Assembly: GCF_005403045.1 (NCBI RefSeq)
Contig: NZ_BJCL01000005.1
Location: forward strand, 248,001-312,000
DNA from: Pseudaquabacterium pictum
GTDB taxonomy: Bacteria; Pseudomonadota; Gammaproteobacteria; Burkholderiales; Burkholderiaceae_C
Length of the DNA stretch: 64,000 nt
Direction of reading: 5' to 3'
The position numbers were made by a program, and so were the translations under genes. This document shows positions 1 to 64,000 of this stretch, one piece after another (the first letter of the stretch is position 1; each line of letters opens with the position of its first letter). The notes beneath the pieces are model-generated. The model saw only the letters and a program-made list of their open reading frames with translations, searched no databases and was not told the origin of the DNA.

Positions 1-1607
1 GCGGCATGGAGCGGGTGCTGCTGGGCGTGAGCGCCGGCTACGGCAGCGCGCTGCGCTGGGTGCTGGGCCAGCGCTGGCTGGTGGTGCTGGTGATGCTGGC
101 CTCGGGCGCGGGCAGCTGGTGGCTGTTCATCAACACCAAGAGCGAGCTGGCGCCGATGGAGGACCGCGGCGTCATCTTCACCAACATCAGCGCGCCCGAT
201 GGGTCCACGCTGGAGTACACCGACCGCTACCTGCGCGTGGTCGAGAAGGCGGCGATGGACACGCCCGAGCTCGACCGCATCTTCATGTTCGCCGGCAACC
301 CGTCGGTGGCCCAGGGCGCCGTGATCATGCGCTCGGTCGACTGGTCCGAGCGCAGCAAGAGCACGCAGCAGATCGCCCGCGAGCTGCAACCCAAGCTGGC
401 CGGGCTGCCGGGCGTCACCGCCTTCCCGATCACCCCGCCCAGCCTGGGCCAGGGCTTCCGCGAGCGGCCGATCAACTATGTGATCGTCACCAGCGACAGC
501 TACGAGAACCTGTCGCGGGTGGCGCAGCAGTTCCTGGCCGAGATGGCCAAGAACCCCGGCTTCGTGCAGCCCGACACCGACCTGCGGCTGAACAAGCCCG
601 AGCTGTTCCTCGAGGTCGACCGCGACCGCGCGGCCGATGCCGGCGTGGCCGTCGACCAGGTGGCGCGCACGGTGGAGACCATGCTGGGTGGCCGCTCGGT
701 CACCCGCTACAAGCGCGATGCCGAGCAGTACGACGTGATCGTGCAGACCGAGACCCGCGGCCGCACCCGGCCCGAGGACATCGACAAGCTGTTCGTGCGC
801 GGCCGCAACGACGTGATGGTGCCGCTGTCCAGCCTGGTGAAGGTGCGTGAATCGGTGAGCCCGCGGGAGCTGAACCACTTCAACCAGCGCCGCTCGGTGT
901 CGATCACGTCCAACCTGGCGCCGGGCTATGCCCTGGGCGATGCGCTGAAGTTCATGGACGAGACGGCGGCCAAGGTGCTCAAGCCGGGCTACGCCACCGA
1001 GCTCAACGGTGTCTCGCGCGAGTACCGCGCGTCCAGCGGCGCGCTGGGCCTGGTCTTCGTGCTGGCGCTGCTGTTCATCTTCCTGGTGCTGGCGGCGCAG
1101 TTCGAGAGCTTCGTCGACCCGCTCATCATCCTGCTGTCGGTGCCGCTGTCGATGGTGGGTGCGCTGGGGGCGATGCAGCTGACCGGCGGCACGCTCAACG
1201 TCTACAGCCAGATCGGCCTGATCACGCTGGTGGGCCTGATCACCAAGCACGGCATCCTGATCGTCGAGTTCGCCAACCAGCTGCGCCAGCAGGGCCGCAG
1301 CACCTTCGAGGCGGTGGTCGAGGGTGCCAGCCTGCGGCTGCGGCCGATCCTGATGACCACCGGCGCGATGGTGCTGGGCGCGCTGCCGCTGGCCCTGGCC
1401 ACCGGCGCGGGTGCCGAAAGCCGCCAGCAGATCGGCTGGGTGATCGTGGGCGGCATGTCGGTGGGCACGCTGCTGACGATCTTCGTGGTCCCCACGGTCT
1501 ACACCCTGTTCGCCCGCCGCCGTGTGCCCGGCGAGATCACCACGGTCGAGCGCGACGACACGCCGCCCGTCCTGCACGCCGTGCCGACCCAGGCCGGCGC
1601 CGACTGA
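1..1607 (+). CDS. RND efflux transporter permease subunit, C-terminal half (5' truncated by window edge)
   Basis: This is the C-terminal half of an inner-membrane RND pump, which exports drugs or other small molecules by proton antiport together with a periplasmic adaptor and an outer-membrane channel. The reading frame is open from the first bases. The visible 535 codons begin at the first helix of the second half (LRWVLGQRW), continue through a large periplasmic loop and end with the helix bundle containing LITLVGLITKHGILIVEFAN and GASLRLRPILMTT, which are hallmark stretches of the HAE1/AcrB-MexB type. Full proteins are about 1030 residues, so roughly half lies upstream. The tail after the last helix is short and polar. 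Substrate cannot be told from this part. The gene ends 9 bp from the convergent moeA stop codon. Confidence 0.93.
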   Translation, partial: GMERVLLGVSAGYGSALRWVLGQRWLVVLVMLASGAGSWWLFINTKSELAPMEDRGVIFTNISAPDGSTLEYTDRYLRVVEKAAMDTPELDRIFMFAGNPSVAQGAVIMRSVDWSERSKSTQQIARELQPKLAGLPGVTAFPITPPSLGQGFRERPINYVIVTSDSYENLSRVAQQFLAEMAKNPGFVQPDTDLRLNKPELFLEVDRDRAADAGVAVDQVARTVETMLGGRSVTRYKRDAEQYDVIVQTETRGRTRPEDIDKLFVRGRNDVMVPLSSLVKVRESVSPRELNHFNQRRSVSITSNLAPGYALGDALKFMDETAAKVLKPGYATELNGVSREYRASSGALGLVFVLALLFIFLVLAAQFESFVDPLIILLSVPLSMVGALGAMQLTGGTLNVYSQIGLITLVGLITKHGILIVEFANQLRQQGRSTFEAVVEGASLRLRPILMTTGAMVLGALPLALATGAGAESRQQIGWVIVGGMSVGTLLTIFVVPTVYTLFARRRVPGEITTVERDDTPPVLHAVPTQAGAD

Positions 1608-1608
1608 A

Positions 1609-1633
1609 TCAACGGCCTAAATGAGGCCGTTGA
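1609..1633. terminator. Hairpin at the convergent RND/moeA gene ends
   Basis: TCAACGGCC (1609-1617) and GGCCGTTGA (1625-1633) form a perfect 9-bp stem with a 7-nt loop exactly between two convergent genes. The right arm and loop lie inside the last codons and stop codon of the minus-strand moeA. There is no following T-run on either strand, so intrinsic termination is uncertain. Confidence 0.45.
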
Positions 1634-2903
1634 AGGGGATCACGTCGACCAGGTCACCGGCGGCCACGCTGCCCTGGCCGTGGTGCAGCACCACCATGCC
1701 GTTGGCCTGGCTCATGCTGCGCAGGATGCCCGAGCCCTGGGCGCCGGTGATCTGCACCTGCCAGCGGCCGTCGGCCATCGGCGTCAGGATGCCGCGCTGG
1801 TACTCGGTGCGGCCCGGCTTCTTGCGCAGCGCCTCGGTGCTGACGGCGCGCAGCAGCGGCAGCGGCTGCGGCGTGGCGCCGCTCATCGCCAGCAGCGCAT
1901 CGCGCACGAAGGCGTAGAACGTCACCATCACCGCCACCGGGTTGCCGGGCAGGCCGAACAGCATGGCCGGCCTGGCCTGGCCGGGTGGCTGCAACCGGCC
2001 AATCGCCATCGGCCGGCCCGGCCGCATCGCGATCTTCCAGAACAGCACCTCGCCCAGCGCCTTCATCACCTGCTTGGTGTGGTCGGCCTCGCCGACGCTG
2101 ACGCCGCCCGAGGTGATCACCGCATCGGCGCTGGCCGCCGCCTGGGTGAAGGCCTCGCGCAGCGCATCCGGGTTGTCGGGCACCACACCCATGTCGACCA
2201 GATCGACGCCCAGGCGCTGCAGCATGCCCCACAGGGTGTAGCGATTGCTGTCGTAGACGCAGCCTTCGTCCAGCGGCTCGCCGATCGAGCGCAGTTCGTC
2301 GCCGGTGGAGAAGAAGGCCACCCGCAACCGGCGGAACACCGGCACCTCGGCCTGGCCCAGCGAGGCCAGCAGCCCCAGGTCGGCCGGCGTGAGGATGCGG
2401 CCGGCGGCCAGCGCCACCTCACCGCGGGCCAGGTCTTCGCCGGCCAGGCGGCGGTTGTCGCCGGCCGAAACCGTGCCGGCGGGGATGCAGACGCGGCCGT
2501 CGGCGGCCGGGCGGGTGAACTCCTGCGGCACCACCGTGTCCAGGCCGGCGGGCATCACCGCGCCGGTCATGATGCGCACGCCCTCGCCGGGCCCCACGGC
2601 GCCGCGGAACTGCTCGCCGGCCAGCGCGGTGCCGGCCACGGCCAGCAGGGTGTCGCCGTCGGCCGCCAGATCGGCGGCGCGCAGCGCATAGCCGTCCATC
2701 GCCGCGTTGTCGTGCGACGGCACATGGATGGGCGAGACGATGTCGCGCGCCAGCACCCGGCCCAGCGCGGCGCGGATGGCCAGGCTTTCCACCGCCTGCA
2801 CCCGCGGCACCAGGCGGGCGATGAAGTCCTGCGCCTGCGCCACCGGCAGGGCATTGGAGTCGTAGCCGGCCACGCAGGCGGCGATGTCGTCGAGCGATTG
2901 CAT
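1617..2903 (-). CDS. moeA: Molybdopterin molybdenumtransferase MoeA (copy 1)
   Basis: MoeA inserts molybdate into adenylated molybdopterin in the last step of molybdenum cofactor synthesis, in the cytoplasm. The 428-residue product has the family landmarks: ALGRVLARD and AMDGYA in the N-terminal part, STGDEL plus YDSNRY in the centre, SGGVSVGEADHTK around the molybdopterin-binding domain, and LPGNPVAVM. The ATG at 2903 starts the conserved N-terminus (MQSLDDIAACV). A longer open frame upstream overlaps moaA and was rejected. moaA ends 5 bp upstream, so the two are almost certainly co-transcribed. A second full-length MoeA is encoded at 18708-19964. Both keep the catalytic acidic motifs, so neither looks like a pseudogene. 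Confidence 0.95.
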   Translation of the reverse strand: MQSLDDIAACVAGYDSNALPVAQAQDFIARLVPRVQAVESLAIRAALGRVLARDIVSPIHVPSHDNAAMDGYALRAADLAADGDTLLAVAGTALAGEQFRGAVGPGEGVRIMTGAVMPAGLDTVVPQEFTRPAADGRVCIPAGTVSAGDNRRLAGEDLARGEVALAAGRILTPADLGLLASLGQAEVPVFRRLRVAFFSTGDELRSIGEPLDEGCVYDSNRYTLWGMLQRLGVDLVDMGVVPDNPDALREAFTQAAASADAVITSGGVSVGEADHTKQVMKALGEVLFWKIAMRPGRPMAIGRLQPPGQARPAMLFGLPGNPVAVMVTFYAFVRDALLAMSGATPQPLPLLRAVSTEALRKKPGRTEYQRGILTPMADGRWQVQITGAQGSGILRSMSQANGMVVLHHGQGSVAAGDLVDVIPFNGLI

Positions 2904-2908
2904 GGTGC

Positions 2909-4033
2909 TCACCCGCCGATGTAGTGCATCTCGACCCGGCGCTCGCCGCCGGCCGGTGCGGCGGGCTGGGCGGCGCGCAGCTCGGAATAGCGGTCGTCGC
3001 GCCCGGCCCACACCGCCGCCAGCGCGCTGGTGATGTCGGCATCGCTGGCGCCGCTGCGCAGCAGGGCGCGCAGGTCATGGCCGCGGGTGGCGAACAGGCA
3101 GAGGAACAGCTTGCCCTCGGTGGACAGGCGGGCGCGGTTGCAGTCGTGGCAGAAGGCCTGGGTCACGCTGCTGATCAGGCCGATCTCGCCGCGGCCATCG
3201 GCCCAGGCCCAGCGCTCGGCCGTCTCGCCGGGCACGGTGGGGTCCAGCGGGCGCAGCTCGCCCAGGGCCTGCAGGCGCTGCAGCACCGCCGCCGAGGGCA
3301 GCACCTCGTCCATGCGCCAGCCGTTGCTGGCGCCCACGTCCATGTACTCGATGAAGCGCAGCACGATGCGGCCGCCGAACTGGTCGCGGAAGTAGCGCGC
3401 CATCGGCAGGATTTCCTGGTCGTTGGTGCCGCGCTTGACCACCATGTTGACCTTGATCGGCCCCAGGCCGGCGGCATCGGCCGCGCGGATGCCGTCCAGC
3501 ACATCGGCCACCGGGAAGTCGACATCGTTCATGCGCCGGAAAGTGGCGTCGTCCAGCCCGTCCAGGCTGACCGTCACCCGCTGCAGGCCGGCTGCGTGCA
3601 GGGCGGCGGCCTTGCGTGCCAGCACCGAGCCGTTGGTGGTCAGCGTGATGTCCAGCCGGTCGCCGTCGGGCGTGCGCAGGTCGGCCAGCATCGCGATCAG
3701 CGCTTCCAGCCCCTTGCGCAGCAGCGGCTCGCCACCGGTCAGGCGGATCTTCTGCACGCCGTGGGCGACGAAGATCCGCGCCAGGCGGGTGATCTCCTCG
3801 AAGCTCAGCAGGCTGGTCTGCGGCAGGAAGACATAGTCCCGGTCGAAGATCTCCTTGGGCATGCAGTAGCTGCAGCGGAAGTTGCAGCGGTCGGTCACGG
3901 AGATGCGCAGGTCGCGCAATGGCCTGCCCAGTGCGTCGGCCAGCAGGCCGGTGGCCGGGATGGCCCGTGCGGGAATGGCCGGCACCGGTGCGGCATAGCG
4001 CAGGTCGGCCAGCGGGATGACGGTTTCGCCCAT
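2909..4033 (-). CDS. moaA: GTP 3',8-cyclase MoaA
   Basis: MoaA is a radical-SAM enzyme that converts GTP to the cyclic precursor processed by MoaC, the first committed step of molybdenum cofactor synthesis. In the 374-residue protein the N-terminal cluster motif CNFRCSYC (CxxxCxxC) follows LRISVTDR, the SAM-binding LTGGEPLLR is present, and the C-terminal second cluster motif is seen in [21 protein letters not shown]. The protein ends in Gly-Gly (YIGG), as is typical, because the tail helps catalysis. The N-terminus is about 30 residues longer than in E. coli. Order on the minus strand is NlpC/P60 gene, moaA, moeA. No moaC was seen in the window. Confidence 0.97.
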
Positions 4034-4088
4034 GACCGCGGATTGTGCCGTGCAGCAGCGCGCCGGCGCGCCGTGCGGGTTCAGCGCC

Positions 4089-4736
4089 TCAGCGGGTGGT
4101 GGGCAGGGGCTGGGTGGCCACGCTCAGATCGGCGCGGCGCGCGCCGGTGAAGCGGCGGGCCCAGTAGGAATCGCGCATGTCCTCGATGCGCACCGCACCG
4201 CCGGCCCGGGGCGAGTGGATGAACTTGTCGTCACCCACGTAGATGCCCACATGCGAGAAGGTGCGCCGCATGGTGTTGAAGAACACCAGGTCGCCGGGCT
4301 TGAGCTCGGCGCGGTGGATGCTCAGCAGGCCGGCGCTGGTGGCCTGTTCGTCGGCGCGGCGCGGCAGCACCAGGCCGATGCTGTTCTCGAAGATGTGGCG
4401 GGTGAAGCCGCTGCAGTCGAAGCCCGACTGCTCGCTGTTGCCGCCCATGCGGTAGGGCACGCCGAGGAAGTTCATCGCCGTCATGACCAGGTCGGACGCG
4501 GTGTCGCGCACCGAGTTGCGCATGGTCTCCACCAACGCGGCCGAGCCCAGCGGGCGCAGCAGGCCACGTTCGCCCAGCAGGTTCATGATCGGGTCGGTCA
4601 GCCCGTTGGCGGCCGGTGCCGCCGCCGTGGCGGGCGCGGTCTCCGGCGCCGCCTGCACCCCGACGCCGCCCAGGGCCACGCCGATCGCAGCCAGAATGGC
4701 GCGCAGGCGGGCAGGGGCACGTGCAACGGGTGTCAT
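4089..4736 (-). CDS. Exported NlpC/P60 (C40) cell-wall hydrolase
   Basis: A 215-residue predicted periplasmic endopeptidase of the NlpC/P60 family, which cleaves peptide stems of peptidoglycan. The N-terminal 30 residues form a signal peptide (Arg-rich start, hydrophobic [17 protein letters not shown]). The catalytic domain covers roughly residues 80-195, with Cys108 in [11 protein letters not shown], His162 in [16 protein letters not shown] and a second His174. The ATG at 4736 was preferred to an in-frame GTG at 4754. It lies 55 bp upstream of moaA on the same strand, which may be read-through rather than a functional link. Confidence 0.88.
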
Positions 4737-4870
4737 CACCGCGGAGGATACCACCCGATCCGAGGGGGGCGGCCGCGTCGGTTGGCAGTCAGTGTGTCGT
4801 CAGTGCCAGGCCTTGCAATCATCGTCAAACCCGGCCGCCTAGCCGGACGGCAATCTGCAGGAGACAACCC

Positions 4871-6769
4871 ATGGCCCACTATCCCGACTTCCACCGCCGC
4901 TCCATCGACGACCGCGACGGCTTCTGGCGCGAGCAGGCCGCGCTGATCGACTGGGAAACCCCGTTCAGCCAGGTGTGCGCGTACAGCCGCCCGCCGTTTG
5001 CGCACTGGTTCGTCGGCGGCCGCACCAACCTGTGCCACAACGCGGTGGACCGCCATGCCGCCCAGCGGCCGGATGCGCCTGCGCTGATCTGGGTGTCGAC
5101 CGAGGTTGACCAGGAAGTGGTCTACAGCTTCCGCCAGCTGCAGCGCGAGGTCGAGCGCATGGCCGCCATCCTGCAGGATCTGGGCGTGAAGCAAGGTGAC
5201 CGGGTGCTGGTCTACATGCCGATGACGGCCGAGGCGGCGTTCACCATGCTGGCCTGCGCCCGCATCGGTGCCGTCCACTCGGTGGTGTTCGGCGGCTTCG
5301 CCAGCCACAGCCTGGCCACCCGCATCGACGATGCCGAGCCCACGGTCATCGTCAGCAGCGACGCGGGCAGCCGCGGCGGCAAGGTGGTGCCCTACAAGCC
5401 GCTGCTCGACGAGGCGATCACGCTGGCCAAGCACAAGCCCGCTGCGGTGCTGATGGTCGACCGCGGCCTGGCGCCGTTCAGCCGCGTGGCCGGGCGCGAT
5501 GCCGACTATGCCGAACTGCGCGCCAGGCACATCGACGCCCAGGTGCCCTGCGTCTGGCTGGAGTCCAGCGAACCCAGCTACACCCTCTACACCAGCGGCA
5601 CCACCGGCAAGCCCAAGGGGGTGCAGCGCGACACCGGCGGCTACTGCGTGGCCCTGGCCGCGTCGATGAAGCACATCTACATGGGCCAGCCGGGCGAGAC
5701 CTACTTCAGCACCAGCGACATCGGCTGGGTGGTGGGCCACAGCTACATCATCTACGGCCCGCTGATCGCCGGCATGGCCACGATCATGTACGAGGGCCTG
5801 CCCACCCGGCCCGATGCCGGCGTGTGGTGGAGCCTGGTGGAGAAGTACAAGGTCAGCGTGATGTTCAGCGCGCCCACCGCCGCCCGGGTGCTGAAGAAGC
5901 AGGACCCGGCTTTCCTGACCAGGTACAACCTGTCGAGCCTGAAGGCGTTGTTCCTGGCCGGCGAGCCGCTGGACGAGCCCACCGCCACCTGGATCTCGCA
6001 GGCCATCGGCAAGCCGATCATCGACAACTACTGGCAGACCGAGACCGGCTGGCCGATCCTGGCCATCTGCAACGGCGTGGAGCCCGCACCCACCAAGTTC
6101 GGCTCGCCCGGCAAGGCGGTGTACGGCTTCGATGTGCGGCTGATCGACGAGACCACCGCCGAGGAGATCACCGAGCCCGGCAAGAAGGGCGTGATCGCGG
6201 TGGAAGGCCCGCTGCCCCCGGGCTGCCTGCAGACCATCTGGCGCGACGACGAGCGCTATGTGAAGACCTACTGGCAGAGCATCCACAAGCGCACCATGTA
6301 CAGCACCTTCGACTGGGGCGTGAAGGATGCCGATGGCTACTTCTACATCCTGGGACGCACCGACGACGTCATCAACGTGGCCGGCCACCGCCTGGGCACG
6401 CGCGAGATCGAGGAAAGCATCTCCAGCCACCCCAACGTGGCCGAGGTGGCGGTGGTGGGCGTGGCCGACAACCTCAAGGGCCAGGTGGCGATGGCCTTCG
6501 CGGTGCTGAAGGACCCGGCGAGTGCCGCGTCGCCGGCCGACGCGCTGGCACTCGAGGGCGAGATCATGAAGCTGGTCGACAGCCAGCTGGGCGCGGTGGC
6601 ACGGCCGGCGCGGGTGCGCTTCGTCAGCGGCCTGCCCAAGACCCGCTCGGGCAAGCTGCTGCGGCGGGCCATCCAGGCGGTGTGCGAGCTGCGCGACCCG
6701 GGCGACCTGACGACCATCGAGGACCCCAGCGCCCTGCAGCAGATCCGGGAGCTGGTGACACCGGCCTGA
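4871..6769 (+). CDS. prpE: Propionate--CoA ligase PrpE
   Basis: A 632-residue acyl-CoA synthetase of the acetyl/propionyl-CoA class, which adenylates a short carboxylate and transfers it to CoA, feeding the methylcitrate cycle. The start MAHYPDFHRRSIDD and the FWREQA segment match PrpE. The P-loop is YTSGTTGKPKG (about residues 240-250), followed by STSDIGWVVGHSYI and NYWQTETGWPI. The catalytic lysine lies in KTRSGKLLRR (about residue 594). Length fits PrpE (about 630). A Shine-Dalgarno GGAG precedes the ATG by 8 nt. An open frame extends upstream but lacks homology. No other methylcitrate-cycle genes are nearby. Acetate or another short acid as main substrate cannot be excluded. Confidence 0.9.
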   Translation: MAHYPDFHRRSIDDRDGFWREQAALIDWETPFSQVCAYSRPPFAHWFVGGRTNLCHNAVDRHAAQRPDAPALIWVSTEVDQEVVYSFRQLQREVERMAAILQDLGVKQGDRVLVYMPMTAEAAFTMLACARIGAVHSVVFGGFASHSLATRIDDAEPTVIVSSDAGSRGGKVVPYKPLLDEAITLAKHKPAAVLMVDRGLAPFSRVAGRDADYAELRARHIDAQVPCVWLESSEPSYTLYTSGTTGKPKGVQRDTGGYCVALAASMKHIYMGQPGETYFSTSDIGWVVGHSYIIYGPLIAGMATIMYEGLPTRPDAGVWWSLVEKYKVSVMFSAPTAARVLKKQDPAFLTRYNLSSLKALFLAGEPLDEPTATWISQAIGKPIIDNYWQTETGWPILAICNGVEPAPTKFGSPGKAVYGFDVRLIDETTAEEITEPGKKGVIAVEGPLPPGCLQTIWRDDERYVKTYWQSIHKRTMYSTFDWGVKDADGYFYILGRTDDVINVAGHRLGTREIEESISSHPNVAEVAVVGVADNLKGQVAMAFAVLKDPASAASPADALALEGEIMKLVDSQLGAVARPARVRFVSGLPKTRSGKLLRRAIQAVCELRDPGDLTTIEDPSALQQIRELVTPA

Positions 6770-6891
6770 GTGGCGGCCACGGCCGTCCTTCGGCAGCTGG
6801 CGGCGTTTCGTCGCAGACGGCGCCGGACCGGGCAGGGCGCATGCAGAATCGGCCGCGCCGCGCCCCTGCGGTGTCTCTCCCGTTGCCGCCC

Positions 6892-8886
6892 ATGCACCCA
6901 CTGCCCCGCCTTGCCGGCCTCGCCGCCCTGCTGATCACCTTGAGCGGCGGCACGCAGGCCGCTGTGCCCGATGCACTGTCGGGCCCCGCCCCCGCGTGGC
7001 AGCCGGTGAACAGTCCGCAGGCTGTCAGCACCGCCTGCCAGCAGAACCTGGGCCAGGCCCGCGCGGCGCTCAAGCGGCTGCAGCGCCTGCCCGGCGATGC
7101 CCAGTGGTTGCGCGCGCAGGACAGCTTTGCCGCCCGGCTGGAAGACTGGGCCTACCGCCTGGCCTTCCTGGCCCATGTGCACCCCGACAAGGCGGTGCGC
7201 AGTGCCGCCGAGGCCTGCGAGCTGCGCTGGAATGGCTTCTTTTCCAGCCTGGCCCAGGATGCCGCGCTGTACCGTGCCGCCCGCCAGGTGCAGCCCGCCG
7301 ACGAGACCGATCGCCTGCTGCTGAAGAACCTGCTGCAGGACTTCGTCGATGCCGGCGTCAACCTGCCGAAGGCCCAACGCGCCCGCGCCAAGCAACTCAA
7401 TGACCGCATCGCCGAACTGGGCCAGCAGTTCGACCGCCACATCCGCGACGCGAATGTGCGCGTGCCCTTCACCGTGGCCGAGCTGCAGGGTGTGCCCGAG
7501 GCGGTGTGGAAGGACGCGAAGCGCGACGCCCAGGGCCGCGTGCAGCTGGGCGTGGACTACCCCACCTACGGCCCGCTGATGCAGCTGGCGGAATCAGCCA
7601 CCGCCCGCGAGCGCATGTGGCGCGCCAAGACCGACGAGGGCGGCGCGGCCAACCTCAAGCTGCTGGCCGAGATCACCCGGCTGCGCAAGGACTACGCCCA
7701 GTTGCTGGGCGCAGGCAGTTGGGCCGAGTTCGTCACCCGGCGGCGCATGGCCGAATCGCCCGCCAAGGCCGAGGCCTTCCTGGGTGAGGTGAAGGCCGCG
7801 GTGCAGGCGCGCGAGCTCAAGGAAATCGAAGAGCTGCGCCAGGCCAAGGCCGACCACCTGGGCCAGCCGCTGGCCCAGGTCAGGCTGGACCGCTGGGACG
7901 TGAGCTTCTACACCGAGCGGGTGCGCCAAGCCCGCTACAGCGTCGACCAGGAGGCCTTCCGACAGTACTTCCCGCCGCAGGAGAGCCTGCAGTTCACGCT
8001 GCGCCTGGTCGAGAAGCTGATGGGTGTGCGCTACCAGCGCGTGGAGGCCGCCGCCTGGCACCCGGAGGTGCAGACCTATGCGGTGACCGACGCGGCCACC
8101 GGCGCACCGCTGGGCTCGCTGTGGGTGGACCTGTACCCGCGCGAGGGCAAGTACAACCATGCCGCGGTGTGGGGTCTGCGCGGCGTGTCCACCGATCTGC
8201 AGCGCCAGCCGCAGGCGGCGCTGGTGGTCAACTTCGACCGCAAGGGCCTGACGCTGGACGAGCTGGAGACCCTGCTGCATGAGCTGGGCCATGCGGTGCA
8301 CAACAACCTCAGCCGCACCCGCCATGTGCAGCAGGCCGGCACCAATGTGCTGCGCGATTTTGTCGAAGCACCGTCGCAGATGCTGGAGGACTGGGTCTAC
8401 GACAAGCGTGTGCTGGCGCTGATGGCCGAGGTCTGCCCCAGCTGCAAGCCGGTGCCCGATGCGCTGCTGGACAAGGCGGTGGCGGCGCGCCGCTTCGGCC
8501 AGGGCGTGGCCGATTCGCGCCAGCACCTGTATGCCAGCTATGACCTGGCGTTGTACGGCCCCAGGCCGCAGGATCCCCTGGCCCTGTGGGCGCAGATGGA
8601 GGGCGCCACCCCGCTGGGCCATGTGGCCGGCACCATGTTCCCGGCCGGCTTCTCGCACATCGCCGGTGGCTACAGCGCCGGCTACTACGGCTACCTGTGG
8701 AGCAAGGTCGTGGCCAGCGACATGCGCACCGCCTTCGGCGCCGACAAGCTCGACGCCGCCGTGGGCCGCCGCTACCGCGACACCGTGCTGGCCCAGGGCA
8801 GCCAGCGGACGCCGCAGCAGCTGGTGAAGGACTTCCTGGGCCGCGACTTCAACGCCAAGGCCTTCTTCGACGACCTGGCGCGCTGA
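6892..8886 (+). CDS. Exported M3-family zinc oligopeptidase
   Basis: A 664-residue metallopeptidase of the M3 (thimet oligopeptidase/Dcp/OpdA) family, which degrades oligopeptides inside a closed channel. The zinc site is HELGHAVH (His463, Glu464, His467) with the third ligand Glu492 in FVEAPSQMLEDW. The ATG at 6892 gives a clear signal peptide (hydrophobic LAGLAALLITLSGGTQA), suggesting a periplasmic enzyme, whereas E. coli Dcp and OpdA lack such a peptide. An in-frame ATG at 6841 would add 17 residues and bury the signal, so it was rejected. Lysine and cysteine context (TACQQN near residue 45; EVCPSCKP near 520) suggests possible disulfides in the periplasm. It stands alone between prpE and the ligase gene. 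Confidence 0.88.
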   Translation: MHPLPRLAGLAALLITLSGGTQAAVPDALSGPAPAWQPVNSPQAVSTACQQNLGQARAALKRLQRLPGDAQWLRAQDSFAARLEDWAYRLAFLAHVHPDKAVRSAAEACELRWNGFFSSLAQDAALYRAARQVQPADETDRLLLKNLLQDFVDAGVNLPKAQRARAKQLNDRIAELGQQFDRHIRDANVRVPFTVAELQGVPEAVWKDAKRDAQGRVQLGVDYPTYGPLMQLAESATARERMWRAKTDEGGAANLKLLAEITRLRKDYAQLLGAGSWAEFVTRRRMAESPAKAEAFLGEVKAAVQARELKEIEELRQAKADHLGQPLAQVRLDRWDVSFYTERVRQARYSVDQEAFRQYFPPQESLQFTLRLVEKLMGVRYQRVEAAAWHPEVQTYAVTDAATGAPLGSLWVDLYPREGKYNHAAVWGLRGVSTDLQRQPQAALVVNFDRKGLTLDELETLLHELGHAVHNNLSRTRHVQQAGTNVLRDFVEAPSQMLEDWVYDKRVLALMAEVCPSCKPVPDALLDKAVAARRFGQGVADSRQHLYASYDLALYGPRPQDPLALWAQMEGATPLGHVAGTMFPAGFSHIAGGYSAGYYGYLWSKVVASDMRTAFGADKLDAAVGRRYRDTVLAQGSQRTPQQLVKDFLGRDFNAKAFFDDLAR

Positions 8887-9003
8887 CCCGGCCTGGCGGG
8901 TGCTTCCCCCTTCCGGGTGGCGCCTGCCCCGCCGCCGGTGGGATGGTTGCGGATAGCGTCTCTGCGCAGACTGGTGGCACTGCACCAACCGCCGGAGACC
9001 GCC

Positions 9004-9885
9004 ATGTTCCTCGTCCCCCACACCGGTCCGCTCGCCCGCCGCCAGCTGCTGACGGCCGCCCTGGGCAGCGCCTTCGGGTCCTGGCTGCCGGTCGAGTCGG
9101 CGCACGCGGCCATGGCCGGCATCCCGCTGGCGCAGGACGCCCCCGACGGCCTGCAGCCGGCCGGCTACCTGGTCAGCGAGAAGTACGACGGCGTGCGCGC
9201 GGTCTGGGATGGCCGGCAGCTGCGCTTCCGCAGCGGCCTGCCGGTGCCGGCGCCGGCCGGCTTCCTGCAGCGCCTGCCGCCGGTGCCGCTGGATGGCGAG
9301 TTGTGGCTGGGTCGTGGCCAGTTCGAGGCCACCGCCGGCCTGGTGCGCCGCCTCGAGGCCAGCGACGCCGACTGGCGGGCCCTGCGCTACATGGTCTTCG
9401 ACATGCCCTGGGCCGAGGGCGGCTTCGCCAGCCGCCATGCGCTGTTGCAGGCCCTGTTGCGCCAGCATGGCCAGCCCGCGCTGGAGGCGGCGCCGCAGGC
9501 CACCGTGGCCGACCGCCCGGCCTTGCTGCAGAAACTGGATGCGGTGGTGCAGGCCGGCGGCGAAGGCCTGGTGCTGCGCCGTGCAGATGCGCTGTATGCC
9601 GGTGGCCGCAGCGCCGGCATGCTCAAGCTCAAGCCCTTGCAGGATGCCGAGGCGGTGGTGCTGGCCCATCTGCCGGGCCAGGGCCGCCATGCCGGCCGGC
9701 TGGGCGCGCTGCGGGTGCGCAGCGACAGCGGCCATGTCTTCCAGATCGGCACCGGCTTCAGCGATGCCGAGCGTGATGCGCCGCCCGCACCGGGCACGCG
9801 CATCAGCTTCGCCCACCGCGGGCTCACGGAGGCGGGGGTACCGCGCTTCGCCAGCTTCTTGCGCGTGCGGCCAGCGGGCCTGTGA
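9004..9885 (+). CDS. Small exported ATP-dependent DNA ligase (LigE-like)
   Basis: A 293-residue nucleotidyltransferase of the ATP-dependent DNA ligase family, which seals nicks using ATP. The adenylation motif I is EKYDGVRA with Lys60 as the AMP-bearing residue. Later motifs include LDGELWLGRGQFE, RYMVFDMP, GGEGLVLRRADALY and MLKLKP, followed by a short OB-fold-like C-terminus. The start at 9004 gives a twin-arginine-type leader (ARRQLLTAALGSAFG) with a likely cleavage after SAHA, so the enzyme is predicted to act in the periplasm, like the secreted LigE group of Haemophilus and Neisseria. It is not the replicative ligase. The last 62 bp overlap the 3' end of the opposite-strand YqjK-like gene. 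Confidence 0.88.
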   Translation: MFLVPHTGPLARRQLLTAALGSAFGSWLPVESAHAAMAGIPLAQDAPDGLQPAGYLVSEKYDGVRAVWDGRQLRFRSGLPVPAPAGFLQRLPPVPLDGELWLGRGQFEATAGLVRRLEASDADWRALRYMVFDMPWAEGGFASRHALLQALLRQHGQPALEAAPQATVADRPALLQKLDAVVQAGGEGLVLRRADALYAGGRSAGMLKLKPLQDAEAVVLAHLPGQGRHAGRLGALRVRSDSGHVFQIGTGFSDAERDAPPAPGTRISFAHRGLTEAGVPRFASFLRVRPAGL

Positions 9886-10210
9886 CAGCGCCCAGCAGCT
9901 GCACGGCCACCGGGCCCAGCCGGTCGCGCCAGCGGTGCATGCGCTGCCACAGCCGCCAGCCGGCCCAGAGGCGACCGGCCAGCCAGGCCACGCGGCGGGG
10001 CCGCCACAGCACCAGCAGGGCCACGCCCACGCCCACCCATTGCGGATGGGCCTTCAGCCATTGCCAGCCCCGGCGCACCTGGTCGACCAGGGCCAGCGGC
10101 GTGCGCAGCACCTGGGCATCCACCGCCAGCTGGCCGCGCAGCGCCGCGCTGCGCGTCTGCAGGGCACGGCCACGTTCGGCCAGGGCGTGCTGCTGGGTGT
10201 CGAAGAACAT
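9824..10210 (-). CDS. YqjK-like protein
   Basis: A 128-residue protein with a helical, charged N-terminus (FFDTQQHALAERGRALQTRSAALRGQL), a central hydrophobic stretch (PQWVGVGVALLVLWRP) and a basic C-terminal half. This layout and its place immediately after YqjD- and YqjE-type genes identify it as the third member of that trio (YqjK family). Function is unknown; in the family the trio is linked to the inner membrane and to stationary-phase or osmotic stress. The start codon shares its last base with the stop of the upstream yqjE-like gene. The 3' end runs 62 bp into the convergent DNA ligase gene. Confidence 0.7.
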   Translation of the reverse strand: MFFDTQQHALAERGRALQTRSAALRGQLAVDAQVLRTPLALVDQVRRGWQWLKAHPQWVGVGVALLVLWRPRRVAWLAGRLWAGWRLWQRMHRWRDRLGPVAVQLLGAVTGPLAARARSWRSAVPPPP

Positions 10211-10629
10211 CAGGCTGGCGGCGTCGGGTCGAGCCCGGCGCGGTCCTGGGCCAGTTCGGCCCGGCTGTCGGGCAGGGCGCCCGCCGGGTTGGCGAGGCGG
10301 CGCCGCGCCTCATTGAACATGTAGGCGCCGGTGCCCAGGCAGCCCAGCGTCAGCAGGGCCAGCACCAGCGGGCGCCAGGTCTCGGGCGTCAGCGCCACCA
10401 GCATGGCCACGCCCAGCAGCAGGCCCAGGGCGATGAACAGCAGGGCCACGCCGGCCCAGACCAGCGCGTCGAAGATGCGCAGCTTTTCCTGCTCGAACTC
10501 GTTGGCGATGAGGTCCAGGCGCACCTGGACGATCTCCAGCAGCGTGGCCAGCAGACGCTGCAGCGACTGGAACAGGCCGCGGCCAGGCTCGGGCGGCGGC
10601 ATGCCGTTCGGCCCGGCCACCGGGGTCAA
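10210..10629 (-). CDS. Phage-holin-superfamily / YqjE-like membrane protein
   Basis: A 139-residue inner-membrane protein with two adjacent hydrophobic helices (LVWAGVALLFIALGLLLGVAMLVAL and PLVLALLTLGCLGTGAYMF) after an amphipathic N-terminus with LLATLLEIVQVRLDLIANEFEQEK, the typical YqjE (putative actinobacterial holin-X, holin III) pattern. Despite the family name there is no phage context. It sits between yqjD- and yqjK-like genes with 4-bp and 1-bp overlaps, so the three are one transcript. The C-terminal 35 residues are polar and probably disordered. Confidence 0.82.
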   Translation of the reverse strand: MTPVAGPNGMPPPEPGRGLFQSLQRLLATLLEIVQVRLDLIANEFEQEKLRIFDALVWAGVALLFIALGLLLGVAMLVALTPETWRPLVLALLTLGCLGTGAYMFNEARRRLANPAGALPDSRAELAQDRAGLDPTPPA

Positions 10630-10937
10630 CGCCGGCCGATCAGCAGGCCCACGATCAGGCCGATGCCGGCGGCGGCGCCGATCGCCTTCCAGGGGTGCTC
10701 ATGCACATAGTCGTCGGCCGCATGGCCGGCCGCCTTGGCCTTGGCCACGGCGCTGTCCTGCAGGTCTTCCAGCTTCAGCTTGGCGCGGCTGATGCGCTCT
10801 TCGACCTTGGCGCGCCATTCGGTGGCGCTGGCGCCGGTCTGCTCGGCGCCCAGGCGCAGCAGTTCCTCGGCGTCGCTGATCACCACGCGCAGGTCGGCCA
10901 TCAGCTTGTCCTTCTGGGCAACGGTCATGTCGTTCAT
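10626..10937 (-). CDS. YqjD/ElaB family (DUF883) membrane-anchored protein
   Basis: A 103-residue DUF883 protein. In E. coli YqjD and ElaB are C-tail-anchored inner-membrane proteins that bind ribosomes in stationary phase. The N-terminal 70 residues are helical and charged (LMADLRVVISDAEELLRLGAEQTG), then comes the family signature DDYVHEHPWKAIGAAAGIGLIVGLLIGRR with a glycine-rich tail anchor and a terminal Arg-Arg. The ATG at 10937 begins MNDMTVAQKD. The longer open frame upstream overlaps the PhoH gene and has no support. First gene of the yqjD-yqjE-yqjK transcript. Confidence 0.88.
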   Translation of the reverse strand: MNDMTVAQKDKLMADLRVVISDAEELLRLGAEQTGASATEWRAKVEERISRAKLKLEDLQDSAVAKAKAAGHAADDYVHEHPWKAIGAAAGIGLIVGLLIGRR

Positions 10938-11005
10938 GTTCAGGTCCTCGGAGTGGGGAGATGCCGTGTGGGAGCGTCGGCCGGGGCCATCGGTTCCGTT
11001 GATGC

Positions 11006-12733
11006 TCACAGCACCTCGGATGCGAAGTCGGCCAGCCGCGAGCGCTCGCCGCGCGCCAGCATCACATGGCCCGAATGCGGCCAGCCCTTGAAGCGGTCGA
11101 CCGCGTAGGTGAGGCCCGACGAGCCCTCGGTGAGGTAGGGCGTGTCGATCTGCGCCAGGTTGCCCAGGCAGACGATCTTGGTGCCTGGCCCAGCGCGGGT
11201 GATCAGCGTCTTCATCTGCTTGGGCGTCAGGTTCTGTGCCTCGTCGATGATGACGAACTTGTTCAGGAAGGTGCGCCCGCGCATGAAGTTCAGGCTCTTG
11301 ATCTTGATCTTGCTGCGCACCAGATCCTGGGTGGCGGCGCGGCCCCACTCGCCAGCGCTGCCATCGCCCTTGGCCAGCACTTCCAGGTTGTCGTCCAGGG
11401 CGCCCATCCAGGGGCCCATCTTCTCTTCCTCGGTGCCGGGCAGGAAGCCGATGTCCTCACCCACGGGCACGGTCACGCGGGTGACGATGATCTCGGTGTA
11501 GCGGCGGTCGTCCAGCACCTGGGAAAGGCCCGCGGCCAGCGTCATGAGCGTCTTGCCGGTGCCTGCCGTGCCGGTGAGGCTGACGAAGTCGCACTCCGGG
11601 TCCATCAGCAGGTTCAGGGCGAAGTTCTGCTCGCGGTTGCGGGCGGTGACGCCCCACACCGCATTCTTGGCATGGGTGAAGTCCTTCAGCGTCTTCAGCA
11701 CCGCGGTCTTGCCGGTGATCTCGGTGACGCGGGCGTACAGCGCCGCGGCGCCGGGCTGTTCCAGATAAACGAACTGGTTGACCATCAGCACCGGCACCAT
11801 CGGCCCGGCGATGCGGTAGAAGGTGTGGCCACCCTGCTGCCAGCTCTCCATGGTCTTGCCGTGGCGCTCCCAGAAGTCGCCGGGCAGCGCCAGCACGCCG
11901 GTGTAGAGCAGGTCGCCGTCTTCCAGCACCTTGTCGTTGAAGTAGTCCTCGGCCGCCAGGCCCAGGGCGCGGGCCTTGACCCGCATGTTGATGTCCTTGG
12001 ACACCAGCACCACCTCGCGGCCGCCGGGCTTCAGGCTCTCGGTCTCGCGCAGGCTCTTGACGACGCCCAGGATCTGGTTGTCGGCCTTGCCCTGCGGCAG
12101 GCCCGCGGGCAGCTGCACGTCCATCAGCAGGGTCTGGAAGTACAGCTTGCCGCCGGCGTCCTTGTGGCCGGTCTTGTTCAGCGGGATGCCGGCGGCGGGA
12201 TCGAGGCTGCCGTCGGTGGCCAGCGCGTCCATCTCGCGGCTGACCTGGCGGGCGTTGCGCGCCACCTCGCTCATGCCCTTCTTGTGGCCGTCCAGCTCTT
12301 CCAGCGTGATCATCGGCAGGAAGACGTCGTGTTCCTCGAAGCGGAACAGGCTCATCGGATCGTGCATCAGCACATTGGTGTCCAGCACGAACAGCTTGGC
12401 CGGCCCGCTGCCGCGCGGCGAGCGCACCCGCGGCTTCGCACCGGGCGCCGGCGGCGTGGCCAGCGACAGCTGCTTGGTCGGCATGCCGGGCGATGCCGGT
12501 TTCGGTGCGGCCACCGGGGCCGCCACCGCCGCAGTAGCCTTGGCGCCGCCGCGTGCCGGCAGCTTGGGCGCGGCCACCGCCGCGGCACCGTCGAACAGGT
12601 CCAGCGACGCCGGCGCAGCCGGTTCGGCGCGGGTCTTGCCGCTCTTGCGTTCGGCGCGCGGTGCGGCCTGCGACTCGAAATCGGCGGGCGACAGGATGGC
12701 GGCTTTGGTGGCGGGCGGCTTGGGCAGAGGCAT
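11006..12733 (-). CDS. PIN-domain/PhoH-type ATPase fusion
   Basis: A 575-residue two-domain protein. A low-complexity, Ala/Pro-rich N-terminus (about 100 residues) leads into a PIN ribonuclease domain beginning KLFVLDTNVLMHDP (near residue 120), and then a PhoH ATPase domain with Walker A LTGTAGTGKTLM (near residue 390) and Walker B FVIIDEAQNLTP. PIN-PhoH proteins of mycobacteria are RNA helicases/ribonucleases; a role in RNA turnover is inferred from that. Start at ATG 12733 was chosen over an in-frame upstream GTG/ATG that reaches into the terminator. The acidic PIN residues appear intact (DTN, EELDG). It stands alone, between the Bcp terminator and the yqjD-like gene. Confidence 0.88.
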   Translation of the reverse strand: MPLPKPPATKAAILSPADFESQAAPRAERKSGKTRAEPAAPASLDLFDGAAAVAAPKLPARGGAKATAAVAAPVAAPKPASPGMPTKQLSLATPPAPGAKPRVRSPRGSGPAKLFVLDTNVLMHDPMSLFRFEEHDVFLPMITLEELDGHKKGMSEVARNARQVSREMDALATDGSLDPAAGIPLNKTGHKDAGGKLYFQTLLMDVQLPAGLPQGKADNQILGVVKSLRETESLKPGGREVVLVSKDINMRVKARALGLAAEDYFNDKVLEDGDLLYTGVLALPGDFWERHGKTMESWQQGGHTFYRIAGPMVPVLMVNQFVYLEQPGAAALYARVTEITGKTAVLKTLKDFTHAKNAVWGVTARNREQNFALNLLMDPECDFVSLTGTAGTGKTLMTLAAGLSQVLDDRRYTEIIVTRVTVPVGEDIGFLPGTEEEKMGPWMGALDDNLEVLAKGDGSAGEWGRAATQDLVRSKIKIKSLNFMRGRTFLNKFVIIDEAQNLTPKQMKTLITRAGPGTKIVCLGNLAQIDTPYLTEGSSGLTYAVDRFKGWPHSGHVMLARGERSRLADFASEVL

Positions 12734-12797
12734 GGGCGGCGGGGAGGTGGGCGTGTCTAGGCGGGGCAGGGGCGGGTCGGGCACATGGACCGCCAAC

Positions 12798-12825
12798 AAA
12801 AAAGCCGCACAGGCAACTGTGCGGC
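12798..12825 (-). terminator. Rho-independent terminator of the bcp gene
   Basis: GCCGCACAG (12804-12812), loop of 4, CTGTGCGGC (12817-12825): a perfect 9-bp stem. On the minus strand it is followed by six T residues (A-run at 12798-12803). It lies about 110 nt downstream of the bcp stop codon and upstream of the PhoH gene, so it separates the two transcripts. Confidence 0.85.
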
Positions 12826-12937
12826 TTCGTTGTGGAAGGGAGTGTGCGTCGGGCGACTCACCAGCATGGGGCGATGATACACAGCCACCCCGAGGCGGCC
12901 GGTGACGGCCGCGTGACCAGGTGCGTCACCCGGGGCA

Positions 12938-13414
12938 TCAGGCCGCCTTCTTCAGGTCCTTCACGGCCTTCAGCACTTCATCCACATGGCCGGCCACCTT
13001 GATGCCGCGCCACTCGGCACGCAGCACGCCGGCCGCGTCGATCAGGAAGGTGCTGCGCTCGATGCCCTTGACCTTCTTGCCGTACATGATCTTGTTCTTG
13101 ACCACGCCGAACATGTGGCACAGCTTCTCTTCGGTGTCGGCGATCAGCTGGTAGGGCAGCTCGAGGTTCTGGCGGAACTTCTCATGCGAGGCCATGTTGT
13201 CGCGCGAGACGCCAAACACCACGGCGCCGGCCTTCAGAAAGTCCTTGTGCTTGTCGCGGAATTGCATGGCCTCGGTGGTGCAACCGGGGGTATGGTCCTT
13301 GGGGTAGAAATACAGCACCACGGCTTGACCGTTGAAGGCGGCCGGCGTGAACTTCACACCGCCGGTGGCTTGGGCTTCGAAATCAGGCAGGTTCTTGTTG
13401 AGGACAGGCGTCAT
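12938..13414 (-). CDS. bcp: Bcp-type peroxiredoxin (thioredoxin-dependent thiol peroxidase)
   Basis: A 158-residue AhpC/TSA-family peroxiredoxin of the BCP/PrxQ type, which reduces hydrogen and organic peroxides in the cytoplasm using thioredoxin. The peroxidatic Cys45 sits in FYPKDHTPGCTTEAM. The resolving cysteine found five residues later in E. coli Bcp is replaced by Met50; another Cys occurs at position 99 (KLCHMFG), so the enzyme may work as a 1-Cys or atypical type. GVSRDN and KGIERSTFLID are typical. Ends with its own terminator. Confidence 0.93.
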   Translation of the reverse strand: MTPVLNKNLPDFEAQATGGVKFTPAAFNGQAVVLYFYPKDHTPGCTTEAMQFRDKHKDFLKAGAVVFGVSRDNMASHEKFRQNLELPYQLIADTEEKLCHMFGVVKNKIMYGKKVKGIERSTFLIDAAGVLRAEWRGIKVAGHVDEVLKAVKDLKKAA

Positions 13415-13510
13415 GAGCGGTTGTGAAGGTCAGACGTTGAGCCCTCTCAGGGCGAATGTCGGGCGAGTGGCTGGGCGCATGCAAGAACCCCAGCAAGGGC
13501 ATAACCTGCG

Positions 13511-13516
13511 ATTATA
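13511..13516 (-). promoter_or_regulatory. Possible -10 element of the bcp promoter
   Basis: On the minus strand this reads TATAAT, a perfect sigma-70 -10 box in an otherwise very GC-rich region, about 95 bp upstream of the bcp start codon. The -35 region at the right distance (GGGGCA) matches poorly, so the call rests on the -10 alone. Confidence 0.4.
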
Positions 13517-13589
13517 AAGTTTCGGCGTTGCTCTGCCCCACGGGGCGGGTCCTCGCATTCCCGTGTTGCGTTTCCCTTCGCACCGCGCA

Positions 13590-13970
13590 TCAGGCAGCCG
13601 GCGCCAGCAGCAGGGCGGCCACGGCCGAGCGGCCTTCACTGACCAGCACGTTGTAGGTGCGGCAGGCGGCGGCGGTGTCCATCGTTTCCACGCCGATGCG
13701 CCGGTCGATCAGCGCGCGCATCAGCCCGGCCGGAACGAACTTCAGCCGCGGCCCGCTGCCGAAGATCACCAGCTCGGGCTGCATGGCCAGGATGGCGCTG
13801 AAGTGCTCGGCCACCAGGTCGTCCGGCGTGGCCGGCGGCCAGGGCTGCACCACGCCCTGCCAGGGCACCAGCAGGCTGTGGCCGAAGCGCTGGTTGCCGA
13901 CCCACAGCGCGTCGGCATCGTGGCGGGTGATGACATTGGTGCCGGCCAGCACATCGGGTTGGAACTTCAC
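13590..13970 (-). CDS. Mth938-like domain protein (DUF498/DUF598)
   Basis: A 126-residue protein of the Mth938-like/AAMDC family, with the conserved pattern LVPW near residue 30, then ELVIFGSGPRLKFVPAGL and GVETMDTAAACRTYNVLVSEGRSAVAALLL. The molecular function of the family is not established. GTG at 13970 was taken as the start because family members begin close to KFQPD; an in-frame ATG at 14066 would add 32 unlike residues downstream of a perfect -10 box. It is divergent from alaA. Confidence 0.82.
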   Translation of the reverse strand: MKFQPDVLAGTNVITRHDADALWVGNQRFGHSLLVPWQGVVQPWPPATPDDLVAEHFSAILAMQPELVIFGSGPRLKFVPAGLMRALIDRRIGVETMDTAAACRTYNVLVSEGRSAVAALLLAPAA

Positions 13971-14042
13971 GGCGGCGGTGCTCGATGGTGGGCCGGCGGT
14001 GCGGCGACCGGTGCGCCGGAAGCGGCACACCCAAGGGCTAAA

Positions 14043-14048
14043 ATTATA
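14043..14048 (-). promoter_or_regulatory. Possible -10 box in the Mth938/alaA divergent region
   Basis: Minus-strand TATAAT in an isolated AT-rich island (14037-14055) about 75 bp upstream of the GTG start of the Mth938-like gene. No convincing -35 at 16-18 bp. The same island could also contribute to the divergent alaA promoter. Confidence 0.4.
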
Positions 14049-14129
14049 GGTTTTGCGCTGCAGCATGCCCGCCGGAGGCCCATCCCGCCGGGATCCGCCG
14101 CCAGCCAAGCCACCCCTGGGGAACCGCCC

Positions 14130-15398
14130 GTGTCCACTGTGAAACCGCACGCCAGCCCATCGCCTGCAGGCCTGACGCCGATCGTCAAGTCGGCCAAGCT
14201 GGCCAACGTCTGCTACGACATCCGCGGCCCGGTGCTGGACAAGGCCCGCCAGATGGAGGACGAGGGCCAGAAGATCATCAAGCTGAACATCGGCAACATC
14301 GCCGCGTTCGGCATCGAGCCGCCCGACGAGATCGTGCAGGACATGATCCGCAATCTGCCGCACACGGCCGGCTACACCGACAGCAAGGGCCTGTTCGCGC
14401 CGCGCAAGGCGGTGGTGCACTACTGCCAGGAAAAGAAGATCGCCGGCGTGACGGTGGACGATGTCTACCTGGGCAACGGCGCCTCCGAGCTCATCACCAT
14501 GAGCATGAACGCGCTGCTCAACACCGGCGACGAGATCCTCGTGCCCGCGCCCGACTACCCGCTGTGGACGGCCAGCGTGGCGCTGTCCGGCGGCACGCCG
14601 GTGCACTACCTGTGCGACGAGGGCGCCGACTGGACGCCCGATCTCGACGACATCCGCCGCAAGATCACGCCCAACACCCGGGGCATCGTGGTCATCAACC
14701 CGAACAACCCGACCGGCACGCTCTACCCCGAGAGCGTGCTGCGCGAGATTGTGGAGATCGCCCGCCAGCACCAGTTGATCGTCTTCGCCGACGAGATCTA
14801 CGACAAGACGCTGTACGACGGCGTCACCCACACCAGCATCGCCAGCCTGGCCGACGACGTGCTGTTCGTCACCTTCAACGGCCTGAGCAAGAACTACCGC
14901 AGCTGCGGCTACCGCGCCGGCTGGATGATCGTCTCGGGCGACAAGCGCCATGCCCGCGACTACATCGAGGGCCTGAACATGCTGTCGTCGATGCGGCTGT
15001 GCGCCAACACGCCGGGCCAGCTGGCCATCCAGACGGCGCTGGGCGGCTACCAGAGCATCAAGGACCTGGTGGCACCCACCGGCCGGCTGTGCCGCCAGCG
15101 CGACCTGGCCTACAACCTGCTGACCCAGATCCCGGGCGTCAGCGTGGTCAAGCCCAAGGCGGCGCTGTACATGTTCCCGCGCCTGGACCCGAAGATGTAC
15201 CCGATCGCCGACGACCAGCAGTTCGCCTACGAGCTGCTGGCCGAGCAGAAGGTGCTGATCGTGCAGGGCACCGGCTTCAACTGGATCGCGCCCGACCACT
15301 TCCGCCTGGTGTTCCTGCCCAACTCCGACGATCTGGCGGAGGCCATCGGCCGCATCGACCAGTTCCTGTCGCATTACCGCCGCCGGCACTCGCTTTGA
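14130..15398 (+). CDS. alaA: Alanine-synthesising aminotransferase AlaA
   Basis: A 422-residue class I/II PLP-dependent aminotransferase; AlaA transfers the amino group of glutamate to pyruvate to make alanine. Recognisable pieces are KLNIGNIAAFGIEPPDEI, the substrate region YLGNGASELI, VVINPNNPTGTLYP, FADEIYDK and the PLP-lysine segment FNGLSKNYRSCGYRAGW (Lys about residue 254). The start is a GTG preceded by GGGG; a second GTG three codons later is the alternative. It is the first gene of a plus-strand run in which hom follows after 14 bp. This alaA-hom-thrC order is common in Burkholderiales and ties alanine and threonine synthesis together. Confidence 0.93.
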   Translation: MSTVKPHASPSPAGLTPIVKSAKLANVCYDIRGPVLDKARQMEDEGQKIIKLNIGNIAAFGIEPPDEIVQDMIRNLPHTAGYTDSKGLFAPRKAVVHYCQEKKIAGVTVDDVYLGNGASELITMSMNALLNTGDEILVPAPDYPLWTASVALSGGTPVHYLCDEGADWTPDLDDIRRKITPNTRGIVVINPNNPTGTLYPESVLREIVEIARQHQLIVFADEIYDKTLYDGVTHTSIASLADDVLFVTFNGLSKNYRSCGYRAGWMIVSGDKRHARDYIEGLNMLSSMRLCANTPGQLAIQTALGGYQSIKDLVAPTGRLCRQRDLAYNLLTQIPGVSVVKPKAALYMFPRLDPKMYPIADDQQFAYELLAEQKVLIVQGTGFNWIAPDHFRLVFLPNSDDLAEAIGRIDQFLSHYRRRHSL

Positions 15399-15412
15399 AC
15401 TTGAAGAAAGAC

Positions 15413-16735
15413 ATGTCCATGAAGCCCATCCAGGTCGGCCTGCTCGGCATCGGCACCGTCGGCAGCGGCACCTTCCAGGTGCTGGCCCGCAACCAGGCAG
15501 AGATCCGCCGCCGCGCCGGCCGCGGCATCGAGATCACCATGGTGGCCGATCTGGACACCGAGCGCGCCCGCGCCATCGTCGGCCCCGAGGTGCAGGTGGT
15601 GGCCGATGGCCGCGCCATCGTCGCCAACCCCGACATCGACATCGTCATCGAGCTGATCGGCGGCTACGGCATTGCCAAGACGCTGGTGATGGAAGCCATC
15701 GCCGCCGGCAAGCATGTGGTGACGGCCAACAAGGCGCTGCTGGCGGTGCACGGCACCGAGATCTTTGCCGCGGCGCGCGCCAAGGGCGTGATGGTCGGCT
15801 TCGAGGCGGCGGTGGCCGGTGGCATCCCGATCATCAAGGCGCTGCGCGAGGGCCTGACGGCCAACCGCATCGAGTGGATCGCCGGCATCATCAACGGCAC
15901 CACCAACTTCATCCTGAGCGAGATGCGCGACAAGGGTCTGGACTTCGGCGTCGTGCTGAAGGAGGCCCAGCGCCTGGGCTATGCCGAGGCCGACCCGACC
16001 TTCGACATCGAAGGCGTGGACGCCGCGCACAAGGCCAGCATCATGAGCGCCATCGCCTTCGGCACGCCGGTTCAGTTCGGCCAGGCGCATGTGGAGGGCA
16101 TCACCAAGCTGCAGGCGGCCGACATCCGCTACGCCGAGCAGCTTGGCTACCGCATCAAGCTGCTGGGCATCACCAAGCGCCGGGATGATGTTGGCGGCAT
16201 CGAGCTGCGCGTGCACCCCACGCTGGTGCCGGCCAAGCGGTTGATCGCTAACGTGGAAGGCGCGATGAACGCGGTGGTGGTGCAGGGCGATGCCGTGGGC
16301 ACCACGCTGTACTACGGCAAGGGCGCGGGCAGCGAGCCCACCGCCAGCGCCGTGGTGGCCGACCTGGTCGACATCACCCGCCTGCACACCGCCGATGCCG
16401 ACCACCGCGTGCCGCACCTGGCCTTCCAGCCCGATGCCACCGCGGCCACGCCCATCCTGCCGATCAGCGATGTGGTGACGGCGTTCTACCTGCGCCTGCA
16501 GGTGGCCGACCAGACCGGCGTGCTCAGCCGCATCACCACCATCCTGGCCGAGCATGACATCTCGATCGACGCGGTGCTGCAGCGTGAAAGCGCCGAAGGC
16601 GAGAAGCAGACCGACCTGATCATCCTGACCCACGACACGGTGGAAGGCCGCATGCGCGCCGCGCTGGCCCAGATGCAGGCCCTGCCGACGGTGCTGGCGC
16701 CGATCGTCAACATCCGCAAGGAAGAGTTGTCGTGA
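15413..16735 (+). CDS. hom: Homoserine dehydrogenase
   Basis: A 440-residue NAD(P)-dependent enzyme that reduces aspartate semialdehyde to homoserine for threonine and methionine. The nucleotide-binding loop GLLGIGTVGSG is at residues 9-19, the catalytic region is YAEADPTFDIEGVDAAHK, and an ACT regulatory domain (FYLRLQVADQTGVLSRI, residues about 360-430) can sense threonine. Two ATGs (15413, 15419) are possible; the first is used. Its stop overlaps the GTG start of thrC by 4 bp (GTGA), indicating translational coupling. Confidence 0.96.
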   Translation: MSMKPIQVGLLGIGTVGSGTFQVLARNQAEIRRRAGRGIEITMVADLDTERARAIVGPEVQVVADGRAIVANPDIDIVIELIGGYGIAKTLVMEAIAAGKHVVTANKALLAVHGTEIFAAARAKGVMVGFEAAVAGGIPIIKALREGLTANRIEWIAGIINGTTNFILSEMRDKGLDFGVVLKEAQRLGYAEADPTFDIEGVDAAHKASIMSAIAFGTPVQFGQAHVEGITKLQAADIRYAEQLGYRIKLLGITKRRDDVGGIELRVHPTLVPAKRLIANVEGAMNAVVVQGDAVGTTLYYGKGAGSEPTASAVVADLVDITRLHTADADHRVPHLAFQPDATAATPILPISDVVTAFYLRLQVADQTGVLSRITTILAEHDISIDAVLQRESAEGEKQTDLIILTHDTVEGRMRAALAQMQALPTVLAPIVNIRKEELS

Positions 16736-18165
16736 AGTACATCAGCACCCGCGGCGACCAGACCGAACGCCGCTTCTGCGAGATCCTGTTGGAAGGCCTG
16801 GCGCCCGATGGCGGCCTGTACCTGCCCACGCAGTACCCGAAGATCGACGACGCCACGCTGACCCGTTGGCGTGGCCTCTACGGCAATGGCCAGCCCGGTG
16901 GCTATGCCGACCTGGCCTTCGAGATCCTGTCGCTCTACATCGACGACATCCCCGCCGATGACCTGCGCACCCTGGTGCGCAAGACCTACACCAAGGCCGT
17001 CTACGGCACCGATGCCATCGTGCCGGTGCGCAAGCTGGTCGGCGACCTGCACATCGAAGCCCTGTCCAACGGCCCCACGCTGGCCTTCAAGGACATGGCG
17101 ATGCAGCTGCTGGGCAACCTGTTCGAGTACGAACTGGCCCGCCGCGGCGAGGCGCTGAACATCCTGGGTGCCACCAGCGGCGACACCGGCAGCGCAGCCG
17201 AGTACGCGATGCGCGGCAAGCGCGGCGTGCGTGTCTTCATGCTGAGCCCGCACGGCCGCATGAGCCCGTTCCAGCAGGCGCAGATGTTCAGCCTGCAGGA
17301 CGCCAACATCCACAACATCACCATCGCAGGCGTGTTCGACGACTGCCAGGACATCGTCAAGGCCGTCAGCAACGACCTGGCCTTCAAGCGCGCGCACAAG
17401 ATCGGCACCGTCAACTCGATCAACTGGGCGCGGCTGCTGGCCCAGGTGGTGTACTACTTCGCCGGCTACTTCCAGGTGACCACGGCCAACAGCCAGAAGG
17501 TCAGCTTTGCGGTGCCCTCGGGCAACTTCGGCAATGTCTGCGCCGGCCATGTGGCGCGCATGATGGGCCTGCCCATCCACCAGCTGGTGGTGGCCACCAA
17601 CGAGAACGACGTGCTCGACGAGTTCTTCCGCACCGGCCGCTACCGGGTGCGCGCCAGCGCCGAGACGCACGAGACCAGCAGCCCCAGCATGGACATCAGC
17701 AAGGCCAGCAACTTCGAGCGCTTCGCGTTCGACCTGCTGGGCCGCGATGGCACCCGGGTGGCGCGGCTGTTCGGCCCGGCGATTGCGCAGGATGGCGGCT
17801 TCCAGCTGAATGCCGACGACACCGCCCGCATCGCGACATTCGGTTTCGTCTCCGGCCGCAGCACCCATGCCGACCGCCTGGCCACCATCCGCCAGTGCTG
17901 GGCCGAGCACCAGGACATGGTCGACACCCACACTGCCGACGGCCTGAAGGTGGCGCGCGAGCACCTGCAGCCCGGCGTGCCGATGCTGGTGCTGGAAACC
18001 GCGCTGCCGGCCAAGTTCGCCGCCACCATCGAAGAGGCGCTGGGCCGTCCGCCGCTGCGCCCGGCCGGGCTGGAGGGCATCGAGGCCCTGCCCAAGCGCT
18101 TCACCACGCTGCCGGTGGATGCGACGCGGGTGAAGGCCTACATCGAGCAGCACGTCGCCGGCTGA
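16732..18165 (+). CDS. thrC: Threonine synthase
   Basis: A 477-residue PLP enzyme that converts O-phosphohomoserine to threonine. N-terminal KYISTRGD, the PLP lysine in PTLAFKDMAMQ (Lys120), GATSGDTGSAAEYAMRGKRGV and the phosphate-binding VPSGNFGNVCAGHVA are all present. Length fits the long bacterial/fungal type (about 470-510). It starts with GTG inside the hom stop. mobB follows after 5 bp, linking threonine synthesis to molybdenum cofactor genes only by transcription. Confidence 0.97.
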   Translation: MKYISTRGDQTERRFCEILLEGLAPDGGLYLPTQYPKIDDATLTRWRGLYGNGQPGGYADLAFEILSLYIDDIPADDLRTLVRKTYTKAVYGTDAIVPVRKLVGDLHIEALSNGPTLAFKDMAMQLLGNLFEYELARRGEALNILGATSGDTGSAAEYAMRGKRGVRVFMLSPHGRMSPFQQAQMFSLQDANIHNITIAGVFDDCQDIVKAVSNDLAFKRAHKIGTVNSINWARLLAQVVYYFAGYFQVTTANSQKVSFAVPSGNFGNVCAGHVARMMGLPIHQLVVATNENDVLDEFFRTGRYRVRASAETHETSSPSMDISKASNFERFAFDLLGRDGTRVARLFGPAIAQDGGFQLNADDTARIATFGFVSGRSTHADRLATIRQCWAEHQDMVDTHTADGLKVAREHLQPGVPMLVLETALPAKFAATIEEALGRPPLRPAGLEGIEALPKRFTTLPVDATRVKAYIEQHVAG

Positions 18166-18170
18166 CTGCC

Positions 18171-18698
18171 ATGCATGTCGTCGGCTTCTGCGGCCCGTCG
18201 GGTGTGGGCAAGACCACGCTGATCGAGGGCGTCATCGGCGGCCTGAAGGCGCGCGGGCTGCGGGTGTCGGTGGTCAAGCATGCCCACCAGCATTTCGACA
18301 TCGACCGCCCGGGCAAGGACAGCCACCGCCACCGCAGCGCCGGCGCCACCGAGGTGCTGGTGGCCTCGTCGCAGCGGCTGGCGCTGCTGCGGGAGTTCGA
18401 CACCGAAGGCCTGCCCACGGTGCACCAGCTGATCGCCGAGCTGTCGCCGGCCGACTGGGTGCTGATCGAAGGCTGGAAGCATGCCGACCTGCCGAAGATC
18501 GAGGTCTGGCGCGCCGCGCTGGGGCAGCCACCGCTGTATCCGGACGACCCGTTCGTGACCGCCGTGGCCACCGACGACCCTGCCGCACTGCCGGTGTCCA
18601 CCGCCCGTCCGGTGCTGGACATGGCCACGCCGGCGGCGCTGGTGTCGCTGCTGCTCGACACTGCCCCCCGTTACCACTACGCGCCGCCCGGCGCCTGA
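18171..18698 (+). CDS. mobB: Molybdopterin-guanine dinucleotide biosynthesis adaptor MobB
   Basis: A 175-residue P-loop protein that assists MobA in adding GMP to the molybdenum cofactor. Walker A GPSGVGKTTL lies at residues 8-17, followed by VSVVKHAHQHFDIDRPGKDSHRHR, the usual MobB histidine/Asp segment, and VLIEGWKHADLPKIEVWR. The ATG at 18171 gives the conserved MHVVGFCG start. It is 9 bp upstream of moeA. No mobA is seen in the window. Confidence 0.94.
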   Translation: MHVVGFCGPSGVGKTTLIEGVIGGLKARGLRVSVVKHAHQHFDIDRPGKDSHRHRSAGATEVLVASSQRLALLREFDTEGLPTVHQLIAELSPADWVLIEGWKHADLPKIEVWRAALGQPPLYPDDPFVTAVATDDPAALPVSTARPVLDMATPAALVSLLLDTAPRYHYAPPGA

Positions 18699-18707
18699 CC
18701 GATCGCC

Positions 18708-19964
18708 ATGGCCGACCCGCAACGCCCCACCCTGCTGAGCCTGGACGAGGTGCTGCAGCGCCTGCTGGCCGTTGCCCACGACCGGGTGCTGCCCGAGGTG
18801 GAGAAGGTCGACACCTTCGACACCCTGGGCCGCGTGCTGGCCCGCGGTGTGGTGTCGGCGCTGGACGTGCCGCCGGCCGACAACACCTCGATGGACGGCT
18901 ATGCGATGCGTGCGGCCGATGTGCCGGCCGCCGGCACGGTGCTGCCGGTCAGCCAGCGCATCCCCGCGGGCGTGGTGGGCCAGGCGCTGCAGCCGGGCAC
19001 AGCGGTGCGCATTTTCACTGGCGCCCAGGTGCCGGCCGGCGCCGATGCGGTGGTGATGCAGGAGCAGTGCAGCGCCGTGCCGGGCGATGGCCTGGGCAGC
19101 GTGCGCATCGATGCCGTGCCCCAGCCCGGCCAGTGGGTGCGCCGCCGCGGCGAGGATGTGCTGCTGGGCGCCGAGGTGCTGGCGCCCGGCACCCGCATCA
19201 CGCCGCAGGCCATGGGCCTGGCCGCCAGCGTGGGTGCGTCGCGCCTCACCGTGCGGCGCAAGCCCCGGGTGGCGCTGTTCTCCACCGGCGACGAACTGGT
19301 GATGCCGGGTGAATCGCTGAAGCCTGGCGCCATCTACAACAGCAACCGCTTCACCCTGCGTGGCCTGCTGCTGGCTGCCGGCTGCGAGGTGACCGATCTC
19401 GGCATCGTGCCCGACCGGCTGGATGCCACGCGCGACGCGCTGCGCACGGCAGCCGCCGGCAACGACCTGATCCTGACCAGCGGCGGCGTGTCGGTGGGCG
19501 AGGAAGACCACATCAAGCCGGCGGTGAAGGCCGAGGGCTGGCTGGAAGCCTGGCAGGTGGCGATGAAGCCCGGCAAGCCGCTGGCCTTCGGCGCCGTGCG
19601 GCGCGATGGTGGCGACAGCGAGGCGCTGTTCATGGGCCTGCCGGGCAACCCGGTCAGCAGCTTCGTCACCTTCCTGCTGGCGGTGGCACCGGTGCTGCGC
19701 GCGCTGCAAGGCATGCCCACCGCCATGCCGGCCAGCCTGCCGGTGCGGGCCGATTTCGACTGGCCCAAGCCCGACAAGCGGCGCGAGTTCCTGCGCGCAC
19801 GCTTCAACGCCCAAGGCGGTGTGGACCTCTTCCCCAACCAGAGCTCGGGCGTGCTGACCTCGGCGGTGTGGGCCGATGGCCTGATCGACCTGCCGTCGGG
19901 CCAGGTGGTGCAGCGTGGCGACACGGTCCGCCTGCTGCCGCTGTCGGCGTTGATCGGGGCCTGA
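18708..19964 (+). CDS. moeA: Molybdopterin molybdenumtransferase MoeA (copy 2)
   Basis: A 418-residue second MoeA. It shows TLGRVLARGV, SMDGYAMRAAD, VRIFTGAQVPAGADAV, STGDELVMPGESLKPGAIYNS, SGGVSVGEEDHIKPAV and LPGNPVSSF in the standard order, with the acidic catalytic residues intact. It differs clearly from the copy at 1617-2903 (for example GEEDHIK against GEADHTK), so the two are old paralogues rather than a recent duplication. moaD follows after 5 bp. This copy sits in the order conserved in Burkholderiales (thrC-moeA-moaD-moaE). Confidence 0.95.
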   Translation: MADPQRPTLLSLDEVLQRLLAVAHDRVLPEVEKVDTFDTLGRVLARGVVSALDVPPADNTSMDGYAMRAADVPAAGTVLPVSQRIPAGVVGQALQPGTAVRIFTGAQVPAGADAVVMQEQCSAVPGDGLGSVRIDAVPQPGQWVRRRGEDVLLGAEVLAPGTRITPQAMGLAASVGASRLTVRRKPRVALFSTGDELVMPGESLKPGAIYNSNRFTLRGLLLAAGCEVTDLGIVPDRLDATRDALRTAAAGNDLILTSGGVSVGEEDHIKPAVKAEGWLEAWQVAMKPGKPLAFGAVRRDGGDSEALFMGLPGNPVSSFVTFLLAVAPVLRALQGMPTAMPASLPVRADFDWPKPDKRREFLRARFNAQGGVDLFPNQSSGVLTSAVWADGLIDLPSGQVVQRGDTVRLLPLSALIGA

Positions 19965-19969
19965 CGACC

Positions 19970-20230
19970 ATGGTCGAACACACTGTCACCGTGCGCTACT
20001 TCGCCTCGCTGCGCGAGGCCTTGGGCGGGTCGGAAACCGTCAGCATCGCCGCCGGCAGCACGCTCGGCCAGTTGCGCGATGCGCTGATCGCCCGCGGTGG
20101 CGCCCATGCCGAGGCCCTGGCCCGCGGCCGCGCCCTGCGCTGCGCGCTGAACCAGGTGATGGCCGACGAGGCCACCCCGGTGCCGGCGGGCGCCGAGGTG
20201 GCGTTCTTCCCGCCGGTCACCGGTGGCTGA
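19970..20230 (+). CDS. moaD: Molybdopterin synthase small subunit MoaD
   Basis: An 86-residue ubiquitin-fold sulfur carrier. The C-terminal Gly-Gly (FFPPVTGG) is activated by MoeB and thiocarboxylated, then delivers sulfur to the cyclic precursor in the MoaD-MoaE complex. The start VRYFASLREALG is typical. Its partner moaE lies more than 1.2 kb downstream, separated by a minus-strand DapA-family gene, whereas the two are normally adjacent. A 72-bp direct repeat begins at its stop codon. Confidence 0.94.
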   Translation: MVEHTVTVRYFASLREALGGSETVSIAAGSTLGQLRDALIARGGAHAEALARGRALRCALNQVMADEATPVPAGAEVAFFPPVTGG

Positions 20231-20370
20231 GCCCGGACACAGCCAGCCCTGAGGACTGGCTGTGCCTGGCGAAGCGGCCGAGCTCTGCGAGGCCGTGGGA
20301 GAGCCCGGACACAGCCAGCCCTGAGGACTGGCTGTGCCTGGCGAAGCGGCCGAGCTCAGCGAGGCCGTGG
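20229..20370. repeat. 72-bp direct repeat, two copies, each with a hairpin
   Basis: Copy 1 at 20229-20300 and copy 2 from 20301 to 20370 are nearly identical (the main change is agctctgcga against agctcagcga). Each contains CACAGCCAG, a 9-nt loop and CTGGCTGTG, and then a weaker CGGCC...GGCCG pair. The repeat fills the whole gap between the convergent moaD and dapA genes. It could act as a doubled bidirectional terminator or be a REP-like dispersed element; no T-run follows the stems. Confidence 0.8.
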
Positions 20371-20374
20371 ACGA

Positions 20375-21238
20375 TCACAGCTTGGCGGACCCCAGCAGCG
20401 CATCCACGCTGGCGGCAGCCGCCGGCAGCATGGGCGGGCGCAGCCCGTCGGCCATCCAGCCCTGGCGCGCCAGCGCGCCCTTGATCACTGCCGGGTTGGG
20501 CTCGGCAAAGGCCGCCTGGGTGATCGGCGCCAGCCGGCGCCACAGTGCGCGCGCCTCGGCCAGGCTGCCGTCGCCGCGCAGCAGGGCGGCCAGGCGCACG
20601 AAGGCGCCGGTGGCCAGATGGGCGCTGGCGGTGATGCCGCCGGCCGCACCGCGGGCCAGTTGGTCGAACAGTTCGTCATCGTTGCCACCCAGCAGGGCCA
20701 GTCGGCCATCGGCCAGCACCGCCTCGGCGGCGGCGCGGTCGCCGCTGCAATCCTTCACCGCGCGGATCAGCGGGTGCTCGGCCAGCGCCAGCAGCGTGCC
20801 CATCTGGATGCGCACGCCCGTGCGCGCCGGGATGTCGTAGGCCACCAGCGGCAGCGGCGTGGCGCTGGCCACGGTGTGGAAGTGCTGCACGATGCCAGCC
20901 TGCGACGGCTTCACGTAGGGCGGTGGCGCCAGCAGCCAGCCGGCCGGGCGGTGCCGTTCGGCCAGCGCCTGGGCCCGGCGGGCGATGGCCTGGGCATCGA
21001 CGCCGGCCAGGCCCATCAGCACCGGCTTGCCGCCGGCGGCGTCCAGCGTGGTGGCCAGCACGCTGGCCTGCTCGGCCTCGGTCAGCGTCGCGGCCTCGCC
21101 GGTGCTGCCGCAGGCCACGAAGCCGGCCACGCCCTGCGCCGCCAGGTGCTGCACCAGCCGCCGCAGCGCCGGCCCGTCGACCGCGCCATCCCGAAAGGGC
21201 GTCACCAGCGGCACCCAGATTCCGTTGAACTCCACCAT
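20375..21238 (-). CDS. dapA: DapA-family aldolase (4-hydroxy-tetrahydrodipicolinate synthase)
   Basis: A 287-residue class I aldolase of the DHDPS/NAL superfamily. DapA condenses pyruvate with aspartate semialdehyde in lysine synthesis. Residues in place are GSTGEA (43-48), Tyr108 in PPPYVKPSQ, Tyr134 in AYDIPARTG, Arg139 and the Schiff-base Lys162 in AVKDCSGD. The proton-relay pair Thr-Thr is here Ser-Thr, and length fits DapA (about 292), but related aldolases with other substrates share these residues. It is convergent to moaD and divergent from moaE, and interrupts the usual moaD-moaE pair. Start ATG 21238 is preceded by GGAG. Confidence 0.75.
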   Translation of the reverse strand: MVEFNGIWVPLVTPFRDGAVDGPALRRLVQHLAAQGVAGFVACGSTGEAATLTEAEQASVLATTLDAAGGKPVLMGLAGVDAQAIARRAQALAERHRPAGWLLAPPPYVKPSQAGIVQHFHTVASATPLPLVAYDIPARTGVRIQMGTLLALAEHPLIRAVKDCSGDRAAAEAVLADGRLALLGGNDDELFDQLARGAAGGITASAHLATGAFVRLAALLRGDGSLAEARALWRRLAPITQAAFAEPNPAVIKGALARQGWMADGLRPPMLPAAAASVDALLGSAKL

Positions 21239-21517
21239 CACCCACTCTCCAGCACACGACCGTGTCGAGGAACCGGCGTGGCGTGCGGGGCTGCAGGGGG
21301 TTGGGGGTGCCCGGTGGCGCGGAGAGCGCCTGGGGCGGGCCGGTGGCCGCCTGTTCCGTCGCTCGCCTGGCGCCGGAACAGCTGCCCCGGTCAGACGAGC
21401 AACTGCTTTTTCGATTTGCGCGCACACACCGCCGCGGCCCGCACGGCGTGCGTGGGCGGCAGGGAGGTGGTGTGCAACGGCATGGCGCGCGATTCTAGCG
21501 ATGCGAGAATTCCAGCC
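21239..21517. other. Divergent intergenic region dapA/moaE with an inverted repeat
   Basis: This 279-bp stretch has no credible gene. It holds CTGTTCCG (21351-21358) and CGGAACAG (21374-21381), a perfect 8-bp inverted repeat with a 15-nt spacer, and a short AT-rich patch near 21405-21417. No clear -35/-10 pair was found. Confidence 0.4.
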
Positions 21518-22006
21518 ATGGCCTCCACCCCGCGCGTGCGCATCCAGACCGACGATTTCGACCTGTCCGCCGAGGTGGCGGCGCTGCGTGCCGGTGATGG
21601 CGGCGTGGGCGCGGTCACGGCCTTTGTCGGCACGGTGCGCGACCGCACCGCCGGCCAGCCCGGCGCCATCAGCGCGATGGAGCTGGAGCACTACCCCGGC
21701 ATGACCGAGCGCGCCATCGAGGCCATGATCGACGAGGCGCACCGCCGCTTCGACCTGCGTGCAGCATGCGTGGTGCACCGCGTGGGCCTGCTGCAGCCGC
21801 TGGACCAGATCGTGCTGGTGGCCGTCAGTTCGGCCCACCGCGGGCAGGCCTTCCAGGGCTGCGAGTTCCTGATGGACTACCTGAAGACCCAGGCGCCGTT
21901 CTGGAAGAAGGAGACCACGCCCGACGGCGCGCGCTGGGTCGATGCCCGGGTGGTGGATGACGCAGCAGCCGCCCGCTGGGGCCTGGCATCGGCCAACGCG
22001 TCTTAG
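21518..22006 (+). CDS. moaE: Molybdopterin synthase catalytic subunit MoaE
   Basis: A 162-residue large subunit of molybdopterin synthase, which with thiocarboxylated MoaD converts cyclic pyranopterin monophosphate to molybdopterin. Family motifs are GAVTAFVGTVRD, MELEHYPGMTE, HRVGLLQPLDQIVLVAVSSAHR and the catalytic-lysine region YLKTQAPFWKKE. The ATG at 21518 gives a normal N-terminus. crcB starts 9 bp downstream. It has become separated from moaD by the dapA-like gene. Confidence 0.96.
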   Translation: MASTPRVRIQTDDFDLSAEVAALRAGDGGVGAVTAFVGTVRDRTAGQPGAISAMELEHYPGMTERAIEAMIDEAHRRFDLRAACVVHRVGLLQPLDQIVLVAVSSAHRGQAFQGCEFLMDYLKTQAPFWKKETTPDGARWVDARVVDDAAAARWGLASANAS

Positions 22007-22014
22007 GCTGCCTG

Positions 22015-22413
22015 ATGAGCGGCCTGGCCAGCAGCATCACTGCCGCCCAGGCCGGCGCCGTGGCGCTGGGTGCGGCGGTCGGGGCCCTCCTTCGCTGGTG
22101 GGCTGGGCTGGCCTTCAACCATCTATGGGCTGGCTTTCCGCTGGGCACGTTGCTGGTCAATGCCGTGGGCGGCTTGCTGATCGGTGTGGCCATGGTGTGG
22201 TTCGCCCGCTCGCCGCATGAACTGCTGCGGCTGCTGCTGGTGACCGGCCTGCTCGGCGGCTTCACCACCTTCTCCTCGTTCTCCGCTGAATCCCTGGGCC
22301 TGCTGCAGCGGGGCGACTTCGGCCTGGCGCTGTTGCACAGCGCGGCGCATCTGCTGGGTGCTTTGGCGTGCTGCGCAGTGGGCGTTGCACTGGCTCGCTG
22401 GCTCCTGCATTGA
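22015..22413 (+). CDS. crcB: Fluoride ion channel CrcB/Fluc
   Basis: A 132-residue four-helix inner-membrane protein that forms a dimeric fluoride channel and lowers cytoplasmic fluoride. Diagnostic pieces are GAAVGALLRWW, FPLGTLLVNAVGGLLIG and GLLGGFTTFSSFSAES, with the Phe/Thr/Ser residues of the pore. It follows moaE by 9 bp, leaving no room for a fluoride riboswitch directly upstream, so it is probably read from the moaE promoter. Confidence 0.95.
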   Translation: MSGLASSITAAQAGAVALGAAVGALLRWWAGLAFNHLWAGFPLGTLLVNAVGGLLIGVAMVWFARSPHELLRLLLVTGLLGGFTTFSSFSAESLGLLQRGDFGLALLHSAAHLLGALACCAVGVALARWLLH

Positions 22414-22470
22414 GTTGGCAGCTTCGGACTCATAGCGGAAGTTGCCGACTTGCCACCCTCGGCGCGAAGC

Positions 22471-22562
22471 CGAGGCCGTCGGGTACCTGGCCGACTCCGT
22501 GTCATTCCGGGCCTGCGGCCCTCCCTTCTTTACCTACGTCGGCCAGGCACCCAACGCCCTCG
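22471..22562. repeat. 92-bp imperfect palindrome between crcB and marR
   Basis: Arms of 25 nt at 22471-22495 and 22538-22562 match at 22 of 25 positions when one is reverse-complemented, and a small GGGCC-TGC-GGCCC hairpin lies in the 42-bp spacer. Two of the three mismatches would be G-U pairs in RNA copied from the minus strand, so the structure would be best as the 3' tail of the marR transcript. The rest of the 258-bp gap (22414-22671) shows no gene. Confidence 0.65.
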
Positions 22563-22671
22563 TCCAGCCACCGTCTCCGCGTGCGGCGAAGGTCCCAGTG
22601 GTGCCTGAGCGCAGGGCCTCCCGGCCCGGCGCGATCGCTCAAACACAGCGACCGCAACGCCCCAAGCCGCC

Positions 22672-23139
22672 TTATCGCCCAGCACGCTCCTCTGGCCGCG
22701 GCCCGTCTTGTTCGTCGAAATGCTGGACCAGCGCATGCAGCGCCTCGCGCATGCGTTCCAGTTCCGAAGCACCCAGGGCCTGCAGGCGCTGCGCCTCATG
22801 GGCGCGGGCGGCGGTCAGCAGGGGGGCGACATGTTGCTGGCCGGCGGTGGTCAGCGCCACGCGCACGCGGCGTGTGTCGGTGGCGTCGGCGCGGCGTTCC
22901 ACCCAGGCTTGCGCCACCAGCCGGTCCAGCGTCTTGGTGACCGTGGGCTGCTGCGCCAGCACCTCCAGTGCCAGCTGGCCCACCGTCAGCGGCGGGCTGT
23001 CGGACAAGGTGGCGAGCACCCGCCACTCCAGCGAGTTCAGCCCCGCGGCCCGCAGCCGCGGCTCGAAGCCGCGCCACAGCGCATGGCTGGCACGCGCCAG
23101 CAGATACGGCAGGTGCTGGTGGACAAAACGCTCGGTCAT
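22672..23139 (-). CDS. MarR-family transcriptional regulator
   Basis: A 155-residue winged-helix repressor of the MarR type. The DNA-binding part is LNSLEWRVLATLSDSPPLTVGQLALEVLAQQPTVTKTLDRLV with the wing RRADATDTRRVRVALTTAG. Such proteins bind palindromes as dimers and release them on binding an aromatic ligand. It is transcribed away from the flavin-reductase operon, and an AT-rich palindrome lies between them (23188-23199), so it very probably represses that operon. MarR-type NicR and PicR regulate pyridine-carboxylate pathways in other bacteria, which fits the NicX-like gene here. Confidence 0.9.
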   Translation of the reverse strand: MTERFVHQHLPYLLARASHALWRGFEPRLRAAGLNSLEWRVLATLSDSPPLTVGQLALEVLAQQPTVTKTLDRLVAQAWVERRADATDTRRVRVALTTAGQQHVAPLLTAARAHEAQRLQALGASELERMREALHALVQHFDEQDGPRPEERAGR

Positions 23140-23187
23140 GATCGTGGTCTGTCGGCGCCCGGGTGAAATCCCGCTTGCCTTGGTTCA

Positions 23188-23199
23188 ATGAATTTTCAT
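23188..23199. promoter_or_regulatory. Candidate MarR operator
   Basis: ATGAA-TT-TTCAT is a 5-bp-arm palindrome in the only AT-rich patch of the 74-bp divergent region between the marR gene and the flavin-reductase operon. It lies 14-25 bp upstream of the operon start codon, a position where binding would block transcription or initiation. Confidence 0.45.
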
Positions 23200-23213
23200 A
23201 CATTTGCCGCACG

Positions 23214-23753
23214 ATGCAGCCACCGGACATTCCCGCAACCGCCTTGGCCGACCCGGTGCCTGCCGCGTTGCCCGTGCCCACGCCACCGCTGCTGCGCGCC
23301 GCGCTGGGCCGGTTTGCCACCGGCGTCACCATCATCACCTGCGCCGGCCCGGGCGGCGCGCCGGTGGGGCTGACAGCCAATTCCTTCAGTGCGCTGTCGC
23401 TGGACCCGCCGCTGGTGCTGTGGAGCCTGCGCCAGGCCAGCGGCAGCCTGGCGGCGTTTGATGCGTCGCCGCACTTCGCCGTCAACGTGCTGGCCGAAAG
23501 CCAGGTCGATCTGTCGCGGCGCTTCGCCTCGTCCCAGGCCGACAAGTTCGCCGAAGGCGCCTGGGGCGCCGGCCTGGGTGGCGCGCCGGTGCTGGCCGGC
23601 TGTGCCGCCGTCTTCGAGTGTGAGGTCGCCAGCCGCCAGGTGGCGGGCGACCATGTGCTGTTCATCGGCCGCGTGCTGCGGCTGGCCGATCTGTCGGTGG
23701 CGCCGCTGCTGTTCCAGGGCGGCCACTACCGGATGCTGGGAGAAGTCCTGTGA
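23214..23753 (+). CDS. NAD(P)H:flavin oxidoreductase (two-component monooxygenase reductase)
   Basis: A 179-residue protein of the flavin-reductase-like (HpaC/NtaB) family, which supplies reduced FMN or FAD to a partner oxygenase. The family start LRAALGRFATGVTIITC is followed by GLTANSFSALSLDPPLVLWSL, FAVNVLAESQ and the C-terminal GGHYRML. ATG 23214 was chosen; upstream in-frame codons lie over the operator region. It is first in the operon and overlaps the next gene by 4 bp. The likely partner is the acyl-CoA-dehydrogenase-like protein encoded at 25624-26937. Confidence 0.88.
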   Translation: MQPPDIPATALADPVPAALPVPTPPLLRAALGRFATGVTIITCAGPGGAPVGLTANSFSALSLDPPLVLWSLRQASGSLAAFDASPHFAVNVLAESQVDLSRRFASSQADKFAEGAWGAGLGGAPVLAGCAAVFECEVASRQVAGDHVLFIGRVLRLADLSVAPLLFQGGHYRMLGEVL

Positions 23754-24787
23754 GCCTGTCTGAGCGCATTGAAGCCAAGTGGATCGACAGCTTCGTCGAG
23801 GCATTCCGCCTGTGCGGCGTGAAGCCCGGCGATGCCTGCGCGGTGCTGTCGGAAACCCAGTCGCGCCAGAGCCTGGTGCAGCTGAGTGAACTGGCGCTGG
23901 CCCGCCTGGGCGCGCGCTGGTTCCATGTGGTGCTGCCCACGCCGAAGCAGACCGCGCCGGTGCCGGTGCGCAGCACCGGCGCGTCCGATGCCATCGGCCG
24001 GCTGGAGCCGGTGGTGGCCGCGCTGGCCGGCAGCGTGTTCATCGCCGACTGCACCGTCGAAGGTCTGCAGCATGCGGTGGAACTGCCGCAGATCCTGAAG
24101 GGGGGCGCCCGGGTGCTGGTGGTCAGCAACGAGCACCCCGAGATCCTGGAGCGCACCGCCCCGCATGCCGAGGACGAAGCCCCGGTGCGCGATGCCATGC
24201 GCCTGCTGAAGGGCGCACGGGTGATGCAGGTCACCAGCGCCGCGGGCACCGATCTCACCATCTCGCTCACCGGCGCGCGGGTCGGCGGTGTGTGGGGCTT
24301 CTCGGCCAAGCCCGGCTCGCTCACCCACTGGCCGGCCGGCCTGGTGCTGGCCTTTCCCGCGGCCGGTTCGGTCAACGGCACGCTGGTGCTGGCGCCGGGC
24401 GATGTGAACCTGACCTTCAAGCGCTACCTGGCCGACCCGGTGACGCTGCGCATCCAGAACGACTTCGTCACCGCCATCGAAGGCAGCAGCGTCGATGCCG
24501 AGCTGATGCGCGGCTACCTGGCCGCCTGGGGCGACCGCGAGGCCTATGCCGTCAGCCATGTGGGATGGGGGCTGAACCGCCGCGCCCGCTGGGACGCGAT
24601 GACCTTCTACGACAAGGCCGATTTCAACGGCACCGAACTGCGCGCCTTCGCCGGCAGCTTCCTGTACTCCACCGGCGCCAACGAGGTGGCCGGCCGACAC
24701 ACGCTGGGCCACTTCGATCTGCCGATGCGCGGTTGCACCATCACCGTCGATGGCGTGGCCGTGGTCAGCAACGGAGCGCTGGCGTGA
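23750..24787 (+). CDS. NicX-like 2,5-dihydroxypyridine 5,6-dioxygenase (M29-like fold)
   Basis: A 345-residue protein of the group that joins M29 aminopeptidases and the Fe(II) ring-cleaving dioxygenase NicX/PicD of nicotinate and picolinate degradation. His270 in AVSHVGWGLN and the His321-x-Asp323 pair in GHFDLPMRGC occur with the spacing I recall for the NicX iron ligands. M29 peptidase-type metal motifs were not recognised. NicX opens 2,5-dihydroxypyridine to N-formylmaleamate. The genes on either side (reductase, alpha/beta hydrolase, MarR) support a ring-cleavage role, but the exact substrate is unknown. It overlaps both neighbours by 4 bp. Confidence 0.75.
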   Translation: MSLSERIEAKWIDSFVEAFRLCGVKPGDACAVLSETQSRQSLVQLSELALARLGARWFHVVLPTPKQTAPVPVRSTGASDAIGRLEPVVAALAGSVFIADCTVEGLQHAVELPQILKGGARVLVVSNEHPEILERTAPHAEDEAPVRDAMRLLKGARVMQVTSAAGTDLTISLTGARVGGVWGFSAKPGSLTHWPAGLVLAFPAAGSVNGTLVLAPGDVNLTFKRYLADPVTLRIQNDFVTAIEGSSVDAELMRGYLAAWGDREAYAVSHVGWGLNRRARWDAMTFYDKADFNGTELRAFAGSFLYSTGANEVAGRHTLGHFDLPMRGCTITVDGVAVVSNGALA

Positions 24788-25605
24788 CGCCGCAACTGGT
24801 CACCGGCGGGCCACTGGCCCACCTGCGCTGGGACGCCTTCCGCGCCCCGGGTGCGCCGGTGCAGCCCACCGTGCTGCTGCTGCACGGCGTGGGCGGCGGC
24901 CGCGCGGCCTGGGATGTCAGCGGTACCGGCGCGGCGCTGGCAGCGGCCGGCTTCACGGCGCTGTCGGCCGATTTCCCCGGCTATGGCGAGTCGCCGCCGG
25001 TGCAACCGTACGATCTGGCCGGCATGGCCGGCGCCGTGATCGACACGCTGGCGGCTCTGGGCACCGGCCCCGCGGTGCTGGTGGGCCACAGCATGGGCGG
25101 CATGGTGGCGCAGGAGGTGGTCGCCCGCGCGCCGCAGGTGGTGCACAGCCTGGTGCTCGCCGGCACCTCACCCGCCTTCGGCAAGCCGGGCGGCGATTGG
25201 CAGCAGGCCTTCCTGCAGAGCCGCTTCGCGCCGCTGGACGCCGGCCTGGGCATGGCCGGGCTGGCCGCCCAGCTGGTGCCGACGATGGTGGCGCCGGGCA
25301 CCGCACCGGCGGCCATCGCCGCTGCCCAGGCCATGATGGCCGGCGTGCCCGAGGCCACCTACCGTGCTGCGGTGGCGGCCCTGGTGGCCTTTGACCGCCG
25401 CGCCAACCTGCCGAACATCGCCGTGCCCACGCTGGTCATCACCGGCGAACACGACCGCACCGCCGCGCCCGAGGTGGCGCGCAAGATGGCCGAGCGCATT
25501 CCCGGCGCCTTGTGCCAGGTCCTGCCGGCCGCCGGCCACCTGCTCAACATCGAGCAGCCCGACGCCTTCAACACCGCGCTGCTGTCCTTCCTGCAGCACC
25601 GCTGA
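24784..25605 (+). CDS. Alpha/beta hydrolase (NicD-like)
   Basis: A 273-residue hydrolase with oxyanion loop LLHGVGGGRAAW, nucleophile Ser103 in VGHSMGGM, acid Asp in VITGEHDRTAAP (about 222) and His in AAGHLLNIEQP (about 251). In nicotinate degradation NicD, an enzyme of this fold, deformylates the NicX product, and it directly follows the NicX-like gene here with a GTGA start/stop overlap. Other ring-fission hydrolases look the same at this level, so the substrate is inferred from position only. Confidence 0.82.
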   Translation: MTPQLVTGGPLAHLRWDAFRAPGAPVQPTVLLLHGVGGGRAAWDVSGTGAALAAAGFTALSADFPGYGESPPVQPYDLAGMAGAVIDTLAALGTGPAVLVGHSMGGMVAQEVVARAPQVVHSLVLAGTSPAFGKPGGDWQQAFLQSRFAPLDAGLGMAGLAAQLVPTMVAPGTAPAAIAAAQAMMAGVPEATYRAAVAALVAFDRRANLPNIAVPTLVITGEHDRTAAPEVARKMAERIPGALCQVLPAAGHLLNIEQPDAFNTALLSFLQHR

Positions 25606-25623
25606 TCCACCGAGGAGCTCCCG

Positions 25624-26937
25624 ATGTCCGCCGTGCTTGCCGCCGAGACCCCGCCGACCGTGGCCACCCCGTCGACCACCCGCTACCAGCCCTCGCACAT
25701 CTGCGGCAATCCTGACAGGCTGACGCCGCTGCAGCGTGAGCTGATCGCCCGCGTCAGCGCGCTGGGCCCGCGCTGGGCTGCGCGGGCGGAGCGCTATGAC
25801 CGCGAGGCCAGCTTCCCGTTCGAGAACTACGACGATTTGCGTGAAGCCGGCCTGCTGGGCATCTGCGTGCCGGCGCAGTACGGCGGCATCGGCGCCGACT
25901 TCGCGACCTATGTGATGGTGGCCGCCGAGATCGGCCGCTGGTGCGGCGCCACCGCGCTCAGCTTCAACATGCATGTGTGCAGCTGCATGTGGGCCGGCGC
26001 CATCGCCGACAGCCTGGACATGACGCCGGCCCAGCGCGCCGACCATGAAGCCAACCGCGCGCTGCACTTCGCCCGCATCGTCCACGAAGGCAAGGTCTAC
26101 GCCCAGCCGTTCAGCGAAGGCGGCGCCGCTGCGGCCGGCGCCGCGCCCTGGGGCACCATCGCCCGCAAGGTGGATGGCGGCTACATCGTCACCGGCAAGA
26201 AGATCTTCGCCAGCCTGGCCGGCGCGGCCGACACCTACGGCGTGCTGTGCACGCTCGACCGGCCCGACCGCGCCGGCGGCGGCAGCCGGCGGGATTCGAT
26301 GTACCTGGCGGTGCCGGCCGACGCGCCGGGCGTCAGCGTGGTGGGCGACTGGGATCCGCTGGGCATGCGCGGCACCGTCAGCCGCAACCTGCTGTTCAAG
26401 GATGTGTTCGTGCCCGAGACGGCGCGGATGATGCCCGAGGGCCTGTACTTCCAGGCTGCCAGCCGCTACCCGCACATGTTCGCCACGCTGTCGCCCACCT
26501 ACATGGGCGTGGCGCAGGCGGCCTATGACTTCACCGTGCAGTACCTGCGGGCCGAGGTGCCGGGCATGCCGCCAGTCAAGCGCCGCATGTACCCGACCAA
26601 GCAGTACGCGGTGGCCGAGATGCGCATCAAGCTGGAGGCCACGCGGGCGCTGTTCCTGCAGAACGCGCGCGATGCCTGCATCGACCCCGACAAGGACACC
26701 CGCATGCGGTTGTACGCGGCGCACTACACCATCATGGAGAACGCCAACGACATCTGCCGGCTGGCGGTGCGCACCTGCGGCGGGCAGTCGATGCTGAAGT
26801 CGCTGCCGCTGGAGCGCCTGTACCGCGACAGCCGCTGCGGCAGCCTGATGCTGCCCTGGACGGCCGAGCTGTGCATGGACCGCCTGGGCCGCGAGTGCCT
26901 GTACGAGGCCGGCGAGCGCGACGAAGCCATCGAGTGA
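25624..26937 (+). CDS. Acyl-CoA-dehydrogenase-fold flavoprotein lacking the usual catalytic glutamate
   Basis: A 437-residue protein with the three-domain acyl-CoA dehydrogenase layout: N-terminal helices (FENYDDLREAGLLGICVPAQYGGIG), beta domain (YIVTGKKIFASLAGAADTYGVLC, GMRGTVSRNLLFKDVFVP) and C-terminal helical domain. At the place where true dehydrogenases have YEGT, with Glu as the base, this protein has MLPWTAEL after RDSRCGSL (residues 401-416), so no glutamate is there. With a flavin reductase in the operon it may be an FMNH2-dependent monooxygenase like HsaA or DszC, which share the fold. Dehydrogenase activity with a base elsewhere is the alternative. RBS GGAG precedes the ATG. Confidence 0.8.
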   Translation: MSAVLAAETPPTVATPSTTRYQPSHICGNPDRLTPLQRELIARVSALGPRWAARAERYDREASFPFENYDDLREAGLLGICVPAQYGGIGADFATYVMVAAEIGRWCGATALSFNMHVCSCMWAGAIADSLDMTPAQRADHEANRALHFARIVHEGKVYAQPFSEGGAAAAGAAPWGTIARKVDGGYIVTGKKIFASLAGAADTYGVLCTLDRPDRAGGGSRRDSMYLAVPADAPGVSVVGDWDPLGMRGTVSRNLLFKDVFVPETARMMPEGLYFQAASRYPHMFATLSPTYMGVAQAAYDFTVQYLRAEVPGMPPVKRRMYPTKQYAVAEMRIKLEATRALFLQNARDACIDPDKDTRMRLYAAHYTIMENANDICRLAVRTCGGQSMLKSLPLERLYRDSRCGSLMLPWTAELCMDRLGRECLYEAGERDEAIE

Positions 26938-26956
26938 CCGCGACACCCCGCTCCGC

Positions 26957-28420
26957 GTGAACCCGCTGTACCAGCGCTTCGCCGACACCGCGGCGCGCAC
27001 GCCCGATGCGCTGGCCATCCAGGCCGGCGGACAGGCGTTGACGCACCGCCAGTTCCTGGCGCTGGCCGATGCCCAGGCTGCGCGCTGGCAGGCGCAAGGT
27101 CTGGAGCCCGGCCAGAGCATCGGCTGGCTGGGCCACAACAGCCCGGCGATGCTGGCCGGCCTGCTGGCCTGCGCGAAGCTGGGCGCGGTGTTCGTGCCGC
27201 TCAACTGGCGGCTGGCCGCGGCCGAGCTGGCGGCGATTGCCGACCATGCCGGCCTGGCGGCGCTGGAGCACACGCCCGAACTGGCCGACCTGGCCGCCCA
27301 GGTGCGCGCCGGCGCCCGGCTGGCCGGTGCCGATGCGCCGTTGCCACCGGGTGATGTGCTGCTGGTCTACACCAGCGGCACCACCGGCGAGCCCAAGGGC
27401 GCGCTGCACACCCAGCACGGCATGCTGGCCAACATCGACATGGCCACCGCGGTGCAGGGCTTCACCGCGGCCGAGCGGGTGCTGGCGGTGCTGCCGCTGT
27501 TCCATGTGGGCGGGCTGTGCATCCAGGTGCTGCCGGCGCTGGCGGCCGGCGGTGCCGTGCACCTGCAGGCCCGCTTCGACCCCGGCGCCTGGCTGGCCGA
27601 CCTGGCGGCCTGGCGCCCCACCACCAGCCTGCTGGTGCCGGCGGTGATGCAGGCCATCCTGGCCCACCCGGGCTGGCCGGCGGCCGATGTGGCGTCGCTG
27701 CGCTTCCTCAACAGCGGCTCGTCGATCGTGCCGGTGGCCTTGATCGACCCCTTCCATGCCCGCGGTGTGCCAATGGCCCAGGTCTACGGCAGCACCGAGA
27801 CCGGGCCGTTCTCGATCGCCCTGGCGCCCGGCGAGGCCCTGGCGCACCTGGGCAGCGTGGGCCGGCCAGCGCCGGGCGTGCAGCTGCGGCTGGCGGCGGC
27901 CGACGGCACCCCGGTGGCGCCCGGCGCGGTCGGCGAGATCCAGCTGCGTGCGCCCAACCTGATGCGCGGCTACCACCGGCTGCCGGCGGGTGCCGGCTTC
28001 GTCGACGGCTGGTACGCCACCGGCGACCTGGCGCGGGCCGATGCCGACGGCCGGGTGACCGTGGTCGGCCGCAGCAAGGACATGATCATTTCCGGCGGCG
28101 AGAACATCTACCCGGCCGAGATCGAGAACCTGGCCAGCACCTGGCCCGGCGTGGCCGAGGCCGCGGTGGTGGGCCTGCCCGATGCCCGCTGGGGCGAGGT
28201 GCCGGTGCTGGTGCTGGTGCCGCAGCCGGGGGCGGTGGTGGATGTGGACGGCCTGCAGGCGCTGTTCCAGGCCCGGCTGGCGCGCTTCAAGCATCCGCGC
28301 CGGGTGGTGCAGGCCGACCAGGTGCCGCGCACCGCACTGGGCAAGGTGCAGAAGGCGGCGCTGGCGGCGCAGTTGATGGCCGGGCGCGCGGCCGAGTCGC
28401 CTGGCCAGCCGACCGCCTGA
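26957..28420 (+). CDS. AMP-dependent acyl/aryl-CoA ligase
   Basis: A 487-residue class I adenylate-forming enzyme. The P-loop VYTSGTTGEPKG is near residue 140, followed by VYGSTETGPF, the hinge YATGDLARADADGRVTVVGRSKDMIISGGENIYPAEIE and the catalytic lysine in RTALGKVQK. It begins at GTG 26957, 19 bp after the flavoprotein gene. It presumably activates a carboxylic acid handled by this operon, so the pathway may run through CoA thioesters, unlike classical nicotinate degradation. Family members include benzoate- and long-chain-type ligases; the substrate is open. Confidence 0.85.
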   Translation: MNPLYQRFADTAARTPDALAIQAGGQALTHRQFLALADAQAARWQAQGLEPGQSIGWLGHNSPAMLAGLLACAKLGAVFVPLNWRLAAAELAAIADHAGLAALEHTPELADLAAQVRAGARLAGADAPLPPGDVLLVYTSGTTGEPKGALHTQHGMLANIDMATAVQGFTAAERVLAVLPLFHVGGLCIQVLPALAAGGAVHLQARFDPGAWLADLAAWRPTTSLLVPAVMQAILAHPGWPAADVASLRFLNSGSSIVPVALIDPFHARGVPMAQVYGSTETGPFSIALAPGEALAHLGSVGRPAPGVQLRLAAADGTPVAPGAVGEIQLRAPNLMRGYHRLPAGAGFVDGWYATGDLARADADGRVTVVGRSKDMIISGGENIYPAEIENLASTWPGVAEAAVVGLPDARWGEVPVLVLVPQPGAVVDVDGLQALFQARLARFKHPRRVVQADQVPRTALGKVQKAALAAQLMAGRAAESPGQPTA

Positions 28421-28441
28421 GCAGGCCGTGCGGCCAGCGCC

Positions 28442-28978
28442 TCAGTTCAGCGTGCGTGGCGTTGCCGGCCCGGGGGCCTGCGGCGCCGTGGCGGCGGTGA
28501 ACGGGCCGCCCCAGTCGGCACTGGCCAGGGCCTGCTCCAGCAGGCGCAGCAGGCCGGTGGACAGGTCATCGCTCAGCTGCATGCCCAGGCTGCGCCCGCC
28601 GGGCTCGCGCAGCTGCAGCTGCAGGCCCTGGCCGCCCTCGCCCGGCCCCAGGTCCACGGCCTCGGGCAGCAGCGGCTCGGGCCCCAGCGGCTCGGTCTGG
28701 GCCTGGGCGATGAAGGGCTCGCTGAAGCTGGCGCCGGGCAGTGGCCGCTCCAGCGCCGCCTGGGCCAGCATGGCCTGGGCCTCGGGCACCACCGTGGCAT
28801 GCGGCAGCACCTGGGCCACGGCGCGGTGCGTCACCAGCTTGGTCAGCGGCGGCCAGATCAGCAGCAGCATGCGCCGGGTCAGCCACACGGCATACAGCGC
28901 GCCTTCGGTGGTGCGCAGCTGCCACAACACCCGGTCGGGGCCGGGCAGGTAGCGCACTTGCATCTGGTGGATGTTCAC
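28442..28978 (-). CDS. Conserved hypothetical protein
   Basis: A 178-residue protein that I cannot assign to a family. It begins MNIHQMQVRYLPGPDRVLWQLRTTEGALYAVWLTRRMLL, where a W/L-rich segment (LLLIWPPLTKLV) may be amphipathic, and has a Pro/Ala/Gly-rich acidic C-terminal third. There is no signal peptide. It is convergent with the CoA ligase (21 bp apart) and divergent from the MerR gene. Codon use matches its neighbours and the opposite strand has only shadow frames, so it is likely a real gene. Confidence 0.65.
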   Translation of the reverse strand: MNIHQMQVRYLPGPDRVLWQLRTTEGALYAVWLTRRMLLLIWPPLTKLVTHRAVAQVLPHATVVPEAQAMLAQAALERPLPGASFSEPFIAQAQTEPLGPEPLLPEAVDLGPGEGGQGLQLQLREPGGRSLGMQLSDDLSTGLLRLLEQALASADWGGPFTAATAPQAPGPATPRTLN

Positions 28979-29052
28979 GTGCGCATTCTAGGAAGCCATG
29001 CCGCCGCCGGATACTCTGGGCCGTTGCATGGCATGGGCAGGGAGGCGGCAGC

Positions 29053-30078
29053 ATGCAGTTGAAGGTGGGCGACCTGGCCCGGCGCAGCGGCCTGACCGTG
29101 CGCACCCTGCATCACTTCGACCAGATCGGCCTGCTGAGCCCGTCGGCGCGGTCGCCGGCCGGCTACCGGCTCTACGGCCGCGAGGACGTCGCCCGCCTGC
29201 ACAGCATCCAGGCACTGCGGCACCTGGGCTTGCCGCTCAAGCAGATCGCCGCGCTGCTGGCCGGCGACGGCGAGCCGCTGCCGCAGACCGTGGCCAGGCA
29301 GATCCGCGCGCTGGACCACGAGATCGCCCAGGCCACCGCGCTGCGCACCCGGCTGGCCCTGCTGATGGACAAGTTCTCCGCCGGTGGCCAGCCCGAGATG
29401 GGCGACTGGCTGGACTCACTGGCGCTGATGGCCACCTACGCCCGCTACTTCAGCACCGACGAGATCCGCACCATCGTCGGCAACTGGCAGGCCGTGGGGG
29501 ACGACTGGGCGGCCCTGCTGGCCCAGGTGCGGGCGCTGATGGACCAGGGTGTGCCGCCCACCGATCTGCGCGTGCAGCCGCTGGCCCACCAGTGGATGGC
29601 GCTGATCCACCACTGGCTGGGCGGCGACTTCGACCTGATCGACCGCTGGGGCCGCATGTACCTGCAGGAGCCCACGGCCCGGCCGGACGGTGCGCCGGCG
29701 CTGGACATGGTGCGCTACATCGAGCAGGCGACCGCGCCGCGCCTGGCCGCCTGGCTGCGCCACTTCACGCTGGACGAGCTGCGCCGCTTCCGGCCGGTGG
29801 GCGCGTCGGCCTGGGCGGCGCTGGCGGCCGACACTGCCCGGCTGATGGTCGCGGGCGTGCCGCCGGCGTCCGCGCGTGCGGCGGCCCTGGCAGACCGGCT
29901 TCGCGATCTGTTCCACCAGACCGTGGGCCAAGCTGCCGACCTGGTACCGACGATGGATGCTGCACTGGCCGCCGAGCCATTGCTGCGCGCCGGCGCGCCG
30001 CTGCCGCCGGACGCGCTGGCCTACCTGGCGGCTGCCTCTGCGCCCGCTGCCCGCCGCGCTGTCACGCGGTCTCGGTGA
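29053..30078 (+). CDS. MerR-family regulator with a TipAS-like effector part
   Basis: A 341-residue activator-type regulator. Residues 1-75 form the MerR winged helix ([42 protein letters not shown]), followed by a coiled segment and a long helical C-terminal domain resembling the TipAS drug-binding fold ([29 protein letters not shown]), apparently with a second, related helical part. The start ATG 29053 has GGAGG 8 nt upstream. The target is not evident. The 3' end overlaps the opposite-strand kinase gene by 17 bp. Confidence 0.88.
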
Positions 30079-30553
30079 CCGCGCAGCCGGCCAGCTCGGC
30101 CGCATCGGGCGGCTCGAAGTGGCCTTCCATGGTGGTGAACATGCCGGGCGTGACCTCGAAGGCGAAGGTGTCGCCGCGGGTCTGGTTGCGCTGCAGCACC
30201 CGCTGGCGGCGCACCGCCAGCGGTGCGGTGACGAAGTGCGGTCGCAGCGCCAGGCCCTGGGCGCTGGCCAGTGCGGCGTAGCGGGCGCGGTCGGCCACCT
30301 GCATGCAGCCGACATCGAGGACGGCGGTGCCGCCACGCCGAACCACATCGGTCGCCACCGCCCAGATGCGCTGCTCGCAGCGCTGCACCCGCGCCAGGAT
30401 CCAGGGCAGGTTCATCGGCTGCGGCATGTCGGGCGCGAACAGCTCGCCCATCCAGTCGTCGATGGAGAAGCGCACGCCCTGCCTCTGGTCGGCCAGCTGG
30501 CGGGCGAGGGTGGACTTGCCGGCACCCTGGGGGCCGAAGAGCAGGTGGATCAT
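30062..30553 (-). CDS. Small P-loop kinase / ATP-binding protein (zeta-toxin-like superfamily)
   Basis: A 163-residue P-loop NTPase with Walker [19 protein letters not shown] at the very start, [11 protein letters not shown] (Asp pair after strand 2), [19 protein letters not shown] and an Arg-rich lid [12 protein letters not shown]. The layout is that of AAA_33/zeta-type nucleotide or sugar kinases. There is no antitoxin-like partner, so a toxin role is not supported. The start was set to the ATG immediately before IHLLFGP (30553), five codons inside the longest frame (30568). Confidence 0.72.
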
Positions 30554-30702
30554 GGTGGTGGCAATCAAGTGGAGTGGGACCTGCGCACTGTCTGGCCTGA
30601 CGCCACGTCAGGGTCAAGCGGCAGGGCCTCCCGGCGCTGGCCGGGCTGGCGCTGGCCACTTGATCCAGCGCAACACCGCACAGACGGCGCCCGCCGGCCG
30701 GG

Positions 30703-30731
30703 CTTGAAATGCGCCGGGGGCAGCCCAATGT
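30703..30731 (+). promoter_or_regulatory. Sigma-32 (heat-shock) promoter of clpB
   Basis: CTTGAAA (30703-30709), a 14-bp spacer and CCCAATGT (30724-30731) match the RpoH consensus CTTGAAA-N11-15-CCCCATnT with one mismatch. Transcription would begin about 20 bp upstream of the clpB ATG, just before the GGAGGA ribosome-binding site. Heat-shock control of ClpB is well established. Confidence 0.88.
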
Positions 30732-30757
30732 CCCTATCCATTCGGAGGACATCCCCC

Positions 30758-33361
<2,604 letters not shown>

Positions 33362-33371
33362 CCGGCCCGGC

Positions 33372-34856
33372 TCAGCCCGGCGCGGCCAGCGGCAGCGCCA
33401 GGCACAGCCGGGTGCCGCCCTCGGGCGTGGCCAGCGGCCGCAGGCTGCCGCCGTGCAGCTGGGCCACCCGCTGGGCAATCGCCAGACCCAGGCCGCCGAT
33501 GCCGCCGCCGCTGCGCCGAAGCGGCGGGTCGCGCAGGCTGGCCTGCTGGTCCAGGCGGGCCTGCAGGTCGGGTGGCAGGCCGGGGCCGTTGTCTTCCACC
33601 AGGATCTGGGCGTTGCCGCCCTGGCGCAACAGGCTCACCCGCACTGGCGCGCCGCCCGGGGCGTGCCGCAGGGCGTTGTCGATCAGGTTGCCCAGGGCGC
33701 GATCGATCAGCTGCAGGTCGCCGTCCAGCTCCAGCCGGCCGGGCGGGGCGCCGGTCAGCGTCACCGGCGGGTTCGGGTGGCCGATGGCGAACTTCTGCAC
33801 CGTGTCGGTGACCAGCTCGTCCAGGCTGAAGCGCTCGCGGTGCAGCACCTGGTCGGTCGACTGCAAGGTGGCCAGCTCGAACAGCTGCTGCGACAGCCGG
33901 CGCACCTTGTCGCTTTGCGCCAGGGCGGCGCGCAGCAGCGGTGCCTGCTGCACCGCGCTGCCGCCCGACAGGGCTTCCAGATGGCCGTGCAGCGCGGTCA
34001 GCGGCGTGCGCAGGTCGTGGGCCACGCCGGCCATGGTCTCGCGGTGGGCCAGGGTCTGGGCCGCTTCGCGCGCAGACTGCTGTTCCAGCCGCTCGGTCAG
34101 GCCGGCAAAGGCGGTGGCAATGGCCTGCACCTCGTCGCCGCGGCCGCCGTGCTGCGGTTCGGGCCGGGTGGCCGTGGCGCCCAGGCTGTAGCTGCGCATG
34201 CGGCCGGCCAGCCGGTGCAGCGGCCGGGTCAGCTTGCGCAGGGCCAGGGCGCCCACCAGCAGGGTGAGCAGCGCGCCGACGCCGGCCACTGCCGCCGCGC
34301 CCAGCCACTCGCGGCGCAGGCTGATGGCGCCGGCCACCTGGGTGCGGGCCGCGCCATCGAGCACGATGTAGAGGTAGCCCGGCGGCTGGGTCTGCCCCGG
34401 CTTGGGCGCGAACATGGCGGCGCTGAAGATGCGGCGCACGTCGCCGCCCATCGGGTCGGTGCCGTGCAGCGGCAGGGCCGCGCCGGCGAGGAAGGCACGC
34501 ACGGGTGCCAGGTCCACCTGGTGCTGGCGCACCATGCCGGGCTCGCCGATGTAGGCCGCCACCCGGCCACCGGCATCCAGCACATAGACCTGGATGCCGG
34601 GGTTCACCACCATCAGCATCTGCAGCAGGGCGCGCCGGGCCGCGGCCTCGGATTCGGCGGGATCGGTGGTGGTGATCTCGGGCCAGTGGCCCACGATGTG
34701 CTGTGCCAGGCCGTGCGACAGGCGCTGCAAGGATTCCTGCTCATGCGCCGTGGCGAGGCTGCGGCCCAGCACGGCCACCAGGCCGGCATAGGCCAGCAGC
34801 AGGGCGGCCAGCATCAGGGTGAGCCGGGTGCTGAAGGACAGCGGCGGACGCCTCAT
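33372..34856 (-). CDS. Sensor histidine kinase (OmpR-partner type)
   Basis: A 494-residue membrane kinase. A first transmembrane helix (LTLMLAALLLAYAGLVAVLG) precedes a periplasmic sensor region of about 150 residues, a second helix (AVAGVGALLTLLVGALAL), a HAMP linker, the phosphoacceptor GVAHDLRTPLTALHGHLE, and the ATPase domain with LGNLIDNALRHAPGG, VEDNGPGLPP and GGIGGLGLAIAQRVAQLHGG. The ATG at 34856 overlaps the stop of the response-regulator gene by 4 bp. The signal it senses is unknown. Confidence 0.94.
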   Translation of the reverse strand: MRRPPLSFSTRLTLMLAALLLAYAGLVAVLGRSLATAHEQESLQRLSHGLAQHIVGHWPEITTTDPAESEAAARRALLQMLMVVNPGIQVYVLDAGGRVAAYIGEPGMVRQHQVDLAPVRAFLAGAALPLHGTDPMGGDVRRIFSAAMFAPKPGQTQPPGYLYIVLDGAARTQVAGAISLRREWLGAAAVAGVGALLTLLVGALALRKLTRPLHRLAGRMRSYSLGATATRPEPQHGGRGDEVQAIATAFAGLTERLEQQSAREAAQTLAHRETMAGVAHDLRTPLTALHGHLEALSGGSAVQQAPLLRAALAQSDKVRRLSQQLFELATLQSTDQVLHRERFSLDELVTDTVQKFAIGHPNPPVTLTGAPPGRLELDGDLQLIDRALGNLIDNALRHAPGGAPVRVSLLRQGGNAQILVEDNGPGLPPDLQARLDQQASLRDPPLRRSGGGIGGLGLAIAQRVAQLHGGSLRPLATPEGGTRLCLALPLAAPG

Positions 34857-35566
34857 GCGGACGGCTCCCCGCCGGCGGGGTCGAACCGGTAGCCCACACC
34901 CCACACGGTGACGATGTGTGCCGGCGTGCGTGGATCACGCTCGATCTTGCTGCGCAGCCGGTTGATGTGGGAGTTCACCGTGTGTTCATAGCCGTCGAAG
35001 CCGGCGCCCCACACCCGCTGCAGCAGCTGGTCGCGGCCGAAGGCCTGGCCGGGGTGCCGGGCCAGGAAGTGCAGCAGATCGAACTCCCGCAGGGTCAGTG
35101 GCACCGGCGTGTCGCCCTGCAGCAGTTCCCGCCGGGTGGTGTCCAGCTGCCAGGCACCGAAGCGCAGCACCGGCGCCGGCGCTGGCGCGGTGCGCAGCTG
35201 CTGCACCCGGCGCAGCAGGGCGCGCACCCGGGCCACCAGTTCCAGCATCGAGAACGGCTTGGCCAGGTAGTCGTCGGCGCCCAGTTCCAGCCCCAGCACC
35301 CGGTGGGCTTCGGCCGACCGGGCGCTGAGCATGATCACCGGCACGGCGGGGTGGCGCGCCCGCAGGTGGCGGCACACCTCCCAGCCGTCGGCGCCGGGCA
35401 GCATCAGGTCCAGCAGCACCAGGTCCCAGGGCTGGCGGTCGATGGCGGCCATGGCCAGCAGGCCGTCGGCCGCGCGGTGCAGCTGGTAGCCGGCCTGCTC
35501 CAGGTGCAGCCGCAGGGCGTCGGCAATGGCGTCGTCATCTTCGACTAGCAGCAGCTGCTGGGGCAT
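34853..35566 (-). CDS. OmpR/PhoB-family response regulator
   Basis: A 237-residue regulator. The receiver domain starts LLLVEDDDAIADAL, with phosphoacceptor Asp in LVLLDLMLPGADGWE and Lys in YLAKPFSM. A linker then leads to the winged-helix domain (LTLREFDLLHFLARHPGQAFGRDQLLQRVWG, VNSHINRLRSKIE, VWGVGYRFD). The kinase gene follows with overlap. Start ATG 35566 gives the usual short lead into the first strand; the longer frame was rejected. Targets are not evident; the adjacent PEP-CTERM gene is one candidate. Confidence 0.95.
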   Translation of the reverse strand: MPQQLLLVEDDDAIADALRLHLEQAGYQLHRAADGLLAMAAIDRQPWDLVLLDLMLPGADGWEVCRHLRARHPAVPVIMLSARSAEAHRVLGLELGADDYLAKPFSMLELVARVRALLRRVQQLRTAPAPAPVLRFGAWQLDTTRRELLQGDTPVPLTLREFDLLHFLARHPGQAFGRDQLLQRVWGAGFDGYEHTVNSHINRLRSKIERDPRTPAHIVTVWGVGYRFDPAGGEPSA

Positions 35567-35628
35567 GGCCCATTCTGCCGCTTGGGTGCCGCCGCGCTGG
35601 ACGGCTGCCGCTGGCTGGCGGGCCGGCC

Positions 35629-36420
35629 TCAAGCGCCGCGGGCCTGGCGCCGCCGTGCCAGCCAGCCCAGGCCGGCGAGGCCGGCCAGCATCAGCGCATA
35701 GGTCTGCGGCTCGGGCACCGGCGCAGCGGTGAAGCTGATGCGGTAGACATCGGTGCCGGCTGCGAGCTGGCTGTTGAAGGTGTAGCCGGCGCCGGTGGTC
35801 AGGCCGTTGTAGCCGGCGAACTCGGCGAAGTTGAAGGCCACCACCGAGCCCTGGTCGGCGCGCAGGCCGTTGTCGCCGACGAAGGCCGAGGCGGCCGGGT
35901 CGAACACCTCGGAGCCGGCATCCCAGATGTCGCGTGCCTGCACCGTGATGCTGCTGACCTGCAGCTGGCCGGCCGTGTCGAACAGCCGGTGGGCCATCGG
36001 GTTGTCGTTGCCGATGAAGAAGTCATTGCTCGGGATGGCCATCGCCGCAAAGGTGAAGAACGGGTTGGCCGCGCTGTCCACCATGTAGCTGGCCGTCTTG
36101 CTGCCGCCGGCGAACAGCGGCCCGCCGATGGTGCCGCGCACGGCGCCGGGGTCGGCCGCGGCGAAGGCGGCCTGCCAGGCGCCGCCGGCGCCGCCTTCGG
36201 CCACCGACACGATGGCCGTGCCGGCCACCTGACCCAGGTTGAAGGCGTCGTAGCTGCCGTTGTTGAAGGCCAGGTGCAGCGGCGCGAAGGCCAGGCCGCC
36301 GGCCGGCGCCAGGTTCTCGATGGTGACGGTCACCTGGGTGGGCAGGGCCTGCGCGGCCAGGCCGGTGGACAGGGCGGCAGCCGCCAGCAGGCGGGTGGTG
36401 GTGCGGGACAGGGAAGACAT
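35629..36420 (-). CDS. Spondin-domain PEP-CTERM protein
   Basis: A 263-residue exported protein. A signal peptide (TTTRLLAAAALSTGLAAQA) is followed by a spondin_N-like domain starting VTVTIENLAPAGGLAFAPLHLAFNNGSYDAFNLG. The C-terminus is a PEP-CTERM sorting tail: VPEPQTYALMLAGLAGLGWL and then RRRQARGA. In this system exosortase EpsH-type enzymes process such proteins, often in strains making exopolysaccharide or flocs. No exosortase gene is present in the window. Divergent from the LysR-type gene. Confidence 0.92.
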   Translation of the reverse strand: MSSLSRTTTRLLAAAALSTGLAAQALPTQVTVTIENLAPAGGLAFAPLHLAFNNGSYDAFNLGQVAGTAIVSVAEGGAGGAWQAAFAAADPGAVRGTIGGPLFAGGSKTASYMVDSAANPFFTFAAMAIPSNDFFIGNDNPMAHRLFDTAGQLQVSSITVQARDIWDAGSEVFDPAASAFVGDNGLRADQGSVVAFNFAEFAGYNGLTTGAGYTFNSQLAAGTDVYRISFTAAPVPEPQTYALMLAGLAGLGWLARRRQARGA

Positions 36421-36481
36421 CGGTGGCTCCTGGCGTTGGGTGGGCCGGACCCGACATGCCGGGCCCGTTCCACCGATGCTA

Positions 36482-36495
36482 GGAAGCAGGCTTCC
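36482..36495. promoter_or_regulatory. Short palindrome in the PEP-CTERM/LysR divergent region
   Basis: GGAAGC-AG-GCTTCC is a perfect 6-bp-arm palindrome in the 222-bp gap between divergent genes. A regulator site is possible but no protein is implicated. The rest of the gap shows no clear gene or -35/-10 pair. Confidence 0.25.
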
Positions 36496-36642
36496 CGCGG
36501 TCCTCACCAGGAGATCACGGCGACGGGAACTCCGGCTGCAAGCCTCGCAGGCGGGGCGACCCCGACAACGCCCTTGGGCGCGGCTGCAGATCCAAACTCA
36601 GGTCAAGAATGCGCGGCAATCCCGCAACTCTGGCAATGGTCG

Positions 36643-37632
36643 ATGGAATCGCTGCGTGGCATGGTGAGTTTTGTCCAGGTGGCACGCAGCGGCAGCTTCG
36701 TGCGGGCGGCCGAGGCGCTGGGCGTGTCGGCGGTGGCCGTCAGCCGCAACGTGGCCCGGCTGGAGGCGCAGCTGCAGCTGCGGCTGTTCGCCCGCACCAC
36801 GCGCAGCCTCTCGCTGACGGCGGAGGGCGCCGCACTGCTGGCGCGCTGCGAGGCGCCGTTGGCCGAGCTGGCTGCCGCCTTCGACGACTCGCGCGATGCT
36901 GCTGGCGCGGCCTCGGGCACCGTGCGGGTGACGGCCGTGTCGCCGTATGTGCAGGCCTACCTGGCGCCCAGCCTGGTGCAGTTCCATGCCCGGCACCCCG
37001 GGGTGGTGGTCGACATCGCCTGCAGCGAGCTGGCCACCGACCTGGTGGCCGACCGCTTCGATGTCGGCGTGCGGGTGGGCCCGCTGCGGGATGCGGGCTT
37101 CGTGGCCCGCCCCCTGGGCCCGCTGGTGCTGGTGTTGTGTGCGGCGCCCACGTTCCTGGCCCGGCCCGGCCTGGATGCCGACCCGGCCATGCTGGCCAGG
37201 CTGCACGGCCTGGGTCTGCGCCGCAGCGGGGAGGTGGCGGTTGCGCCCTGGCATCTGCAGACACCCGCCGGACCGGTGGACCTGCCGGTGTCCGGGCCAC
37301 TGCGCTGCAACGACATGGCGGCCCTGGCGGCCGCCTGCGCCGCCGGTCTGGGGGTGGCGCAGCTGCCGCTGGTGCAGGTGCTGCCGGCCCTGCGCCGCGG
37401 CGATCTGCAGGTGCTGCACCCGGACCTGTCGCCCGGTGGCCTGCAGCTCTTCCTGCACTACCCCGACCGGCAGTTGCCGGCCCGGGTGCGGTTGTTCGTC
37501 GACTTCGTGCTGGCCCAGGGGCGCGGTCATGCGGATCTGCAGCTGACGGCCAGCGACGCGGCCGCACTGGCGCCGGTCAGCCCCGCCACCGCGCCAACAC
37601 CAGCCACACCGCGGCGGCGCCGACCGGGTTGA
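36643..37632 (+). CDS. LysR-family transcriptional regulator
   Basis: A 329-residue regulator with an N-terminal winged helix (LRGMVSFVQVARSGSFVRAAEALGVSAVAVSRNVARLEAQLQLRLFARTTR) and a periplasmic-binding-protein-like effector domain (GTVRVTAVSPYVQAYLAPSL, ELATDLVADRFDVGVRVGPL). It has a Pro/Ala/Arg-rich C-terminal tail. It belongs to the CrgA/DsdC-like subgroup common in Burkholderiales. The start ATG at 36643 was chosen because it gives MESLRGMVSF. Targets could be the divergent PEP-CTERM gene or the next hydrolase gene. Confidence 0.92.
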   Translation: MESLRGMVSFVQVARSGSFVRAAEALGVSAVAVSRNVARLEAQLQLRLFARTTRSLSLTAEGAALLARCEAPLAELAAAFDDSRDAAGAASGTVRVTAVSPYVQAYLAPSLVQFHARHPGVVVDIACSELATDLVADRFDVGVRVGPLRDAGFVARPLGPLVLVLCAAPTFLARPGLDADPAMLARLHGLGLRRSGEVAVAPWHLQTPAGPVDLPVSGPLRCNDMAALAAACAAGLGVAQLPLVQVLPALRRGDLQVLHPDLSPGGLQLFLHYPDRQLPARVRLFVDFVLAQGRGHADLQLTASDAAALAPVSPATAPTPATPRRRRPG

Positions 37633-37650
37633 CGCTGCGCACCAGACGGC

Positions 37651-38685
37651 TCAGGGCTTGGCCAGCAGCTGGTCGATCAAGCTGGCCAGCTCGGCTGGCC
37701 GGTCCAGTTGGACATAGTGCCCGGCGTCCAGCAGGCTGACGCGGGCGCCGGTGAACTGGTCGGCCAGCGCCTGTGCCACCTGCGGGTTGAGGTAGGGGTC
37801 ATGCCGCCCGAAGGCCACCAGCACCGGCACCGGCGACTGCTGCATCTGTGCCCGGCGGCCATCGCGCGCGGCGATCTCCTGCCACAGCACCGAGGTGGCG
37901 CTGAAGAACGCCGGGCGGATCGCCGGCGCGCCATGGGCCAGCACCGGCACCCAGGCAGCCCGCGCCGCCTCGTCGGCAAAGAAGTCCGACATCTGGCTCT
38001 GCACGCCGGACTGGAAGACGCCGGCAGCCCGGCCGGCGCCCCAGACGCGCAGATCGCGCAGCCAGCCCTTGGAGGCGAAGACCTCGATCGCCGGCGGTGC
38101 CTGCAGCGCCGGCGAGGCGTTGTAGTAGGTGTTCAGCAGCACCAGCGCGCGGCTGCGCTGCGGGTTGTCCAGCACCCAGTCGATGCCGACCGGGCCGGAC
38201 ATGTCGTGCAGCACCGGCACCACCTGCTGCAGCGCCAAGTGGGCCACCACCGCGTCCAGGTCGGCGCGCTGGCTGGCCACGTCATAGACGGCCGTGGCCG
38301 GCTTGTCGGAGCCACCCCAGCCGAGGAAGTCGAAGCTCACCACATGGTGGCGCTGCGCCAGCAGCGGGATCAGCGCGTCATACAGGTGCTGGTTGTCCGG
38401 GAAGCCGTGCATCAGCACCAGCGTGGGCGAGCGCCCGCGCTGGCCGGGGTTGAACTCGCGCACCGCCAGCCGCCCGCCGTCGGGGCGGGCGACCATCTGC
38501 TGCAGATGCGGCTGGGCCACGGCAAAGCGGGCCTGGTGGGCGTCGAACGCCTGCTGCGTGACCGGCGGGCCGGCGCAGGCCGACAGCAGCAGCGCAAGCG
38601 CCAGTGCGGCCACGCTGCCTGGCCGGCGGACGCGGTGGAGGACGTGCGCGCTGGCAGCGCGCCGGATCAGGCGGGACGGGGTCAT
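37651..38685 (-). CDS. Lipoprotein alpha/beta hydrolase with an aspartate nucleophile (epoxide hydrolase / haloalkane dehalogenase-like)
   Basis: A 344-residue hydrolase with a lipoprotein signal (VAALALALLLSACAGP, lipid-bearing Cys37). The oxyanion region is LVLMHGFPDNQHLYD. At the nucleophile elbow it has VPVLHDMSGPVG, with Asp161 where esterases have Ser, as in epoxide hydrolases and haloalkane dehalogenases (HDWGG). Other triad parts are FGRHDPYLNPQ and AGHYVQLDRPAE. It is predicted to be membrane-anchored in the periplasm. ATG 38685 was preferred to an upstream GTG. No clear operon partner. Confidence 0.85.
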   Translation of the reverse strand: MTPSRLIRRAASAHVLHRVRRPGSVAALALALLLSACAGPPVTQQAFDAHQARFAVAQPHLQQMVARPDGGRLAVREFNPGQRGRSPTLVLMHGFPDNQHLYDALIPLLAQRHHVVSFDFLGWGGSDKPATAVYDVASQRADLDAVVAHLALQQVVPVLHDMSGPVGIDWVLDNPQRSRALVLLNTYYNASPALQAPPAIEVFASKGWLRDLRVWGAGRAAGVFQSGVQSQMSDFFADEAARAAWVPVLAHGAPAIRPAFFSATSVLWQEIAARDGRRAQMQQSPVPVLVAFGRHDPYLNPQVAQALADQFTGARVSLLDAGHYVQLDRPAELASLIDQLLAKP

Positions 38686-38786
38686 GGTGTGGGCCGGTGT
38701 GTGAAGGTGGCCCACTCTAGGATCGCGTCGCCGGGCTGGCGATGGCCGCGGCGGTTCTGGCAGTCAGAACCGCAGGTTAGGAGTGG

Positions 38787-39071
38787 CTAGCGCCGGGCCG
38801 CCATCACATGCCGTGCCTGCACATAGCCGAAGGCGAAGTCGACCGATTCGGCCACGTTGCGCAGGGTGGCCTGGCGCTCCTTCTCGGTGGTGAAGAAGGC
38901 CAGGTCGGCGGTGTGGCGGATGTAGTGTGGCGGCATGCGGTTCAGCGCCACGCAGGCCACGTCGGCCAGCAGGCCGGGGTCATCGGCGATGCCCGGGTAG
39001 CGCGGCGCGGCGGCGGTCACCGCCTCGAAGATGGTCTTTTCGTGGGTGTTGTGGACCGATGAGAAATCCAT
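38787..39071 (-). CDS. ComFB-domain protein
   Basis: A 94-residue protein with the late-competence ComFB domain: DPGLLADVACVALNRMPPHYIRHTADLAFF is the signature. ComFB domains have been reported to bind cyclic di-GMP and to affect pili and motility in several bacteria. Start ATG 39071 (MDFSSVHNTHEKT) was chosen over a longer frame. It lies 68 bp downstream of a roadblock-like hypothetical gene on the same strand, and the pair may be one transcript. Confidence 0.85.
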   Translation of the reverse strand: MDFSSVHNTHEKTIFEAVTAAAPRYPGIADDPGLLADVACVALNRMPPHYIRHTADLAFFTTEKERQATLRNVAESVDFAFGYVQARHVMAARR

Positions 39072-39139
39072 GGCGAGCGCTCCTGGCGGCAAGACAGCTG
39101 ATCAGGCCTTATCGGCAGACCCGCCCCGCCGCTTGAGCC

Positions 39140-40312
39140 TCAGCCGAGCACCCGTTCCGCATCCAGCAGCTTGAAGCGCAGCAGCGCCAGGTTGGCCTGC
39201 TGCCGGTCGAGCACCGCCACGAAGCCCAGCGGCGCCTCGCCCGGCAGCCGCCGCAGCAGGGTCTGCCGCGGGCCGGTGGTCACCAGGATCTCCTCGGGCG
39301 GCGCCTCGTCGGTGGCCACGGCCTGGTGCGCCAGGCGGGCGGCGCACAGCGCCTCGGCCAGCGCGGCCAGGTCGGTGGGTGGCTCTTCGCGCTGCTGGGT
39401 GGCCAGCAGGTCACCGCTGTGCAGGTCGACGATGCCACAGGCCAGCAGGCCCTCGCTGCGCGCCAGCGGCAACAGCAGGCGGTTCAGCACCACCGGCGGC
39501 AGGCGATGGGCGGCGGGCGCTGCCGGTGGCGCCGGCCGGGCCTGGGCGGCCTCGGCCAGCGCCGGCTGGTCGTGCGGCGCTGCCGCCGCCGCCTGCTGCG
39601 TGGCCTCCCAGGCCTCGAGCACCCGGTTCCACACGCTGGCGGCGCTGGCCAGCGGCTCGGCCAGCGCATGCACCTGCAGGCCGGCCGGCCAGTCCTGCGC
39701 CAGGATGCGCTGGCGCAGCGCCGCGGCCCCTGGCGGCAGGATGAACACCAGGTGCGGGCAGCGCCATTCCGGCTGGTGGCAGGCCTGCAGCAGGCCGCGC
39801 AGCAGCACCACCAGCGCATGCGGCTGCATCGCGCCGACGATCACCGCGGTGAGCTGGCTGCCCTCGGCCAGCGCGCTGGTGATTTCTTCGGGCGCCACGC
39901 CGGCGGCGCTGGCGCCACCGCGGATGTCGGCGTGGTAAACCCGCAGCGCCGGCGCATCGCGGCGCGGCACCAGGGTGCGCTCGATCACCGCCAGCGTGCG
40001 CAGCGAGCTGCGCTCCCGCACATTCAGCCGCTGCACCGGCTGGCCGCCGGCATCGGCCAGCGCATGCAGCACCTGCGCGGCCCACAGGCGCGATGGGTCG
40101 AGCAGCGTCACCATCTGGCTGGCGCGCTGCAGATCCTGCCGGTGGGCGGCAAAGTGGGCACGGATCGCCTCGGTGGGCGAATCGTCGACCACCACGTCGA
40201 TGCTGGTGGCGTGGTGCACGGCAGTGGCGGCGTCGCTGCCGTCCGACTGGGCCGGCGGGGCCGGCTGCGGCAGGCGACGGGGCGTGAGGTCACCGAACAG
40301 GCTGGTCAGCAT
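39140..40312 (-). CDS. Hypothetical protein with a roadblock/LC7-like C-terminal region
   Basis: A 390-residue protein that I cannot name. The N-terminal 240 residues contain alternating strand and helix segments (LTAVIVGAMQPHALVVLLRGLLQ, PHLVFILPPGAAALRQRIL) reminiscent of a Rossmann-like fold, then an Ala/Pro-rich linker. The last 120 residues (GLLACGIVDLHSGDLLATQ, EEILVTTGPRQTLLRRL, GFVAVLDRQQANLALLRFKLLDAE) have the roadblock/LC7 pattern seen in small GTPase-linked regulators. There are no membrane segments. ATG 40312 was used (MLTSLFGDLTPRRL). A link with the downstream ComFB gene suggests a regulatory or surface-motility role, which is inference. Confidence 0.6.
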   Translation of the reverse strand: MLTSLFGDLTPRRLPQPAPPAQSDGSDAATAVHHATSIDVVVDDSPTEAIRAHFAAHRQDLQRASQMVTLLDPSRLWAAQVLHALADAGGQPVQRLNVRERSSLRTLAVIERTLVPRRDAPALRVYHADIRGGASAAGVAPEEITSALAEGSQLTAVIVGAMQPHALVVLLRGLLQACHQPEWRCPHLVFILPPGAAALRQRILAQDWPAGLQVHALAEPLASAASVWNRVLEAWEATQQAAAAAPHDQPALAEAAQARPAPPAAPAAHRLPPVVLNRLLLPLARSEGLLACGIVDLHSGDLLATQQREEPPTDLAALAEALCAARLAHQAVATDEAPPEEILVTTGPRQTLLRRLPGEAPLGFVAVLDRQQANLALLRFKLLDAERVLG

Positions 40313-40497
40313 GGCAGTCTCCGGAAGTCTGGTCGCCACTCTAGGGTCGGCATGTCAAGCGCAGGTTTCGTGATGTTGTGCCGTGCCGGCACGTCGCCCA
40401 GGAGACACGGCCCGGCAGGCGCGACAACCGCTTACACAACGGCGGTCTGTCCCGGCCGCGGCTGGGCGCCCGCTGCAGCCCGTCTACCATCGGTGGC

Positions 40498-41769
40498 ATG
40501 ACTGCCGCCACGCTCCCTGCCAGCGCTGCGCCGCCCTTGCGGCAGGACGCCTCCACCATCGGCCTGGTGGGCCTGGCGCATGCGGTCAGCCACTTCAGCC
40601 AGCTGCTGCTGGCGCCGCTGTTTCCCTGGCTGAAGATCGAGTTCAACGTCAGCTACACCGAGCTGGGCCTGCTGCTGACGATCTTCTTCGTCGTCTCCAG
40701 CGCGGTGCAGACGGCCTCGGGCTTCCTGGTCGACCGCATCGGCCCGCGGCCGGTGCTGCTGGGCGGGCTGGGGCTGCTGGCGCTGGCGGCGCTGGGCTAT
40801 GCCGCCTCCACCCACTACGCCATGCTGGCCGCCAGCGCGGTGGTGGCCGGCCTCGGCAACGGCGTGTTCCACCCGGCCGACTACACCCTGCTCAACCGCA
40901 ATGTGCACGCCAGCCGGCTGGGCCATGCCTACAGCGCCCACGGCATCACCGGCACGCTGGGCTGGGCGCTGGCGCCGGCGCTGATGGTGCCGGTGGCGCT
41001 GGCCGCCGGCTGGCGCGTGGCGATGGTGACCGCCGCCGCGGTGGCGCTGGTGGTGCTGCTGCTGCTGTGGTGGCAGCGTGGCCGCCTGCTGCTGCTGCCG
41101 GGCACGGCGCCGCCGGTGGCCAGCCCGGCCGCTGCGGTGCGCGCGGAAGGGCCGTTCGACTTTCTGCGCATCCCGGCGGTGTGGATGTGCTTCGGATTCT
41201 TCTTCTTCTACGCCATGGCGCTGAGCGTGGTGCAGAGCTTCGCGCCCGGCGCGGCGCAGCAGTTGCACGATGTGCCGCTGGCCTGGGTGGCGGCCTGCCT
41301 GTCGATCTACATGGTGTGCAGCGCCACCGGCATGGTGGCCGGTGGCTTCCTGGCGCGCGACCCGGCGCGCTGCGAGCAGGTGGTCGGCGTCGGCATGGGC
41401 CTGGCCGCCTGCATCGCACTGTGGATGGCGCTGGGCCCGGTGCCGGGCTGGGCGGTGCCGCTGCTGTTCGGCGCCATGGGCCTGGTCAGCGGCAGCGCCG
41501 GGCCGTCGCGCGACATGCTGGTCAAGCGCAGCACGCCGGCCAATGCCAGCGGCCGGGTGTTCGGCGTGGTGTATTCCGGGCTGGACATCGGCCAGGCGCT
41601 GGCGCCGCTGGTCTTCGGCCGGCTGATGGACCTGCACCTCTACACCGCGGTGTGGGTGGGCCTGGCCATGGTGCAGGGCGTGCTGATCGTCAGCGCCTTC
41701 CAGGTGCGCCGGGTGCGGCGCGAACTGCGGCCCACCGACAATCCGCCACCGCTTGCTTCCAGCCGCTGA
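40498..41769 (+). CDS. MFS transporter (Fsr-like)
   Basis: A 423-residue major facilitator with about 12 hydrophobic helices. Loop 2-3 carries VDRIGPRPVLLGG, and GLGNGVFHPADYTLLNRNV resembles the fosmidomycin-resistance (Fsr) group. A central Arg-rich cytoplasmic loop separates the halves. Direction and substrate are not known. The next gene, for a TPP enzyme, starts 5 bp downstream, so the transporter may import the substrate or export the product of that enzyme. Confidence 0.9.
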   Translation: MTAATLPASAAPPLRQDASTIGLVGLAHAVSHFSQLLLAPLFPWLKIEFNVSYTELGLLLTIFFVVSSAVQTASGFLVDRIGPRPVLLGGLGLLALAALGYAASTHYAMLAASAVVAGLGNGVFHPADYTLLNRNVHASRLGHAYSAHGITGTLGWALAPALMVPVALAAGWRVAMVTAAAVALVVLLLLWWQRGRLLLLPGTAPPVASPAAAVRAEGPFDFLRIPAVWMCFGFFFFYAMALSVVQSFAPGAAQQLHDVPLAWVAACLSIYMVCSATGMVAGGFLARDPARCEQVVGVGMGLAACIALWMALGPVPGWAVPLLFGAMGLVSGSAGPSRDMLVKRSTPANASGRVFGVVYSGLDIGQALAPLVFGRLMDLHLYTAVWVGLAMVQGVLIVSAFQVRRVRRELRPTDNPPPLASSR

Positions 41770-41774
41770 CTTCC

Positions 41775-43487
41775 ATGACCACATCCCGATTGGCGGGCCA
41801 TGCCCTCGTCGAAGCCCTGATCGCCCAGGGCGTCACCACCTGCTTCGGCGTGCCGGGCGAAAGCTACCTGGCCGTGCTCGACGGCTTCCATGTCCACCGC
41901 GACCAGATCCGCTTCATCGCCTGCCGGCAGGAGGGCGGCGCCGCCTTCATGGCCGAGGCGCAGGGCAAGCTGGGCCCGCGGCCGGGCGTCTGCTTCGTCA
42001 CCCGCGGGCCGGGCGCGACGAACGCCAGCATCGGCATCCACACCGCCTTCCAGGATTCCACGCCGCTGGTGCTGTTCATCGGCCAGGTGGCCAGCGACCA
42101 GCGCGACCGCGAGGCCTTCCAGGAATTGGACTACCGCCAGATGTTCGGCCCCGGCACGCTGGGCCTGGCCAAGTGGGTGGGCGAGGTGCACGACGCCGAC
42201 CGCCTGCCCGAATACGTGGCCCGCGCCTTCCACACCGCCACCCAGGGCCGCCCCGGCCCGGTGGTGCTGGTGCTGCCCGAGGACATGCTGACCACGCCCA
42301 CCGCCGCGCCGGTGCTGCCGCAGGCGCAGACGGCCCATGCCTGGCCCGCGCCGGGCGGACTGCGTGACCTGCGGGCCCTGTTGATGGCGGCGCAGCGGCC
42401 CTTCGTCATCGCCGGTGGCGGTGGCTGGGACGCCGAGGCCGCCCGCGCGCTGCAGCGCTTTGCCGAGAACTGGCAGCTGCCGGTGGGCTGCGGCTTCCGC
42501 TTCCAGGACACCTTCGACAACCGCCATCCGCTGTATGCCGGCGACGTGGGCATCGGCATCAACCCGAAACTGGCGCAGCGGGTGAAGGATGCCGACCTCG
42601 TCATCGCCCTGGGCGTGCGCCTGGGCGAGATGACCACCGGCGGCTACACCCTGCTGACGCCGCCGCGGCCGGCGCAGAAGCTGGTGCACATCCACGCCGG
42701 GCCCGAGGAGCTGGGCCGCGTGTACGCGGCCGATCTGCTGCTGCAATCCAGCATGGCCAGCGCGGCCAAGGCGCTGGAAGGCCTGGCCGCGCCCACCAGC
42801 GTGGCCTGGGCCGGCTGGGCGGCCGACGCCCATGCCGACTACGAGGCCAACCACATCGCCACGCCGGTGGCGCCGCTGGACATGGCGGTGGTGATGCAGA
42901 CGGTGCAGCGCCTGGCGCCCGAGAACACCATCTACACCAACGGCGCGGGCAACTTCGCCGGCTGGCTGCACCGCTTCGTGCGCTACCACGGCCTGCAGCA
43001 CCATGGCCGCACCCAGCTGGCGCCCACCTCGGGCGCCATGGGCTATGGATTTCCCGCGGCGGTGGGGGCGGCGCTGCTGCAGCCGCACCGCACCGTGGTC
43101 AATGTGGCTGGCGATGGCGATTTCCTGATGAACGGCCAGGAACTGGCCACCGCCACCGGCTACGGCGCCAACGCAGCAGACGGGCGGCTGGTCAGCATCG
43201 TGGTCGACAACGGCACCTACGGCACCATCCGCATGCACCAGGAGCGCGAGTACCCCGGCCGGGTGAGCGGCAGCGACCTGTTCAACCCCGACTTCGCCGC
43301 CATGGCGCGGGCCTTCGGCTGGCGTGCGGCGTTCGTCGACCGCACCGAGGATTTCGAGGCCGCCTTCGCCGAGGCGCTGCAGCCTGGCGCGCCGATGCTG
43401 ATCCATGTCAAGCTGGACGCCGACGTGAGCACCAGCCGCAGCACGCTGTCCGCGATGCGCGCCGCCGCGCTGCAGGCGGGCCGCTGA
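41775..43487 (+). CDS. Thiamine-pyrophosphate enzyme (acetolactate-synthase-like)
   Basis: A 570-residue member of the POX/ALS family. The N-terminal domain has CFGVPGESYLAVLDG and the activating Glu in ACRQEGGAAFMAEA, then GPGATNASIGIHTAFQDSTPLVLFIGQV. The C-terminal domain has the TPP/Mg motif GDGDFLMNGQELATATGYGANAADGRLVSIVVDNGTYGTI. A small subunit gene like ilvH is absent, so it is unlikely to be the main biosynthetic acetolactate synthase. A catabolic carboligase or 2-oxoacid decarboxylase is more likely. Pairs with the MFS gene. Confidence 0.9.
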   Translation: MTTSRLAGHALVEALIAQGVTTCFGVPGESYLAVLDGFHVHRDQIRFIACRQEGGAAFMAEAQGKLGPRPGVCFVTRGPGATNASIGIHTAFQDSTPLVLFIGQVASDQRDREAFQELDYRQMFGPGTLGLAKWVGEVHDADRLPEYVARAFHTATQGRPGPVVLVLPEDMLTTPTAAPVLPQAQTAHAWPAPGGLRDLRALLMAAQRPFVIAGGGGWDAEAARALQRFAENWQLPVGCGFRFQDTFDNRHPLYAGDVGIGINPKLAQRVKDADLVIALGVRLGEMTTGGYTLLTPPRPAQKLVHIHAGPEELGRVYAADLLLQSSMASAAKALEGLAAPTSVAWAGWAADAHADYEANHIATPVAPLDMAVVMQTVQRLAPENTIYTNGAGNFAGWLHRFVRYHGLQHHGRTQLAPTSGAMGYGFPAAVGAALLQPHRTVVNVAGDGDFLMNGQELATATGYGANAADGRLVSIVVDNGTYGTIRMHQEREYPGRVSGSDLFNPDFAAMARAFGWRAAFVDRTEDFEAAFAEALQPGAPMLIHVKLDADVSTSRSTLSAMRAAALQAGR

Positions 43488-43641
43488 CCCTGCGCTTGCC
43501 ACAACTTCCCTGCGACAGGGGATGGCGCTGGCGGCCCGCGCCGGTATGATTTCACGCTTCTGGGACGTGGCACGCGCTGGTCGGTCTGCAGGCCGCCGGG
43601 CCCGCCCCCATCACGCCGCATCACGCGGCATGGAGCTCATC

Positions 43642-44223
43642 ATGCTGGCTGCCGCCCCGTTCCGCCCCCACTCCACCACCTGGCGCGCCGCGCTGCGCCG
43701 AACTGCGCTGGCCGGCTGCATGGCCGCCCTGCCGCTGGCTGCACTGGCGGCCGATCCGCCGGTCGACCTGGGCGAGAAAGTGCCCGAAGCCCAGGCCATC
43801 AACGAGGGCCTGTTCCCCGAAGACGCCTGCAAGGAACTGGAGCAGGCCGGCTACAAGTGCATGGGCTTCAAGCCGGCGGTGCGCTTCTCCCTGCCCACGG
43901 CCACCTTCAAGCTCGGCTCGGCCGAACTGCCCGACCTGCTGCGCGCCCAGCTCGACCGCTTTGCCGAGGTGCTGCGCGGCAAGCGCGGCAGCGGCCGCGT
44001 GGTGCGCATCGAGGGCCATGCCGACGCCACCGGCAGCGAGGACGTCAACCTGCCGCTGTCGCAGAAGCGCGCCGAGGCGGTGAAGGAGTATCTGGTCAAG
44101 AACGGCGCCGACCCCGGCATGCTGCAGGCCGTGGGCATGGGCTCGAAGGCGCTGAAGGTGACCAAGGATCCGGCCGCCGCCGAGAACCGCCGCGTCGAGA
44201 TCGGCCGCCAGCAGGCGCCCTGA
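43642..44223 (+). CDS. OmpA-family protein
   Basis: A 193-residue exported protein with a signal peptide (ALRRTALAGCMAALPLAALAA) and a C-terminal OmpA-like peptidoglycan-binding domain (RFSLPTATFKLGSAELPDLLR, IEGHADATGSEDVNLPLSQKRAEAVKEYLVKNG, ENRRVEI). The start ATG 43642 has GGAG 6 nt upstream; ATG 43630 lies over that Shine-Dalgarno site. It precedes the TpsB-TpsA-caspase operon by 108 bp in the same direction and may be part of the same surface system. A TATGAT at 43545-43550 may be its -10 box. Confidence 0.88.
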   Translation: MLAAAPFRPHSTTWRAALRRTALAGCMAALPLAALAADPPVDLGEKVPEAQAINEGLFPEDACKELEQAGYKCMGFKPAVRFSLPTATFKLGSAELPDLLRAQLDRFAEVLRGKRGSGRVVRIEGHADATGSEDVNLPLSQKRAEAVKEYLVKNGADPGMLQAVGMGSKALKVTKDPAAAENRRVEIGRQQAP

Positions 44224-44232
44224 CCACGCGCC

Positions 44233-44252
44233 GCCGCAGCATGCGCTGCGGC
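44233..44252 (+). terminator. Hairpin after the OmpA-like gene
   Basis: GCCGCAGC-ATGC-GCTGCGGC forms a perfect 8-bp stem 9 nt after the stop codon. There is no T-run, so it may be a weak terminator or an RNA-stabilising structure between the OmpA-like and TpsB genes. Confidence 0.4.
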
Positions 44253-44331
44253 ACTGGCAACCCCTGCAATCCCTACGCTGACAGGTCCGAATGCAGGCCG
44301 TTGACGGCAGGCGTTTGGATACCATGCAGTG

Positions 44332-46062
44332 ATGAAAAGTTGGCAGTTGGGGCGGATTTCTGCAGCAGTGCTGGCCGGCGGCCTGGCCGCCGCACCCGCG
44401 CTGGCCCAGCCCGCCGCCGCCACTCCGGCCGATCAGCGCCCCGGCGGCCTGCTGCCCAACCCCGCCGATCTGGCGCCGCGCGCCCCGCTGGCCACCGATG
44501 CCCGCGACCTGCCCGCCCGCCCGGCGCCGCCGCGTGAACTGCAGAAGCCCAGCGGCGACCTGACGCTGGACGTGCGCGGCTTCCGCCTGTCACCCAATGC
44601 GCCGCCGGAGCTGCTGGCTGCCGCGGCCGAACTGCTGGCGCCCTACACCGGCCCGCAGCGTAGCTACGAAGACCTGGTCAACGCCACGGCCGACGTCACC
44701 CGCTTCCTGCAGCGCGAATCAGGCTGGTACCTGGGCTATGCCTACCTGCCCGAGCAGGTGCCCGAGGGCGGCATCGTGCAGATCCAGCTGCTCGAAGGCC
44801 GGCTCGACCGCATCGACCTGCAATGGCCCGAGAGCCTGCCGGTGCAGCGCCGGGTGATCGAGGGCTACCTGGCCCAGCTGCGGCCCGGCGAGATCCTGCG
44901 GGTGCGCGATGTCGAGCGGGTGGTCTTCCTGATCAACGACCTGCGTGGCATCACCGCCCGCTTCGACATCGTGGCCGGTTCGCAGCCGGGCACGGCCTCG
45001 CTGCGCGTCACCGGCCAGCAGGAAGACCGCTGGTCGGGCAAGGCCGATGCCGATGTCAACGGCTCGCGCTTTCTCGGCACCGGCCGGCTGGGCGTGCTGG
45101 TGGCGGCCAACAGCCTGGCCGGGCTGGGTGACGCCTTCACCGCCAGTGTGCTGGCGTCCACCACCGGTGGCCTGGGCTTCGGCCTGCTGAGCTACGCGCT
45201 GCCGGTGGGCAGCAGCGGCCTGAAGCTGGGGGCCTCGCTGTCGGCGGTGCGCTACCAGCTCGACAGCGCCGCCTTCAACGGCCTGGACATCCACGGCGAC
45301 GGCCTGACGCTGAATGCCTATGCGCTGTACCCCTGGGTGCGCTCGCGCAACCTCAACCTGTTCGCCGTGGCCTCGGTCGACCACAAGCGCTACGACGACA
45401 GCACCGGCGGCATCGCCCGCCAGCGCCAGGTCAACAACCTCAGCCTGGGCCTGACAGGCGACCTGCGCGACGACTGGTTCGGCGGCGCGGTCAGCACCTT
45501 CGAGGCCCATGTGGCCAGCGGCGATGTGCGCTACGACGGCGGCCGCCCCGACAGCCTGGACGACGCACCGCGCTTCACCAAGCTGTCGGTGGGCGTGAAC
45601 CGGCTGCAGAACCTGGTCGACGGGCGGCTGCTGCTGTATGCGGCGCTGCGGGGCCAGTGGGCGTTCGACAACCTGGACTCCGGCGAGCAGTTCCGCGTCG
45701 GCGGGCCCGACGGCGTGCGCGCCTTTGCGCCTGGCGAGGGCACCGGCGACAGCGGCATGGTGGTGAGTGCCGAACTGCGCCTGCTGCCCCCGGAAGACTG
45801 GCTGGGCCGTCTGGCCCGCGAGACGGTGTTCAGCGTGTTCGTCGACCACGGTGAACTTCGCTTCCGACAGGACGCCAGCGCCCAAGGCGCGCGCTTCGTC
45901 AACACCGCGCGTTACAGCGGCGCCGGTGTGTCGGTGGCCTGGGAGCGGCCGCGCACCTACACCCTGCGCGTCAGCCTGGCCGGCCGCGTGGCGGGTGAAG
46001 CCCGCTCCGACAAGCGGGTGCGCAATCCGCGGCTGTACGCGCAGTTCACCTACTTCTTCTGA
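44332..46062 (+). CDS. TpsB outer-membrane transporter (ShlB/FhaC/HecB family)
   Basis: A 576-residue two-partner-secretion pore. A signal peptide (GRISAAVLAGGLAAAPALAQ) and a Pro-rich linker precede two POTRA domains (LTLDVRGFRLSPNAPPELLAAAAELLAPYTG; LQWPESLPVQRRVIEGYLAQLRPGEILRV) and a 16-strand barrel. The conserved VRG-type loop is RVGGPDGVRAF and the protein ends in Phe (YAQFTYFF), the signal for BAM insertion. It moves the TpsA protein, encoded 2 bp downstream, across the outer membrane. ATG 44332 was chosen; a GTG one codon earlier is also in frame. Confidence 0.94.
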   Translation: MKSWQLGRISAAVLAGGLAAAPALAQPAAATPADQRPGGLLPNPADLAPRAPLATDARDLPARPAPPRELQKPSGDLTLDVRGFRLSPNAPPELLAAAAELLAPYTGPQRSYEDLVNATADVTRFLQRESGWYLGYAYLPEQVPEGGIVQIQLLEGRLDRIDLQWPESLPVQRRVIEGYLAQLRPGEILRVRDVERVVFLINDLRGITARFDIVAGSQPGTASLRVTGQQEDRWSGKADADVNGSRFLGTGRLGVLVAANSLAGLGDAFTASVLASTTGGLGFGLLSYALPVGSSGLKLGASLSAVRYQLDSAAFNGLDIHGDGLTLNAYALYPWVRSRNLNLFAVASVDHKRYDDSTGGIARQRQVNNLSLGLTGDLRDDWFGGAVSTFEAHVASGDVRYDGGRPDSLDDAPRFTKLSVGVNRLQNLVDGRLLLYAALRGQWAFDNLDSGEQFRVGGPDGVRAFAPGEGTGDSGMVVSAELRLLPPEDWLGRLARETVFSVFVDHGELRFRQDASAQGARFVNTARYSGAGVSVAWERPRTYTLRVSLAGRVAGEARSDKRVRNPRLYAQFTYFF

Positions 46063-46064
46063 CC

Positions 46065-49000
46065 ATGCCCGCCGCCCGCTGCACCAGCCCCCACCGCCCC
46101 CACCGCCTGCGCCGCCTGCGGCCGGTGTGCATGGCCGCGGCCTGGGCGGTGGCGCTGGCGGCGCTGCCCAGCGCCTGGGCCTTGCCCGAAGGCGCGGTGC
46201 CCACGCTGGGCCAGGCCCAGCTGCTGCCGTCGGCGCCGGGCACGCTGCAGATCCTGCAGGGCAGCCAGCGTGCCGGCTTCGACTGGCGCAGCTTCAACAT
46301 CGCCGCCGGCGAGCGGGTGCAGGTGCTGCAGCCCAATGCCCAGGCCATCCTGTTCAACCGGGTGACCGGGGCCGATCCGTCGCTGATCCTGGGCCAGCTG
46401 CAGTCCAACGGCCGGGTGTTCCTGAGCAATCCGCGCGGCATCGTCTTCGGCGCCGGCTCGCAGGTGGACGTGGGCGGCCTGCTGGCCACCACCCTCAGCG
46501 TCAACACCACCGCCCTGGCCGACGGCCGCTGGCAACTGAGCGGCGGTGATGCCGCCACCGGCCTGCTGCGTGCCGACGGCAGCATCCGTGCGCCGGGTGG
46601 CACGGTGGCGCTGGTGGGCCCGCAGCTCAGCGTGGGCGGCAACATCCTGGCCGGCCGGCTGGGCCTGGCGGCGGCCGGCGCCGCGCAGGTGGATGTGGAC
46701 GGCGACGGCCTGATCTTCTTCAACCTGCGCGACGAGAACCTCGCTGCGCGGCTGCAGCTGCTGCCCGCCGCCAGCCTGCTGGCCCGCAGTGCCGAACTGC
46801 GGGCGGCCGCCCGCAGCCAGTTTGCCGACACCGTGCTCAACCTCGAGGGCGTGGTGCGGGCCCAAGGCCTGGTGCAGCAGGACGGCCAGGTGGTGATCGG
46901 CGGCGTGGCGCCGCAGATCCTGGTCGACGGTGGCGCCGGCGTCACCCGCTTGGCCGGCACGCTGGATGCATCGGCCACCGCCACCGGCGAGACCGGCGGC
47001 CAGGTGCGGGTGCTGGGCGAGCGGGTGTGGCTGGACAGCACGGCCCGCATCGATGCCCGCGGCGACGCCGGCGGTGGCCTGGTGCACGTCGGCGGTGCCT
47101 GGCAGGGCGCCGGGCCTGACCGCAATGCGGTGCACACCCGCGTGGTCGCCGGTGCACAGATCGATGCAAGCGCCATCCGCCTGGGCGACGGCGGCCAGGT
47201 GGTGGTGTGGGCCGATGACAGCACGGTGTTCAACGGCCACATCCGCGCCCGCGGCGGCCTGCTGGGCGGCGATGGCGGCGCGGTGGAGACCTCGGGCAAG
47301 CTGCGGCTGGGCATCGGCAGCGGCACGGTGGATGCGGGGGCGGCTGCGGGGTTCCGGTCGGGGCGCTGGTTGCTGGATCCGCTGGACATCAACGTCAAGG
47401 CTCCCGTGGTTCCTAAGGACCCTCCGGATCCCGAGGACCCGATTGGCGTGTCAGATGGCACTGAGGCCTGGAATGACGCGCCGACCACCACGCTGAACAT
47501 CACGCCGGCGGCGTTGCAAAACGCGAAGGCGTTGGTCCTGCTGCAGGCGACCCGCAACATCGGCATTGAAGTTCCGGTGACGCTGACCGAAGCCGGCGCG
47601 ACCTTCACCGCCGAAGCCGGCGGCGATGTCACCATCACCGCCACGGGCGGCATCACCACCACCAACAGCGCCATCACGCTGATCGCCAACCAGAGCTTTG
47701 GCGTTGCACCGCCCGCGACCAGTCCCGCCACGGGAACCGGCCGCGTGGTGGTGCTGGGTGTGCTGGATGCAGGCAGTGCCGGCATCGGCATCGACATGAA
47801 GGGCGGCACGGGTCAGCATGTGCTGGGCGGCAGCTTCAAGGGCGCCAGCCTCACGGTGACCGGCGCGGCCACCCTGGCACCGGCGGTCACCTTCGATGTC
47901 GGCAGCCTGACGCTGGCCGGGGCGGTCACGCTGCCGAACAACAGCACCATCACGGTGGAAACTGGCCGCACGCTGACGATTGCCGGTGCCATCGGCGACG
48001 GTGTCGCGCCGGCCGCGGCGTTCGGCATCACCAAGGCCGGTGCGGGATCGCTGCAGCTGTCAGGCGCCAACACCTACCGCGGCGGGACCATGCTGGCGGA
48101 CGGCACTCTGGTGGCCGGCAGCGTCTCGGCACTGGGCACGGGCAGCGTGACGCTCAACGACGCCGCCGCCACCAGCCTGCAGGTGACCACGAGCGCCACC
48201 GTGGCATCGCTGGCCGGCGGCGGCGGCAGTTCCCTGGGTGTGACGCTCTCGAACGATGTGATCCTCACCACCGGTGAGGCCAGCAGCACCTACAGCGGCA
48301 AGATCACCGCGGGCACGGGCAGCGTGCTGCGCAAGGCGGGCTCTGGCGAGTTCACGTTGGACAGTGCGACGGGCTTCGCCGGTACGACGCAGCTCGTCGG
48401 TGGCACGCTTGCCTTGGACCATGCCGATGCGTTGAAGGACAGCGTGGTCACGCTCAGCAGCACGGCCGCCAGCACGCTGGCAGTGACCGACAGCACCACG
48501 GTGAAATCGCTGGGCGGCGGAGCGTTGGCAGCAGGTCTCGTGCCAGCGCTCGGCAATGTCACGCTGGCCGCCGGCAAGACGCTCACCACCGGTGAGGACA
48601 GCAGCAGCTACAGCGGCACCATCAGCGGCACCGGCACGCTGGAAAAGGCGGGCGCGGGCAACTTCACGCTGAATGGCGCGACCGGCTTCACCGGCGCGAC
48701 GCAGCTCAACGGCGGCACGCTCACGCTGGGCCATGCCGATGCGTTGAAGGACAGCGCCGTCACGCTCAGCAGCACGGCCGCCAGCACGCTGGCGGTGATC
48801 GAGAGCACCACGGTGAAGTCGCTGGGCGGCGGTGCGGTGGCGGCAGGGCTCGTGCCAGCACGCGGCAACGTCACGCTGGCCGCCGGCAAGGTGCTCACCA
48901 CCGGTGAGGACAGCAGCAGCTACAGCGGCACCATCAGCGGCACCGGCACGCTGGAAAAGGCGGGCGCGGGCGACTTCACGCTGAATGGCGCGACCGGCTT

Positions 49001-52000
49001 CACCGGTGCCACGCAGCTCGACGGCGGCACGCTCACGCTGGGCCATGCCGATGCGTTGAAGAACAGCGCCGTCACACTCAGCAGCACGGCCGCCAGCACG
49101 CTGGCGGTGATCGAGAGCACCACGGTGAAGTCGCTGGGCGGCGGTGCGGTGGCGGCAGGGCCCGTGCCAGCACGCGGCAACGTCACGCTGGCCGCCGGCA
49201 AGACGCTCACCACCGGTGAGGACAGCAGCAGCTACAGCGGCACCATCAGCGGCACCGGCACGCTGGAAAAGGCGGGCGCGGGCAACTTCACGCTGAACGG
49301 TGCGACCGGCTTGACCGGTGCCACGCAGCTCAACGGCGGCACGCTCACGCTGGGCCATGCCGATGCGTTGAAGAACAGCGCCGTCACACTCAGCAGCACG
49401 GCCGCCAGCACGCTGGCGGTGATCGAGAGCACCACGGTGAAGTCGCTGGGCGGCGGTGCGGTGGCGGCAGGGCCCGTGCCAGCACGCGGCAACGTCACGC
49501 TGGCCGCCGGCAAGACGCTCACCACCGGTGAGGACAGCAGCAGCTACAGCGGCACCATCAGCGGCACCGGCACGCTCGAAAAGGCGGGCGCGGGCAACTT
49601 CACGTTGAATGGCGCGACCGGCTTCACCGGTGCCACGCAGCTCGACGGCGGCACGCTCACGCTGGGCCATGCCGATGCGTTGAAGGGCAGCGTGGTCACG
49701 CTGAGCAGCACGGCCGCCAGCACGCTGGCGGTGATCGAGAGCACCACGGTGAAGTCGCTGGGCGGCGGTGCGGTGGCGGCAGGGCTCGTGCCAGCACGCG
49801 GCAACGTCACGCTGGCCGCCGGCAAGGTGCTCACCACCGGTGAGGACAGCAGCAGCTACAGCGGCACCATCAGCGGCACCGGCACGCTGGAAAAGGCGGG
49901 CGCGGGCAACTTCACGCTGAATGGCGCGACCGGCTTCACCGGTGCCACGCAGCTCGACGGCGGCACGCTCACGCTGGGCCATGCCGATGCGTTGAAGAAC
50001 AGCGCCGTCACGCTCAGCAGCACGGCCGCCAGCACGCTGGCGGTGATCGAGAGCACCACGGTGAAATCGCTGGGCGGCGGTGCGCCCGCGTTCGGCAACG
50101 TCACGCTGGCCGCCGGCAAGACGCTCACCACCGGTGAGGCCGACAGCAGCTACAGCGGCACCATCAGCGGCACCGGCACGCTGGAAAAGGCGGGCGCGGG
50201 CAACTTCAGGCTGAACGGTGCGACCGGCTTCACAGGCGCGACGCAGCTCAACGGCGGCACGCTCACGCTGGGCCATGCCGATGCGTTGAAGGACAGCGCG
50301 GTCACGCTCGACAGCGCCGAGGCCAACACCCTGCAGGTGGCCGCGAACAGCACCGTGGCATCGCTGGCCGGCGGCGGCGGCAGTTCCCTGGGCGTGACGC
50401 TTGCTGACACGGTCACGCTCACCACCGGAGCTGACAGCAGCACCTACAGCGGCAAGATCACCGCGGGCACGGGCAGCGTGCTGCGCAAGGCCGGTGCCGG
50501 CAACTTCACGCTGAACGGCGCGACCGGCTTCACCGGCGCCACGCTGGTCGACGCCGGCACGTTGACGCTGACGGCCTCGAATGCGCTGGTTGGCAGCACC
50601 GTCACGCTCGGCAGCACCGGCACCAACGCCCTGGTTGTCGCCACCAGCAGCACGCTGGCCGCGGTGGCCGGCGGCGGTGCCGGCAGCACGCTGCAACTGG
50701 ATGACCTGGCCACGCTGACCACCGGCACGGCCAGCAGCCGCTACAGCGGCAGCATCACCGGCGGCGGTCAGCTGCACAAGGTTGGCGGTGGGACTTTCAC
50801 GCTCGCCGGCAGCAACAGCGCTGCCGGCAGCACCACCGTCAGCGCCGGCACCCTGGTGCTGGACGGCACCGGCGCGCTGGCGTCCGGCACCACGCTGGTC
50901 GTCGACGGCAGCGGCAGCCTCGACCTTGGGGACCAACTGCGCAGTCCGGTCCTGCTCACGCTGGACACCACCGGCCAGGTGACCAACGGCCGGTTGCAGG
51001 CCGGCGTGTTCCGGCTGCAGGCCGGCACGCTGGACGCCCGCCTGGAAGGCGGCGGCAGCCTGCAGAAGCAGGGCAGCGGCACCGTCAGCCTGCGGCGCGA
51101 CAACCCGTTCTTCACCGGCCATGCCACCGTGTCCGCGGGCACGCTGTCACTGGATGCCGCGGGCGCGCTGGGGCCGCTGAACCAGGTCACACTCGACGGC
51201 CCGACGCCAGCGCGGCTGGCGGTGAATGCCGACACCACGCTGCGGGCCCTGGCCGGCGGCGCCAACGGCACGGTGGCCATCGACACCGGCGTCACGCTGA
51301 CCAACGGCATCGCCGGTGAGGTGGTCGACACCAGCTTCGCCGGCAGCATCACCGGCGCGGGCCGGTTGACGCAGCAGGGCAGCGGCAGCCTCACGCTGTC
51401 GGGCAGCAACGACTTCACCGGCGGCACCACGCTGACCGCCGGCATCCTGGTGCTGTCCGGCGGCAGCGCGCTGGCCAATGCTGGTGCGGTGCAGGTGGGC
51501 ACGGGCGCGACGCTGCAGCTGGCCGGCAGCGAGACGGTGGGCACGCTGTCGGGCAGCGGCACGGTGGCACTGGGCAGCCACACGCTGACCACCGGCACCG
51601 GCGCCAACAGCAGCTTCAGCGGCAACATCGTCGGCACTGGCAGCACCGGCAGCCTGGTCAAGCAGGGCGGCGGCCGGCTCACCCTCGGCGGCAGCAACCA
51701 GATCGGCGGCGGCACCCGCGTGGCCGCCGGCAGGCTGACCCTGGGCAGCGACGGCGCGCTGGCCGATGGGGCGGCCGTGCAGGTCGACAGCGGCGCCACC
51801 CTGCAGTTGCAGGTGGACGAGACGCTGGCCACCCTGTCGGGCACCGGCACGGTCGACCTGGGCAGCCGCCGGCTGACGCTGGACAGCGCGGCGGCCAACA
51901 GCTTCGGCGGCCGCATCGACGGCAGCGGCAGCCTGCAGTTGCAGGGTGGCGGCAGCCTGCTGCTGTCGGGCCGCAACGGCTACACCGGCGGCACCACGGT

Positions 52001-55000
52001 GCTGGCCGGCACGCTGCGCCTGGCCGGCAGCGAGGCGCTGGCCGACACCGGCACGCTGCACCTGGCGACCGGCAGCACGCTGGCGCTGGACGCCCGCGAA
52101 ACCGTGGGCACGCTGTCCGGTGCCGGCGCGGTGGCGCTGGGCAGCCACGCGCTGACCGTGCGGGCGACGGCCGATGCCAGCTTCATCGGCAACATCGGCG
52201 GTGGCGGCAGTCTCGTCAAGGAGGGCGCCGCGCTGCTCAGCCTGGGCGGCAACAACACGCAGCTGGGTGGCACCACGGTGGCCGGCGGTGCGCTGCAGGT
52301 CGACAGCAACGCCCGGCTGGGCGCGGCGACGGCCCCGCTGGTCCTGGACGGTGGCACGCTGCGGGCCGGCGATTTCCAGACCCTCGATCTGGGCAGTGCC
52401 CGGCCGGTGGTCATCGGCAGCAGCGGCGGCACGCTGGAGACGGCATTCGGCGCCACCTTGACCGTGGCCGGTGCGGTCAGCGGCAGCGGCAGCCTGGCCA
52501 AGCAGGGCAGCGGCACGCTGCGGCTGCAGGGCAACAACAGCAGCTTCACCGGCAGCCTGGCGCTGCAGGGCGGCGTGCTGCGCGCCTCGGGCGGCCAGGC
52601 GCTGCCCGATGCAGGCACTGTGTCGCTGGCCAACTTCTCCACGCTGGCTGTCGATGCCACCGAGACGCTGGGCCAGTTGTCCGGCAACGGCACTGTCGTG
52701 CTGGCCACCGGCAGCTTGCTGCGCTTGGGAACGGCGGCCGATGGCCGCTTCGACGGCAGCATCGGCGGCGACGGCGGCCTGGTCAAGCAGGGGGCAGGCA
52801 CGCTGACCCTGGGCGGCATCAACACCCAGTCCGGCCGCACCGAGGTGCTGCAGGGCACGCTGGCGGTGGCCAGCGATGCCAGCCTGGGCAGCAGCCTGGC
52901 CGGCCTGCGGCTGGATGGCGGCCGCCTGCGGCTGACCGCCGCCGGACTGGTGCAGCTGCCGGCCACCCGCGGGCTGGAGATCGGCGATGCCGGCGGCACG
53001 GTGGAGGTGGCAGCCGCGTCCGCGCAGCTGGATCTGCTGGGCGCCCTCAGCGGCGCCGGCACGCTGCGCAAGCAGGGCGCGGGCAGCCTGCGGCTGGCGG
53101 GTGCCGGCAGCGGTTTCGGTGGCGGCATCGACCTGGCTGCCGGCACGCTGCGCCTGGATGGCGGCCAGGCCCTGCCCGACGCCACCAGCCTGGTGCTGGC
53201 CGCGGGCAGCCTGCTGCGGATCGACGCCGACGAGCAGCTGGGCCAGCTCAGCGGCACCGGCAGCGTGCTGCTGGGCAGCGGCGCCCGGTTGACGCTGGGA
53301 ACGGCCGCGGATGCCAGCTTCGGCGGCAGCTTCAGTGGCACAGGCAGCCTGGCCAAGGTCGGCAGCGGTGCGCTCACGCTGGCCGGTGCCAGCAGCCACA
53401 GCGGTGGCACCAGCGTGCTGCGGGGCCGGCTGCGGATCAGCAGCGACAGCCAGCTCGGCGAGGCTGCCGGCGCGCTCACGCTGGATGGCGGCGTGCTGGC
53501 CACCACTGGCAACAGCCCGGTGGCGCTGGCTGCCGGTCGCACAGTGGTGGTGGGCATGGCCGGCGGCACGCTGGAGACCACGGCCACGGCCGGCCTGACA
53601 CTGGCCGGGCCGCTGTCTGGCAGCGGCCGCCTGACCAAGCAGGGGGCTGGCGAGCTGGCATTGGCTGGCAACGGCAGCAGCTATGGCGGCGCCGTGGCGG
53701 TGCAGGCCGGGCAGCTGGCGCTGCAGAACACCACGGCCCTGGGCGCAGGCAACGATGTGCAGCTGGACACCGGCACCCAGCTGCGGGTGGCGCGCAATGT
53801 CAGCCTCGCCAGCCTGGCGGGCACGGGCCTGGCCACGCTCGATGCGGGCACCACGCTCACCACCGGTTTTGGCAGCAGCCGCTTCGATGGCGTGCTGGCC
53901 GGCGACGGTGCGTTGCACAAGCAGGGCGTCGGCACCCTCACCCTGGCAGGCACCAACACCTTGCGCGGTGGCGCCACGCTGGACGCCGGCACGCTGCACC
54001 TGCTGGGCGGCCAGGCTCTGCCCGACGACACCGCGCTGGCGATCGGCGGCGGCGTGCTCCAGGTCTCTGCCACCGAGCGGCTGGGCACGCTCAGCGGTGC
54101 CGGCGGCGTGGTGCTGGACAACGGCAGCCAGCTCACCATCGGGACGGGCACCAGCGCCAGCTTCAGCGGCAGCTTCAGTGGTGCCGGCAGCCTGGTCAAG
54201 CAGGGCACCGGCACCCTCACGCTGGCCGGCAGCAGCAGCCATGACGGTGGCACCACGGTGGCCGCCGGCGCGCTGGTGGTGTCGGCCGACGCGGCGCTCG
54301 GTGCCGCCACCGCGCCGCTCACGCTGGACGGTGGCCGCCTGCGGGCCACCGGCGGCGGCACCGTGGCGCTGGCAGCCCAGCGCCGCGTGGTGGTGGACGA
54401 CGGCGGCGGCACGCTGGCCGCCGATGCCGGCACCACGCTGCGGCTCGATGGTCCCTTGTCCGGCGGTGGCAACCTGGTCAAGGCCGGCGCCGGCACGCTG
54501 GCCCTGGCCGGCGCCAACCCGGGCTTCAGCGGCGCTGTGCAGCTGAGTGCCGGCACGCTGGCGCTGCAGCAGACCGGCGCGCTGGGCGCGGCCAATGCGG
54601 TGGCGGTGGCCGTCGGCAGCACGCTGGACCTGGGCGCCGATGTGCGGCTGGGGCCGCTGTCGGGCGCCGGCGCCGTGCAGCTGCATGGCTTCACCCTGGC
54701 CGCCGGCGGCGGCAGCGGAACGTTCAGCGGCACGCTCGGCGGCAGCCCGGATGCCGTGCTGCAGTGGCTGGGTGGCGGCCAGCTCAGCCTGACCGGCGTC
54801 ACCGGCTTTGCCGGCAGCACCCAGGTGCTGGGCGGCACGCTGGCCCTGGCGCAGGCCGATGTCCTGGCCGACAGCCCGGTCAGCGTGGCCCCCGGGGCCA
54901 CGCTGGCGGTGCTGGCCAGCAGCCGGGTGCAGTCACTCGCGCAGCCGGGGGATGCCGGTGGTGCGGTGCAGCTGGCCGCGGGCGCCACCCTGTCCACCGG

Positions 55001-58000
55001 CGGCGCGGCCGACACCCGTTTCGACGGCAGCATCACCGGCGCCGGCATCCTGCGCAAGCTGGGTGGCGGCCGCTTCACCCTGGGCGGCAGCAGCAGCCAC
55101 ACCGGCGGCACGCTGGTCGATGCCGGCACGCTGCAGGGCGACAGCCGCAGCCTGCAGGGTGACATCACCGTGGCGACCCAGCTGGTCTTCGACCAGGCCG
55201 ATGCCGGCACCTACGCTGGCCGGTTGAGCGGTGCCGGCAGCCTGGCCAAGCAGGGCGCCGGCAGCCTGCTGCTGACCGGCGTGCACCAGCACACCGGCGG
55301 CACCGAGGTGCAGGCTGGCACGCTGCGCCTGGCTGGCGGCCAGGCGGTGCCCGATGCGGGCGCGGTGTCCATCGCCGCCGGCGCCAATCTGCAGGTCGAG
55401 GCCAATGAAACCCTGGCCCGCCTGACGGGCAACGGCGCCGTGCAGCTGCTGCCCGGTACCACGCTGACGCTGGGCGACGCCACCGACACGCGCTTCGACG
55501 GCACGCTGGCCGGCAGCGGCGCACTGGTCAAGCAGGGCAGCGGGCAGCTGACGCTGGCCGGCGTCAGCGGTCACAGCGGCAGCACCCTGGTGCAGGCCGG
55601 CCGCCTGACCCTGGACGCGCTGGACGTGCTGGCCGACAGCACCGTCACCCTGGCGGGCGCGGCCGACGTGGCGCTGCAGCTGCTGGGCGATGCCCGCATC
55701 GGCGCGCTGGCCAGCACCGACGGCCCGGGCACGCCGGTGGTGGCGCTGGGCAGCTTCGAGCTGGCCGCCGGCGGCAACGGCGCCAGCACCCGCTTCGCCG
55801 GCCGCACCGAGGGCATTGGCCGCCTGGTCAAGCAGGGCGGCGGCGTGCTGACGCTGGCCGCCGAGAACGGCCACACCGGCACCACCCAGTTGCAGGCCGG
55901 CAGCCTGGTGCTGGCCGGTGGTCAGACACTCGCGCTGGCCAGCGCGCTGCAGATCGACGCGGGCGCCACCCTGGTGCTGGCCGCGCCCCAGACGGTGGGG
56001 ACGCTGACTGGGGCCGGTGCGGTGCAGCTGGGGGCCTTCCAGCTGACCAGCCGCACCGATGAAGACAGCCTGTTTGCCGGCCAGATCAGCGGCAGCGCCG
56101 GCCTCGTCAAGCAGGGCAGCGGCCGGCTCACGCTGGGCGGCAGCAACCTGTTCTCCGGCATGACCGAGGTGCAGCAGGGCACGCTGGCCCTGGCCGGCGG
56201 CGCGGCCCTGGCCGACAGCGTCACCCTGCAGATCGGCGATGCCGGCACGGTGGTGGCCAGCGGCAGCGAAACAGTGGGCGCTCTGGCCGGCAGCGGCGCC
56301 CTGGTGCTGGAGGCCGGCCGCTTCACCACCGGTGGCAGCGGCAGCAGCAGCTTCAGCGGCACCATCACCGGCAGCGGCGAGCTGGCCAAGGCGGGCACCG
56401 GCACGCTCACGCTGTCCGGCGCCAACAGCCACACCGGCGGTCTGGCCCTGCTGGGCGGCACGCTGGCCGTGGCCGCTGACAACGCCCTGGGCGCGGTGCC
56501 CGATGCCGGCACGCCAGCCAACCTGCTGTTCGATGGGGGCACCTTGCAGGCCACCGGCAGTTTCGGCATCGCCGCGGCCCGCCAGCTGCTGCTGCAGGGT
56601 GCGGGCGGCACGCTGCAGGTCGACGCCGGCCACACCCTCACGCTGCCGGCCACGCTGGCCGACGGCAGCAGCGCCGGCAGCCTCAGCAAGACCGGCGCCG
56701 GCACGCTGGCCCTGACAGCCGCCACCGACAGTGCCCGCAGCGGCAGCACCTTGGTGCAGGCCGGCACGCTGGCGCTGCAGCGCGACGGCCAACTCGGCTT
56801 GCCGGCTGGCGCACTCGTGCTGGACGGCGGCACGCTGCAGGTCGACACCAATCTGCGCCTGGCCGATGCGCGCACGCTGCAGCTGGGCGCGGCCGGCGGC
56901 ACGCTGGCCGTGGGCGGCGGTGCCACGCTGGCGCTGGCCGGCCTGGTGACCGACCAGCCAGGCGCCAGCGGCGGCGCCCTGGCCAAGACCGGCGCCGGCC
57001 AGCTGCTGCTGGACGGCGCGTTCGACAACACCTACACCGGCGCCACGCTGCTGCGTGGCGGCAGGCTGGCGCTGCAGCGCGACGGCCAGCTCGGCACCGC
57101 GCCGGCCGAGGCCACGCCGGGGCAGCTGTTCATCGACGGCGCCACCTTGCAGGTCGGCGGCGACACCGTGCTGGCCGCCAGCCGCGGCCTGGCCGTGGGC
57201 GGCGCCGGCGCCACGCTGGAGGTGGCAGACGGCCGCGCGCTGACGCTGGCTGGCGCCATCGGCGATGCCGTCGGCGCCAGGGGCGGCACCGTCACCAAGG
57301 CCGGCGGCGGCCTGCTGCGTCTGCAGGGCAGCGCGCCCAGCAGCCACACCGGCGCCACCCAGGTGCTGGCCGGCACGCTGGCGCTGTCGGCCGATACCCA
57401 GCTGGGCGCGGTGCCCGGCCTGGCCACGCCGGGCCATCTGCTGCTCGATGGCGGCACGCTGCTGGTCGATGCCGGCTTCACGCTGGATGCCCGCCGCGGC
57501 CTGCAGCTGGGTGCCGGCGGTGGCGTGGTCGACGTGGTGGCCAGTCAGCAGCTGGCCTACGCCGGCGTGCTGGCAGGCACGGTCGATCCGGCACAGGGTG
57601 CCCTCACCAAGACCGGTGAGGGCCGCCTGGCACTGTCCGGCGACAACACCTACGCCGGTGCCACCCGGGTGCGCGGCGGCACGCTGGCCATCCAGGGCGA
57701 TGCCCAGCTCGGCAGCGCGCCAGCCACCGGCACGCCGGGCCACCTGCTGCTGGACGGCGGCACGCTGGCCGTTGGCGCCAGCACCACGCTGGCCGCCAGC
57801 CGCGGCATCGCGCTGGGCGCCGGTGCTGCGGTGCTGGATGTGGCCACCGGCGCGAATGTGTCCTACGGCGGTGCGCTGGCCGATGCGCCGGGCGTGACCG
57901 GCGGCTTCGACAAGGCCGGCGGTGGCAGCCTGGTGCTGGGCGGCGTCTCCAGCCACACCGGCACCACCCGGGTGCTGGCCGGCACCCTGGCCACCGGCGG

Positions 58001-61000
58001 CGACCAGCGCCTGCCCGCGGCCGGCGCGGTGCTGCTGGCCAACCAGGCCAGCCTGGTGCTGGGCGGCCACCAGACCCTGGCCGTGCTGGGCGATGCCCCC
58101 AATCCCGGCGGCGCCCCGGCCGATGGCAGCGCCCTGGTCGACCTGGGCGGTTTCACGCTGCGGCTGGACACCGGCGCTGGCGACGAGCGCTCGTTCTACA
58201 GCGGCGCCGTCACCGGCACCGGTGGCCAGCTGCTGAAGCAGGGCGGCGGCACGCTGCAGCTGGCCGGCAGCGGCGCCGGCCGCAACCTGGTGACGGTGGA
58301 CGACGGCCTGCTGGTCAGCCTGGGCAGCAACAGCCTGTCGGCTGGCGCCGAGGTGAGGGTGGCGCCCGGCGCCGCGCTGCGGCTGATGGCGCCGGTGGCG
58401 GTGCAGTCGCTCGATCTGTCCGGCCGTCTGTCCGGCCCGGGCGGGCTGACGGCCAGCAGCCATGTGGACCTGCGGGATGCGGCGGTCGACACCACCGTGG
58501 CCACGCCGGTGCTGCGCAGCCAGGGCAGCAGCCAGATCCAAGCCGCGGTGCAGGCCGACAGCAGCACCGTGACCGGCGGCACGCTGACGCTGGGCGCCGG
58601 CGGCAGCCTGACCAGCACCGCGCTGGCCGTGCAGGGCGGCGGCACGCTGGCCACCCAGGCGACCGGCCAGCTGCTTGGCCGGCCGGCGGTGGTGGTGGAC
58701 AACGGCACCTTGCAGCTGGCCGGCGCCGAGCAGGTGGCCACGCTGCGGCTGGCCGGCACGCTGGCCGGCAGCGGCAGCCTGCTGGTCGATGGCGCTGCCA
58801 CGCTGCAAGACGCCACCGTGCGGGCCGCGCTGGATGCCGCCACCCTGCGCAGCAGCGGCGACACCTTGCTGGGTGCAGCGGTGGTGGCCCGCGACAGCGC
58901 CACCCTGGCCGGCGGCCGCCTGACGCTGTCCGACAGTGGCCGCCTCACCACCCCCTTGCTGACGCTGGAAGCCGGCACGCTGGCCACCGGGGCGACCCCG
59001 GCCCTGTCCACGGGCAGCCGCCTGGTGGTGCAGCGCGATGCCACGCTGCTGCTGGGTGCTGACCAGCGCCTGGCCAGCCTGGACCTGGCCGGCACGCTGG
59101 GCGCGCCGGCCGTGGCGCCTGCCGAAGTGGCGCCGGATGGCCAGCAGCGCGCGCTGGCCGATGCCGGCCCCGCGGCGCAGCTGCTGGTCGACGGCGCGGT
59201 GGCGCTGGACGGCGCCAGCGTCTTCACCCCGCTGACCGCGGCCACCCTGACGACCAGCGGCGCCACCACCCTGGCGGCGCCGGTGCAGGCCGCCGTTGGC
59301 ACCACGGTGGCCGGCGGCCTGCTGACCGTGGCGGCCAGCGGCCTGCTCACCACGCCCAGCCTGCAGGTGCAGGCCGGCGGCGTGGCCACCGGCGGCAGCC
59401 AGCGGCTGCAGGCCGACACCCAGCTGGCCCTGGCAGCCGGCACCACGCTGGCGCTGGGTGGTGACCAGACATTGGCCCGCCTGGCCGACCTCGGTGCCGG
59501 CGGCACGGCGGCCCAGGTGCAGCTGGGCAGCTTCACCCTGGCCGCGGGCGCCGACGGCAGCGACACGGTGTTCAGCGGCCGCTTCAGCGGCGACGGCACC
59601 GTGGCCAAGCAGGGCAGCGGCACCTGGCTGCTGCGCAGCGACCAGGCCCATGGCGACACCCGCATCGAGGCCGGCACGCTGCAGCTGGGCGACGGCGGCA
59701 GCAGCGGCAGCCTGGGCCGCGGCGCGGTGGTCAATGACGGCCTGCTGCGCTTCCAGCGCGACGACGCGGTGCGCCTGACGCAGGATGTGAGCGGCAGCGG
59801 CAGCCTGCAGCAGGCCGGCAGCGGCAGCCTCAGCCTGGCCAGCACCGGCCTGCGCTACACCGGCGACACCGTCGTCACGGCCGGCAGCCTGGGTACCGAG
59901 GGTGCCGACCGCCTGCCCGATGCCAGCCACCTGCGCCTGGCCGCCGGCGCCAGGCTGGCCACCGGTGGCGACGACCGGCTGGGTGCCTTGACGGCCGACG
60001 GCGCCGTCAGCCTGGGCGGCAGCCTGGCCAGCACCGGCGACCAGGTCTACAACGCCGCTGTCACCGTGACCGGCGGCGCGCCCATCACGCTGTCAGCCCC
60101 GAATGCCCGCATCGAGGCCGTGCATGCCGGCAACCAGTGGGGCAGCCAGCCGCTGTCGGTCGATGCCGGCGTGCTGCTGCTGGGTGCCGGCCGCGCCAGC
60201 GCCGCGGCCGATGCCGCCTGGAACCCGCTCATCCTCGGCCAGGTGACGCTGCGGGGCGCTGCAGGCGCGCCGGGCAGCCAGGTCGATGCCGGCACGCTGC
60301 AGATCGGCGCGCCGGTGGCCGCTGGCGCCGCTGCCCGCGGCGATGCCCGGCTGGACGGCCTGCTCGACCTGCGCGCCGGCAGCAGCCTGGCGCTGCGCGC
60401 CCATGCCACGCCCGGTTACCAGGCGCCGGTGGCGGTGCCCGGCGAGGCGGTCGCCGTCGACCCCCTGGGCGGCCGCCAGATCGTGCTGGCCGACGACACG
60501 CTGTGGCAAAACACCCACAGCCTGGTGCGCAGCGAGGTGGGCGCCAGCCTGCAGCTGCAGGCCGTGGCCGGCGGTTCCATCCGGCTGGGCCAGGCCACCA
60601 ACCGGCTGGAGGGCACGGTGTCGGCACTCAGCGGCAGCGCCTTCAACGCCGCCTGGAAGCCCGTCGACGTCGAGCGCGGGCGGCTGGCCGGGCAGTCCAG
60701 CATCACGCTGGCCGGCCAGGTGGTGCAGGTGGGCGGTGGTGGTGTCGAGGCCGATGTGCTGCGCCTGACCGTCGGCCGACTGGGCACCGAGGCCGGCAGC
60801 CCGCTGGCCGCCCGCCTTTGGTACAACGACGCCAGCTTCGGCCAGCAGCGCTCGCTGCCCGGTCTGCAGATCACCCTGCTGCCCGAGGCCCTGGCCGTGC
60901 CGGCCAGCCTGGGCAGCTTCGACCAGCCGGTGCAGGTGCGGGTGGGCGCGCTGGACACCGGCGGCCGCACCGAGGGCCTGAACGCCGGCTATGTGCAGCT

Positions 61001-61370
61001 GCTGCCCAAGCGCGCGGCCGGCGGCGCCGCGGTGTTCCTGGCCGGGCCCAAGGTGGGGCAGGCGGCCTACAGCTTCTTCCAGGACGGCGCGGGCGATGTG
61101 TCCGAGGTGCCGCTGTTCTACAACAACGTGCTGCCGGCCACGCCGCAGTTGGCCGGCTCGCTGTCGGCCGTGGCCTCGGTGTCGGAGACGGCGCGGCGCG
61201 AGCGCTTCGACGAGACGGTGCGCACCGAGAACGTGGCCATCCGCCTGCGTGCCGGCGTGATCGCCGAGGTCGGCCCGGGCCGGCCGGCCACCCAGGGCAC
61301 GCAGGGCATCCGCCTGCCATCCAGCTGCAGCAGCGTGGGCAATTTGCTCGGCTGCGGAGGCACGCCGTGA
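46065..61370 (+). CDS. Giant TpsA exoprotein with filamentous-hemagglutinin N-domain and PATR-type beta-helix repeats
   Basis: A 5101-residue secreted adhesin-like protein. An extended signal peptide (cleavage after SAWA, residue 39) is followed by the TPS domain starting LPEGAVPTLGQ, with the NPRGIVFG motif at 122-129 that TpsB recognises. To about residue 450 it is FHA-like, ending GRWLLDPLDINV. A short Pro/Asp linker (VPKDPPDPEDP) leads to dozens of degenerate autotransporter-associated beta-strand repeats (units such as GSGSLVKQGAGTLTLGG, SHTGGTTV, AGTLRLAGG), predicting a very long beta-helix. Residues about 745-1412 are near-identical 104-residue repeats. The last 15 residues carry the only two cysteines I noticed in the mature protein (CSSVGNLLGC), like the anchoring loop of HMW1. 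Probable role is adhesion or aggregation. Confidence 0.93.
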   Translation: MPAARCTSPHRPHRLRRLRPVCMAAAWAVALAALPSAWALPEGAVPTLGQAQLLPSAPGTLQILQGSQRAGFDWRSFNIAAGERVQVLQPNAQAILFNRVTGADPSLILGQLQSNGRVFLSNPRGIVFGAGSQVDVGGLLATTLSVNTTALADGRWQLSGGDAATGLLRADGSIRAPGGTVALVGPQLSVGGNILAGRLGLAAAGAAQVDVDGDGLIFFNLRDENLAARLQLLPAASLLARSAELRAAARSQFADTVLNLEGVVRAQGLVQQDGQVVIGGVAPQILVDGGAGVTRLAGTLDASATATGETGGQVRVLGERVWLDSTARIDARGDAGGGLVHVGGAWQGAGPDRNAVHTRVVAGAQIDASAIRLGDGGQVVVWADDSTVFNGHIRARGGLLGGDGGAVETSGKLRLGIGSGTVDAGAAAGFRSGRWLLDPLDINVKAPVVPKDPPDPEDPIGVSDGTEAWNDAPTTTLNITPAALQNAKALVLLQATRNIGIEVPVTLTEAGATFTAEAGGDVTITATGGITTTNSAITLIANQSFGVAPPATSPATGTGRVVVLGVLDAGSAGIGIDMKGGTGQHVLGGSFKGASLTVTGAATLAPAVTFDVGSLTLAGAVTLPNNSTITVETGRTLTIAGAIGDGVAPAAAFGITKAGAGSLQLSGANTYRGGTMLADGTLVAGSVSALGTGSVTLNDAAATSLQVTTSATVASLAGGGGSSLGVTLSNDVILTTGEASSTYSGKITAGTGSVLRKAGSGEFTLDSATGFAGTTQLVGGTLALDHADALKDSVVTLSSTAASTLAVTDSTTVKSLGGGALAAGLVPALGNVTLAAGKTLTTGEDSSSYSGTISGTGTLEKAGAGNFTLNGATGFTGATQLNGGTLTLGHADALKDSAVTLSSTAASTLAVIESTTVKSLGGGAVAAGLVPARGNVTLAAGKVLTTGEDSSSYSGTISGTGTLEKAGAGDFTLNGATGFTGATQLDGGTLTLGHADALKNSAVTLSSTAASTLAVIESTTVKSLGGGAVAAGPVPARGNVTLAAGKTLTTGEDSSSYSGTISGTGTLEKAGAGNFTLNGATGLTGATQLNGGTLTLGHADALKNSAVTLSSTAASTLAVIESTTVKSLGGGAVAAGPVPARGNVTLAAGKTLTTGEDSSSYSGTISGTGTLEKAGAGNFTLNGATGFTGATQLDGGTLTLGHADALKGSVVTLSSTAASTLAVIESTTVKSLGGGAVAAGLVPARGNVTLAAGKVLTTGEDSSSYSGTISGTGTLEKAGAGNFTLNGATGFTGATQLDGGTLTLGHADALKNSAVTLSSTAASTLAVIESTTVKSLGGGAPAFGNVTLAAGKTLTTGEADSSYSGTISGTGTLEKAGAGNFRLNGATGFTGATQLNGGTLTLGHADALKDSAVTLDSAEANTLQVAANSTVASLAGGGGSSLGVTLADTVTLTTGADSSTYSGKITAGTGSVLRKAGAGNFTLNGATGFTGATLVDAGTLTLTASNALVGSTVTLGSTGTNALVVATSSTLAAVAGGGAGSTLQLDDLATLTTGTASSRYSGSITGGGQLHKVGGGTFTLAGSNSAAGSTTVSAGTLVLDGTGALASGTTLVVDGSGSLDLGDQLRSPVLLTLDTTGQVTNGRLQAGVFRLQAGTLDARLEGGGSLQKQGSGTVSLRRDNPFFTGHATVSAGTLSLDAAGALGPLNQVTLDGPTPARLAVNADTTLRALAGGANGTVAIDTGVTLTNGIAGEVVDTSFAGSITGAGRLTQQGSGSLTLSGSNDFTGGTTLTAGILVLSGGSALANAGAVQVGTGATLQLAGSETVGTLSGSGTVALGSHTLTTGTGANSSFSGNIVGTGSTGSLVKQGGGRLTLGGSNQIGGGTRVAAGRLTLGSDGALADGAAVQVDSGATLQLQVDETLATLSGTGTVDLGSRRLTLDSAAANSFGGRIDGSGSLQLQGGGSLLLSGRNGYTGGTTVLAGTLRLAGSEALADTGTLHLATGSTLALDARETVGTLSGAGAVALGSHALTVRATADASFIGNIGGGGSLVKEGAALLSLGGNNTQLGGTTVAGGALQVDSNARLGAATAPLVLDGGTLRAGDFQTLDLGSARPVVIGSSGGTLETAFGATLTVAGAVSGSGSLAKQGSGTLRLQGNNSSFTGSLALQGGVLRASGGQALPDAGTVSLANFSTLAVDATETLGQLSGNGTVVLATGSLLRLGTAADGRFDGSIGGDGGLVKQGAGTLTLGGINTQSGRTEVLQGTLAVASDASLGSSLAGLRLDGGRLRLTAAGLVQLPATRGLEIGDAGGTVEVAAASAQLDLLGALSGAGTLRKQGAGSLRLAGAGSGFGGGIDLAAGTLRLDGGQALPDATSLVLAAGSLLRIDADEQLGQLSGTGSVLLGSGARLTLGTAADASFGGSFSGTGSLAKVGSGALTLAGASSHSGGTSVLRGRLRISSDSQLGEAAGALTLDGGVLATTGNSPVALAAGRTVVVGMAGGTLETTATAGLTLAGPLSGSGRLTKQGAGELALAGNGSSYGGAVAVQAGQLALQNTTALGAGNDVQLDTGTQLRVARNVSLASLAGTGLATLDAGTTLTTGFGSSRFDGVLAGDGALHKQGVGTLTLAGTNTLRGGATLDAGTLHLLGGQALPDDTALAIGGGVLQVSATERLGTLSGAGGVVLDNGSQLTIGTGTSASFSGSFSGAGSLVKQGTGTLTLAGSSSHDGGTTVAAGALVVSADAALGAATAPLTLDGGRLRATGGGTVALAAQRRVVVDDGGGTLAADAGTTLRLDGPLSGGGNLVKAGAGTLALAGANPGFSGAVQLSAGTLALQQTGALGAANAVAVAVGSTLDLGADVRLGPLSGAGAVQLHGFTLAAGGGSGTFSGTLGGSPDAVLQWLGGGQLSLTGVTGFAGSTQVLGGTLALAQADVLADSPVSVAPGATLAVLASSRVQSLAQPGDAGGAVQLAAGATLSTGGAADTRFDGSITGAGILRKLGGGRFTLGGSSSHTGGTLVDAGTLQGDSRSLQGDITVATQLVFDQADAGTYAGRLSGAGSLAKQGAGSLLLTGVHQHTGGTEVQAGTLRLAGGQAVPDAGAVSIAAGANLQVEANETLARLTGNGAVQLLPGTTLTLGDATDTRFDGTLAGSGALVKQGSGQLTLAGVSGHSGSTLVQAGRLTLDALDVLADSTVTLAGAADVALQLLGDARIGALASTDGPGTPVVALGSFELAAGGNGASTRFAGRTEGIGRLVKQGGGVLTLAAENGHTGTTQLQAGSLVLAGGQTLALASALQIDAGATLVLAAPQTVGTLTGAGAVQLGAFQLTSRTDEDSLFAGQISGSAGLVKQGSGRLTLGGSNLFSGMTEVQQGTLALAGGAALADSVTLQIGDAGTVVASGSETVGALAGSGALVLEAGRFTTGGSGSSSFSGTITGSGELAKAGTGTLTLSGANSHTGGLALLGGTLAVAADNALGAVPDAGTPANLLFDGGTLQATGSFGIAAARQLLLQGAGGTLQVDAGHTLTLPATLADGSSAGSLSKTGAGTLALTAATDSARSGSTLVQAGTLALQRDGQLGLPAGALVLDGGTLQVDTNLRLADARTLQLGAAGGTLAVGGGATLALAGLVTDQPGASGGALAKTGAGQLLLDGAFDNTYTGATLLRGGRLALQRDGQLGTAPAEATPGQLFIDGATLQVGGDTVLAASRGLAVGGAGATLEVADGRALTLAGAIGDAVGARGGTVTKAGGGLLRLQGSAPSSHTGATQVLAGTLALSADTQLGAVPGLATPGHLLLDGGTLLVDAGFTLDARRGLQLGAGGGVVDVVASQQLAYAGVLAGTVDPAQGALTKTGEGRLALSGDNTYAGATRVRGGTLAIQGDAQLGSAPATGTPGHLLLDGGTLAVGASTTLAASRGIALGAGAAVLDVATGANVSYGGALADAPGVTGGFDKAGGGSLVLGGVSSHTGTTRVLAGTLATGGDQRLPAAGAVLLANQASLVLGGHQTLAVLGDAPNPGGAPADGSALVDLGGFTLRLDTGAGDERSFYSGAVTGTGGQLLKQGGGTLQLAGSGAGRNLVTVDDGLLVSLGSNSLSAGAEVRVAPGAALRLMAPVAVQSLDLSGRLSGPGGLTASSHVDLRDAAVDTTVATPVLRSQGSSQIQAAVQADSSTVTGGTLTLGAGGSLTSTALAVQGGGTLATQATGQLLGRPAVVVDNGTLQLAGAEQVATLRLAGTLAGSGSLLVDGAATLQDATVRAALDAATLRSSGDTLLGAAVVARDSATLAGGRLTLSDSGRLTTPLLTLEAGTLATGATPALSTGSRLVVQRDATLLLGADQRLASLDLAGTLGAPAVAPAEVAPDGQQRALADAGPAAQLLVDGAVALDGASVFTPLTAATLTTSGATTLAAPVQAAVGTTVAGGLLTVAASGLLTTPSLQVQAGGVATGGSQRLQADTQLALAAGTTLALGGDQTLARLADLGAGGTAAQVQLGSFTLAAGADGSDTVFSGRFSGDGTVAKQGSGTWLLRSDQAHGDTRIEAGTLQLGDGGSSGSLGRGAVVNDGLLRFQRDDAVRLTQDVSGSGSLQQAGSGSLSLASTGLRYTGDTVVTAGSLGTEGADRLPDASHLRLAAGARLATGGDDRLGALTADGAVSLGGSLASTGDQVYNAAVTVTGGAPITLSAPNARIEAVHAGNQWGSQPLSVDAGVLLLGAGRASAAADAAWNPLILGQVTLRGAAGAPGSQVDAGTLQIGAPVAAGAAARGDARLDGLLDLRAGSSLALRAHATPGYQAPVAVPGEAVAVDPLGGRQIVLADDTLWQNTHSLVRSEVGASLQLQAVAGGSIRLGQATNRLEGTVSALSGSAFNAAWKPVDVERGRLAGQSSITLAGQVVQVGGGGVEADVLRLTVGRLGTEAGSPLAARLWYNDASFGQQRSLPGLQITLLPEALAVPASLGSFDQPVQVRVGALDTGGRTEGLNAGYVQLLPKRAAGGAAVFLAGPKVGQAAYSFFQDGAGDVSEVPLFYNNVLPATPQLAGSLSAVASVSETARRERFDETVRTENVAIRLRAGVIAEVGPGRPATQGTQGIRLPSSCSSVGNLLGCGGTP
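48297..50300 (+). repeat. 312-bp tandem repeat array inside the TpsA gene
   Basis: Units beginning with codons for GTISGTGTLEKAGAG start at 48615, 48927, 49239, 49551, 49863 and 50157. Spacing is 312 bp (104 residues) four times and then 294 bp, because one unit lacks six residues before FGNVTL. A more diverged first unit (GKITAGTGSVLRKAGSG) begins at 48297 and is 318 bp. The sixth copy diverges after about 50300. The middle units are almost identical at the nucleotide level, much closer than the rest of the gene, which indicates recent expansion or gene conversion. Confidence 0.92.
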
Positions 61371-62776
61371 TGCGGCCGGCCGATCCCACCCGCCGGCGCA
61401 TCGTGCAGGCCGGGCTGGCCGCCGCGCTGGGCGGCCCGGCGCTGGGGGGGGCCGGGCTGGCGCGTGCCCAGGACGACGCGCCGCCGGATCCGGGCCGCCT
61501 GGCCCTGGTGATCGGCAACCGCGAGTACCCGGCCGGTTTCGATCTGCCGTCGATCCACACCAACGCCCGCGTGGTGCAGGCGGCGCTCGGCCGGCGTGGC
61601 TTCCAGACCAGCACCGTGCTCGATGCCGACCCCGGCGCCGCGCGCAACGCCGTCGAGCGCTTCGCCGCCGCCGCCCAGGCCGCGCCGCCCGACGCCACGC
61701 TGCTCTTCTACTTCAGCGGCCATGGCCTGCAGGTGGACGCCGACAACCTGCTGGTCGGCGCAGGCGTGCGGCCCGATGCGGCGGCCGATGCCCTGCTGCG
61801 TGGCAGCCTGTCGCTCAACCGCGACCTGCTGGCGCGCCTGCCGCGCCGGCCGCAGGGGCTGACGGTGCTGGTGATCGACGCCTGCCGCACCGACCTGAAG
61901 CCCAGCGTCCGCGGCGTGGACGGCTTCAACCAGGTGGAGGCACCGCCGGGCTGCCTGATCGCCTTCTCCACCGGTGCCGGCAAGCCGGCCATCGCACCCA
62001 AGGCCGAGACCGACACCACCTTCTACACCGGCGCCCTGGTGCAGCAGTTGCAGACGGCGTCGGACGAGTTGTCGTTTCCCGACCTGTTCCGCCTGGTCAA
62101 GCTGGACGTGCAGCGCCGCATGCTGGGCCACCCGGTGTCGGCGGTGCGGCGGTTTGCGCAGTTCCCGTTCATCGCCGACAACAGCAGTGCGCCGATCCCT
62201 GTGGCCTCGGCCCGGCAGCTGGCGGCGGTGCGCGCCCGCGCCAGCGCCGAGGAGCAGGCCCGCGCCGCGCTGGCCCGCGCCGCCGAGGATGCCGACTTCA
62301 ACGCGCTGCAGGCCACGCTGTGGCCACCGGAGCTGCTGCGCCAGGCCGAGGCCTTCCGCCGCAACTGGCCGGCCAGCGCCCGCGCCGGCGCCGCCGAGGT
62401 GGCGGCCGAGGGCGCACGCGAGGCCGCCGGCATCCTGCGCAGCAACGATGTGCGGCTGTACCGCCGCTCCTTCGACCCGGCGCCCGAGCGTGGCGAGGTC
62501 TACAACGGCGATCTGCGGCGTGCCGCCCGCGGCGACAAGGACGCCGCCGCCCGCGTCGGCCGCCAGTGGGCCACGACGGCGCGCAGCGGCCCGGCGCTGT
62601 CGGGCTACGAGGGCTGGATGCAGTACGCCGCCGAGCTGGGCAACGGCATCGCCAGCTACGAGCTGGCGCTGCACTACCGCCGCCTCGACCAGCCCCAGCC
62701 CGCTGCCCGCTGGGAAGCCCGCGCCCGCGAGCTGGGCTACAACCCGCCGCCGTCGCTGGAGCACTACCGCAAGTAG
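61370..62776 (+). CDS. Exported caspase-like (C14) peptidase of the TPS operon
   Basis: A 468-residue protein. The leader DPTRRRIVQAGLAAALGG resembles a twin-arginine signal with cleavage near ARAQ. The caspase-fold domain (residues 42-270) has RLALVIGNREYP, the catalytic His118 in YFSGHGLQVD and Cys172 in LVIDACRTDL. The C-terminal 180 residues are Ala/Arg-rich helices ending in a Sel1/TPR-like stretch (GWMQYAAELGNGIASYELALHYRR). The ATG shares one base with the TpsA stop codon (TGATG), so translation is coupled. It may process the giant exoprotein or control its secretion; this is inference. Similar metacaspase-type proteins occur beside some other TPS loci. Confidence 0.88.
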   Translation: MRPADPTRRRIVQAGLAAALGGPALGGAGLARAQDDAPPDPGRLALVIGNREYPAGFDLPSIHTNARVVQAALGRRGFQTSTVLDADPGAARNAVERFAAAAQAAPPDATLLFYFSGHGLQVDADNLLVGAGVRPDAAADALLRGSLSLNRDLLARLPRRPQGLTVLVIDACRTDLKPSVRGVDGFNQVEAPPGCLIAFSTGAGKPAIAPKAETDTTFYTGALVQQLQTASDELSFPDLFRLVKLDVQRRMLGHPVSAVRRFAQFPFIADNSSAPIPVASARQLAAVRARASAEEQARAALARAAEDADFNALQATLWPPELLRQAEAFRRNWPASARAGAAEVAAEGAREAAGILRSNDVRLYRRSFDPAPERGEVYNGDLRRAARGDKDAAARVGRQWATTARSGPALSGYEGWMQYAAELGNGIASYELALHYRRLDQPQPAARWEARARELGYNPPPSLEHYRK

Positions 62777-62785
62777 TGCCGCCGG

Positions 62786-63571
62786 CTACATGGGCTTGAA
62801 GCGCCAGGCATAGGCCTGGCTGACGCCCAGCGTGTCGCCATGCTGGCGCAGGTGCAGCGTGATGCGGCCCATCTCGTCGCGCTGGGCGCGGGCGATGGCG
62901 CTGGCCCGCACGATCACGCCGCGGTGCACCTGCCAGAACACCTCCGGGTCCAGGCCCTCGGCCAGTTCCTTCAGCGGCTTGCGCACATGGGCCTCGTCGG
63001 TGGCGGTCACCACCCGGGTGTACTTCTCGTCGCTCTGGAAGAACAGGATCTCGTCGATGGCGAACAGCTTGATCGTCTCGCCCACGCTGGCGCTCACCCA
63101 GCGCAGCGGCGGCGCGGCGGCCGGCCGCACCGCGCCGGGTGTGGCGCCCAGCCGGCCGGCCAGGCGCTGCACCAGGTCGTCCAGGTCGTCAGCGGGCTGC
63201 TGCTGTGCCAGCCGCGCCTGCAGCCGCGCCACCGCCTGCGCCAGCCGGTCGGCGGCAATGGGCTTGAGCAGGTAGTCCACCGCGCCGGCATCGAAGGCGG
63301 CCACCGCGTGGCTGTCGTAGGCCGTGGTGAACACGGTGTGGCAGCGGCCGCTGGCCGCGCGCGCCACGTCCAGCCCGCTCAGGCCCGGCATGCGGATGTC
63401 GAGGAAGGCGATGGCCGGCCGCAGCGCGTCGATGGCCTCCACAGCGGCCGGGCCGTGCTCGCATTCGGCCACGATCTGCAGCGCCGGCCAGGCCTGGGCC
63501 AGCATGCGCCGCAGCTCGGCACGCGGCAGGTCTTCGTCGTCGGCGATCAGGGCGGTCACGGGCGGGGTCAT
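62786..63571 (-). CDS. LytTR-family response regulator
   Basis: A 261-residue regulator. The receiver begins TALIADDEDLPRAELRRML, with phosphoacceptor Asp in AFLDIRMPGLSGLD and Lys in DYLLKPI. The C-terminal LytTR DNA-binding domain has IDEILFFQSDEKYTRVVT, RKPLKELAEGLDPEVFWQVHRGVIVR and ITLHLR. Its gene is convergent with the caspase-like gene, 9 bp away. The ATG overlaps the upstream histidine kinase stop by 4 bp. Such pairs often control surface or extracellular genes, so control of the TPS operon is possible but unproven. Confidence 0.94.
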   Translation of the reverse strand: MTPPVTALIADDEDLPRAELRRMLAQAWPALQIVAECEHGPAAVEAIDALRPAIAFLDIRMPGLSGLDVARAASGRCHTVFTTAYDSHAVAAFDAGAVDYLLKPIAADRLAQAVARLQARLAQQQPADDLDDLVQRLAGRLGATPGAVRPAAAPPLRWVSASVGETIKLFAIDEILFFQSDEKYTRVVTATDEAHVRKPLKELAEGLDPEVFWQVHRGVIVRASAIARAQRDEMGRITLHLRQHGDTLGVSQAYAWRFKPM

Positions 63572-64000
63572 GCGGGCTCCACAGGATCGGCAGGTAGGGT
63601 GAGGGTGGCGGCCACGCCGCCGCCGGGGCGCGCGCTCAGCGTGAGGCTGCTGCGGCCGCCGTGCATCTGCTGCAGCCGGGTGCGGATGTTGGCCAGGCCC
63701 AGGCCGGTGCCGCTGGTGCCGGTGTCGGCGCCGCCGAAGCCGACGCCGTCGTCGGCGACGGTGATGGCCAGGTCGCCGCTGGCGGTGCGCTGTGCGCTGA
63801 CCTGCACCAGCGCCGGGCCGATCTTCGGCTCGACACCATGCTTGACCGCGTTCTCCACCAGCGAGATCAGCATCCACGGCGGGCAGGGCGCGGCCAGCAG
63901 GTCGGCCGGCGCATCCACGCTGAACTGCAGCCGCGGCATGCGCGTGGCCATCAGGCCCAGGTAGGCATGCACCATCTCCAGCTGGCCGCCCAGCGTGGCC
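63568..64000 (-). CDS. LytS-type sensor histidine kinase (N-terminal part beyond window)
   Basis: The last 143 codons of a HisKA_7/LytS-like kinase are visible. TLGGQLEMVHAYLGLMATRM is the end of the His_kinase domain, followed by PPWMLISLVENAVKHGVEPK (N box), VADDGVGFGG and GTGLGLANIRTRLQQMHGG in the ATPase domain. The frame stays open to the window edge. It overlaps the response regulator gene by 4 bp, so the two are one unit. The sensor and membrane parts are not in the window. Confidence 0.92.
   Translation of the reverse strand, partial: ATLGGQLEMVHAYLGLMATRMPRLQFSVDAPADLLAAPCPPWMLISLVENAVKHGVEPKIGPALVQVSAQRTASGDLAITVADDGVGFGGADTGTSGTGLGLANIRTRLQQMHGGRSSLTLSARPGGGVAATLTLPADPVEPA

What the first reader, a model, noticed from the sequence alone, without database searches (positions are those of the whole stretch)
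44332..62776. Two-partner-secretion operon that includes its own caspase-like peptidase
TpsB, a 5101-residue TpsA and a caspase-fold protein are packed with a 2-bp gap and a 1-base overlap. TPS systems are normally TpsB plus TpsA only. A translationally coupled C14 peptidase with intact His118 and Cys172 suggests a dedicated protease or a regulated processing/release step for the exoprotein, possibly a new secretion-processing module. An OmpA-like gene upstream and a LytTR two-component pair downstream may complete it.
Basis: partly seen in the sequence, partly recalled or inferred. Interest (0 to 1): 0.78.

Follow-up and report, generated by a model that had tools for sequence, protein, structure and literature searches.

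The report
Giant surface protein with own caspase
A giant secreted bacterial protein, its outer-membrane exporter and a caspase-like protease are made from one gene cluster; across related genomes the protease goes with a conserved tail of the giant protein, which suggests that it cuts or releases that protein.

Summary
In detail: TpsB, a 5101-aa TpsA and a 468-aa C14 caspase-fold protein lie in tandem with a 2-bp gap and a 1-base overlap. The C14 belongs to a distinct full-length family. In 299 genomes of the bacterial family, 18 have it, and all 18 also have a conserved ~117-residue TpsA C-tail, found in 19; in 17 of 18 the tail lies directly upstream. Where the C14 sits elsewhere, behind ClpV of type VI secretion (T6SS) in Limnobacter-type genomes, the tail is still present in 5 of 5 searched. 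The one tail genome without this C14 has a decayed tail. The tail ends in a Cys pair; in 17 of 17 long TpsA frames no other Cys lies between residue 250 and the last 60. The C14 has an invariant His/Cys dyad, a twin-arginine N-terminus, and Asn where ordinary C14s have Asp. Best reading: a periplasmic protease cuts a cysteine-hooked TpsA tail, as LapG does for CdrA. Cleavage is untested.

The parts
43642..44223 (+). OmpA-like protein (ORF opens at 43522; the ATG at 43642 gives a signal-peptide-like start, my reading); likely accessory
   Evidence: Pfam OmpA 3.8e-19; homologues upstream of TpsB in G012, G004, G495, G592, G526 and next to TssK in T6SS loci
44332..46062 (+). TpsB outer-membrane transporter (ShlB/FhaC family)
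   Evidence: Pfam ShlB 2.8e-20, POTRA_2 2.1e-7; homologues before the tail TpsAs
46065..61370 (+). TpsA exoprotein, 5101 aa
   Evidence: TPS domain, TIGR01901, 30 PATR stretches; cysteines only at residues 6, 22, 5088, 5097
46185..46907 (+). TPS secretion domain of TpsA (residues 41-281)
   Evidence: PF05860 7e-29
48264..50570 (+). 312-bp tandem repeat array inside TpsA
   Evidence: Tandem Repeats Finder, 6.6-7.5 copies
61014..61367 (+). conserved C-terminal tail of TpsA (residues 4984-5101), proposed protease recognition region and anchor
   Evidence: A2 alignment of 18; genome searches
61221..61292 (+). core motif RTENVAxRLRxGVIAEVGPGRPAT (residues 5053-5076)
   Evidence: degenerate in G644, which lacks this C14
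61326..61355 (+). C-terminal cysteine pair Cys5088/Cys5097, proposed cysteine hook
   Evidence: at least two Cys in 32 of 32 tails read to the stop, one of them a copy; no other Cys between residue 250 and the last 60 in 17 of 17 long TpsA frames
61370..62776 (+). C14 caspase-fold peptidase with N-terminal twin-arginine motif and C-terminal helical domain (residues about 281-467)
   Evidence: Pfam C14 8.4e-23; model pLDDT 82.9, pTM 0.84; Foldseek best match MALT1 paracaspase 4.6e-10
61562..61564 (+). Asn65, family-specific residue at the place of Asp in ordinary C14 proteins
   Evidence: N in 37 of 38 family rows; D in 30 of 31 ordinary C14 rows
61721..61723 (+). catalytic His118
   Evidence: 38 of 38
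61883..61885 (+). catalytic Cys172
   Evidence: 38 of 38

Best explanation
A two-partner secretion operon with its own maturation protease. TpsB exports TpsA; the TpsA C-tail stays in the periplasm, held by a disulfide loop of its last two cysteines (cysteine hook). The caspase-fold peptidase, folded in the cytoplasm and exported through Tat, recognises the tail (RTENVAxxLRxGVIAEVG) and cuts it, which releases the giant exoprotein or fixes how much stays on the surface. Shown by sequence: gene order, tail-protease co-occurrence, dyad, twin-arginine motif, cysteine distribution, residue 65. Inferred: periplasmic place, disulfide, cleavage, release. In most genomes that have T6SS and could be judged, the module lies in or beside a type VI secretion locus; the window's genome has no TssK and so seems to have kept the module without T6SS.
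For: Co-occurrence 18 of 18 in 299 genomes (own genome included), adjacency 17 of 18 (hypergeometric P 5.6e-28, not corrected for kinship). Same three genomes of 399 at order level (G000, G026, G081) for the C14 at E below 1e-150 and for the tail. Genomes with the two apart still carry the tail, 5 of 5 (one of them is G026 again). G644: decayed tail core and no separate C14. Divergent G671:C1 pair: a 30% C14 directly after a TpsA with a correspondingly divergent tail. Tail and C14 distances correlate, Mantel r 0.81, 0 of 5000 permutations, 35 pairs. Dyad 38 of 38; twin-arginine. Cys pair in 32 of 32 tails and no other Cys between residue 250 and the last 60 in 17 of 17 long frames. Known parallels: C-terminal disulfide in a periplasmic domain needed for anchoring (PMC8151025, passages); LapG cuts CdrA near its C-terminus and frees it, and a truncated CdrA without the presumed hook cysteines is always released (PMC11898600, passages; PMC5422565, passages).
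Against: No cleavage, secretion or localisation data. Co-inheritance as one operon explains part of the correlation and of the co-occurrence; no kinship correction was made. A1 and A2 contain rows from some of the genomes searched (in the order set also G026 and G081). The genome search scores only part of its candidates per genome (for the tail 15 or 11), so missed tails are possible. The tail model is of low confidence (pLDDT 60.8), its helix included. Tat export rests on a motif, not on a predictor. In Limnobacter types the C14 lies far from TpsA; in G026 the tail ORF lacks a TPS domain, and in G704 and G706 the tail loci look decayed. The Asp-to-Asn change leaves the cleavage-site residue unpredictable.
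Confidence: 0.6

Rival explanations
1. The C14 is a sorting transpeptidase: it cuts the tail and joins TpsA to an envelope acceptor, like a sortase.
For: The tail is a short conserved C-terminal signal with a strongly conserved core; caspase-fold sorting enzymes exist in type IX secretion (recalled).
Against: No acceptor or ligation gene was identified; the Cys pair already offers an anchor; paracaspase-type relatives are hydrolases (recalled).
Confidence: 0.12
2. The C14 does not cut TpsA for release but serves quality control or secretion assistance, for example clearing stalled TpsA, or serves the neighbouring T6SS.
For: In Limnobacter types it directly follows ClpV; the module sits beside T6SS genes in many genomes.
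Against: It is kept where TssK is absent (G000, G012, G004), and all C14-positive genomes of the family set have the tail while not all have TssK.
Confidence: 0.14
3. The tail inhibits or activates the C14, which is itself the active product (a secreted or surface protease or toxin).
For: Some caspase-like domains act as toxins in polymorphic toxin systems (PMC3482391, passages); eight ORFs in seven of 25 genomes carry both a TPS domain and a C14 domain.
Against: The separate C14 shows no TPS domain for export by TpsB, and the tail has a cysteine pair suited to anchoring.
Confidence: 0.06
4. Linkage only: the genes travel together as an island without acting on each other.
For: Both are patchy in distribution and often sit in one T6SS locus.
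Against: Co-occurrence persists when unlinked; tail core decayed and C14 absent together in G644; only one tail was found per genome although most of the 25 genomes have further TPS systems.
Confidence: 0.05

Closest known systems
CdrA-CdrB with LapG (Pseudomonas aeruginosa)
   Same: TPS adhesin thought to be held by a C-terminal cysteine hook and cut near its C-terminus by a periplasmic protease, which releases it (passages of PMC11898600, PMC5422565)
   Different: LapG is of another protease family (recalled) and is regulated by c-di-GMP; here the protease is C14 and is encoded in the TPS operon
FhaB processing by DegP, CtpA and SphB1 (Bordetella)
   Same: Stepwise C-terminal processing of a TpsA by periplasmic and surface proteases (abstract of PMC8263021)
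   Different: SphB1 is encoded outside the fhaB-fhaC locus (passage of PMC5422565); DegP and CtpA are general proteases (recalled); no caspase fold (recalled)
HMW1 TPS system
   Same: Has a third, co-transcribed partner, HMW1C (PMC8151025, passages); some TpsAs have a C-terminal anchoring disulfide (same paper)
   Different: The third partner is a glycosyltransferase, not a protease
Ordinary bacterial C14 proteins / orthocaspases; paracaspase MALT1 as nearest solved structure
   Same: C14 domain, His/Cys dyad, D-A-C-R motif
   Different: Asn for Asp at position 65, twin-arginine leader, C-terminal helical domain without Pfam match, fixed TpsA partner
TPS-C14 fusion ORFs in the same bacterial family
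   Same: Caspase domain joined to a TPS exoprotein, e.g. G000:C8, 1853-aa frame
   Different: C14 in cis; the one read (G000:C8) has an NDV stretch with Asp and a DSCYSG active-site motif, a different C14 type

Membership tests
Two-partner secretion (type Vb) | TpsB with POTRA and ShlB barrel next to TpsA with TPS domain | tested here: met
Two-partner secretion (type Vb) | TpsA exported through its TpsB | not testable with these tools
   needs an experiment
C14 (caspase-fold) peptidases | C14 domain, His/Cys dyad, caspase fold | tested here: met
C14 (caspase-fold) peptidases | Acidic residue at position 65 as in ordinary bacterial C14s (its role in the S1 pocket is inferred from recalled paracaspase numbering; not needed for C14 membership) | tested here: not met
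   N in 37 of 38, C in one; D in 30 of 31 ordinary C14 rows, the 31st (L002) read in a wrong frame by my script
C14 (caspase-fold) peptidases | Proteolytic activity | not testable with these tools
   dyad intact; activity not shown
LapG-type adhesin release | Member of the LapG protease family | tested here: not met
   only C14 matched in Pfam; works like it, is not a member
LapG-type adhesin release | Cysteine-hooked TpsA C-tail | tested here: inconclusive
   Cys pair present and alone; disulfide not shown
Contact-dependent inhibition (CDI) | C-terminal toxin domain in TpsA | tested here: not met
   only TPS and PATR in Pfam, TpsA scanned in three pieces
Contact-dependent inhibition (CDI) | Immunity gene after TpsA | tested here: not met
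   next gene is a C14 peptidase with a twin-arginine leader
Type VI secretion cluster component | T6SS present in the window's genome | tested here: not met
   no TssK (PF05936) in G000; other T6SS genes were not searched there
Tat substrates | Twin arginines followed by a hydrophobic stretch | tested here: met
   RR in 33 of 38 aligned rows; GRR further upstream in L065, L067, L069, L070; L226 is cut by a contig end; no predictor run

The most novel reading that the evidence does not exclude
A contact module born in T6SS loci: a cysteine-hooked giant TPS filament and a tail-specific caspase-fold protease whose S1 pocket is recast (Asp to Asn) to read one tail, so that filament release is timed with T6SS attack; some lineages, the window's among them, kept the filament-release pair after losing T6SS.
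Probability: 0.3. Interest if true: 0.87.

Novelty: new variant of a known kind. Interest (0 to 1): 0.74.

Why it matters
[quoted passage not shown] this operon would be an exception, repeated across Burkholderiales. It also proposes a defined substrate for a family of bacterial caspase homologues, through a short tail that can be tested directly. The T6SS linkage would tie a surface filament to contact-dependent attack.

Tried and rejected
LytTR pair as part of the module: among the module loci scanned it follows the C14 only in the window and in G010. CDI system: no toxin domain in TpsA and no immunity gene. T6SS as a requirement: G000, G012, G004 and G010 lack TssK (G010 is 70% complete). 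Sel1/TPR naming of the C14 C-terminal domain: no Pfam match up to E 10 in the three C-terminal pieces scanned (window, L033, L068). Promoter and terminator scans: nothing found in 43300-46400 or 61000-64000; not informative for a high G+C genome. Solved relatives of the tail region: none convincing (best E 0.86). Second aligner library pdb_via: not available. Prior report of this module: not found in ten paper searches (listings capped, open-licence papers only); PMC3501461 was seen only as four passages, and its text search counted no 'adhesi' or 'autotransporter'. PMC10778856 (T5SS and other secretion systems) was seen only as passages, with no count for 'caspase' or 'gene cluster'.

Rows dropped or weak: the dyad count left out L219 (copy of L176) and L037 (3' fragment). 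In one search the row L002 was translated in a wrong frame and counted as a gap; some of the 17 long TpsA frames there are cut at the 5' end by a locus or contig end. L219 is also a copy among the 32 tails. G703 and G026 are the same genome by coordinates. L053, L059, L060, L064 and L066 repeat contigs already seen as G011:C139, G004, G010, G011:C57 and G026, and L056 and L063 are contigs of G601 and G446 (by coordinates or contig length). L070's genome was not held, so not searched. A1 contains rows from G000, G004 and G012, and A2 at least rows from G000, G004, G012, G601 and G446, all of them in the 299-genome set; A1 also holds G026 and A2 holds G081, both in the 399-genome set. The position-65 comparison used ordinary C14s that came up in searches with this family's own profile, plus four from the window's genome.
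Full report
Observation. The window holds, on the plus strand, OmpA (43642-44223), TpsB (44332-46062), TpsA (46065-61370, 5101 aa) and a C14 protein (61370-62776, 468 aa). Gaps are 108 bp, 2 bp and a 1-base overlap (4 bases if GTG 61367 is the start). Pfam and NCBIfam agree with these assignments, except that NCBIfam has no model for TpsB and only a sub-cut-off caspase match for the C14. A LytTR response regulator lies beyond, on the minus strand.

The C14 is a distinct family. A search of 40 genomes (own and relatives) gave full-length or split matches at 46-92% identity in 8 genomes besides G000. Aligned over 38 members (copy L219 and fragment L037 left out), His118 and Cys172 are invariant. 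The N-terminus carries RR plus a hydrophobic stretch in 33 of 38; L065, L067, L069 and L070 have GRR further upstream and L226 is cut by a contig end. The model (pLDDT 82.9, pTM 0.84) has a caspase fold closest to MALT1 paracaspase and a helical C-terminal domain; pieces of that domain from three members match nothing in Pfam up to E 10. Position 65 is Asn in 37 of 38 and Cys in the divergent L187; 30 of 31 ordinary C14 rows have Asp, the 31st being mis-framed. By recalled paracaspase numbering this is an S1 residue, so specificity is probably changed.

The tail. TpsAs before these C14s share a C-terminal ~117 residues; among the first 18 rows TENV, GVI and two cysteines are invariant (12 longer rows). 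Later members vary slightly in the core, e.g. TENA in L195/L196 and GVV in L192 and the Limnobacter types, but at least two cysteines are present in 32 of 32 tails read to the stop, exactly two in 31 (L219 is a copy). The window TpsA has cysteines only at 6, 22, 5088 and 5097. In 17 of 17 TpsA frames over 2500 aa no cysteine lies between residue 250 and the last 60. The tail model is of low confidence: a helix (176-211 of 250), partly under pLDDT 50, then an end under 50.

Co-occurrence. Of 299 family genomes, G000 included, 18 have the C14 (E at most 1e-50) and 19 the tail (E at most 1e-5); the 18 are within the 19. In 17 the tail lies directly upstream on the same strand; in G673 the two lie at contig ends. 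Hypergeometric P is 5.6e-28, not corrected for kinship, and both alignments contain rows from some of these genomes. The extra genome, G644, has a tail that keeps the cysteines but has lost the TENVAxRLRxGVIAEVG core; its only C14 at E 1e-6 is in a TPS-C14 fusion frame. Of 399 order genomes, three have the C14 at E below 1e-150 and the same three have the tail; 34 more have only ordinary C14 matches, best E 1e-30 to 1e-38. Of the 18 loci, 11 have the tail upstream, 6 follow a ClpV gene (in 5 of them with more T6SS genes before it) and 1 is a 3' fragment. Five of those six genomes could be searched, one of them the same as G026: all five carry the tail elsewhere, in G705 weakly (E 5e-7) on a small separate frame after TpsB. 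A second operon in G671 has a 30% C14 and a divergent but recognisable tail; it is the only such C14 in 299 genomes. Pair distances of C14 and tail correlate (r 0.81, 0 of 5000 permutations, 35 pairs); co-inheritance contributes to this. In 25 genomes there are 70 TPS-domain hits but one A2 tail per genome (the search scores only part of its candidates). G011, outside those 25, has two tail-C14 pairs.

T6SS linkage. Of 30 genomes 24 have TssK. In 11 the tail or C14 shares a contig with nearby T6SS genes (G446, G495, G590, G598, G642, G663, G081, G011, G702, G704, G705; in G011 this is one of two copies, in G704 the T6SS genes are fragments); in 7 the TpsB and the start of TpsA do so and run off the contig (G492, G565, G592, G601, G670, G671, G700), so their identity as the tail TpsA is inferred; in 6 it cannot be told (G002, G008, G009, G526, G673, G644). 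Reading together by eye, 14 of 70 TPS hits lie within 35 kb of TssK: 13 tail-type (six of them by the same inference) and one other in G081. G000, G012, G004, G010, G026 and G706 lack TssK. The C14 tree puts the Limnobacter-type members in one clade (99/98) and scatters the T6SS-flanked TPS members over several branches (the groups were set before searches showed more linked genomes, and some branches are long).

Mechanism. The nearest functional parallel is CdrA and LapG: a TPS adhesin with a presumed cysteine hook, cut near its C-terminus by a periplasmic protease (passages). Other TpsAs have a C-terminal disulfide needed for anchoring (passage). FhaB is processed by DegP, CtpA and SphB1 (abstract). 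I therefore propose that the C14 cuts the hooked tail to release TpsA. Cleavage, place and release are inferred. Rivals are ligation, quality control or T6SS service, tail-controlled protease, and mere linkage.

Novelty. [quoted passage not shown] Ten paper searches found no report of this module.

Noticed in passing
L051 (G000:C8), also G004:C6, G004:C39, G012:C1, G590:C2, G492:C13, G644:C74, G601:C16: Single frames with both a TPS domain and a C14 domain: 8 frames in 7 of 25 genomes. In the window's own genome the dyad residues are present (YAGHG, DSCYSG).
   Followed up: partly
L047 (G009:C161) 12839-19790: Another order: OmpA, a 746-aa C14 protein, a 236-aa protein, TpsB, TpsA; the C14 has NDA, i.e. 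Asp, at the place of Asn65 by my reading.
   Followed up: partly
L212 (G705:C12), minus strand 4139-4732: A small frame (197 codons) carries a partial tail core and Cys pair right after TpsB, apart from any long TpsA: a possible mini-substrate.
   Followed up: partly
L184 (G026), L210 (G706), L211 (G704): Tail loci that look decayed in Limnobacter types: G026 has a tail frame without TPS domain, G704 a VgrG-like stretch run together with a TpsA tail (gene decay or assembly fault).
   Followed up: partly
L187 (G671:C1) 9614-16409: Second TpsB-TpsA-C14 operon with YDG repeats in TpsA, a 30% C14 and a divergent tail; the only such member in 299 genomes.
   Followed up: partly
window 20229-20370: Two head-to-tail copies of a 72-bp unit, 98% matching.
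   Followed up: no
L023 (G007:C49) 1501-2253: A weak C14 match whose frame has one TAG inside.
   Followed up: no
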